This document shows, in pieces, positions 1-42,451 of a stretch of 42,451 bases of DNA; position 1 is the stretch's first letter; the number at the start of each line of letters is the position of its first letter. A program made the position numbers and the translations under genes. Source of the DNA: Neocallimastix lanati (nom. inval.). Lineage: Eukaryota > Neocallimastigomycota > Neocallimastigomycetes > Neocallimastigales > Neocallimastigaceae. The notes under the pieces are model-generated. The model worked only from the letters and a program-made list of their open reading frames with translations, ran no database searches and was not told where the DNA came from. The stretch spans positions 1 through 42,451 of the forward strand of contig JACVTC010000338.1 of the NCBI GenBank assembly GCA_016946835.1, written 5' to 3'.

Positions 1-199
1 TATTAATAAAATTTATTATATTTTAACTTAAAAGAAATTTGCTTTTCTTTATAGTTTAAGATATTTTGTGTTTTAGTAAAATTTTAATTTATTGATTATA
101 AAACATTTAATTTTGTTATACTTATTATCACTTTTAGAAATTAAATTCTAAATTAAGATAATAAGCAAACTATAATTCATTGCAGAAAAAGAAATCTTG

Positions 200-262
200 G
201 AATAGTGGCTAGAGTTTGTGATCATGAATCGAACTACTCGGGTTCGATTCACACACAAAGCA
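200..262 (+). pseudogene. tRNA-like Pol III relic 1 (SINE head or tRNA remnant)
   Basis: An A-box-like segment at about 203-214 (core TGGCTAGAG) is followed 34 nt later by a B-box-like segment at 241-251 (GGTTCGATTCA), with T-rich sequence further on. The segment does not close into a proper acceptor stem, so it is not a working tRNA gene. Positions 225-251 form a perfect 10-bp hairpin (TGAATCGAAC against GTTCGATTCA, 7-nt loop), so B-box-like sequence reads on both strands. It could be the head of a tRNA-derived SINE or an old tRNA fragment. Confidence 0.4.
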
Positions 263-636
263 AATTTCAGTAATTTTTATTTTCATTTTCTAGATATTTT
301 TTTCTGTAATTTTTTTAAGAATTTTATAGAAATTCTTAATAGTTAAAATTAAATTTTATTTTATTTTATTCCTTCTTTTTATTTTCTATTTTTTGGCTAA
401 AATCGGTTTTAAACGAATTATCCACAATTCTATAATTTTTCAAAATCATGAAAACTTTTTTTTCAAAAAAGTATAAATAAGTATGAATTTTCACTTGAAA
501 ATATTTCTTTTCGTGTTTTTATCGTAGTTTATTATTATTAGTAATAAAACATCTTTCTAATAAAACAATTTTTAATAAATAATTTAATAAATAAATATAT
601 AAAAATAAATACAAAACCAATATTACTAATATTTCA

Positions 637-1167
637 GCACTGACTTTCCTAATTAACCAAGGAATTAAGTGCTCCAATATTAATATCTTGTATTTACTAA
701 TTCTTGTGTTTGGTTTGCCTATTCTAAGTGTCATTTTAGTATTGGAACACTCAGGTTTCCGTTACACTAAGAATATTTTCATTACATAAGAACTCTTTAA
801 TAATATATTAATTATATTTTTATTAATATATTCTTGTATAAATCTATTTATTCTATTATCAGTATTGTCATCTACTCTATTAATATTTACAATTTTTTGT
901 TGATATGAATCTTCTACAAACTTCAATAATTATGTTTTTCTTTATCTCCCCGTAAGCTATCTTTATATTTACTTAGAAAATTTCTATGATATACTTTAAA
1001 TTGAGGCTATTTGTGGGTTCTAGTTTATCAAATCGTTCACTAATAGTTTATGGCCAGTGATGACCTTTGAAGTAAAAGATCTTATTTATAAAAGGCTTTA
1101 ATTAATTTGCACAATAATAAACAGTCTTTCCTTCCATATCAATGATGCTGTAGATCATTTTCGTTAA
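637..1167 (+). pseudogene. Decayed coding sequence, multi-pass membrane-like, unrecognised
   Basis: One plus-strand frame reads protein-like from 637 to a TAA at 1165, broken by stops at 787 (TAA), 901 (TGA), 997 (TAA), 1021 (TAG) and 1099 (TAA). In DNA this AT-rich far more stops would be expected over some 175 codons. Residues near 680-750 (LYLLILVFGLPILSVILVLE) and 790-900 (IFLLIYSCINLFILLSVLSS) look like membrane helices, and the tail contains FHINDAVDHFR. No in-frame ATG opens it. Just upstream, TACTAATATTTCAG (623-636) looks like a branch site plus 3' splice site, so this may be the last exon of a dead gene. I do not recognise the family. A live gene using a code that reads stop codons as sense is possible but less likely. 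Confidence 0.4.
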
Positions 1168-1365
1168 AAAATTTTAAATTTTTACTTTTTAAAATATAAA
1201 TGAAATAATTCTCTTTACTGATAATAACGTTTTGTAGAAATATACTAAATTAATGTATCCAATAATTTCAGAAAATCTTGATGTATTTTATTAAGTTCAA
1301 TTATTAAAATTAAATGTTATAGTTTTAAGATATATGTATCGAAACATTTATTTATTTAATTGTAT

Positions 1366-1432
1366 TAATGGTTAAGTGATAGGTTATTATGACTATTAGG
1401 TTGAATACAAAGGTTCTAATCACAGTCTTTCC
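1366..1432 (+). pseudogene. tRNA-like Pol III relic 2
   Basis: An A-box-like segment at 1369-1378 (TGGTTAAGTG) and a B-box-like segment at 1412-1421 (GGTTCTAATC) are spaced as in a tRNA or a tRNA-derived SINE. The acceptor and anticodon stems do not pair well and no anticodon loop can be assigned with confidence. The layout resembles the relic at 200-262, and both lie outside the array. Confidence 0.3.
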
Positions 1433-2735
1433 AAATTTTGATAATTTTTATTTATTATAAATAGAATATTATAGAAATTATTAGTGCTTTATGGCTTAAA
1501 TAATCAGACCAATAATACAAGAATGATCTATTTAATTAATAATTTGTATTATTTTTTATCTAAGATTCTATTTTAGAAAGAAAACATATTTTCTTTAACT
1601 TTCCATAATTATTAATTATTAGTAATATTTACAGATAAATTCGATTAATTATTTTTAAGTAAAAATTATAAATAGGTTTAAAATTTTATAATAAAATATT
1701 TCAAACTCACATTTTATTAATCAGTCATAATTCAAAAATTATATTAACTAATTAATTAATAAATAATAATTAATATTTATATTTAATAAATTAATAAAAC
1801 TAGTTTTTTATAAACAAATTTCAAATTACTTAAGTCTTACGAATCTATTGTGTATAAAAGTTTAATTTAAATTAAATTAATCCCCTTTTACAATAGAAAA
1901 ATGATATTGTTAATGCACTATCTAAGTTTTAATAATTCAAATCAATTATTAATATATATATATATAATTGTTAACTAAACTATTTCAATAATTTACATTT
2001 ATATTTTAATTAATTTTATAATATTTAATGTTATAAGAATATATATTAATATTTTTTATAATAAATTGTAACGTTTACAACCAATAGGTCTACATAAAAA
2101 GTAATTCGTTTTCTTGAAAAAAATTTGTTTCATTAATATTTTTATTAAAATATAAAATTTTTTATTATTTTTTTATTATTATTAATTAGTTATTGTAATT
2201 TTTATTAATTACTTTTAATAGATAATAAAATACAAATTAAAATTATTTTTTTATTAAAATTATTTAACTTTTTTTGAATTAATTTAAGATTAAAAAATTC
2301 GAAAAATTAAGTTTTCTATATCTAGAAAATGAATTTTATTGAAAAATTATAAAATAAATATTAAAATAGAATTATAATTTATTTATTATATAATATTAAC
2401 AAAGAAATTTCCTATAATAATTTAATTAATATAACGAAAATAATTAAATTTAAAAGTGTATGAAACGAACCAAAGTAGTTTAGCTTCATTGTCATGATGT
2501 ATTAAACCAGACATAAAATTTAAATCTTAAAATTCTTTACAAAAATGATATTAATTAAAGACCTAAATTTTAAAATTAGTCTTAAAATTAGAATCTAACA
2601 TATTTTTTAAATTCATTATTTTCATTTAATAGATATTTTAACTTAATTAAATTTTAAATAATTACTATATTTCTATTTAATTTTCATGAAATAATATGGG
2701 TATTATTAATTTTTACAATTTAAAGCACTAAATTA

Positions 2736-2741
<6 letters not shown>

Positions 2742-2774
<33 letters not shown>
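2742..2774 (+). repeat. Poly-T tract, T33
   Basis: Uninterrupted T run about 70 bp inside the unit start. It recurs at the same place in every unit with lengths I count as 33, 38, 37, 39 and 34, the most length-variable point in the array. It lies downstream of the Asn gene of the preceding unit, beyond that gene's T6 terminator. Confidence 0.95.
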
Positions 2775-2781
<7 letters not shown>

Positions 2782-2896
2782 ATATATTTATCATTGAATT
2801 AATAAATAATTTATTATTATTCATTGTATTTTATGAGATAAAAAAGATTTATATAAAAATATAAAAAATATAAAAAAAATAAAAAATATTAATATT

Positions 2897-2962
2897 AAAA
2901 ATAAAAATAAAAATAAAAATAAAAATAAAAATAAAAATAAAAATAAAAATAAAAAATAAAAA
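2897..2962 (+). repeat. (AAAAAT)n hexanucleotide tract
   Basis: About eleven copies of AAAAAT, the last slightly irregular, between the poly-T tract and the Ala gene. It is present in all five units. Confidence 0.9.
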
Positions 2963-3128
2963 TATTGTATTGCTATTGACTATATTATTTATTAAAGTAA
3001 AATAATTATTAAATGTTGTCTTTTACGTAGTAAATTATTATACCATTATATTAAAATGAATAAATAATTTATTTTATATTTTACTAACCTATAATTATTA
3101 ATTTAAATAAAAAAAATAAGGTTCAAAA

Positions 3129-3201
3129 TGGAGAATCCGGGCGTCGATCCCGGTGCCTCTCGCATGCTAAGCGAGCGCTCTACCATTTGAGCTAATTCCC
3201 C
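3129..3201 (-). tRNA. trnA(AGC): tRNA-Ala (AGC)
   Basis: A 73-nt cloverleaf with anticodon AGC in the loop TTAGCAT. The acceptor stem carries G3:U70, the identity pair by which alanyl-tRNA synthetase recognises its tRNA, and the discriminator is A. The T-loop starts with A instead of the usual T (ATCGACG), as in some other eukaryotic alanine tRNAs. A34 should be deaminated to inosine, to read GCU, GCC and GCA. No intron and no encoded CCA. The terminator is T4 directly after the gene (3125-3128) with a T8 backup at 3109-3116. A start-less Asn-rich open frame on the same strand runs into the 5' end of this gene. Confidence 0.98.
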
Positions 3202-3479
3202 TTCTTTGATAATATTTCTATGTTGTCTATACTTGTGGTACGAAGTAAATTTATAATTTTATTATCATTATTATTGTTATTATTATCATTATTATCATTA
3301 CTATCATTATTATCATTATTATTATTACTATCACTATTATTGTTATTATTGTTATAAATATTATTATAATTGTTATTAATATTATTATTATTTTTGTTAA
3401 TATTATTATTACTAGTACTAATATTAATGTTATTATTATTTTTATTATTTAATTTTTGGTATAAGTCGTTTTTATCTAT
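3192..3479 (-). other. Start-less Asn-rich open frame
   Basis: On the minus strand one frame stays open for 95 codons, from just after a TAA (3480-3482) to a TAG inside the D-arm of tRNA-Ala (3192-3194). It has no ATG. The middle is an imperfect trinucleotide tract (ATT with ATC, ACT and GTT on plus) that reads mostly Asn with Asp and Ser. The flanks look more like ordinary protein: IDKNDLYQKL before the tract, INLLRTTSIDNIEILSKKGN after it. It may be a relic exon of an Asn-rich protein, or simply a consequence of triplet repetition. The frame is probably not expressed, as it has no start and ends in a tRNA gene. Confidence 0.3.
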
Positions 3480-3871
3480 TTAATTTTTTATCTAAATAAA
3501 TTAAAATTGTAATTTTTATAATTTTTATTACTTTTAAGATTGTATTTAATTTTTATAATTTTTATTACTTTTAATACTGTATTTATTTTTAATTATATAA
3601 AAGAAAAATCTAATATAAAATAAGCAAATAAATAATGTTAATAATTAATACTTAAATTTTACATAATAAATAATATATTATATATATTATATATTATATA
3701 TATTATATATTTTATGTATTTTATGTATTTTATGTATTCTATATATTCTATAATAAATCATATATCTAAAAATTGTATTATTAAGTAAATAAATATTATT
3801 TTAAATATTATAAACTATTTCTATTTGACATATTCATTAAAGAAACAAAAAAAAAGAAAAAACCTAAAAAG
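3202..3871. other. Spacer Ala-His: triplet tract and TTTTATGTA repeats
   Basis: Contains the degenerate ATT/ATC tract (about 3258-3450), two near copies of a TAATTTTTATAATTTTTATT motif near 3510-3570, a TATTATA-rich stretch from 3670, and a 9-bp repeat TTTTATGTA at 3710-3736 with a degenerate fourth copy to 3745. The 50 bp just upstream of tRNA-Ala is more mixed in sequence than the rest. No RNA gene other than the flanking tRNAs is seen. Confidence 0.85.
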
Positions 3872-3944
3872 TGCCGTTCCCAGGATTCGAACCTGGGTCG
3901 AGTCGGCCACAACGACTTATACTAAACCACTATACGAGAACGGC
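3872..3944 (-). tRNA. trnH(GTG): tRNA-His (GTG)
   Basis: A 73-nt cloverleaf with anticodon GTG in the loop TTGTGGC. The acceptor pairs GCCGTTC with GAACGGC and the discriminator is A, as in other eukaryotic histidine tRNAs. The extra G-1 that HisRS needs is normally added by Thg1. Here the genome already has a G at -1 (C at 3945 on plus), so the primary transcript could carry it. The terminator is T5 one base after the gene (3866-3870). Upstream sequence contains TATATAAATAAAG about 13-25 bp before the gene, possibly TATA-like but hard to judge in this AT background. Confidence 0.98.
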
Positions 3945-4296
3945 CAAAATCACTTTATTTATATAAGTTTGAAAAGTATAAATTCAATATAGATTAACAT
4001 TAAATAATGGTAATTATTTTACTAACTTCATATTTATGTATAAAAAATTTCTTGACAATTTGATAATAATTTTAATTTAATAATTATTAGAAATCTGAAT
4101 TTTGATAATAAATTTTCATTAAAATATTAAACATTATTAAAATTAATAATAATATTAATCTTTAATTTTTTTTTAATTTCATATTATTTTTATTATTAAT
4201 GAATTTAATAAATAAATAAATATATATAGAAGTACTATTAAATGAATAAAAACTGAAAACGCATAAAAATTAAAAATTTAAAAAATTAAATAAAAA
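3945..4296. other. Spacer His-Phe
   Basis: Nearly pure A+T with short AATA and TAAA runs. I see no gene. The last bases (4292-4296) are the T5 terminator of the Tyr-Phe transcript. Confidence 0.8.
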
Positions 4297-4369
4297 TGCG
4301 ACCTCCGTGGCTTGAACACGGGACCTTTAGATCTTCAGTCTAACGCTCTCCCAGCTGAGCTAAGGTCGC
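4297..4369 (-). tRNA. trnF(GAA): tRNA-Phe (GAA)
   Basis: A 73-nt cloverleaf with anticodon GAA in the loop CTGAAGA, acceptor GCGACCT against AGGTCGC and discriminator A. It lies 11 nt after tRNA-Tyr on the same strand. The spacer has no T-run longer than three, so the two genes are probably one Tyr-Phe precursor ending at the T5 at 4292-4296. No intron. Confidence 0.98.
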
Positions 4370-4380
4370 TAAATTTTAAA

Positions 4381-4465
4381 TCCTTCGAACCGGAGTCGAA
4401 CCAGTGACATGTTGATTACTATATAATTCTACAGTCAACCGCTCTACCAACTGAGCTATCGAAGG
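4381..4465 (-). tRNA. trnY(GTA): tRNA-Tyr (GTA) with 12-nt intron
   Basis: 85 nt in the gene, 73 nt after splicing. The anticodon stem GTTGA/TCAAC encloses CTGTAG, a 12-nt AT-rich insert and A. The insert sits one base 3' of the anticodon, the standard place for nuclear tRNA introns, so maturation needs the tRNA splicing endonuclease and ligase. The acceptor pairs CCTTCGA with TCGAAGG and the discriminator is A. The gene is first in a probable Tyr-Phe dicistron. No other gene in the unit has an intron. Confidence 0.97.
4417..4428 (-). other. tRNA-Tyr intron
   Basis: 12 nt, AATTATATAGTA in gene orientation, between G37 and A38. It has the same length in units 1-4; the unit 5 copy has one extra base (13 nt). 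Confidence 0.9.
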
Positions 4466-5269
4466 ATCTTGTAAAATTATGCCAGAGAACCAATATAAAA
4501 TATACTTATTATATGTTAAACATAAAACTCTAGATTTTTAAAGAATATATTTTAATATATATCATAAAATGGATACAATTTAATGGTTTAATAATATCAT
4601 TAATAAATATTTATATTTTAATTAAAAAATTATAATTAAGTACTTTAATTTATAAATTTATATATTATATTAAAAAAAAAAAAAAATTTTTAGAAATTTA
4701 ATTAAAATATTTTTATTAAATTAATTAATAGGTTTATATATAAATATAATATCATGAATTATAAATAGCTATAAAAATAGATAAATTTTTTATAATTGAA
4801 AATATTACTATTTTCTATATTGTATTTTATAAGTATTAATATTATTTATGAATTTTAATTAAAATATTTATTATATAATTATATATTGATATACACATTT
4901 CTTTATATTGTAATTAAAACTTAAATACATTATTATAATTATTTTATGTCTTTGTTTTTATTATTTTTTTTTAAAATATTTATTTATATTTTTAATTTTT
5001 CGTTATTTATTATTTTTGATTATCATAACTTTTATTATTAATTTAAGAATTTTTAAAATTTCGTCTAATACTTTAAAAATTGCTTACATATATATTTTAT
5101 TATAACTAAATAAAAAATAAATAAAATATAAATTATAAATAATATATAACATTTTTATATCTTAATTTATCATTATCATTAAATCATTTATTATTTGTAT
5201 TAATAGAAATAAAAAAATAAAAATAAAAAAAAAAGAACGAAATATTGATACCAAAATTTAGTAAAAAAG
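4466..5269. other. Spacer Tyr-Leu
   Basis: About 800 bp of A+T-rich sequence with an A-run near 4673 and many short TAAAA and TTAAT runs. I see no open frame, RNA gene or longer repeat. The first 40 bp upstream of tRNA-Tyr is more mixed in sequence. Confidence 0.8.
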
Positions 5270-5352
5270 TGAACAGAGTGGGATTCGAACCCACGCCTAC
5301 GAATAGATCACGGCCTTAACGTGACGCCTTAGACCAACTCGGCCATCTGTCC
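5270..5352 (-). tRNA. trnL(AAG): tRNA-Leu (AAG)
   Basis: An 83-nt class II tRNA with anticodon AAG in the loop TTAAGGC. A34 should be edited to inosine, to read CUU and CUC. The long variable arm closes as CTA/TAG over a TTCG loop, a stable UUCG tetraloop. The acceptor is GGACAGA against TCTGTTC with discriminator A, the usual leucine base. AAG-type leucine tRNA is a eukaryotic signature. The gene stands alone, with a T6 terminator at 5263-5268. Confidence 0.98.
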
Positions 5353-5584
5353 AAGTTAATAATTTTTAATTGAAATTTTCTTTTCTACCAATACTAAATT
5401 ATCATTATATGATAATAATGTTATCAATGATATATACTATGCTAAAATTATTAACTAAATAATATAAATAGTAAATAGTGCAATTAATCATAATCAATTT
5501 TAATTTTATTGGTAAATAATATATATGTATTTAAATTTTAATATACTTTAATCAAAATATAGAAAAAAAAAAGATCAAAAGTAA

Positions 5585-5656
5585 TTCCGCATCGGGGAAT
5601 CGAACCCCGGCCGCCACGGTGAAAGCGTGGAATCCTAGCCACTGGACCAATGCGGA
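5585..5656 (-). tRNA. trnE(TTC): tRNA-Glu (TTC)
   Basis: 72 nt, anticodon TTC in the loop CTTTCAC, acceptor TCCGCAT against ATGCGGA, discriminator A. It reads GAA and, by wobble, GAG; no CTC partner is in the unit. It is the first gene of the minus-strand block in its direction of transcription. Termination is at T4 (5577-5580), backed by T10 (5563-5572). Confidence 0.98.
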
Positions 5657-6780
5657 TCTTGTTATTTTAAACTTTCATTTCTTGCTTTTTTATTATATCT
5701 TTGTAGTACAAAATTTTTCAATAGGTTAGGATTATTAATTTTATTATTAATACTATTAAATTATTAAATTATTAATATTACTAAATTGTTACATTTTTTC
5801 TTAAATTTTATATAATTAAACTTTACATTATTTAAATTAATTGTTTAAAGTTATTTATTAATATACATTATTTAAATTAATTGTTTAAAGTTATTTATTA
5901 ATATCTTTTCATTTTTTTTCTTATTTAAATTTTTATTTATCTAGTATTATTTTATTAATATTTTTATTTTTTCTTTTTTTTTTTTATTTTTTAATTTTCT
6001 TTTTTCATTTTTGTCTTTATTTAATAAATAATATTTTTCAAGTTAATTGTAATACTTAAAAGTGAATTTGTTCGATTCAATATAATCTTAGCAAAACTTC
6101 TAAATATTATTTATAATATTAATAAACTAATATATATGCATTTCAATGTACTTAATTTAATATTTATTATTAATAATAAATAATTATTTTTAATTTTATT
6201 TCATTCTTAAATTAGTTTTGAAAATAACAAATATATATATATATATATTACTATTATTTTATAATGAAAAAAAAAAGAAAAAAAAAAAGTTAAAAAGTTA
6301 AATTAATATTAAAATATTATAAATTGTGAAAATTTTATATTTTATTTATTTATTTTATACTTTTAAGTTTAGTTATTAAATTTTAATTTACCTTATTTTT
6401 AATTTAGTTTTAGTTTTTCTGTTTGATTGTTCCATTATCTTCAAAAGTTTTTATAAGCTATTTTAATATTAAATATTATATATAAATTAAAATAAAATTA
6501 ACAGTTATTTATTTATTAAAATTATTTCCAATAAGTTTATTTAATTTCTTAAAATACTAAATTTTAATTTTTAATTATTTTTAAACATTTATATTATATA
6601 TTAATAAATATATTATTATTTAATTTAATAAATATATAATATATATTTAATTAATATATCTATTCAATTAATATATCTATTTAATTGAAGTGATATTGAT
6701 AATTTTATAAATAATTTATAAATATTTTATATTGTAAATTATTATACAATATAGAAAATTTTGAAAAATTTTGTCAGATT
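5657..6780. other. Long spacer between divergent Glu and Val
   Basis: At 1.1 kb this is the longest gene-free stretch of the unit. It separates the minus-strand block from the plus-strand Val-Ser pair. It contains an exact 40-bp tandem duplication (5825-5904), T-rich stretches at 5910-6010, a TA run at about 6231-6248 and A-runs at 6266-6288. No gene is seen. Confidence 0.8.
5825..5904 (+). repeat. 40-bp exact tandem duplication
   Basis: Two identical 40-bp copies (5825-5864 and 5865-5904), starting ACATTATTTAAATTAATTG. It recurs at 16054-16133, 26282-26361 and 32500-32579, so it predates the amplification of the unit. Confidence 0.92.
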
Positions 6781-6854
6781 GATTTCGTGGTGTAGTCGGT
6801 TATCACGTCTGTCTAACACACAGACGGTCCCCGGTTCGAATCCGGGCGAAATCA
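6781..6854 (+). tRNA. trnV(AAC): tRNA-Val (AAC), first copy
   Basis: A 74-nt cloverleaf with anticodon AAC in the loop CTAACAC, acceptor GATTTCG against CGAAATC, discriminator A. After A34-to-inosine editing it reads GUU, GUC and GUA. An identical second gene lies at 8469-8542. The next gene, Ser, starts 6 nt later (spacer TTATTT) with no T4, so a Val-Ser precursor is likely. Confidence 0.98.
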
Positions 6855-6860
6855 TTATTT

Positions 6861-6942
6861 GACAGCATGTCCGAGTGGTTAAGGAGTGTGACTAGAAATC
6901 ACATAGGCTCTGCCTGCGCAGGTTCAAGTCCTGCTGCTGTCG
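6861..6942 (+). tRNA. trnS(AGA): tRNA-Ser (AGA)
   Basis: An 82-nt class II tRNA with anticodon AGA in the loop CTAGAAA. The long variable arm (AGGC/GCCT over TCT), the main feature read by seryl-tRNA synthetase, is intact. Acceptor GACAGCA against TGCTGTC, discriminator G. It is second in the probable Val-Ser dicistron, which ends at T5 (6943-6947). It converges on the minus-strand Ile-Lys pair 310 bp away. Confidence 0.98.
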
Positions 6943-7251
6943 TTTTTGCTTTATTTTTATTATAAAAATGCAATTATACATTAAATTTTATATATTAAAA
7001 AACTCAAAAAAAAAAAAAAAAAAGTTAATATTAAAATGCAATATGAAATTTTTAGAAATTGTTATTTTTTTTTTTTTTTTTTTTTAATTTTTTTATTTTT
7101 TATTTTATTTTTATTTTTTTTTTTTTGTTTTGTTTTTATTTATTTATTTATTTTTTTTTATTTTCATTTATTTATTTGCATTTTTATTTTCTTTTTTATT
7201 TTTATTTTATTAAAAACAAAAACTAAAAACAAAAATTAAAATATAAAAAAG
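6943..7251. repeat. Low-complexity zone between convergent Ser and Lys
   Basis: T5 terminator, then an A-run (about 7006-7023), then about 140 bp of nearly pure T with scattered A (about 7067-7210), then A-rich sequence ending in T6 (minus strand, 7245-7250). A 67-codon ATG frame at 7036-7239 is almost all Phe, Ile and Leu and comes from the T-run. I do not count it as a gene. Confidence 0.9.
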
Positions 7252-7324
7252 CGCCCAACGTGGGGGTCGAACCCACAACCTTGAGATTAAGAGTCTCACG
7301 CTCTACCGATTGAGCTAGCCGGGC
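7252..7324 (-). tRNA. trnK(CTT): tRNA-Lys (CTT), minus-strand copy
   Basis: 73 nt, anticodon CTT in the loop CTCTTAA, acceptor GCCCGGC against GTTGGGC, discriminator G. It is second in a probable Ile-Lys dicistron (8-nt spacer TTTCATTT), with a T6 terminator at 7245-7250. It is identical to the plus-strand gene at 11887-11959, although the sequence around the two differs. Confidence 0.98.
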
Positions 7325-7332
7325 AAATGAAA

Positions 7333-7406
7333 TGCTCTGTGCAGGGGTCGAACCTGCGACCTTGGCGTTATTAGCACCACGCTCTAACCGACTGAGCTAA
7401 CAGAGC
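7333..7406 (-). tRNA. trnI(AAT): tRNA-Ile (AAT), minus-strand copy
   Basis: 74 nt, anticodon AAT in the loop CTAATAA, acceptor GCTCTGT against ACAGAGC, discriminator A. With inosine at 34 it reads AUU, AUC and AUA; no TAT isoacceptor is in the unit. It heads the minus-strand Ile-Lys pair and is identical to the plus-strand gene at 11797-11870. Together the two Ile-Lys pairs form inverted arms about 4.4 kb apart. Confidence 0.98.
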
Positions 7407-7472
7407 TATTTTATCTTTATTTTGAAAAATATTTTTGAAATAGGGTATATTATTTAATATATTATATAATAT

Positions 7473-7580
7473 ATTATTTATTATTATTTATTATTATTTA
7501 TTATTATTTATTATTATTTATTATTATTTATTATTATTTATTATTATTTATTATTATTTATTATTATTTATTATTATTTA

Positions 7581-7628
<48 letters not shown>

Positions 7629-7652
7629 TATTATTATTTATTATTATTTATT
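7473..7652 (+). repeat. 10-bp minisatellite TTATTATTTA with (TTA)n core
   Basis: More than ten head-to-tail TTATTATTTA copies, an inner run of pure TTA (about 7584-7626), then three more 10-bp copies. It is present in units 1, 2 and 4. In unit 3 only a short piece is left, joined to a different minisatellite. Confidence 0.92.
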
Positions 7653-7976
7653 ATTAATACTTAAATTTATAAATTAGAAATATAATATAATACGCATATA
7701 TTATTGTATTATGTAGTTTATACTATCAAAAAAATATTTAAATAAAATTATAAGTAATTTAAATATTTGTAATATTATATTATTCTAATAAATTTAGAAA
7801 TATTTAATTTTTATTTTATTTTTAGCAAAAAAAAATATATTTTAAGTAATAATATTAAAAAAAATTTTTTTATAATATTTTGTAAGTATTAAAACGAATA
7901 TTTTATTTTAATAAAAAAAAATCAAAAGTAAAGATACTAAAAAAAAAATACTATAAAAGAATTCATTATATATTAA

Positions 7977-7977
<1 letters not shown>

Positions 7978-8045
<68 letters not shown>

Positions 8046-8056
8046 AATAAATAAAT
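7978..8056 (+). repeat. (TAA)n followed by (AAAT)n
   Basis: About 20 TAA triplets passing into five AAAT tetramers. Recurs in units 2 and 4; missing from unit 3 with the deleted block. Confidence 0.9.
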
Positions 8057-8390
8057 ATTATTATTAAATTTTATTAATCTATATCAAAGCAGTTGATAAA
8101 TAATTATTAATTAATTAATAATTAATACGAAATATTAGAATTAAAATCTAAACTAGTCAAAGACTATGATTTTATAAATTATATTGTAATATTATTATTT
8201 AATATTAAATATTGTGATTAATAATTTCATACTAAATTTAAATATAATTTTAGATTATATCAATATTCTAAAATATTATATATTAATGATTGAAATATTT
8301 TACTATGGGTAAAATACTTTAATTACTATTGTCTGAAAGCCTAAAAGGATCTAAGGAAAATAAAACAGGAATATTAAAATTCTTAAATGC

Positions 8391-8464
8391 GGGCTGTTAG
8401 TTCAGTTGGATAGAACGCTTGACTACGGATCAAGAGGTCGCAGGTTCAAGTCCTGCATAGCTCG
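8391..8464 (+). tRNA. trnR(ACG): tRNA-Arg (ACG)
   Basis: 74 nt, anticodon ACG in the loop CTACGGA, acceptor GGGCTGT against ATAGCTC (two G:U pairs), discriminator G. With inosine it reads CGU, CGC and CGA. AGA, which should be the main arginine codon in such an AT-rich genome, has no tRNA in the unit. Val follows after 4 nt, exactly TTTT, a minimal Pol III terminator; readthrough would give an Arg-Val precursor. The gene is lost in unit 3. Confidence 0.98.
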
Positions 8465-8468
8465 TTTT

Positions 8469-8542
8469 GATTTCGTGGTGTAGTCGGTTATCACGTCTGT
8501 CTAACACACAGACGGTCCCCGGTTCGAATCCGGGCGAAATCA
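8469..8542 (+). tRNA. trnV(AAC): tRNA-Val (AAC), second copy
   Basis: Identical over 74 nt to the gene at 6781-6854, while upstream sequence matches only for TTGA and downstream only for TTT. The duplication is therefore confined to the gene, through gene-sized transposition, conversion or strong constraint. T8 follows directly (8543-8550). Confidence 0.98.
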
Positions 8543-8730
8543 TTTTTTTTACATCATTTTCTAGATATAAATTAAAAATGCTAAAAAAAAGAAAAAATTT
8601 AATATTTTTAATTTAATTATTATAGCAAATATTAATTTTTTGTTTCTCAAAATATTTTCGTTTCGTAAAAATAAAAGAACTAAAATGTACAATACATATA
8701 AATATATTTAGCTTTAGCAATAAAAAGAAC

Positions 8731-8813
8731 TGCCAAGAGTGAGGTTCGAACTCACGCCTCTTTCGAGACCGCATCTTAAGTGCGGCGCCTTAGACCGACT
8801 CGGCCATCTTGGC
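8731..8813 (-). tRNA. trnL(TAA): tRNA-Leu (TAA)
   Basis: An 83-nt class II tRNA with anticodon TAA in the loop CTTAAGA, reading UUA and probably UUG. The variable arm is CTC/GAG closed by a GAAA (GNRA) tetraloop. Acceptor GCCAAGA against TCTTGGC, discriminator A. It should serve the commonest leucine codon in AT-rich coding sequence. It stands alone on minus, with terminator T5 at 8722-8726. Missing from unit 3. Confidence 0.98.
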
Positions 8814-9079
8814 TAAATATAAGTTTATTTTCTTTTTAATTTGTTTTTAAGATCAGTTTCTTTTCATTTAATTATTTTTTTAATTTAAAAAATTAATCTA
8901 TAGCATATTATAATTTTATGGTACTATTAATGGAAAAATAAATTGATATATGTCTAAACGAACAAATAATAATAAAATTAATTATTAATGTTATAATAAA
9001 TATAATTATATTAAGTATATGGATAAATTATATTTAATGATATAGTATAATATTATTAATAAAGATTATAAGTGAACTT

Positions 9080-9112
<33 letters not shown>

Positions 9113-9510
9113 TATATGTATTTATTTATTTATGCTTTTTCAGTTTTAAATTTTATAATTAATCTTATAATCTTATAATCTTATAATTTGAAATACCCAT
9201 AAAATAAATTAATTATAATAAAATGTAATAATAAAAAATATTTATATTTATAAGAATGCCAATGATTTTCTAAAGCATAAATAAAAAATATTTATTTTTA
9301 AATAATTATTATTATATAATTTTAATAAAAGATCAAATATAATAGCATTACTAAGTATGAATAATGAATAAAATAGTAAATAAATAAAATATATAATAAA
9401 ATAAAAATCTGTAACTAAAAATAATGTTGAAATAATTATGTTATTGATATATATTATATGTACTTAGGATAAGTCTTTCTTTTCAACAGAATTCGGAAAA
9501 AACAACTAAG
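8814..9510. other. Spacer between divergent Leu-TAA and Gly
   Basis: A+T-rich, with (TAA)n at 9081-9111 and three 8-bp AATCTTAT copies at 9161-9184. The 40 bp before Gly (about 9468-9510) is more mixed, containing CTTTTCAACAGAATTCGG, and is a candidate upstream element. No gene is seen. Confidence 0.8.
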
Positions 9511-9581
9511 GCATTGATGGTTTAGTGGTATAATTACCGCCTGCCACGCGGTAGACCCGGGTTCGATTCCCGGTCAATGCA
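9511..9581 (+). tRNA. trnG(GCC): tRNA-Gly (GCC)
   Basis: 71 nt, anticodon GCC in the loop CTGCCAC, acceptor GCATTGA against TCAATGC, discriminator A. It reads GGC and GGU. The next gene, Thr, starts after only TTT, too short to stop Pol III reliably, so Gly-Thr is probably one precursor. No TCC glycine tRNA (for GGA) is in the unit. Confidence 0.98.
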
Positions 9582-9584
9582 TTT

Positions 9585-9657
9585 GCCTTCATGGCTCAGT
9601 CGGCAGAGCATCCCCCTAGTAAGGGGAAGGTCATCGGTTCGATTCCGATTGAAGGCA
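9585..9657 (+). tRNA. trnT(AGT): tRNA-Thr (AGT)
   Basis: 73 nt, anticodon AGT in the loop CTAGTAA between CCCC and GGGG, acceptor GCCTTCA against TGAAGGC, discriminator A. With inosine it reads ACU, ACC and ACA. It is second in the Gly-Thr pair with its 3-nt spacer. T5 follows at 9661-9665. Confidence 0.98.
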
Positions 9658-10253
9658 TTATTTTTATTTTATTTTTTTTTTTTTTTAATTTCAAAAAGTA
9701 ATATATAAATTAAATTTTTAATAATTATTGCATTTCATCAGTGTATATGTTAATTTACAAAATTAGAAAAGTTGAATTTCATCTTATAATATTTTAACTT
9801 TTACATTTAATTAAATTATTTATAATGTTTTAACTTTCACATTTAATTAAATTATTTACAGTTTTAATTTATGTTCTATACAAGGAATTATTATTTATTA
9901 CGATATTTTTTTTTTTTTTTTTTATCTATTATGAATTAAATGATTTTCACACTAATATTTAAATAAATAAATAATTAATTACGCAATTATTAAAGTTAAC
10001 ATATACTTTTTTAAAATAAAAATAAATAAAATAATAAATATAAATATATATATATATTTATAATTATTATATAATATATTTTAAACTTAAATATTACTAA
10101 ATTTTTTAATTTAAATCAAAATTTCATTTTAACTTTAAATTGTATATTTGATATTAATTTAAAAATATCAAATGATAAAATCAAAATAAATTTTATTTTC
10201 TATATTTTTATGGGGTTGTTAGTTGTTTAAAAATAAATTTAAAAACAAGATAA
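9658..10253. other. Spacer Thr-Pro with 36-bp duplication
   Basis: T-rich start, an imperfect 36-bp tandem duplication (9788-9823 and 9824-9859, three differences), a T-run near 9905-9923, then A+T-rich sequence. TATGGGGTTGTTAGTTG at about 10209-10225 is the only G-rich spot, 30-45 bp before Pro. Confidence 0.8.
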
Positions 10254-10325
10254 GGCTCATTGGTCTAGTAGTATGATTCTCGCTTTGGGTGCGAGAGGTC
10301 CCGGGTTCAATTCCCGGATGAGCCC
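10254..10325 (+). tRNA. trnP(TGG): tRNA-Pro (TGG)
   Basis: 72 nt, anticodon TGG in the loop TTTGGGT, acceptor GGCTCAT against ATGAGCC, discriminator C as in eukaryotic proline tRNAs. It reads CCA and, by wobble, other CCN codons; no AGG partner is present. It stands alone, with T6 at 10329-10334. Missing from unit 3. Confidence 0.98.
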
Positions 10326-10678
10326 CTCTTTTTTAATTTTGACTTTTTATAATAGTTATTACTTTTATAAATTCATTTTTAAAATCTACTGATAATTAAT
10401 ATCAGAATTTAAATAAAAAAGCGAAGCAAAAATATTTTGAAAAAAGGTAATAAATGTATTAAAATATTAATTTTATTCATAATTTTAGCAATATTTTATA
10501 ATTTAAATAATAAATATATATAAATATAAATAAATATCTAAAATATAATTAATTAATACAAATAAAGTAATAAATACTATCTTAAAATCATATATTAATA
10601 ATAAATTTAAACACTTATCAATTATATTAAATTGTAAGGTATACAAGAATATTATATATTTAATAATTTACTAAATAT
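10326..10678. other. Spacer Pro-Gln
   Basis: A+T-rich sequence with no repeat longer than a few units and no gene. The first bases carry the Pro terminator. Confidence 0.8.
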
Positions 10679-10750
10679 GGTTCTATAGTGTAGCGGTTAG
10701 CACATTGGACTTTGAATCCAATAACTCGAGTTCAAATCTCGATAGGACCT
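10679..10750 (+). tRNA. trnQ(TTG): tRNA-Gln (TTG)
   Basis: 72 nt, anticodon TTG in the loop CTTTGAA, acceptor GGTTCTA against TAGGACC, discriminator T. It reads CAA and probably CAG. It stands alone, with T5 at 10753-10757. No UUA or CUA glutamine tRNA, the kind used where UAA and UAG mean Gln, is in the array. Missing from unit 3. Confidence 0.98.
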
Positions 10751-10953
10751 AATTTTTAATTATATTTTTAACAATTTTTAACAATTTTAACAATTTTAAA
10801 AATTACTAAATATTAATACATTAACTTTTATTTTTATCTTTATCTTTAGTTTTTTAGCATTTAATAATAATAATATTTTTTGTAAAAAAAAAAAAGAAAA
10901 TATTCTAATAAAAATAAAATTATATTGTTAATAAAAAAAATGAAAAAGGCTTA

Positions 10954-11025
10954 CTCCCAGGCGGGGAATTGAACCCCGGTCTCCCGCGTGACAGGCGGGG
11001 ATACTCACCACTATACTACCTGGGA
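10954..11025 (-). tRNA. trnD(GTC): tRNA-Asp (GTC)
   Basis: 72 nt, anticodon GTC in the loop CTGTCAC, acceptor TCCCAGG against CCTGGGA, discriminator G, the usual aspartate base. It converges on Gln across a 203-bp spacer. The terminator on minus is T5 (10943-10947), backed by T8 (10933-10940). Missing from unit 3. Confidence 0.98.
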
Positions 11026-11796
11026 TGGCTTTAATTATCTTTTGATCTTATTTTGTCATATACACTATGTCACCGAATTTTAAAGTATGATCATATAATT
11101 AAAGCATTTAATTAGAATTTAGAATTTCATTAAATAAAATATATTCAATATAAATTTATTTCAACATTTAAATCATGTTATACTTATTTAATTGTATTTT
11201 GTACTTAAATTTAATTGTATTTTGTACTTAATTTTAAAGATAAAGATTTTTATGAAAACTTAATTTTTTATTTTTATTATTTTAATAAATATATATAAAT
11301 ATATATAAATTAAATATATAATATTTATAAATATTAAGAATTAATCAATAAAACATACTATAACATTGAAATTAAAATAAATATTATATTATTCAATTAT
11401 TTAATATTATATAATCAAAAATGTATAATTCATTTTAATTATTTGCTTTTGACTTTTTTTTATTTTTATTTTTATTGCTTTCTTTTATTTTATTTATTAT
11501 TTTATTTTATTTATTATTTTATTTTATTTATTATTTTATTTTATTTATTATTTTATTTTATTTATTATTTTTATTTTTAATATATTGTATTCGAGTTTAA
11601 ATAATATTTAATTGTTAATTAATTATTTCATTTTCAGTTGAATAATAATTCATAAATTTAATTTTTATCTCCATAATTATTTACAAATTTATTTTTAAAA
11701 ATTTTTTTCATAAATACTACATAAAAACAAAAATTATTTTATAACCATTTGATTTTTAGTAGTACAAGATTTATTCTTAATCATAATTATAGGCAA
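11026..11796. other. Spacer between divergent Asp and Ile with 17-bp minisatellite
   Basis: A 23-bp near-exact duplication (TTTAATTGTATTTTGTACTT at 11187 and 11210), A+T-rich sequence, then the 17-bp minisatellite (11483-11567). The right breakpoint of the unit 3 deletion lies in this minisatellite. About 45 bp of more mixed sequence precedes Ile. Confidence 0.85.
11483..11567 (+). repeat. 17-bp minisatellite, five copies
   Basis: Five head-to-tail copies of TTTTATTTTATTTATTA. Recurs in units 2 and 4; in unit 3 it is fused to the remains of the 10-bp minisatellite. Confidence 0.92.
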
Positions 11797-11870
11797 GCTC
11801 TGTTAGCTCAGTCGGTTAGAGCGTGGTGCTAATAACGCCAAGGTCGCAGGTTCGACCCCTGCACAGAGCA
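11797..11870 (+). tRNA. trnI(AAT): tRNA-Ile (AAT), plus-strand copy
   Basis: Identical over 74 nt to the minus-strand gene at 7333-7406. The 16 nt to the next gene (AACTGAATGTAAAATT) lacks a T-run, so an Ile-Lys precursor is expected as in the inverted pair. There the spacer is a different 8-mer: the genes are identical but the spacers are not. Confidence 0.98.
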
Positions 11871-11886
11871 AACTGAATGTAAAATT

Positions 11887-11959
11887 GCCCGGCTAGCTCA
11901 ATCGGTAGAGCGTGAGACTCTTAATCTCAAGGTTGTGGGTTCGACCCCCACGTTGGGCG
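11887..11959 (+). tRNA. trnK(CTT): tRNA-Lys (CTT), plus-strand copy
   Basis: Identical over 73 nt to 7252-7324. It is second in the plus-strand Ile-Lys pair, with T6 terminator at 11963-11968. Together with the TTT gene at 12740 the unit has three lysine tRNA genes, the most for any amino acid. Confidence 0.98.
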
Positions 11960-12739
11960 ATATTTTTTGGTAGTATTCTTTTAATCAAATAGCCTAAGTA
12001 TATATAAATATTTTAATTAAACTACTTTTTAATGTATATATATATATATATATTTTAATTAAACTACTTTTAATATATATATATATAATATATATTTTAA
12101 TTAAAACTACTTTTTAATATATATATATGTTTTAATGATAAATCAATATTTATATATATAATAAATAATAAGTTATGACTAACCACTAGTTTCATAAATT
12201 AAATTTTAAATTTGAATTATATAATATATATATTTTTAATTTTATAAATTACATATATATATAATATTTTTCTTATTATATATATTTATATATATATTAA
12301 TGAAATATTAAATAAATTGTATATTGTTATTAATTGAAAATATTTAATATGATAACTATAATTTTATAACATTTAAAATTTTAATACAATAGAATTATTT
12401 TTAATTTAAAATTAATTTGTCTAACGTTTATTTTGATATTAATATTTATTTTGATATTAAAATTTATTTTGAAATTAAAATTTACTAATATCTTAAAATA
12501 GATATTAATTATTATGAATTAACAAATTTTAAACTTAAAATAAGAAAATATGCTAATTTATTTAAATATATTGTTTAAGTTAACATATTTTCTTATTTTA
12601 AGAAAATATAAAAACAAAAAATAATAAATAATATATATATATATATATATATTTTTATCATAAGAATTTCCAAAAATTATTAAGTAATATAACGAGAAAA
12701 AAAAATTTAAAGCAGGAAAAAACGAAACCAGAAAGCGTA
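11960..12739. other. Spacer Lys-Lys: TA-rich 50-bp repeat and long hairpin
   Basis: Three variant copies of a roughly 50-bp motif (TTTTAATTAAACTACTTTT plus a TA run; 12008-12130), a second TA-rich zone (12200-12300), two short TTTATTTTGATATTAA copies near 12428-12460, a 19-bp inverted repeat (12534-12602) and a TA run at about 12632-12652. No gene is seen. Confidence 0.85.
12534..12602. repeat. Perfect 19-bp inverted repeat, 31-nt loop
   Basis: CTTAAAATAAGAAAATATG (12534-12552) is exactly repeated in reverse complement at 12584-12602. After one mismatch the pairing continues a few bases into the loop. A perfect 19-bp arm stands out from the short palindromes common in AT-rich DNA. It sits about 140 bp upstream of the Lys-Asn pair. 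Function unknown; a cruciform or an MITE remnant is possible. Confidence 0.9.
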
Positions 12740-12812
12740 GCCCTGTTAGCTCAGTTGGTAGAGCGTGCGGCTTTTAACCGCAAGGTCGGGGGTTCGAGCC
12801 CCCCATAGGGCG
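12740..12812 (+). tRNA. trnK(TTT): tRNA-Lys (TTT)
   Basis: 73 nt, anticodon TTT in the loop CTTTTAA, acceptor GCCCTGT against ATAGGGC, discriminator G. It reads AAA, the main lysine codon in AT-rich genes. Asn starts only 2 nt later (spacer TA), so the two must share a primary transcript, and RNase P and RNase Z have to cut within two nucleotides of each other. The only T-run inside the gene is the TTTT of the anticodon loop, as in other tRNA-Lys-TTT genes. Confidence 0.98.
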
Positions 12813-12814
12813 TA

Positions 12815-12888
12815 GCTCTTATGGCGCAATTGGCTAGCGCGTTCGGCTGTTAACCGAGAGGTTGGTGGTTCAAGCCCACCTAGGAGCG
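12815..12888 (+). tRNA. trnN(GTT): tRNA-Asn (GTT)
   Basis: 74 nt, anticodon GTT in the loop CTGTTAA, acceptor GCTCTTA against TAGGAGC, discriminator G. It is second in the tightly spaced Lys-Asn pair, with terminator TTTCTTTTTT directly downstream (T6 at 12893-12898). It is the last gene of the unit; the next unit begins 14 bp later. Confidence 0.98.
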
Positions 12889-12958
12889 TTTCTTTTTTAT
12901 TATTTTCATGAAATAATATTGGTATTATTAATTTTTTACAATTTAAAGCACTAAATTA

Positions 12959-13009
<51 letters not shown>

Positions 13010-13357
13010 ATATATTTATCATTGAATTAATAAATAATTTATTATTATTCATTGTATTTTATGAGATAAAAAAGATTTATATAAAAATATAAAAAATATA
13101 AAAAAAATAAAAAATATTAATATTAAAAATAAAAATAAAAATAAAAATAAAAATAAAAATAAAAATAAAAATAAAAATAAAAAATAAAAATATTGTATTG
13201 CTATTGACTATATTATTTATTAAAGTAAAATAATTATTAAATGTTGTCTTTTACGTAGTAAATTATTATACCATTATATTAAAATGAATAAAATAATTTA
13301 TTTTATATTTTACTAACCTATAATTATTAATTTAAATAAAAAAAATAAGGTTCAAAA
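12889..13357. other. Unit 1/unit 2 junction region
   Basis: Asn terminator, then the sequence that opens each unit: T38 (12965-13002), the AAAAAT tract and A+T-rich DNA up to tRNA-Ala. Nothing marks the junction as special beyond the homology that defines it. Confidence 0.85.
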
Positions 13358-13430
13358 TGGAGAATCCGGGCGTCGATCCCGGTGCCTCTCGCATGCTAAG
13401 CGAGCGCTCTACCATTTGAGCTAATTCCCC
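13358..13430 (-). tRNA. trnA(AGC): tRNA-Ala (AGC), unit 2
   Basis: Copy of 3129-3201, no difference seen. Confidence 0.98.
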
Positions 13431-13708
13431 TTCTTTGATAATATTTCTATGTTGTCTATACTTGTGGTACGAAGTAAATTTATAATTTTATTATCATTAT
13501 TATTGTTATTATTATCATTATTATCATTACTATCATTATTATCATTATTATTATTACTATCACTATTATTGTTATTATTGTTATAAATATTATTATAATT
13601 GTTATTAATATTATTATTATTTTTGTTAATATTATTATTACTAGTACTAATATTAATGTTATTATTATTTTTATTATTTAATTTTTGGTATAAGTCGTTT
13701 TTATCTAT
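13421..13708 (-). other. Start-less Asn-rich open frame, unit 2
   Basis: Copy of 3192-3479, open over the same 95 codons. Confidence 0.3.
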
Positions 13709-14100
13709 TTAATTTTTTATCTAAATAAATTAAAATTGTAATTTTTATAATTTTTATTACTTTTAAGATTGTATTTAATTTTTATAATTTTTATTACTTT
13801 TAATACTGTATTTATTTTTAATTATATAAAAGAAAAATCTAATATAAAATAAGCAAATAAATAATGTTAATAATTAATACTTAAATTTTACATAATAAAT
13901 AATATATTATATATATTATATATTATATATATTATATATTTTATGTATTTTATGTATTTTATGTATTCTATATATTCTATAATAAATCATATATCTAAAA
14001 ATTGTATTATTAAGTAAATAAATATTATTTTAAATATTATAAACTATTTCTATTTGACATATTCATTAAAGAAACAAAAAAAAAGAAAAAACCTAAAAAG

Positions 14101-14173
14101 TGCCGTTCCCAGGATTCGAACCTGGGTCGAGTCGGCCACAACGACTTATACTAAACCACTATACGAGAACGGC
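14101..14173 (-). tRNA. trnH(GTG): tRNA-His (GTG), unit 2
   Basis: Copy of 3872-3944, no difference seen; the G at -1 is kept. Confidence 0.98.
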
Positions 14174-14525
14174 CAAAATCACTTTATTTATATAAGTTTG
14201 AAAAGTATAAATTCAATATAGATTAACATTAAATAATGGTAATTATTTTACTAACTTCATATTTATGTATAAAAAATTTCTTGACAATTTGATAATAATT
14301 TTAATTTAATAATTATTAGAAATCTGAATTTTGATAATAAATTTTCATTAAAATATTAAACATTATTAAAATTAATAATAATATTAATCTTTAATTTTTT
14401 TTTAATTTCATATTATTTTTATTATTAATGAATTTAATAAATAAATAAATATATATAGAAGTACTATTAAATGAATAAAAACTGAAAACGCATAAAAATT
14501 AAAAATTTAAAAAATTAAATAAAAA

Positions 14526-14598
14526 TGCGACCTCCGTGGCTTGAACACGGGACCTTTAGATCTTCAGTCTAACGCTCTCCCAGCTGAGCTAAGGTCGC
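14526..14598 (-). tRNA. trnF(GAA): tRNA-Phe (GAA), unit 2
   Basis: Copy of 4297-4369, second in the Tyr-Phe pair. Confidence 0.98.
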
Positions 14599-14609
14599 TA
14601 AATTTTAAA

Positions 14610-14694
14610 TCCTTCGAACCGGAGTCGAACCAGTGACATGTTGATTACTATATAATTCTACAGTCAACCGCTCTACCAACTGAGCTATCGAAGG
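14610..14694 (-). tRNA. trnY(GTA): tRNA-Tyr (GTA) with intron, unit 2
   Basis: Copy of 4381-4465 with the same 12-nt intron (14646-14657). Confidence 0.97.
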
Positions 14695-15498
14695 ATCTTG
14701 TAAAATTATGCCAGAGAACCAATATAAAATATACTTATTATATGTTAAACATAAAACTCTAGATTTTTAAAGAATATATTTTAATATATATCATAAAATG
14801 GATACAATTTAATGGTTTAATAATATCATTAATAAATATTTATATTTTAATTAAAAAATTATAATTAAGTACTTTAATTTATAAATTTATATATTATATT
14901 AAAAAAAAAAAAAAATTTTTAGAAATTTAATTAAAATATTTTTATTAAATTAATTAATAGGTTTATATATAAATATAATATCATGAATTATAAATAGCTA
15001 TAAAAATAGATAAATTTTTTATAATTGAAAATATTACTATTTTCTATATTGTATTTTATAAGTATTAATATTATTTATGAATTTTAATTAAAATATTTAT
15101 TATATAATTATATATTGATATACACATTTCTTTATATTGTAATTAAAACTTAAATACATTATTATAATTATTTTATGTCTTTGTTTTTATTATTTTTTTT
15201 TAAAATATTTATTTATATTTTTAATTTTTCGTTATTTATTATTTTTGATTATCATAACTTTTATTATTAATTTAAGAATTTTTAAAATTTCGTCTAATAC
15301 TTTAAAAATTGCTTACATATATATTTTATTATAACTAAATAAAAAATAAATAAAATATAAATTATAAATAATATATAACATTTTTATATCTTAATTTATC
15401 ATTATCATTAAATCATTTATTATTTGTATTAATAGAAATAAAAAAATAAAAATAAAAAAAAAAGAACGAAATATTGATACCAAAATTTAGTAAAAAAG

Positions 15499-15581
15499 TG
15501 AACAGAGTGGGATTCGAACCCACGCCTACGAATAGATCACGGCCTTAACGTGACGCCTTAGACCAACTCGGCCATCTGTCC
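15499..15581 (-). tRNA. trnL(AAG): tRNA-Leu (AAG), unit 2
   Basis: Copy of 5270-5352, no difference seen. Confidence 0.98.
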
Positions 15582-15813
15582 AAGTTAATAATTTTTAATT
15601 GAAATTTTCTTTTCTACCAATACTAAATTATCATTATATGATAATAATGTTATCAATGATATATACTATGCTAAAATTATTAACTAAATAATATAAATAG
15701 TAAATAGTGCAATTAATCATAATCAATTTTAATTTTATTGGTAAATAATATATATGTATTTAAATTTTAATATACTTTAATCAAAATATAGAAAAAAAAA
15801 AGATCAAAAGTAA

Positions 15814-15885
15814 TTCCGCATCGGGGAATCGAACCCCGGCCGCCACGGTGAAAGCGTGGAATCCTAGCCACTGGACCAATGCGGA
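15814..15885 (-). tRNA. trnE(TTC): tRNA-Glu (TTC), unit 2
   Basis: Copy of 5585-5656, no difference seen. Confidence 0.98.
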
Positions 15886-17009
15886 TCTTGTTATTTTAAA
15901 CTTTCATTTCTTGCTTTTTTATTATATCTTTGTAGTACAAAATTTTTCAATAGGTTAGGATTATTAATTTTATTATTAATACTATTAAATTATTAAATTA
16001 TTAATATTACTAAATTGTTACATTTTTTCTTAAATTTTATATAATTAAACTTTACATTATTTAAATTAATTGTTTAAAGTTATTTATTAATATACATTAT
16101 TTAAATTAATTGTTTAAAGTTATTTATTAATATCTTTTCATTTTTTTTCTTATTTAAATTTTTATTTATCTAGTATTATTTTATTAATATTTTTATTTTT
16201 TCTTTTTTTTTTTTATTTTTTAATTTTCTTTTTTCATTTTTGTCTTTATTTAATAAATAATATTTTTCAAGTTAATTGTAATACTTAAAAGTGAATTTGT
16301 TCGATTCAATATAATCTTAGCAAAACTTCTAAATATTATTTATAATATTAATAAACTAATATATATGCATTTCAATGTACTTAATTTAATATTTATTATT
16401 AATAATAAATAATTATTTTTAATTTTATTTCATTCTTAAATTAGTTTTGAAAATAACAAATATATATATATATATATTACTATTATTTTATAATGAAAAA
16501 AAAAAGAAAAAAAAAAAGTTAAAAAGTTAAATTAATATTAAAATATTATAAATTGTGAAAATTTTATATTTTATTTATTTATTTTATACTTTTAAGTTTA
16601 GTTATTAAATTTTAATTTACCTTATTTTTAATTTAGTTTTAGTTTTTCTGTTTGATTGTTCCATTATCTTCAAAAGTTTTTATAAGCTATTTTAATATTA
16701 AATATTATATATAAATTAAAATAAAATTAACAGTTATTTATTTATTAAAATTATTTCCAATAAGTTTATTTAATTTCTTAAAATACTAAATTTTAATTTT
16801 TAATTATTTTTAAACATTTATATTATATATTAATAAATATATTATTATTTAATTTAATAAATATATAATATATATTTAATTAATATATCTATTCAATTAA
16901 TATATCTATTTAATTGAAGTGATATTGATAATTTTATAAATAATTTATAAATATTTTATATTGTAAATTATTATACAATATAGAAAATTTTGAAAAATTT
17001 TGTCAGATT

Positions 17010-17083
17010 GATTTCGTGGTGTAGTCGGTTATCACGTCTGTCTAACACACAGACGGTCCCCGGTTCGAATCCGGGCGAAATCA
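17010..17083 (+). tRNA. trnV(AAC): tRNA-Val (AAC) first copy, unit 2
   Basis: Copy of 6781-6854; pairs with Ser 6 nt downstream. Confidence 0.98.
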
Positions 17084-17089
17084 TTATTT

Positions 17090-17171
17090 GACAGCATGTC
17101 CGAGTGGTTAAGGAGTGTGACTAGAAATCACATAGGCTCTGCCTGCGCAGGTTCAAGTCCTGCTGCTGTCG
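17090..17171 (+). tRNA. trnS(AGA): tRNA-Ser (AGA), unit 2
   Basis: Copy of 6861-6942, no difference seen. Confidence 0.98.
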
Positions 17172-17480
17172 TTTTTGCTTTATTTTTATTATAAAAATGC
17201 AATTATACATTAAATTTTATATATTAAAAAACTCAAAAAAAAAAAAAAAAAAGTTAATATTAAAATGCAATATGAAATTTTTAGAAATTGTTATTTTTTT
17301 TTTTTTTTTTTTTTAATTTTTTTATTTTTTATTTTATTTTTATTTTTTTTTTTTTGTTTTGTTTTTATTTATTTATTTATTTTTTTTTATTTTCATTTAT
17401 TTATTTGCATTTTTATTTTCTTTTTTATTTTTATTTTATTAAAAACAAAAACTAAAAACAAAAATTAAAATATAAAAAAG

Positions 17481-17553
17481 CGCCCAACGTGGGGGTCGAA
17501 CCCACAACCTTGAGATTAAGAGTCTCACGCTCTACCGATTGAGCTAGCCGGGC
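17481..17553 (-). tRNA. trnK(CTT): tRNA-Lys (CTT) minus copy, unit 2
   Basis: Copy of 7252-7324, second in the minus-strand Ile-Lys pair. Confidence 0.98.
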
Positions 17554-17561
17554 AAATGAAA

Positions 17562-17635
17562 TGCTCTGTGCAGGGGTCGAACCTGCGACCTTGGCGTTAT
17601 TAGCACCACGCTCTAACCGACTGAGCTAACAGAGC
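17562..17635 (-). tRNA. trnI(AAT): tRNA-Ile (AAT) minus copy, unit 2
   Basis: Copy of 7333-7406, no difference seen. Confidence 0.98.
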
Positions 17636-17809
17636 TATTTTATCTTTATTTTGAAAAATATTTTTGAAATAGGGTATATTATTTAATATATTATATAATA
17701 TATTATTTATTATTATTTATTATTATTTATTATTATTTATTATTATTTATTATTATTTATTATTATTTATTATTATTTATTATTATTTATTATTATTTAT
17801 TATTATTTA

Positions 17810-17857
<48 letters not shown>

Positions 17858-18205
17858 TATTATTATTTATTATTATTTATTATTAATACTTAAATTTATA
17901 AATTAGAAATATAATATAATACGCATATATTATTGTATTATGTAGTTTATACTATCAAAAAAATATTTAAATAAAATTATAAGTAATTTAAATATTTGTA
18001 ATATTATATTATTCTAATAAATTTAGAAATATTTAATTTTTATTTTATTTTTAGCAAAAAAAAATATATTTTAAGTAATAATATTAAAAAAAATTTTTTT
18101 ATAATATTTTGTAAGTATTAAAACGAATATTTTATTTTAATAAAAAAAAATCAAAAGTAAAGATACTAAAAAAAAAATACTATAAAAGAATTCATTATAT
18201 ATTAA

Positions 18206-18274
<69 letters not shown>

Positions 18275-18619
18275 AATAAATAAATATTATTATTAAATTT
18301 TATTAATCTATATCAAAGCAGTTGATAAATAATTATTAATTAATTAATAATTAATACGAAATATTAGAATTAAAATCTAAACTAGTCAAAGACTATGATT
18401 TTATAAATTATATTGTAATATTATTATTTAATATTAAATATTGTGATTAATAATTTCATACTAAATTTAAATATAATTTTAGATTATATCAATATTCTAA
18501 AATATTATATATTAATGATTGAAATATTTTACTATGGGTAAAATACTTTAATTACTATTGTCTGAAAGCCTAAAAGGATCTAAGGAAAATAAAACAGGAA
18601 TATTAAAATTCTTAAATGC

Positions 18620-18693
18620 GGGCTGTTAGTTCAGTTGGATAGAACGCTTGACTACGGATCAAGAGGTCGCAGGTTCAAGTCCTGCATAGCTCG
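18620..18693 (+). tRNA. trnR(ACG): tRNA-Arg (ACG), unit 2
   Basis: Copy of 8391-8464; TTTT separates it from Val. Confidence 0.98.
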
Positions 18694-18697
18694 TTTT

Positions 18698-18771
18698 GAT
18701 TTCGTGGTGTAGTCGGTTATCACGTCTGTCTAACACACAGACGGTCCCCGGTTCGAATCCGGGCGAAATCA
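18698..18771 (+). tRNA. trnV(AAC): tRNA-Val (AAC) second copy, unit 2
   Basis: Copy of 8469-8542, no difference seen. Confidence 0.98.
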
Positions 18772-18959
18772 TTTTTTTTACATCATTTTCTAGATATAAA
18801 TTAAAAATGCTAAAAAAAAGAAAAAATTTAATATTTTTAATTTAATTATTATAGCAAATATTAATTTTTTGTTTCTCAAAATATTTTCGTTTCGTAAAAA
18901 TAAAAGAACTAAAATGTACAATACATATAAATATATTTAGCTTTAGCAATAAAAAGAAC

Positions 18960-19042
18960 TGCCAAGAGTGAGGTTCGAACTCACGCCTCTTTCGAGACCG
19001 CATCTTAAGTGCGGCGCCTTAGACCGACTCGGCCATCTTGGC
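18960..19042 (-). tRNA. trnL(TAA): tRNA-Leu (TAA), unit 2
   Basis: Copy of 8731-8813, no difference seen. Confidence 0.98.
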
Positions 19043-19308
19043 TAAATATAAGTTTATTTTCTTTTTAATTTGTTTTTAAGATCAGTTTCTTTTCATTTAA
19101 TTATTTTTTTAATTTAAAAAATTAATCTATAGCATATTATAATTTTATGGTACTATTAATGGAAAAATAAATTGATATATGTCTAAACGAACAAATAATA
19201 ATAAAATTAATTATTAATGTTATAATAAATATAATTATATTAAGTATATGGATAAATTATATTTAATGATATAGTATAATATTATTAATAAAGATTATAA
19301 GTGAACTT

Positions 19309-19341
<33 letters not shown>

Positions 19342-19739
19342 TATATGTATTTATTTATTTATGCTTTTTCAGTTTTAAATTTTATAATTAATCTTATAAT
19401 CTTATAATCTTATAATTTGAAATACCCATAAAATAAATTAATTATAATAAAATGTAATAATAAAAAATATTTATATTTATAAGAATGCCAATGATTTTCT
19501 AAAGCATAAATAAAAAATATTTATTTTTAAATAATTATTATTATATAATTTTAATAAAAGATCAAATATAATAGCATTACTAAGTATGAATAATGAATAA
19601 AATAGTAAATAAATAAAATATATAATAAAATAAAAATCTGTAACTAAAAATAATGTTGAAATAATTATGTTATTGATATATATTATATGTACTTAGGATA
19701 AGTCTTTCTTTTCAACAGAATTCGGAAAAAACAACTAAG

Positions 19740-19810
19740 GCATTGATGGTTTAGTGGTATAATTACCGCCTGCCACGCGGTAGACCCGGGTTCGATTCCC
19801 GGTCAATGCA
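19740..19810 (+). tRNA. trnG(GCC): tRNA-Gly (GCC), unit 2
   Basis: Copy of 9511-9581; only TTT separates it from Thr. Confidence 0.98.
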
Positions 19811-19813
19811 TTT

Positions 19814-19886
19814 GCCTTCATGGCTCAGTCGGCAGAGCATCCCCCTAGTAAGGGGAAGGTCATCGGTTCGATTCCGATTGAAGGCA
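19814..19886 (+). tRNA. trnT(AGT): tRNA-Thr (AGT), unit 2
   Basis: Copy of 9585-9657, no difference seen. Confidence 0.98.
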
Positions 19887-20482
19887 TTATTTTTATTTTA
19901 TTTTTTTTTTTTTTTAATTTCAAAAAGTAATATATAAATTAAATTTTTAATAATTATTGCATTTCATCAGTGTATATGTTAATTTACAAAATTAGAAAAG
20001 TTGAATTTCATCTTATAATATTTTAACTTTTACATTTAATTAAATTATTTATAATGTTTTAACTTTCACATTTAATTAAATTATTTACAGTTTTAATTTA
20101 TGTTCTATACAAGGAATTATTATTTATTACGATATTTTTTTTTTTTTTTTTTATCTATTATGAATTAAATGATTTTCACACTAATATTTAAATAAATAAA
20201 TAATTAATTACGCAATTATTAAAGTTAACATATACTTTTTTAAAATAAAAATAAATAAAATAATAAATATAAATATATATATATATTTATAATTATTATA
20301 TAATATATTTTAAACTTAAATATTACTAAATTTTTTAATTTAAATCAAAATTTCATTTTAACTTTAAATTGTATATTTGATATTAATTTAAAAATATCAA
20401 ATGATAAAATCAAAATAAATTTTATTTTCTATATTTTTATGGGGTTGTTAGTTGTTTAAAAATAAATTTAAAAACAAGATAA

Positions 20483-20554
20483 GGCTCATTGGTCTAGTAG
20501 TATGATTCTCGCTTTGGGTGCGAGAGGTCCCGGGTTCAATTCCCGGATGAGCCC
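20483..20554 (+). tRNA. trnP(TGG): tRNA-Pro (TGG), unit 2
   Basis: Copy of 10254-10325, no difference seen. Confidence 0.98.
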
Positions 20555-20907
20555 CTCTTTTTTAATTTTGACTTTTTATAATAGTTATTACTTTTATAAA
20601 TTCATTTTTAAAATCTACTGATAATTAATATCAGAATTTAAATAAAAAAGCGAAGCAAAAATATTTTGAAAAAAGGTAATAAATGTATTAAAATATTAAT
20701 TTTATTCATAATTTTAGCAATATTTTATAATTTAAATAATAAATATATATAAATATAAATAAATATCTAAAATATAATTAATTAATACAAATAAAGTAAT
20801 AAATACTATCTTAAAATCATATATTAATAATAAATTTAAACACTTATCAATTATATTAAATTGTAAGGTATACAAGAATATTATATATTTAATAATTTAC
20901 TAAATAT

Positions 20908-20979
20908 GGTTCTATAGTGTAGCGGTTAGCACATTGGACTTTGAATCCAATAACTCGAGTTCAAATCTCGATAGGACCT
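20908..20979 (+). tRNA. trnQ(TTG): tRNA-Gln (TTG), unit 2
   Basis: Copy of 10679-10750, no difference seen. Confidence 0.98.
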
Positions 20980-21182
20980 AATTTTTAATTATATTTTTAA
21001 CAATTTTTAACAATTTTAACAATTTTAAAAATTACTAAATATTAATACATTAACTTTTATTTTTATCTTTATCTTTAGTTTTTTAGCATTTAATAATAAT
21101 AATATTTTTTGTAAAAAAAAAAAAGAAAATATTCTAATAAAAATAAAATTATATTGTTAATAAAAAAAATGAAAAAGGCTTA

Positions 21183-21254
21183 CTCCCAGGCGGGGAATTG
21201 AACCCCGGTCTCCCGCGTGACAGGCGGGGATACTCACCACTATACTACCTGGGA
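21183..21254 (-). tRNA. trnD(GTC): tRNA-Asp (GTC), unit 2
   Basis: Copy of 10954-11025, no difference seen. Confidence 0.98.
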
Positions 21255-22025
21255 TGGCTTTAATTATCTTTTGATCTTATTTTGTCATATACACTATGTC
21301 ACCGAATTTTAAAGTATGATCATATAATTAAAGCATTTAATTAGAATTTAGAATTTCATTAAATAAAATATATTCAATATAAATTTATTTCAACATTTAA
21401 ATCATGTTATACTTATTTAATTGTATTTTGTACTTAAATTTAATTGTATTTTGTACTTAATTTTAAAGATAAAGATTTTTATGAAAACTTAATTTTTTAT
21501 TTTTATTATTTTAATAAATATATATAAATATATATAAATTAAATATATAATATTTATAAATATTAAGAATTAATCAATAAAACATACTATAACATTGAAA
21601 TTAAAATAAATATTATATTATTCAATTATTTAATATTATATAATCAAAAATGTATAATTCATTTTAATTATTTGCTTTTGACTTTTTTTTATTTTTATTT
21701 TTATTGCTTTCTTTTATTTTATTTATTATTTTATTTTATTTATTATTTTATTTTATTTATTATTTTATTTTATTTATTATTTTATTTTATTTATTATTTT
21801 TATTTTTAATATATTGTATTCGAGTTTAAATAATATTTAATTGTTAATTAATTATTTCATTTTCAGTTGAATAATAATTCATAAATTTAATTTTTATCTC
21901 CATAATTATTTACAAATTTATTTTTAAAAATTTTTTTCATAAATACTACATAAAAACAAAAATTATTTTATAACCATTTGATTTTTAGTAGTACAAGATT
22001 TATTCTTAATCATAATTATAGGCAA

Positions 22026-22099
22026 GCTCTGTTAGCTCAGTCGGTTAGAGCGTGGTGCTAATAACGCCAAGGTCGCAGGTTCGACCCCTGCACAGAGCA
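22026..22099 (+). tRNA. trnI(AAT): tRNA-Ile (AAT) plus copy, unit 2
   Basis: Copy of 11797-11870, first in the plus-strand Ile-Lys pair. Confidence 0.98.
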
Positions 22100-22115
22100 A
22101 ACTGAATGTAAAATT

Positions 22116-22188
22116 GCCCGGCTAGCTCAATCGGTAGAGCGTGAGACTCTTAATCTCAAGGTTGTGGGTTCGACCCCCACGTTGGGCG
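22116..22188 (+). tRNA. trnK(CTT): tRNA-Lys (CTT) plus copy, unit 2
   Basis: Copy of 11887-11959, no difference seen. Confidence 0.98.
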
Positions 22189-22762
22189 ATATTTTTTGGT
22201 AGTATTCTTTTAATCAAATAGCCTAAGTATATATAAATATTTTAATTAAACTACTTTTTAATGTATATATATATATATATATTTTAATTAAACTACTTTT
22301 AATATATATATATATAATATATATTTTAATTAAAACTACTTTTTAATATATATATATGTTTTAATGATAAATCAATATTTATATATATAATAAATAATAA
22401 GTTATGACTAACCACTAGTTTCATAAATTAAATTTTAAATTTGAATTATATAATATATATATTTTTAATTTTATAAATTACATATATATATAATATTTTT
22501 CTTATTATATATATTTATATATATATTAATGAAATATTAAATAAATTGTATATTGTTATTAATTGAAAATATTTAATATGATAACTATAATTTTATAACA
22601 TTTAAAATTTTAATACAATAGAATTATTTTTAATTTAAAATTAATTTGTCTAACGTTTATTTTGATATTAATATTTATTTTGATATTAAAATTTATTTTG
22701 AAATTAAAATTTACTAATATCTTAAAATAGATATTAATTATTATGAATTAACAAATTTTAAA

Positions 22763-22831
22763 CTTAAAATAAGAAAATATGCTAATTTATTTAAATATAT
22801 TGTTTAAGTTAACATATTTTCTTATTTTAAG
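22763..22831. repeat. 19-bp inverted repeat, unit 2
   Basis: Copy of 12534-12602, both arms intact. Confidence 0.9.
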
Positions 22832-22968
22832 AAAATATAAAAACAAAAAATAATAAATAATATATATATATATATATATATTTTTATCATAAGAATTTCC
22901 AAAAATTATTAAGTAATATAACGAGAAAAAAAAATTTAAAGCAGGAAAAAACGAAACCAGAAAGCGTA

Positions 22969-23041
22969 GCCCTGTTAGCTCAGTTGGTAGAGCGTGCGGC
23001 TTTTAACCGCAAGGTCGGGGGTTCGAGCCCCCCATAGGGCG
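22969..23041 (+). tRNA. trnK(TTT): tRNA-Lys (TTT), unit 2
   Basis: Copy of 12740-12812; 2-nt spacer to Asn kept. Confidence 0.98.
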
Positions 23042-23043
23042 TA

Positions 23044-23117
23044 GCTCTTATGGCGCAATTGGCTAGCGCGTTCGGCTGTTAACCGAGAGGTTGGTGGTTC
23101 AAGCCCACCTAGGAGCG
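23044..23117 (+). tRNA. trnN(GTT): tRNA-Asn (GTT), unit 2
   Basis: Copy of 12815-12888, no difference seen. Confidence 0.98.
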
Positions 23118-23187
23118 TTTCTTTTTTATTATTTTCATGAAATAATATTGGTATTATTAATTTTTTACAATTTAAAGCACTAAATTA

Positions 23188-23237
<50 letters not shown>

Positions 23238-23585
23238 ATATATTTATCATTGAATTAATAAATAATTTATTATTATTCATTGTATTTTATGAGATAAAAA
23301 AGATTTATATAAAAATATAAAAAATATAAAAAAAATAAAAAATATTAATATTAAAAATAAAAATAAAAATAAAAATAAAAATAAAAATAAAAATAAAAAT
23401 AAAAATAAAAAATAAAAATATTGTATTGCTATTGACTATATTATTTATTAAAGTAAAATAATTATTAAATGTTGTCTTTTACGTAGTAAATTATTATACC
23501 ATTATATTAAAATGAATAAAATAATTTATTTTATATTTTACTAACCTATAATTATTAATTTAAATAAAAAAAATAAGGTTCAAAA

Positions 23586-23658
23586 TGGAGAATCCGGGCG
23601 TCGATCCCGGTGCCTCTCGCATGCTAAGCGAGCGCTCTACCATTTGAGCTAATTCCCC
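23586..23658 (-). tRNA. trnA(AGC): tRNA-Ala (AGC), unit 3
   Basis: Copy of 3129-3201, no difference seen. Confidence 0.98.
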
Positions 23659-23936
23659 TTCTTTGATAATATTTCTATGTTGTCTATACTTGTGGTACGA
23701 AGTAAATTTATAATTTTATTATCATTATTATTGTTATTATTATCATTATTATCATTACTATCATTATTATCATTATTATTATTACTATCACTATTATTGT
23801 TATTATTGTTATAAATATTATTATAATTGTTATTAATATTATTATTATTTTTGTTAATATTATTATTACTAGTACTAATATTAATGTTATTATTATTTTT
23901 ATTATTTAATTTTTGGTATAAGTCGTTTTTATCTAT
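23649..23936 (-). other. Start-less Asn-rich open frame, unit 3
   Basis: Copy of 3192-3479, still open. Confidence 0.3.
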
Positions 23937-24328
23937 TTAATTTTTTATCTAAATAAATTAAAATTGTAATTTTTATAATTTTTATTACTTTTAAGATTGT
24001 ATTTAATTTTTATAATTTTTATTACTTTTAATACTGTATTTATTTTTAATTATATAAAAGAAAAATCTAATATAAAATAAGCAAATAAATAATGTTAATA
24101 ATTAATACTTAAATTTTACATAATAAATAATATATTATATATATTATATATTATATATATTATATATTTTATGTATTTTATGTATTTTATGTATTCTATA
24201 TATTCTATAATAAATCATATATCTAAAAATTGTATTATTAAGTAAATAAATATTATTTTAAATATTATAAACTATTTCTATTTGACATATTCATTAAAGA
24301 AACAAAAAAAAAGAAAAAACCTAAAAAG

Positions 24329-24401
24329 TGCCGTTCCCAGGATTCGAACCTGGGTCGAGTCGGCCACAACGACTTATACTAAACCACTATACGAGAACGG
24401 C
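24329..24401 (-). tRNA. trnH(GTG): tRNA-His (GTG), unit 3
   Basis: Copy of 3872-3944, no difference seen. Confidence 0.98.
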
Positions 24402-24753
24402 CAAAATCACTTTATTTATATAAGTTTGAAAAGTATAAATTCAATATAGATTAACATTAAATAATGGTAATTATTTTACTAACTTCATATTTATGTATAA
24501 AAAATTTCTTGACAATTTGATAATAATTTTAATTTAATAATTATTAGAAATCTGAATTTTGATAATAAATTTTCATTAAAATATTAAACATTATTAAAAT
24601 TAATAATAATATTAATCTTTAATTTTTTTTTAATTTCATATTATTTTTATTATTAATGAATTTAATAAATAAATAAATATATATAGAAGTACTATTAAAT
24701 GAATAAAAACTGAAAACGCATAAAAATTAAAAATTTAAAAAATTAAATAAAAA

Positions 24754-24826
24754 TGCGACCTCCGTGGCTTGAACACGGGACCTTTAGATCTTCAGTCTAA
24801 CGCTCTCCCAGCTGAGCTAAGGTCGC
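24754..24826 (-). tRNA. trnF(GAA): tRNA-Phe (GAA), unit 3
   Basis: Copy of 4297-4369, no difference seen. Confidence 0.98.
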
Positions 24827-24837
24827 TAAATTTTAAA

Positions 24838-24922
24838 TCCTTCGAACCGGAGTCGAACCAGTGACATGTTGATTACTATATAATTCTACAGTCAACCGCT
24901 CTACCAACTGAGCTATCGAAGG
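24838..24922 (-). tRNA. trnY(GTA): tRNA-Tyr (GTA) with intron, unit 3
   Basis: Copy of 4381-4465, 12-nt intron. Confidence 0.97.
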
Positions 24923-25726
24923 ATCTTGTAAAATTATGCCAGAGAACCAATATAAAATATACTTATTATATGTTAAACATAAAACTCTAGATTTTTAAAG
25001 AATATATTTTAATATATATCATAAAATGGATACAATTTAATGGTTTAATAATATCATTAATAAATATTTATATTTTAATTAAAAAATTATAATTAAGTAC
25101 TTTAATTTATAAATTTATATATTATATTAAAAAAAAAAAAAAATTTTTAGAAATTTAATTAAAATATTTTTATTAAATTAATTAATAGGTTTATATATAA
25201 ATATAATATCATGAATTATAAATAGCTATAAAAATAGATAAATTTTTTATAATTGAAAATATTACTATTTTCTATATTGTATTTTATAAGTATTAATATT
25301 ATTTATGAATTTTAATTAAAATATTTATTATATAATTATATATTGATATACACATTTCTTTATATTGTAATTAAAACTTAAATACATTATTATAATTATT
25401 TTATGTCTTTGTTTTTATTATTTTTTTTTAAAATATTTATTTATATTTTTAATTTTTCGTTATTTATTATTTTTGATTATCATAACTTTTATTATTAATT
25501 TAAGAATTTTTAAAATTTCGTCTAATACTTTAAAAATTGCTTACATATATATTTTATTATAACTAAATAAAAAATAAATAAAATATAAATTATAAATAAT
25601 ATATAACATTTTTATATCTTAATTTATCATTATCATTAAATCATTTATTATTTGTATTAATAGAAATAAAAAAATAAAAATAAAAAAAAAAGAACGAAAT
25701 ATTGATACCAAAATTTAGTAAAAAAG

Positions 25727-25809
25727 TGAACAGAGTGGGATTCGAACCCACGCCTACGAATAGATCACGGCCTTAACGTGACGCCTTAGACCAACTCGGC
25801 CATCTGTCC
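25727..25809 (-). tRNA. trnL(AAG): tRNA-Leu (AAG), unit 3
   Basis: Copy of 5270-5352, no difference seen. Confidence 0.98.
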
Positions 25810-26041
25810 AAGTTAATAATTTTTAATTGAAATTTTCTTTTCTACCAATACTAAATTATCATTATATGATAATAATGTTATCAATGATATATACTATGCT
25901 AAAATTATTAACTAAATAATATAAATAGTAAATAGTGCAATTAATCATAATCAATTTTAATTTTATTGGTAAATAATATATATGTATTTAAATTTTAATA
26001 TACTTTAATCAAAATATAGAAAAAAAAAAGATCAAAAGTAA

Positions 26042-26113
26042 TTCCGCATCGGGGAATCGAACCCCGGCCGCCACGGTGAAAGCGTGGAATCCTAGCCACT
26101 GGACCAATGCGGA
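26042..26113 (-). tRNA. trnE(TTC): tRNA-Glu (TTC), unit 3
   Basis: Copy of 5585-5656, no difference seen. Confidence 0.98.
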
Positions 26114-27241
26114 TCTTGTTATTTTAAACTTTCATTTCTTGCTTTTTTATTATATCTTTGTAGTACAAAATTTTTCAATAGGTTAGGATTATTAATTTTA
26201 TTATTAATACTATTAAATTATTAAATTATTAATATTACTAAATTGTTACATTTTTTCTTAAATTTTATATAATTAAACTTTACATTATTTAAATTAATTG
26301 TTTAAAGTTATTTATTAATATACATTATTTAAATTAATTGTTTAAAGTTATTTATTAATATCTTTTCATTTTTTTTCTTATTTAAATTTTTATTTATCTA
26401 GTATTATTTTATTAATATTTTTATTTTTTCTTTTTTTTTTTTATTTTTTAATTTTCTTTTTTCATTTTTGTCTTTATTTAATAAATAATATTTTTCAAGT
26501 TAATTGTAATACTTAAAAGTGAATTTGTTCGATTCAATATAATCTTAGCAAAACTTCTAAATATTATTTATAATATTAATAAACTAATATATATGCATTT
26601 CAATGTACTTAATTTAATATTTATTATTAATAATAAATAATTATTTTTAATTTTATTTCATTCTTAAATTAGTTTTGAAAATAACAAATATATATATATA
26701 TATATTACTATTATTTTATAATGAAAAAAAAAAGAAAAAAAAAAAAGTTAAAAAGTTAAATTAATATTAAAATATTATAAATTGTGAAAATTTTATATTT
26801 TATTTATTTATTTTATACTTTTAAGTTTAGTTATTAAATTTTAATTTACCTTATTTTTAATTTAGTTTTAGTTTTTCTGTTTGATTGTTCCATTATCTTC
26901 AAAAGTTTTTATAAGCTATTTTAATATTAAATATTATATATAAATTAAAATAAAATTAACAGTTATTTATTTATTAAAATTATTTCCAATAAGTTTATTT
27001 AATTTCTTAAAATACTAAATTTTAATTTTTAATTATTTTTAAACATTTATATTATATATTAATAAATATATTATTATTTAATTTAATAAATATATAATAA
27101 TATATATTTAATTAATATATCTATTCAATTAATATATCTATTTAATTGAAGTGATATTGATAATTTTATAAATAATTTATAAATATTTTATATTGTAAAT
27201 TATTATACAATATAGAAAATTTTGAAAAATTTTGTCAGATT

Positions 27242-27315
27242 GATTTCGTGGTGTAGTCGGTTATCACGTCTGTCTAACACACAGACGGTCCCCGGTTCGA
27301 ATCCGGGCGAAATCA
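27242..27315 (+). tRNA. trnV(AAC): tRNA-Val (AAC), unit 3
   Basis: Copy of 6781-6854 and the only Val gene left in this unit. Confidence 0.98.
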
Positions 27316-27321
27316 TTATTT

Positions 27322-27403
27322 GACAGCATGTCCGAGTGGTTAAGGAGTGTGACTAGAAATCACATAGGCTCTGCCTGCGCAGGTTCAAGTCCTGCTGCTG
27401 TCG
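27322..27403 (+). tRNA. trnS(AGA): tRNA-Ser (AGA), unit 3
   Basis: Copy of 6861-6942, no difference seen. Confidence 0.98.
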
Positions 27404-27711
27404 TTTTTGCTTTATTTTTATTATAAAAATGCAATTATACATTAAATTTTATATATTAAAAAACTCAAAAAAAAAAAAAAAAAAAAGTTAATATTAAAAT
27501 GCAATATGAAATTTTTAGAAATTGTTATTTTTTTTTTTTTTTTTTTTAATTTTTTTATTTTTTATTTTATTTTTATTTTTTTTTTTTGTTTTGTTTTTAT
27601 TTATTTATTTATTTTTTTTATTTTCATTTATTTATTTGCATTTTTATTTTCTTTTTTATTTTTATTTTATTAAAAACAAAAACTAAAAACAAAAATTAAA
27701 ATATAAAAAAG

Positions 27712-27784
27712 CGCCCAACGTGGGGGTCGAACCCACAACCTTGAGATTAAGAGTCTCACGCTCTACCGATTGAGCTAGCCGGGC
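27712..27784 (-). tRNA. trnK(CTT): tRNA-Lys (CTT) minus copy, unit 3
   Basis: Copy of 7252-7324, intact, unlike the plus-strand copy in this unit. Confidence 0.98.
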
Positions 27785-27792
27785 AAATGAAA

Positions 27793-27866
27793 TGCTCTGT
27801 GCAGGGGTCGAACCTGCGACCTTGGCGTTATTAGCACCACGCTCTAACCGACTGAGCTAACAGAGC
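27793..27866 (-). tRNA. trnI(AAT): tRNA-Ile (AAT) minus copy, unit 3
   Basis: Copy of 7333-7406, the last gene before the deletion. Confidence 0.98.
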
Positions 27867-27924
27867 TATTTTATCTTTATTTTGAAAAATATTTTTGAAA
27901 TAGGGTATATTATTTAATATATTA

Positions 27925-28030
27925 TATATATTATTTATTATTATTTATTTTATTTATTATTATTTATTTTATTTATTATTTTATTTTATTTATTTATTTT
28001 ATTTTATTTATTATTTTTATTTTTTAATAT
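27925..28030. other. Deletion junction in unit 3
   Basis: Left side matches the TTATTATTTA minisatellite (unit 1 about 7473), right side the TTTTATTTTATTTATTA minisatellite (unit 1 about 11567 onward). Between them lies a hybrid of both motifs, so the exact breakpoint cannot be placed. About 4,013 bp and eight tRNA genes are missing relative to unit 2. Confidence 0.85.
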
Positions 28031-28245
28031 ATTGTATTCGAGTTTAAATAATATTTAATTGTTAATTAATTATTCATTTTCAGTTGAATAATAATTCATA
28101 AATTTAATTTTTTATCTCCATAATTATTTACAAATTTATTTTTAAAAATTTTTTTCATAAATACTACATTAAAAACAAAAAATTATTTTATAACCATTTG
28201 ATTTTTAGTAGTACAAGATTTATTCTTAATCATAATTATAGGCAA

Positions 28246-28318
28246 GCTCTGTTAGCTCAGTCGGTTAGAGCGTGGTGCTAATAACGCCAAGGTCGCAGGT
28301 TCGACCCTGCACAGAGCA
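28246..28318 (+). tRNA. trnI(AAT): tRNA-Ile (AAT) plus copy, unit 3, one base short
   Basis: 73 nt instead of 74: one C of the CCCC after the T-loop is missing, leaving GCAGG TTCGAC CCTGC with a six-base T-loop. This would weaken the B box and tertiary contacts. It lies in a cluster of single-base indels, so a consensus error is at least as likely as a real lesion. Confidence 0.85.
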
Positions 28319-28334
28319 AACTGAATGTAAAATT

Positions 28335-28406
28335 GCCGGCTAGCTCAATCGGTAGAGCGTGAGACTCTTAATCTCAAGGTTGTGGGTTCGACCCCCACGT
28401 TGGGCG
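28335..28406 (+). tRNA. trnK(CTT): tRNA-Lys (CTT) plus copy, unit 3, one base short
   Basis: 72 nt instead of 73: GCCGGC in place of GCCCGGC at the 5' end, so the acceptor stem is one base short. Same indel cluster as the neighbouring Ile gene. Confidence 0.85.
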
Positions 28407-28980
28407 ATATTTTTTGGTAGTATTCTTTTAATCAAATAGCCTAAGTATATATAAATATTTTAATTAAACTACTTTTTAATGTATATATATATATATATAT
28501 TTTAATTAAACTACTTTTAATATATATATATATAATATATATTTTAATTAAAACTACTTTTTAATATATATATATGTTTTAATGATAAATCAATATTTAT
28601 ATATATAATAAATAATAAGTTATGACTAACCACTAGTTTCATAAATTAAATTTTAAATTTGAATTATATAATATATATATTTTTAATTTTATAAATTACA
28701 TATATATATAATATTTTTCTTATTATATATATTTATATATATATTAATGAAATATTAAATAAATTGTATATTGTTATTAATTGAAAATATTTAATATGAT
28801 AACTATAATTTTATAACATTTAAAATTTTAATACAATAGAATTATTTTTAATTTAAAATTAATTTGTCTAACGTTTATTTTGATATTAATATTTATTTTG
28901 ATATTAAAATTTATTTTGAAATTAAAATTTACTAATATCTTAAAATAGATATTAATTATTATGAATTAACAAATTTTAAA

Positions 28981-29049
28981 CTTAAAATAAGAAAATATGC
29001 TAATTTATTTAAATATATTGTTTAAGTTAACATATTTTCTTATTTTAAG
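28981..29049. repeat. 19-bp inverted repeat, unit 3
   Basis: Copy of 12534-12602, both arms intact. Confidence 0.9.
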
Positions 29050-29184
29050 AAAATATAAAAACAAAAAATAATAAATAATATATATATATATATATATTTT
29101 TATCATAAGAATTTCCAAAAATTATTAAGTAATATAACGAGAAAAAAAAATTTAAAGCAGGAAAAAACGAAACCAGAAAGCGTA

Positions 29185-29257
29185 GCCCTGTTAGCTCAGT
29201 TGGTAGAGCGTGCGGCTTTTAACCGCAAGGTCGGGGGTTCGAGCCCCCCATAGGGCG
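29185..29257 (+). tRNA. trnK(TTT): tRNA-Lys (TTT), unit 3
   Basis: Copy of 12740-12812, no difference seen. Confidence 0.98.
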
Positions 29258-29259
29258 TA

Positions 29260-29333
29260 GCTCTTATGGCGCAATTGGCTAGCGCGTTCGGCTGTTAACC
29301 GAGAGGTTGGTGGTTCAAGCCCACCTAGGAGCG
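29260..29333 (+). tRNA. trnN(GTT): tRNA-Asn (GTT), unit 3
   Basis: Copy of 12815-12888, no difference seen. Confidence 0.98.
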
Positions 29334-29403
29334 TTTCTTTTTTATTATTTTCATGAAATAATATTGGTATTATTAATTTTTTACAATTTAAAGCACTAAA
29401 TTA

Positions 29404-29455
<52 letters not shown>

Positions 29456-29803
29456 ATATATTTATCATTGAATTAATAAATAATTTATTATTATTCATTG
29501 TATTTTATGAGATAAAAAAGATTTATATAAAAATATAAAAAATATAAAAAAAATAAAAAATATTAATATTAAAAATAAAAATAAAAATAAAAATAAAAAT
29601 AAAAATAAAAATAAAAATAAAAATAAAAAATAAAAATATTGTATTGCTATTGACTATATTATTTATTAAAGTAAAATAATTATTAAATGTTGTCTTTTAC
29701 GTAGTAAATTATTATACCATTATATTAAAATGAATAAAATAATTTATTTTATATTTTACTAACCTATAATTATTAATTTAAATAAAAAAAATAAGGTTCA
29801 AAA

Positions 29804-29876
29804 TGGAGAATCCGGGCGTCGATCCCGGTGCCTCTCGCATGCTAAGCGAGCGCTCTACCATTTGAGCTAATTCCCC
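29804..29876 (-). tRNA. trnA(AGC): tRNA-Ala (AGC), unit 4
   Basis: Copy of 3129-3201, no difference seen. Confidence 0.98.
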
Positions 29877-30154
29877 TTCTTTGATAATATTTCTATGTTG
29901 TCTATACTTGTGGTACGAAGTAAATTTATAATTTTATTATCATTATTATTGTTATTATTATCATTATTATCATTACTATCATTATTATCATTATTATTAT
30001 TACTATCACTATTATTGTTATTATTGTTATAAATATTATTATAATTGTTATTAATATTATTATTATTTTTGTTAATATTATTATTACTAGTACTAATATT
30101 AATGTTATTATTATTTTTATTATTTAATTTTTGGTATAAGTCGTTTTTATCTAT
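29867..30154 (-). other. Start-less Asn-rich open frame, unit 4
   Basis: Copy of 3192-3479, still open. Confidence 0.3.
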
Positions 30155-30546
30155 TTAATTTTTTATCTAAATAAATTAAAATTGTAATTTTTATAATTTT
30201 TATTACTTTTAAGATTGTATTTAATTTTTATAATTTTTATTACTTTTAATACTGTATTTATTTTTAATTATATAAAAGAAAAATCTAATATAAAATAAGC
30301 AAATAAATAATGTTAATAATTAATACTTAAATTTTACATAATAAATAATATATTATATATATTATATATTATATATATTATATATTTTATGTATTTTATG
30401 TATTTTATGTATTCTATATATTCTATAATAAATCATATATCTAAAAATTGTATTATTAAGTAAATAAATATTATTTTAAATATTATAAACTATTTCTATT
30501 TGACATATTCATTAAAGAAACAAAAAAAAAGAAAAAACCTAAAAAG

Positions 30547-30619
30547 TGCCGTTCCCAGGATTCGAACCTGGGTCGAGTCGGCCACAACGACTTATACTAA
30601 ACCACTATACGAGAACGGC
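30547..30619 (-). tRNA. trnH(GTG): tRNA-His (GTG), unit 4
   Basis: Copy of 3872-3944, no difference seen. Confidence 0.98.
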
Positions 30620-30971
30620 CAAAATCACTTTATTTATATAAGTTTGAAAAGTATAAATTCAATATAGATTAACATTAAATAATGGTAATTATTTTACTAA
30701 CTTCATATTTATGTATAAAAAATTTCTTGACAATTTGATAATAATTTTAATTTAATAATTATTAGAAATCTGAATTTTGATAATAAATTTTCATTAAAAT
30801 ATTAAACATTATTAAAATTAATAATAATATTAATCTTTAATTTTTTTTTAATTTCATATTATTTTTATTATTAATGAATTTAATAAATAAATAAATATAT
30901 ATAGAAGTACTATTAAATGAATAAAAACTGAAAACGCATAAAAATTAAAAATTTAAAAAATTAAATAAAAA

Positions 30972-31044
30972 TGCGACCTCCGTGGCTTGAACACGGGACC
31001 TTTAGATCTTCAGTCTAACGCTCTCCCAGCTGAGCTAAGGTCGC
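30972..31044 (-). tRNA. trnF(GAA): tRNA-Phe (GAA), unit 4
   Basis: Copy of 4297-4369, no difference seen. Confidence 0.98.
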
Positions 31045-31055
31045 TAAATTTTAAA

Positions 31056-31140
31056 TCCTTCGAACCGGAGTCGAACCAGTGACATGTTGATTACTATATA
31101 ATTCTACAGTCAACCGCTCTACCAACTGAGCTATCGAAGG
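31056..31140 (-). tRNA. trnY(GTA): tRNA-Tyr (GTA) with intron, unit 4
   Basis: Copy of 4381-4465, 12-nt intron. Confidence 0.97.
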
Positions 31141-31944
31141 ATCTTGTAAAATTATGCCAGAGAACCAATATAAAATATACTTATTATATGTTAAACATAA
31201 AACTCTAGATTTTTAAAGAATATATTTTAATATATATCATAAAATGGATACAATTTAATGGTTTAATAATATCATTAATAAATATTTATATTTTAATTAA
31301 AAAATTATAATTAAGTACTTTAATTTATAAATTTATATATTATATTAAAAAAAAAAAAAAATTTTTAGAAATTTAATTAAAATATTTTTATTAAATTAAT
31401 TAATAGGTTTATATATAAATATAATATCATGAATTATAAATAGCTATAAAAATAGATAAATTTTTTATAATTGAAAATATTACTATTTTCTATATTGTAT
31501 TTTATAAGTATTAATATTATTTATGAATTTTAATTAAAATATTTATTATATAATTATATATTGATATACACATTTCTTTATATTGTAATTAAAACTTAAA
31601 TACATTATTATAATTATTTTATGTCTTTGTTTTTATTATTTTTTTTTAAAATATTTATTTATATTTTTAATTTTTCGTTATTTATTATTTTTGATTATCA
31701 TAACTTTTATTATTAATTTAAGAATTTTTAAAATTTCGTCTAATACTTTAAAAATTGCTTACATATATATTTTATTATAACTAAATAAAAAATAAATAAA
31801 ATATAAATTATAAATAATATATAACATTTTTATATCTTAATTTATCATTATCATTAAATCATTTATTATTTGTATTAATAGAAATAAAAAAATAAAAATA
31901 AAAAAAAAAGAACGAAATATTGATACCAAAATTTAGTAAAAAAG

Positions 31945-32027
31945 TGAACAGAGTGGGATTCGAACCCACGCCTACGAATAGATCACGGCCTTAACGTGAC
32001 GCCTTAGACCAACTCGGCCATCTGTCC
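31945..32027 (-). tRNA. trnL(AAG): tRNA-Leu (AAG), unit 4
   Basis: Copy of 5270-5352, no difference seen. Confidence 0.98.
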
Positions 32028-32259
32028 AAGTTAATAATTTTTAATTGAAATTTTCTTTTCTACCAATACTAAATTATCATTATATGATAATAATGTTATC
32101 AATGATATATACTATGCTAAAATTATTAACTAAATAATATAAATAGTAAATAGTGCAATTAATCATAATCAATTTTAATTTTATTGGTAAATAATATATA
32201 TGTATTTAAATTTTAATATACTTTAATCAAAATATAGAAAAAAAAAAGATCAAAAGTAA

Positions 32260-32331
32260 TTCCGCATCGGGGAATCGAACCCCGGCCGCCACGGTGAAAG
32301 CGTGGAATCCTAGCCACTGGACCAATGCGGA
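32260..32331 (-). tRNA. trnE(TTC): tRNA-Glu (TTC), unit 4
   Basis: Copy of 5585-5656, no difference seen. Confidence 0.98.
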
Positions 32332-33455
32332 TCTTGTTATTTTAAACTTTCATTTCTTGCTTTTTTATTATATCTTTGTAGTACAAAATTTTTCAATAGG
32401 TTAGGATTATTAATTTTATTATTAATACTATTAAATTATTAAATTATTAATATTACTAAATTGTTACATTTTTTCTTAAATTTTATATAATTAAACTTTA
32501 CATTATTTAAATTAATTGTTTAAAGTTATTTATTAATATACATTATTTAAATTAATTGTTTAAAGTTATTTATTAATATCTTTTCATTTTTTTTCTTATT
32601 TAAATTTTTATTTATCTAGTATTATTTTATTAATATTTTTATTTTTTCTTTTTTTTTTTTATTTTTTAATTTTCTTTTTTCATTTTTGTCTTTATTTAAT
32701 AAATAATATTTTTCAAGTTAATTGTAATACTTAAAAGTGAATTTGTTCGATTCAATATAATCTTAGCAAAACTTCTAAATATTATTTATAATATTAATAA
32801 ACTAATATATATGCATTTCAATGTACTTAATTTAATATTTATTATTAATAATAAATAATTATTTTTAATTTTATTTCATTCTTAAATTAGTTTTGAAAAT
32901 AACAAATATATATATATATATATTACTATTATTTTATAATGAAAAAAAAAAGAAAAAAAAAAAGTTAAAAAGTTAAATTAATATTAAAATATTATAAATT
33001 GTGAAAATTTTATATTTTATTTATTTATTTTATACTTTTAAGTTTAGTTATTAAATTTTAATTTACCTTATTTTTAATTTAGTTTTAGTTTTTCTGTTTG
33101 ATTGTTCCATTATCTTCAAAAGTTTTTATAAGCTATTTTAATATTAAATATTATATATAAATTAAAATAAAATTAACAGTTATTTATTTATTAAAATTAT
33201 TTCCAATAAGTTTATTTAATTTCTTAAAATACTAAATTTTAATTTTTAATTATTTTTAAACATTTATATTATATATTAATAAATATATTATTATTTAATT
33301 TAATAAATATATAATATATATTTAATTAATATATCTATTCAATTAATATATCTATTTAATTGAAGTGATATTGATAATTTTATAAATAATTTATAAATAT
33401 TTTATATTGTAAATTATTATACAATATAGAAAATTTTGAAAAATTTTGTCAGATT

Positions 33456-33529
33456 GATTTCGTGGTGTAGTCGGTTATCACGTCTGTCTAACACACAGAC
33501 GGTCCCCGGTTCGAATCCGGGCGAAATCA
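33456..33529 (+). tRNA. trnV(AAC): tRNA-Val (AAC) first copy, unit 4
   Basis: Copy of 6781-6854, no difference seen. Confidence 0.98.
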
Positions 33530-33535
33530 TTATTT

Positions 33536-33617
33536 GACAGCATGTCCGAGTGGTTAAGGAGTGTGACTAGAAATCACATAGGCTCTGCCTGCGCAGGTTC
33601 AAGTCCTGCTGCTGTCG
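33536..33617 (+). tRNA. trnS(AGA): tRNA-Ser (AGA), unit 4
   Basis: Copy of 6861-6942, no difference seen. Confidence 0.98.
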
Positions 33618-33927
33618 TTTTTGCTTTATTTTTATTATAAAAATGCAATTATACATTAAATTTTATATATTAAAAAACTCAAAAAAAAAAAAAAAAAAAG
33701 TTAATATTAAAATGCAATATGAAATTTTTAGAAATTGTTATTTTTTTTTTTTTTTTTTTTTAATTTTTTTATTTTTTATTTTATTTTTATTTTTTTTTTT
33801 TTGTTTTGTTTTTATTTATTTATTTATTTTTTTTTATTTTCATTTATTTATTTGCATTTTTATTTTCTTTTTTATTTTTATTTTATTAAAAACAAAAACT
33901 AAAAACAAAAATTAAAATATAAAAAAG

Positions 33928-34000
33928 CGCCCAACGTGGGGGTCGAACCCACAACCTTGAGATTAAGAGTCTCACGCTCTACCGATTGAGCTAGCCGGGC
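33928..34000 (-). tRNA. trnK(CTT): tRNA-Lys (CTT) minus copy, unit 4
   Basis: Copy of 7252-7324, no difference seen. Confidence 0.98.
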
Positions 34001-34008
34001 AAATGAAA

Positions 34009-34082
34009 TGCTCTGTGCAGGGGTCGAACCTGCGACCTTGGCGTTATTAGCACCACGCTCTAACCGACTGAGCTAACAGAGC
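34009..34082 (-). tRNA. trnI(AAT): tRNA-Ile (AAT) minus copy, unit 4
   Basis: Copy of 7333-7406, no difference seen. Confidence 0.98.
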
Positions 34083-34256
34083 TATTTTATCTTTATTTTG
34101 AAAAATATTTTTGAAATAGGGTATATTATTTAATATATTATATAATATATTATTTATTATTATTTATTATTATTTATTATTATTTATTATTATTTATTAT
34201 TATTTATTATTATTTATTATTATTTATTATTATTTATTATTATTTATTATTATTTA

Positions 34257-34301
<45 letters not shown>

Positions 34302-34649
34302 TATTATTATTTATTATTATTTATTATTAATACTTAAATTTATAAATTAGAAATATAATATAATACGCATATATTATTGTATTATGTAGTTTATACTATC
34401 AAAAAAATATTTAAATAAAATTATAAGTAATTTAAATATTTGTAATATTATATTATTCTAATAAATTTAGAAATATTTAATTTTTATTTTATTTTTAGCA
34501 AAAAAAAATATATTTTAAGTAATAATATTAAAAAAAATTTTTTTATAATATTTTGTAAGTATTAAAACGAATATTTTATTTTAATAAAAAAAAATCAAAA
34601 GTAAAGATACTAAAAAAAAAATACTATAAAAGAATTCATTATATATTAA

Positions 34650-34718
<69 letters not shown>

Positions 34719-35063
34719 AATAAATAAATATTATTATTAAATTTTATTAATCTATATCAAAGCAGTTGATAAATAATTATTAATTAATTAATAATTAATA
34801 CGAAATATTAGAATTAAAATCTAAACTAGTCAAAGACTATGATTTTATAAATTATATTGTAATATTATTATTTAATATTAAATATTGTGATTAATAATTT
34901 CATACTAAATTTAAATATAATTTTAGATTATATCAATATTCTAAAATATTATATATTAATGATTGAAATATTTTACTATGGGTAAAATACTTTAATTACT
35001 ATTGTCTGAAAGCCTAAAAGGATCTAAGGAAAATAAAACAGGAATATTAAAATTCTTAAATGC

Positions 35064-35137
35064 GGGCTGTTAGTTCAGTTGGATAGAACGCTTGACTACG
35101 GATCAAGAGGTCGCAGGTTCAAGTCCTGCATAGCTCG
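35064..35137 (+). tRNA. trnR(ACG): tRNA-Arg (ACG), unit 4
   Basis: Copy of 8391-8464, TTTT spacer to Val kept. Confidence 0.98.
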
Positions 35138-35141
35138 TTTT

Positions 35142-35215
35142 GATTTCGTGGTGTAGTCGGTTATCACGTCTGTCTAACACACAGACGGTCCCCGGTTCGA
35201 ATCCGGGCGAAATCA
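35142..35215 (+). tRNA. trnV(AAC): tRNA-Val (AAC) second copy, unit 4
   Basis: Copy of 8469-8542, no difference seen. Confidence 0.98.
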
Positions 35216-35403
35216 TTTTTTTTACATCATTTTCTAGATATAAATTAAAAATGCTAAAAAAAAGAAAAAATTTAATATTTTTAATTTAATTATTATAGCA
35301 AATATTAATTTTTTGTTTCTCAAAATATTTTCGTTTCGTAAAAATAAAAGAACTAAAATGTACAATACATATAAATATATTTAGCTTTAGCAATAAAAAG
35401 AAC

Positions 35404-35486
35404 TGCCAAGAGTGAGGTTCGAACTCACGCCTCTTTCGAGACCGCATCTTAAGTGCGGCGCCTTAGACCGACTCGGCCATCTTGGC
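35404..35486 (-). tRNA. trnL(TAA): tRNA-Leu (TAA), unit 4
   Basis: Copy of 8731-8813, no difference seen. Confidence 0.98.
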
Positions 35487-35752
35487 TAAATATAAGTTTA
35501 TTTTCTTTTTAATTTGTTTTTAAGATCAGTTTCTTTTCATTTAATTATTTTTTTAATTTAAAAAATTAATCTATAGCATATTATAATTTTATGGTACTAT
35601 TAATGGAAAAATAAATTGATATATGTCTAAACGAACAAATAATAATAAAATTAATTATTAATGTTATAATAAATATAATTATATTAAGTATATGGATAAA
35701 TTATATTTAATGATATAGTATAATATTATTAATAAAGATTATAAGTGAACTT

Positions 35753-35785
<33 letters not shown>

Positions 35786-36183
35786 TATATGTATTTATTT
35801 ATTTATGCTTTTTCAGTTTTAAATTTTATAATTAATCTTATAATCTTATAATCTTATAATTTGAAATACCCATAAAATAAATTAATTATAATAAAATGTA
35901 ATAATAAAAAATATTTATATTTATAAGAATGCCAATGATTTTCTAAAGCATAAATAAAAAATATTTATTTTTAAATAATTATTATTATATAATTTTAATA
36001 AAAGATCAAATATAATAGCATTACTAAGTATGAATAATGAATAAAATAGTAAATAAATAAAATATATAATAAAATAAAAATCTGTAACTAAAAATAATGT
36101 TGAAATAATTATGTTATTGATATATATTATATGTACTTAGGATAAGTCTTTCTTTTCAACAGAATTCGGAAAAAACAACTAAG

Positions 36184-36254
36184 GCATTGATGGTTTAGTG
36201 GTATAATTACCGCCTGCCACGCGGTAGACCCGGGTTCGATTCCCGGTCAATGCA
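36184..36254 (+). tRNA. trnG(GCC): tRNA-Gly (GCC), unit 4
   Basis: Copy of 9511-9581, TTT spacer to Thr kept. Confidence 0.98.
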
Positions 36255-36257
36255 TTT

Positions 36258-36330
36258 GCCTTCATGGCTCAGTCGGCAGAGCATCCCCCTAGTAAGGGGA
36301 AGGTCATCGGTTCGATTCCGATTGAAGGCA
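36258..36330 (+). tRNA. trnT(AGT): tRNA-Thr (AGT), unit 4
   Basis: Copy of 9585-9657, no difference seen. Confidence 0.98.
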
Positions 36331-36926
36331 TTATTTTTATTTTATTTTTTTTTTTTTTTAATTTCAAAAAGTAATATATAAATTAAATTTTTAATAATTA
36401 TTGCATTTCATCAGTGTATATGTTAATTTACAAAATTAGAAAAGTTGAATTTCATCTTATAATATTTTAACTTTTACATTTAATTAAATTATTTATAATG
36501 TTTTAACTTTCACATTTAATTAAATTATTTACAGTTTTAATTTATGTTCTATACAAGGAATTATTATTTATTACGATATTTTTTTTTTTTTTTTTTATCT
36601 ATTATGAATTAAATGATTTTCACACTAATATTTAAATAAATAAATAATTAATTACGCAATTATTAAAGTTAACATATACTTTTTTAAAATAAAAATAAAT
36701 AAAATAATAAATATAAATATATATATATATTTATAATTATTATATAATATATTTTAAACTTAAATATTACTAAATTTTTTAATTTAAATCAAAATTTCAT
36801 TTTAACTTTAAATTGTATATTTGATATTAATTTAAAAATATCAAATGATAAAATCAAAATAAATTTTATTTTCTATATTTTTATGGGGTTGTTAGTTGTT
36901 TAAAAATAAATTTAAAAACAAGATAA

Positions 36927-36998
36927 GGCTCATTGGTCTAGTAGTATGATTCTCGCTTTGGGTGCGAGAGGTCCCGGGTTCAATTCCCGGATGAGCCC
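36927..36998 (+). tRNA. trnP(TGG): tRNA-Pro (TGG), unit 4
   Basis: Copy of 10254-10325, no difference seen. Confidence 0.98.
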
Positions 36999-37351
36999 CT
37001 CTTTTTTAATTTTGACTTTTTATAATAGTTATTACTTTTATAAATTCATTTTTAAAATCTACTGATAATTAATATCAGAATTTAAATAAAAAAGCGAAGC
37101 AAAAATATTTTGAAAAAAGGTAATAAATGTATTAAAATATTAATTTTATTCATAATTTTAGCAATATTTTATAATTTAAATAATAAATATATATAAATAT
37201 AAATAAATATCTAAAATATAATTAATTAATACAAATAAAGTAATAAATACTATCTTAAAATCATATATTAATAATAAATTTAAACACTTATCAATTATAT
37301 TAAATTGTAAGGTATACAAGAATATTATATATTTAATAATTTACTAAATAT

Positions 37352-37423
37352 GGTTCTATAGTGTAGCGGTTAGCACATTGGACTTTGAATCCAATAACTC
37401 GAGTTCAAATCTCGATAGGACCT
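37352..37423 (+). tRNA. trnQ(TTG): tRNA-Gln (TTG), unit 4
   Basis: Copy of 10679-10750, no difference seen. Confidence 0.98.
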
Positions 37424-37626
37424 AATTTTTAATTATATTTTTAACAATTTTTAACAATTTTAACAATTTTAAAAATTACTAAATATTAATACATTAACTT
37501 TTATTTTTATCTTTATCTTTAGTTTTTTAGCATTTAATAATAATAATATTTTTTGTAAAAAAAAAAAAGAAAATATTCTAATAAAAATAAAATTATATTG
37601 TTAATAAAAAAAATGAAAAAGGCTTA

Positions 37627-37698
37627 CTCCCAGGCGGGGAATTGAACCCCGGTCTCCCGCGTGACAGGCGGGGATACTCACCACTATACTACCTGGGA
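37627..37698 (-). tRNA. trnD(GTC): tRNA-Asp (GTC), unit 4
   Basis: Copy of 10954-11025, no difference seen. Confidence 0.98.
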
Positions 37699-38468
37699 TG
37701 GCTTTAATTATCTTTTGATCTTATTTTGTCATATACACTATGTCACCGAATTTTAAAGTATGATCATATAATTAAAGCATTTAATTAGAATTTAGAATTT
37801 CATTAAATAAAATATATTCAATATAAATTTATTTCAACATTTAAATCATGTTATACTTATTTAATTGTATTTTGTACTTAAATTTAATTGTATTTTGTAC
37901 TTAATTTTAAAGATAAAGATTTTTATGAAAACTTAATTTTTTATTTTTATTATTTTAATAAATATATATAAATATATATAAATTAAATATATAATATTTA
38001 TAAATATTAAGAATTAATCAATAAAACATACTATAACATTGAAATTAAAATAAATATTATATTATTCAATTATTTAATATTATATAATCAAAAATGTATA
38101 ATTCATTTTAATTATTTGCTTTTGACTTTTTTTATTTTTATTTTTATTGCTTTCTTTTATTTTATTTATTATTTTATTTTATTTATTATTTTATTTTATT
38201 TATTATTTTATTTTATTTATTATTTTATTTTATTTATTATTTTTATTTTTAATATATTGTATTCGAGTTTAAATAATATTTAATTGTTAATTAATTATTT
38301 CATTTTCAGTTGAATAATAATTCATAAATTTAATTTTTATCTCCATAATTATTTACAAATTTATTTTTAAAAATTTTTTTCATAAATACTACATAAAAAC
38401 AAAAATTATTTTATAACCATTTGATTTTTAGTAGTACAAGATTTATTCTTAATCATAATTATAGGCAA

Positions 38469-38542
38469 GCTCTGTTAGCTCAGTCGGTTAGAGCGTGGTG
38501 CTAATAACGCCAAGGTCGCAGGTTCGACCCCTGCACAGAGCA
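38469..38542 (+). tRNA. trnI(AAT): tRNA-Ile (AAT) plus copy, unit 4
   Basis: Copy of 11797-11870, full 74 nt. Confidence 0.98.
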
Positions 38543-38558
38543 AACTGAATGTAAAATT

Positions 38559-38631
38559 GCCCGGCTAGCTCAATCGGTAGAGCGTGAGACTCTTAATCTC
38601 AAGGTTGTGGGTTCGACCCCCACGTTGGGCG
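38559..38631 (+). tRNA. trnK(CTT): tRNA-Lys (CTT) plus copy, unit 4
   Basis: Copy of 11887-11959, full 73 nt. Confidence 0.98.
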
Positions 38632-39205
38632 ATATTTTTTGGTAGTATTCTTTTAATCAAATAGCCTAAGTATATATAAATATTTTAATTAAACTACTTT
38701 TTAATGTATATATATATATATATATTTTAATTAAACTACTTTTAATATATATATATATAATATATATTTTAATTAAAACTACTTTTTAATATATATATAT
38801 GTTTTAATGATAAATCAATATTTATATATATAATAAATAATAAGTTATGACTAACCACTAGTTTCATAAATTAAATTTTAAATTTGAATTATATAATATA
38901 TATATTTTTAATTTTATAAATTACATATATATATAATATTTTTCTTATTATATATATTTATATATATATTAATGAAATATTAAATAAATTGTATATTGTT
39001 ATTAATTGAAAATATTTAATATGATAACTATAATTTTATAACATTTAAAATTTTAATACAATAGAATTATTTTTAATTTAAAATTAATTTGTCTAACGTT
39101 TATTTTGATATTAATATTTATTTTGATATTAAAATTTATTTTGAAATTAAAATTTACTAATATCTTAAAATAGATATTAATTATTATGAATTAACAAATT
39201 TTAAA

Positions 39206-39274
39206 CTTAAAATAAGAAAATATGCTAATTTATTTAAATATATTGTTTAAGTTAACATATTTTCTTATTTTAAG
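39206..39274. repeat. 19-bp inverted repeat, unit 4
   Basis: Copy of 12534-12602, both arms intact. Confidence 0.9.
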
Positions 39275-39411
39275 AAAATATAAAAACAAAAAATAATAAA
39301 TAATATATATATATATATATATATTTTTATCATAAGAATTTCCAAAAATTATTAAGTAATATAACGAGAAAAAAAAATTTAAAGCAGGAAAAAACGAAAC
39401 CAGAAAGCGTA

Positions 39412-39484
39412 GCCCTGTTAGCTCAGTTGGTAGAGCGTGCGGCTTTTAACCGCAAGGTCGGGGGTTCGAGCCCCCCATAGGGCG
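39412..39484 (+). tRNA. trnK(TTT): tRNA-Lys (TTT), unit 4
   Basis: Copy of 12740-12812, 2-nt spacer to Asn kept. Confidence 0.98.
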
Positions 39485-39486
39485 TA

Positions 39487-39560
39487 GCTCTTATGGCGCA
39501 ATTGGCTAGCGCGTTCGGCTGTTAACCGAGAGGTTGGTGGTTCAAGCCCACCTAGGAGCG
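39487..39560 (+). tRNA. trnN(GTT): tRNA-Asn (GTT), unit 4
   Basis: Copy of 12815-12888, no difference seen. Confidence 0.98.
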
Positions 39561-39630
39561 TTTCTTTTTTATTATTTTCATGAAATAATATTGGTATTAT
39601 TAATTTTTTACAATTTAAAGCACTAAATTA

Positions 39631-39677
<47 letters not shown>

Positions 39678-40025
39678 ATATATTTATCATTGAATTAATA
39701 AATAATTTATTATTATTCATTGTATTTTATGAGATAAAAAAGATTTATATAAAAATATAAAAAATATAAAAAAAATAAAAAATATTAATATTAAAAATAA
39801 AAATAAAAATAAAAATAAAAATAAAAATAAAAATAAAAATAAAAATAAAAAATAAAAATATTGTATTGCTATTGACTATATTATTTATTAAAGTAAAATA
39901 ATTATTAAATGTTGTCTTTTACGTAGTAAATTATTATACCATTATATTAAAATGAATAAAATAATTTATTTTATATTTTACTAACCTATAATTATTAATT
40001 TAAATAAAAAAAATAAGGTTCAAAA

Positions 40026-40098
40026 TGGAGAATCCGGGCGTCGATCCCGGTGCCTCTCGCATGCTAAGCGAGCGCTCTACCATTTGAGCTAATTCCCC
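40026..40098 (-). tRNA. trnA(AGC): tRNA-Ala (AGC), unit 5
   Basis: Copy of 3129-3201, no difference seen. Confidence 0.98.
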
Positions 40099-40376
40099 TT
40101 CTTTGATAATATTTCTATGTTGTCTATACTTGTGGTACGAAGTAAATTTATAATTTTATTATCATTATTATTGTTATTATTATCATTATTATCATTACTA
40201 TCATTATTATCATTATTATTATTACTATCACTATTATTGTTATTATTGTTATAAATATTATTATAATTGTTATTAATATTATTATTATTTTTGTTAATAT
40301 TATTATTACTAGTACTAATATTAATGTTATTATTATTTTTATTATTTAATTTTTGGTATAAGTCGTTTTTATCTAT
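40089..40376 (-). other. Start-less Asn-rich open frame, unit 5
   Basis: Copy of 3192-3479, still open. Confidence 0.3.
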
Positions 40377-40768
40377 TTAATTTTTTATCTAAATAAATTA
40401 AAATTGTAATTTTTATAATTTTTATTACTTTTAAGATTGTATTTAATTTTTATAATTTTTATTACTTTTAATACTGTATTTATTTTTAATTATATAAAAG
40501 AAAAATCTAATATAAAATAAGCAAATAAATAATGTTAATAATTAATACTTAAATTTTACATAATAAATAATATATTATATATATTATATATTATATATAT
40601 TATATATTTTATGTATTTTATGTATTTTATGTATTCTATATATTCTATAATAAATCATATATCTAAAAATTGTATTATTAAGTAAATAAATATTATTTTA
40701 AATATTATAAACTATTTCTATTTGACATATTCATTAAAGAAACAAAAAAAAAGAAAAAACCTAAAAAG

Positions 40769-40841
40769 TGCCGTTCCCAGGATTCGAACCTGGGTCGAGT
40801 CGGCCACAACGACTTATACTAAACCACTATACGAGAACGGC
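40769..40841 (-). tRNA. trnH(GTG): tRNA-His (GTG), unit 5
   Basis: Copy of 3872-3944, no difference seen. Confidence 0.98.
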
Positions 40842-41192
40842 CAAAATCACTTTATTTATATAAGTTTGAAAAGTATAAATTCAATATAGATTAACATTAA
40901 ATAATGGTAATTATTTTACTAACTTCATATTTATGTATAAAAAATTTCTTGACAATTTGATAATAATTTTAATTTAATAATTATTAGAAATCTGAATTTT
41001 GATAATAAATTTTCATTAAAATATTAAACATTATTAAAATTAATAATAATATTAATCTTTAATTTTTTTTAATTTCATATTATTTTTATTATTAATGAAT
41101 TTAATAAATAAATAAATATATATAGAAGTACTATTAAATGAATAAAAACTGAAAACGCATAAAAATTAAAAATTTAAAAAATTAAATAAAAA

Positions 41193-41265
41193 TGCGACCT
41201 CCGTGGCTTGAACACGGGACCTTTAGATCTTCAGTCTAACGCTCTCCCAGCTGAGCTAAGGTCGC
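41193..41265 (-). tRNA. trnF(GAA): tRNA-Phe (GAA), unit 5
   Basis: Copy of 4297-4369, no difference seen. Confidence 0.98.
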
Positions 41266-41276
41266 TAAATTTTAAA

Positions 41277-41362
41277 TCCTTCGAACCGGAGTCGAACCAG
41301 TGACATGTTGATTAACTATATAATTCTACAGTCAACCGCTCTACCAACTGAGCTATCGAAGG
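41277..41362 (-). tRNA. trnY(GTA): tRNA-Tyr (GTA) with 13-nt intron, unit 5
   Basis: Copy of 4381-4465 with one extra base in the intron (13 nt instead of 12), so the spliced tRNA is unchanged. The extra base falls in the indel-rich stretch and may be a consensus error. Confidence 0.96.
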
Positions 41363-42166
41363 ATCTTGTAAAATTATGCCAGAGAACCAATATAAAATAT
41401 ACTTATTATATGTTAAACATAAAACTCTAGATTTTTAAGAATATATTTTAATATATATCATAAAATGGATACAATTTAATGGTTTAATAATATCATTAAT
41501 AAATATTTATATTTTAATTAAAAAATATATAATTAAGTACTTTAATTTATAAATTTATATATTATATTAAAAAAAAAAAAAAAATTTTTAGAAATTTAAT
41601 TAAAATATTTTTATTAAATTAATTAATAGGGTTTATATATAAAAGTATAATATCATGAATTATAAATAGCTATAAAAATAGATAAATTTTTTATAATTGA
41701 AAAATATTACTATTTCTATATTGTATTTTATAAGTATTAATATTATTTATGAATTTTAATTAAAATATTTATTATATAATTATACTATTGATATACACAT
41801 TTCTTTATATTGTAATTAAAACTTAAATACATTATTATAATTATTTTATGTCTTTGTTTTATTATTTTTTTTTAAAATATTTATTTATATTTTAATTTTC
41901 GTTATTTATTATTTTTGATTATCATAACTTTTATTATTAATTTAAGAATTTTAAAATTTCGTCTAATACTTTAAAATTGCTTACATATATATTTTATTAT
42001 AACTAAATAAAAAATAAATAAAATATAAATTATAAATAATATATAACATTTTTATATCTTAATTTATCATTATCATTAAATCATTTATTATTTGTATTAA
42101 TAGAAATAAAAAAATAAAAATAAAAAAAAAAGAACGAAATATTGATACCAAAATTTAGTAAAAAAG

Positions 42167-42249
42167 TGAACAGAGTGGGATTCGAACCCACGCCTACGAA
42201 TAGATCACGGCCTTAACGTGACGCCTTAGACCAACTCGGCCATCTGTCC
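42167..42249 (-). tRNA. trnL(AAG): tRNA-Leu (AAG), unit 5
   Basis: Copy of 5270-5352, no difference seen. It is the last gene in the window; the following 202 bp are the spacer towards Glu. Confidence 0.98.
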
Positions 42250-42451
42250 AAGTTAATAATTTTTAATTGAAATTTTCTTTTCTACCAATACTAAATTATC
42301 ATTATATGATAATAATGTTATCAATGATATATACTATGCTAAAATTATTAACTAAATAATATAAATAGTAAATAGTGCAATTAATCATAATCAATTTTAA
42401 TTTTATTGGTAAATAATATATATGTATTTAAATTTTAATATACTTTAATCA

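Follow-up and report, generated by a model that had tools for sequence, protein, structure and literature searches.

In eukaryotes, tRNA genes tend to lie dispersed in the genome, and the copy number of each usually evolves by itself. Nuclear rDNA arrays form a tandem, homogenised, multicopy and chromosomal source of essential RNA, and two-gene tRNA transcripts are known in yeasts (Arg-Asp in S. cerevisiae, Ser-Met in S. pombe). The Xenopus oocyte tRNA array has a 3.18-kb unit with eight tRNA genes, a smaller unit and gene set than in the gut-fungus array described here. In Entamoeba, tandem units of different tRNA genes with AT-rich spacers are uniform within each array and hold nearly all tRNA genes, although some also lie dispersed; there are 25 different kinds of unit, none with more than five tRNA genes (PMC2652664). 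In E. histolytica, complex STRs lie between the genes and some units carry 5S RNA (PMC2652664). At human 1q23.3, the five tRNA genes of a 7.3-kb unit serve four amino acids and lie on both strands, and further copies are scattered in the genome; the units are 98% identical, GC-rich and CTCF-bound, and human and mouse have a common gene order, with the remainder of the unit diverged (PMC4041453). Tandem tRNA gene arrays with an oocyte-specific role are found in Xenopus, according to the section of the source used here (PMC11500080), and the tRNA clusters of teleosts and Nematostella are described by clustering and pair statistics, with no fixed 22-gene unit in the cited part of that study (PMC2888827).

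The window analysed here is a complete contig (C266) of 42,451 bases from a 199-Mb assembly. Rfam placed 85 tRNA genes in it above the gathering score, the number given in a preliminary description of this DNA, and ARAGORN placed 84. Self-comparison of the window gave an array period of 10,229 bp, and the head-to-tail units carry genes on both strands, also as first described. That description had further proposed five or more units sharing one set of 22 genes, beginning at 2681. The full gene set was found in three units of about 10.2 kb; the third unit is shortened by 4.0 kb, the fifth is cut by the contig end, and the array start was placed at 2670. The layout is as follows (flank and units carry no strand).

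1..2669: left non-array flank, matching C160:89397-92130 over its full length at 95.6%
about 179-770: dispersed repeat of ~0.6 kb inside the left flank
2670..12893: unit 1, 10,224 bp, 22 tRNA genes
12894..23122: unit 2, 10,229 bp, 22 tRNA genes, the reference unit
23123..29338: unit 3, 6,216 bp, a shortfall of 4,013 bp against unit 2; of the 22 tRNA genes, 14 are present and eight (Arg, one Val, Leu(TAA), Gly, Thr, Pro, Gln, Asp) are not, and there is a 1-nt deletion in both the second Ile and the second Lys gene
29339..39565: unit 4, 10,227 bp, 22 tRNA genes
39566..42451: unit 5, 5 tRNA genes, ending at the contig end

The bit scores of the tRNA genes (52.9-70.2, cut-off 29) lay far over the cut-off, and a 30-nt gene-pair junction occurred three times in the window and never in 100 shuffles, which excludes chance. 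The full units 1, 2 and 4 were 99.83-99.94% identical in pairwise comparison, showing the uniformity expected within an array. Letter-for-letter copies of unit 2 genes made up 82 of the 85 tRNA genes; the other three were the second Ile and second Lys genes of unit 3 and the Tyr gene of unit 5. Each full unit comprises 22 tRNA genes with 19 anticodons for 17 of the 20 amino acids; it has no gene for Met, Cys, Trp or Arg(TCT). The genes of the reference unit lie as follows.

13358..13430, minus strand: tRNA-Ala(AGC), single
14101..14173, minus strand: tRNA-His(GTG), single
14526..14694, minus strand: Tyr(GTA, short intron)-Phe(GAA) pair, gap 10 nt
15499..15581, minus strand: tRNA-Leu(AAG), single
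15814..15885, minus strand: tRNA-Glu(TTC), single
17010..17171, plus strand: Val(AAC)-Ser(AGA) pair, gap 4 nt
17481..17635, minus strand: Ile(AAT)-Lys(CTT) pair, gap 8 nt
18620..18771, plus strand: Arg(ACG)-Val(AAC) pair, gap 2 nt
18960..19042, minus strand: tRNA-Leu(TAA), single
19740..19886, plus strand: Gly(GCC)-Thr(AGT) pair, gap 2 nt
20483..20554, plus strand: tRNA-Pro(TGG), single
20908..20979, plus strand: tRNA-Gln(TTG), single
21183..21254, minus strand: tRNA-Asp(GTC), single
22026..22188, plus strand: second Ile(AAT)-Lys(CTT) pair, gap 15 nt
22969..23117, plus strand: Lys(TTT)-Asn(GTT) pair, gap 2 nt

With head-to-tail units that each carry several different tRNA genes, the locus is a tandem multi-tRNA array in the broad sense, and it is an extreme variant of the known arrays of Entamoeba, Xenopus and human 1q23.3. 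The preliminary description had named Entamoeba as a precedent, but its list lacked human 1q23.3 (PMC4041453) and, as far as the cited part of the source goes, Xenopus (PMC11500080). In the narrow sense, the array is unlike those of Entamoeba: instead of about 25 unit types with at most five tRNA genes each, as the part of the source used here reports, there are 22 genes for 17 amino acids in a unit of 10-13 kb, and the host is a fungus. The Rfam scan of the window found no RNA family besides tRNA, 5S included, in contrast to the 5S RNA of some E. histolytica units. The human 1q23.3 type does not match either, since the window has a GC content of 9-22% per kb, the unit holds 22 genes, and the search within three mismatches found no His or Asp copy elsewhere.

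The host is an anaerobic gut fungus (Neocallimastigomycota), marked by dockerin cellulases and AT-rich DNA. The fungal dockerin domain CBM_10 gave at least 150 matches over the cut-off in the assembly and none in 14 prokaryote control genomes. A double-dockerin protein with a GH6 domain and one similar protein were also found, so that fungal dockerins on cellulases occur together with a very AT-rich genome. GC contents and genome sizes of related gut fungi have been reported (PMC12341934). Three gene-pair junction patterns had no match in the viral collection IMG/VR, and two had none in the prokaryotic genome contigs of GTDB. A34 anticodons and long flanked contigs would not fit a mitochondrial origin, nor would they fit a viral tRNA cluster, and both readings were discounted.

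Three array families were found in the assembly: A (10.2 kb, the family of the window), B (11 kb) and C (12.7 kb), with identical content, order and strands of the 22 genes. Between A and B, all 1665 aligned gene positions and 8258 of 8431 aligned spacer positions (98%) were identical. Between A and C, the genes were identical at 1663 of 1665 positions and all seven tightly spaced gene pairs were common to both, whereas the spacers matched at 4140 of 6667 aligned positions, near the background level given by the reversed C spacer (3940). The three families probably descend from one ancestral 22-gene unit, and the near-background spacers suggest long residence.

It is very improbable that the assembler merely duplicated a single real unit or a small number of them. 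Array contigs do end inside repeats, and the units of the window differ mostly by short indels. Array contigs of pure repeat also occur, which leaves the order and count of units uncertain and makes collapsed or duplicated copies possible. However, distinct variants sit at distinct places: besides the 4.0-kb loss in the window, one unit of C350 is without Val-Ser-Lys-Ile, C304, C362 and C255 have irregular His spacings, and C255 carries an LTR element within one unit. Counted together, the units of the assembly show no fewer than five structural variants, unlike the product of a simple duplication artefact. The three families also have fixed differences, and array edges recur in two contigs for A and in two for B.

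The preliminary description had also considered an amplified or circular element. Near-identical head-to-tail units, and C350 with array sequence and no flank, are what an extrachromosomal element, circular or linear, would give. Against it, array A runs into a common non-array flank on C160 as well as on C266 (flank identity 95.6%, array 99.7-99.96%), which makes array A chromosomal; the two contigs may be haplotypes. The 288-kb contig C94 and C304 have a common right edge of family B, and arrays of A and C lie about 81.5 kb apart on one 103-kb contig. Non-array flanks were thus seen on two contigs for A, two for B and one for C, unlike an extrachromosomal circle. Together with the A-C spacer divergence, these results make such an element highly unlikely.

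Putative transcription signals were conserved where the spacers were not. In the 15 transcription units, upstream identity between A and C at -20 to -40 averaged 0.74, vs 0.44 between different genes, and exceeded the null + 2 sd in 13 of 15; in the five bins tested beyond -60 it was at null level. Gene-specific upstream elements are therefore kept in both families within about 60 nt, and the only words common across transcription units in a search for a shared promoter word were AT-rich 6-mers. A T run of at least four began no more than 9 nt after the last gene in all 15 transcription units, in A and C alike. Within the seven pairs of each unit (gaps of 2-15 nt), none of the first genes had a T run in the following 60 nt in either family. 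Intact folds, A34 anticodons, downstream T runs and conserved putative promoters are the features of functional nuclear tRNA genes. From these signals, we infer that the genes are transcribed by Pol III and that each pair yields two tRNAs from one primary transcript. The pairs resemble the yeast two-gene transcripts in their spacing of a few nucleotides and terminator-free gap, but there are seven per unit.

A primarily structural or boundary array, with a role in replication, chromatin or at chromosome ends and tRNA output secondary, has precedents, as Entamoeba tRNA arrays were proposed as telomere substitutes (PMC2652664) and the human array as a boundary (PMC4041453). Here, however, A-C conservation covers the genes and ~60 nt upstream but not the remaining spacer, exact doubled TTAGGG and TTTAGGG were absent from the array loci examined, and all tRNA-His and tRNA-Asp copies found are in arrays. 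We consider a structural role of this kind very unlikely.

Genome-wide counts covered three of the unit's 17 amino acids (His, Asp and Asn) and used patterns with at most three mismatches, which more diverged genes would escape, over the accessible stretches of the assembly. All 42 tRNA-His and all 38 tRNA-Asp matches in the assembly lay on array contigs, where two and three of them, respectively, were on the small contigs C367, C548 or C734, assigned to arrays by gene spacing only. Reversed-pattern controls for His and Asp gave no match. For tRNA-Asn, 41 of 58 were on array contigs (the same small contigs counted) and 17 outside, so the array is not the sole source for every amino acid. The majority of genes was thus in arrays for three of the 19 anticodons, those counted (His, Asp, Asn). 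A genome-wide tRNA family search gave 9,278 first-look candidates, of which 63 were scored, with one Arg-type gene dominating the top, and yields no total; a human initiator tRNA-Met probe had no first-look candidate and is uninformative on Met gene location. Unit anticodons could read 88.7% of codons in two dockerin cellulase genes (974 codons) and, in this rough test, 89.3% in three kinase domains (773 codons), so the two sets are alike in overall codon coverage.

Within the assembly, tRNA-His and tRNA-Asp apparently come from the arrays alone. The earlier suggestion of a main tRNA supply is therefore supported for these two, while 17 Asn genes outside limit it; a main-supply role for the other amino acids is presumed. 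Alternatively, most array copies could be a silent reserve, with tRNA made from other genes. The authors of the Entamoeba study suggested that many array copies may be inactive (PMC2652664), and the outside Asn genes would suit such a reserve. It is nevertheless unlikely, as no His or Asp gene within three mismatches was found off the array contigs and A and C have both kept the upstream elements, although part of the copies may still be silent.

Taken together, the locus is probably an ancient rDNA-like chromosomal tandem array that serves as the main nuclear elongator tRNA supply and apparently as the sole source of His and Asp. Like nuclear rDNA, the array is tandem and homogenised and would be a multicopy chromosomal source of essential RNA; flanks and homogeneity were seen, as was an apparent sole source for His and Asp (at most three mismatches) but not Asn. 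Unlike rDNA, it carries tRNA genes in many small transcription units on both strands with Pol III-type signals. The 22 nuclear tRNA genes of each 10-13-kb unit would be read by Pol III in about 15 transcription units, namely 8 single genes and 7 two-gene transcripts, with a short upstream element and a downstream T run for every one of them. After the families arose from their presumed common unit, copies within a family would have stayed near-identical, presumably via unequal exchange and gene conversion, while selection would have kept genes, pairing and promoters constant. More tentatively, and with some doubt, we propose that essentially the whole elongator supply for 17 amino acids comes from one ancient 22-gene unit in linked arrays, at fixed stoichiometry and with few copies elsewhere, with dosage tracking array length.

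The finding shows 22 genes locked in one unit, whose order, pairing and putative promoters were kept while the intervening DNA diverged to near background. It offers a natural test of what maintains such arrays, be it Pol III gene clustering, fixed tRNA ratios or simple concerted evolution, and of whether the supply of tRNA scales with copy number. A further caution is that, in long-read fungal assemblies, the number of tRNA genes counted hinges on the resolution of repeat arrays. If these arrays are indeed an 'rDNA for tRNA', the tRNA dosage of all 17 amino acids would co-vary with array length.

Self-comparison of C266, one complete contig among the 762 of the N. lanati assembly (199,045,447 bases), showed a 10,229-bp unit repeated head-to-tail from position 2670 to the contig end. 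Rfam found 85 tRNA genes in the window and ARAGORN 84, and no other Rfam family reached the gathering score across it. The full set of 22 genes was present in units 1, 2 and 4, counted from the left; unit 3 was 4,013 bp shorter than unit 2 with eight genes missing, and unit 5 was cut off by the end of the contig. Genes made up 1,647 of the 10,229 bp and covered 17 amino acids with 19 anticodons; Val(AAC), Ile(AAT) and Lys(CTT) occurred twice per unit, and Met, Cys and Trp tRNA genes were absent from it. ARAGORN labelled one gene '???'; when introns were permitted, it called most copies Asn and one Tyr(GTA). We take this gene to be tRNA-Tyr because it resembles the eukaryotic tRNA-Tyr sequence and has a short intron. 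Three inexact tRNA copies (window 28246-28406 and 41276-41363) were seen, either inside the shortened unit or close to the end of the contig. Those inside the shortened unit differed by the loss of single nucleotides within C runs, perhaps through decay or as errors left over from long-read sequencing.

A Phe-to-Glu probe and tRNA patterns, run against the assembly, revealed three array families, with 9 (A), 20 (B) and 13 (C) His-gene copies.

Families of tRNA arrays (unit length; contigs)
Family A: 10.2 kb; C266, C350, right end of C160
Family B: about 11.0 kb; C188, C304, C362, C353, C251, left end of C94
Family C: 12.7 kb; C252, C255, C288, C492, C523, left end of C160

Contigs C734 (B-like), C367 and C548 (both C-like) were placed solely by the distances between their Asp, Asn and His genes. 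The assembled total would come to about 40 units, several of them shortened, with roughly 850 tRNA genes. His-to-His spacing was regular within each family, bar exceptions that mark variants.

Irregular His-to-His spacings
C266: 6,218
C350: 8,545
C304: 17,253
C362: 19,093
C255: 3,430

Within a family C unit on C255, a 3,121-bp element (C255:6102-9222; 3102-6222 of the extracted stretch L035) is inserted 16 bp upstream of tRNA-Gly. It has ~480-bp terminal direct repeats (98.6% identical, TG...CA), a possible 5-bp AAAAA duplication and no open frame over 109 aa. LTR retrotransposons that target tRNA genes exist, such as Ty3, and the element resembles these. A fragment at C24:1920780-1921410 was 83% identical to the family C spacer, and no array genes were found on C24.

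The preliminary description had proposed a main tRNA supply, a structural array, or an amplified or circular element. The whole assembly was searched with plain tRNA patterns (≤3 mismatches) for His, Asp and Asn, three of the unit's 19 anticodons; reversed-pattern controls over the same assembly gave 0 matches. All 42 His matches were exact and lay on array contigs (42/42, including 2 on C367 and C734), as did all 38 exact Asp matches (38/38, 3 on C367, C548 and C734). The Asn pattern matched 58 times: 17 matches fell outside the array contigs and 41 on them, including 2 on C367 and C548. Fourteen of these 17 start 88-92 nt from a tRNA among the listed genome-wide tRNA family matches, and such a gene, where read on C555, is Arg(TCT); judged by this distance and identity, the outside Asn genes are probably dispersed Asn-Arg(TCT) two-gene units. 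Outside Asn genes near another tRNA were seen on C67, C78, C93, C235, C357, C610, C688 and C743. A second kind of tRNA array was seen within C555:170,732-399,007. It consists of Arg(TCT) genes, some of which stand in tandem units of ~540 bp; the 10 kb of stretch L026 hold 8 genes and L027 holds 2. C555 holds 34 of the 63 scored matches of the genome-wide tRNA family search.

Genes of families A and B were identical at 1665/1665 aligned positions, and their spacers at 8258/8431, with 1,116 gap letters. For the comparison of A with C, 13 C genes were taken from C288 and 9 from C252. Results showed 1663/1665 identical gene positions with 6 gap letters; ARAGORN gene-end differences aside, there was a single internal 1-nt gap, in Leu(TAA). 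The A and C spacers (n = 20) matched at 4140/6667 positions with 4,125 gap letters, and a reversed C spacer used as control gave 3940 matches, barely below the true orientation. Despite this divergence, the gaps within the seven close gene pairs were kept (A/C, nt: 10/10, 4/4, 8/7, 2/2, 2/2, 15/14, 2/2).

With pairs taken as one, each unit comprises 15 putative transcription units. Four or more consecutive T began within 9 nt of the last gene in 15/15, in A and in C, and no such run occurred in the 60 nt after the first gene of a pair (0/7); the contrast weighs more than the presence, since T runs are frequent by chance in such AT-rich DNA (window GC per kb, 9-22%). Upstream A-C identity was compared per gene, over the 15 transcription units, with a null between different genes (0.44-0.48).

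A-C upstream identity (nt from gene: mean; units above null + 2 sd)
0 to -20: 0.67; 8/15
-20 to -40: 0.74; 13/15
-40 to -60: 0.60; 5/15

Further out, between -60 and -200, none of five bins showed an excess (0, 0, 0, 0 and 1 of 15), and downstream bins had 0 to 2 of 15 above null + 2 sd, with means close to the null. No word common to all transcription units was found upstream. This pattern is what would be expected of gene-specific upstream Pol III elements under selection, and the sequences suggest Pol III transcription, in which close pairs may give two-gene transcripts.

Window positions 1-2695 matched C160:89397-92130 at 95.6%, and array A on C160 begins mid-unit, at 93,511; C266 looks like the same junction minus about 4.25 kb (C160 about 92,131-96,382). 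The array parts of the two contigs are 99.7-99.96% identical although their flanks differ by 4%, which points to two haplotypes with a homogenised array; two related loci are a possible alternative. Family C occupies the left end of C160 up to 11,995, in the same orientation as A and about 81.5 kb from it. The family B edge lies at C94:16,876, and C304 shows the same edge at 99%. Past it (C94, stretch L030:1877-5737) are nested repeats: a dispersed element of ~1.1 kb, and one of copia type that includes pieces of gag, Pol_BBD and integrase. A ~0.6-kb dispersed repeat (window 179-770, C160:81630-82223, C94:27201-27807) sits at the A and B edges or no more than about 12 kb away; in the match list we counted 37 further copies, whole or partial, and with so many its position may be chance.

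According to PMC12341934, anaerobic fungi have 16-22% GC and three Neocallimastix genomes 187-201 Mb. The assembly contained at least 150 CBM_10 (fungal dockerin) domains above cut-off among the matches listed (1,440 first-look candidates), and 14 prokaryote control genomes none. Similar proteins with double N-terminal dockerins are encoded at two loci; the one compared with the PDB matched GH6 cellobiohydrolases there, while its N-terminus matched chains of endoglucanase 45A, which are Piromyces dockerins. The host is accordingly placed among the Neocallimastigomycota, and its genome size would suit Neocallimastix. Lys codons were AAG 50 and AAA 10 in two dockerin cellulase genes (L009, L010), against AAG 21 and AAA 44 in three kinase domains (L036-L038). 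In these five sequences only, the AAG preference of the cellulases fits the doubled Lys(CTT) gene; overall, the share of codons read by the unit's anticodons did not differ between cellulases and kinase domains (88.7% vs 89.3%).

Tandem tRNA arrays as a kind are already known; the Xenopus unit is 3.18 kb with eight genes. Tandem arrays are described in Xenopus (PMC11500080), at human 1q23.3, where a 7.3-kb unit holds five genes (PMC4041453), and in Entamoeba, which has 25 types of unit with no more than 5 genes each (PMC2652664). Large tRNA clusters are described in fish and Nematostella (PMC2888827); the passages of PMC2695483, PMC5014426 and PMC7919458 consulted held nothing decisive. For anaerobic fungi, with parts of PMC10978972, PMC8468974 and PMC12341934 included, no report of such arrays appeared by title or abstract start in the open-access library searched, a scope outside which most subscription journals fall. 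Among the open-literature matches listed, no title or abstract start reported such arrays in a Neocallimastix genome paper or tandem tRNA arrays in any fungus. New to us are the unit's size and completeness, and that for two or more amino acids the arrays appear to be the sole tRNA source. For the anatomy, families, flanks, gene locations and conservation observed here, the most likely explanation is an old 22-gene unit that would have spread into arrays through unequal exchange. The arrays would now most likely act like an rDNA locus, but for tRNA, and may supply tRNAs for all 17 amino acids.
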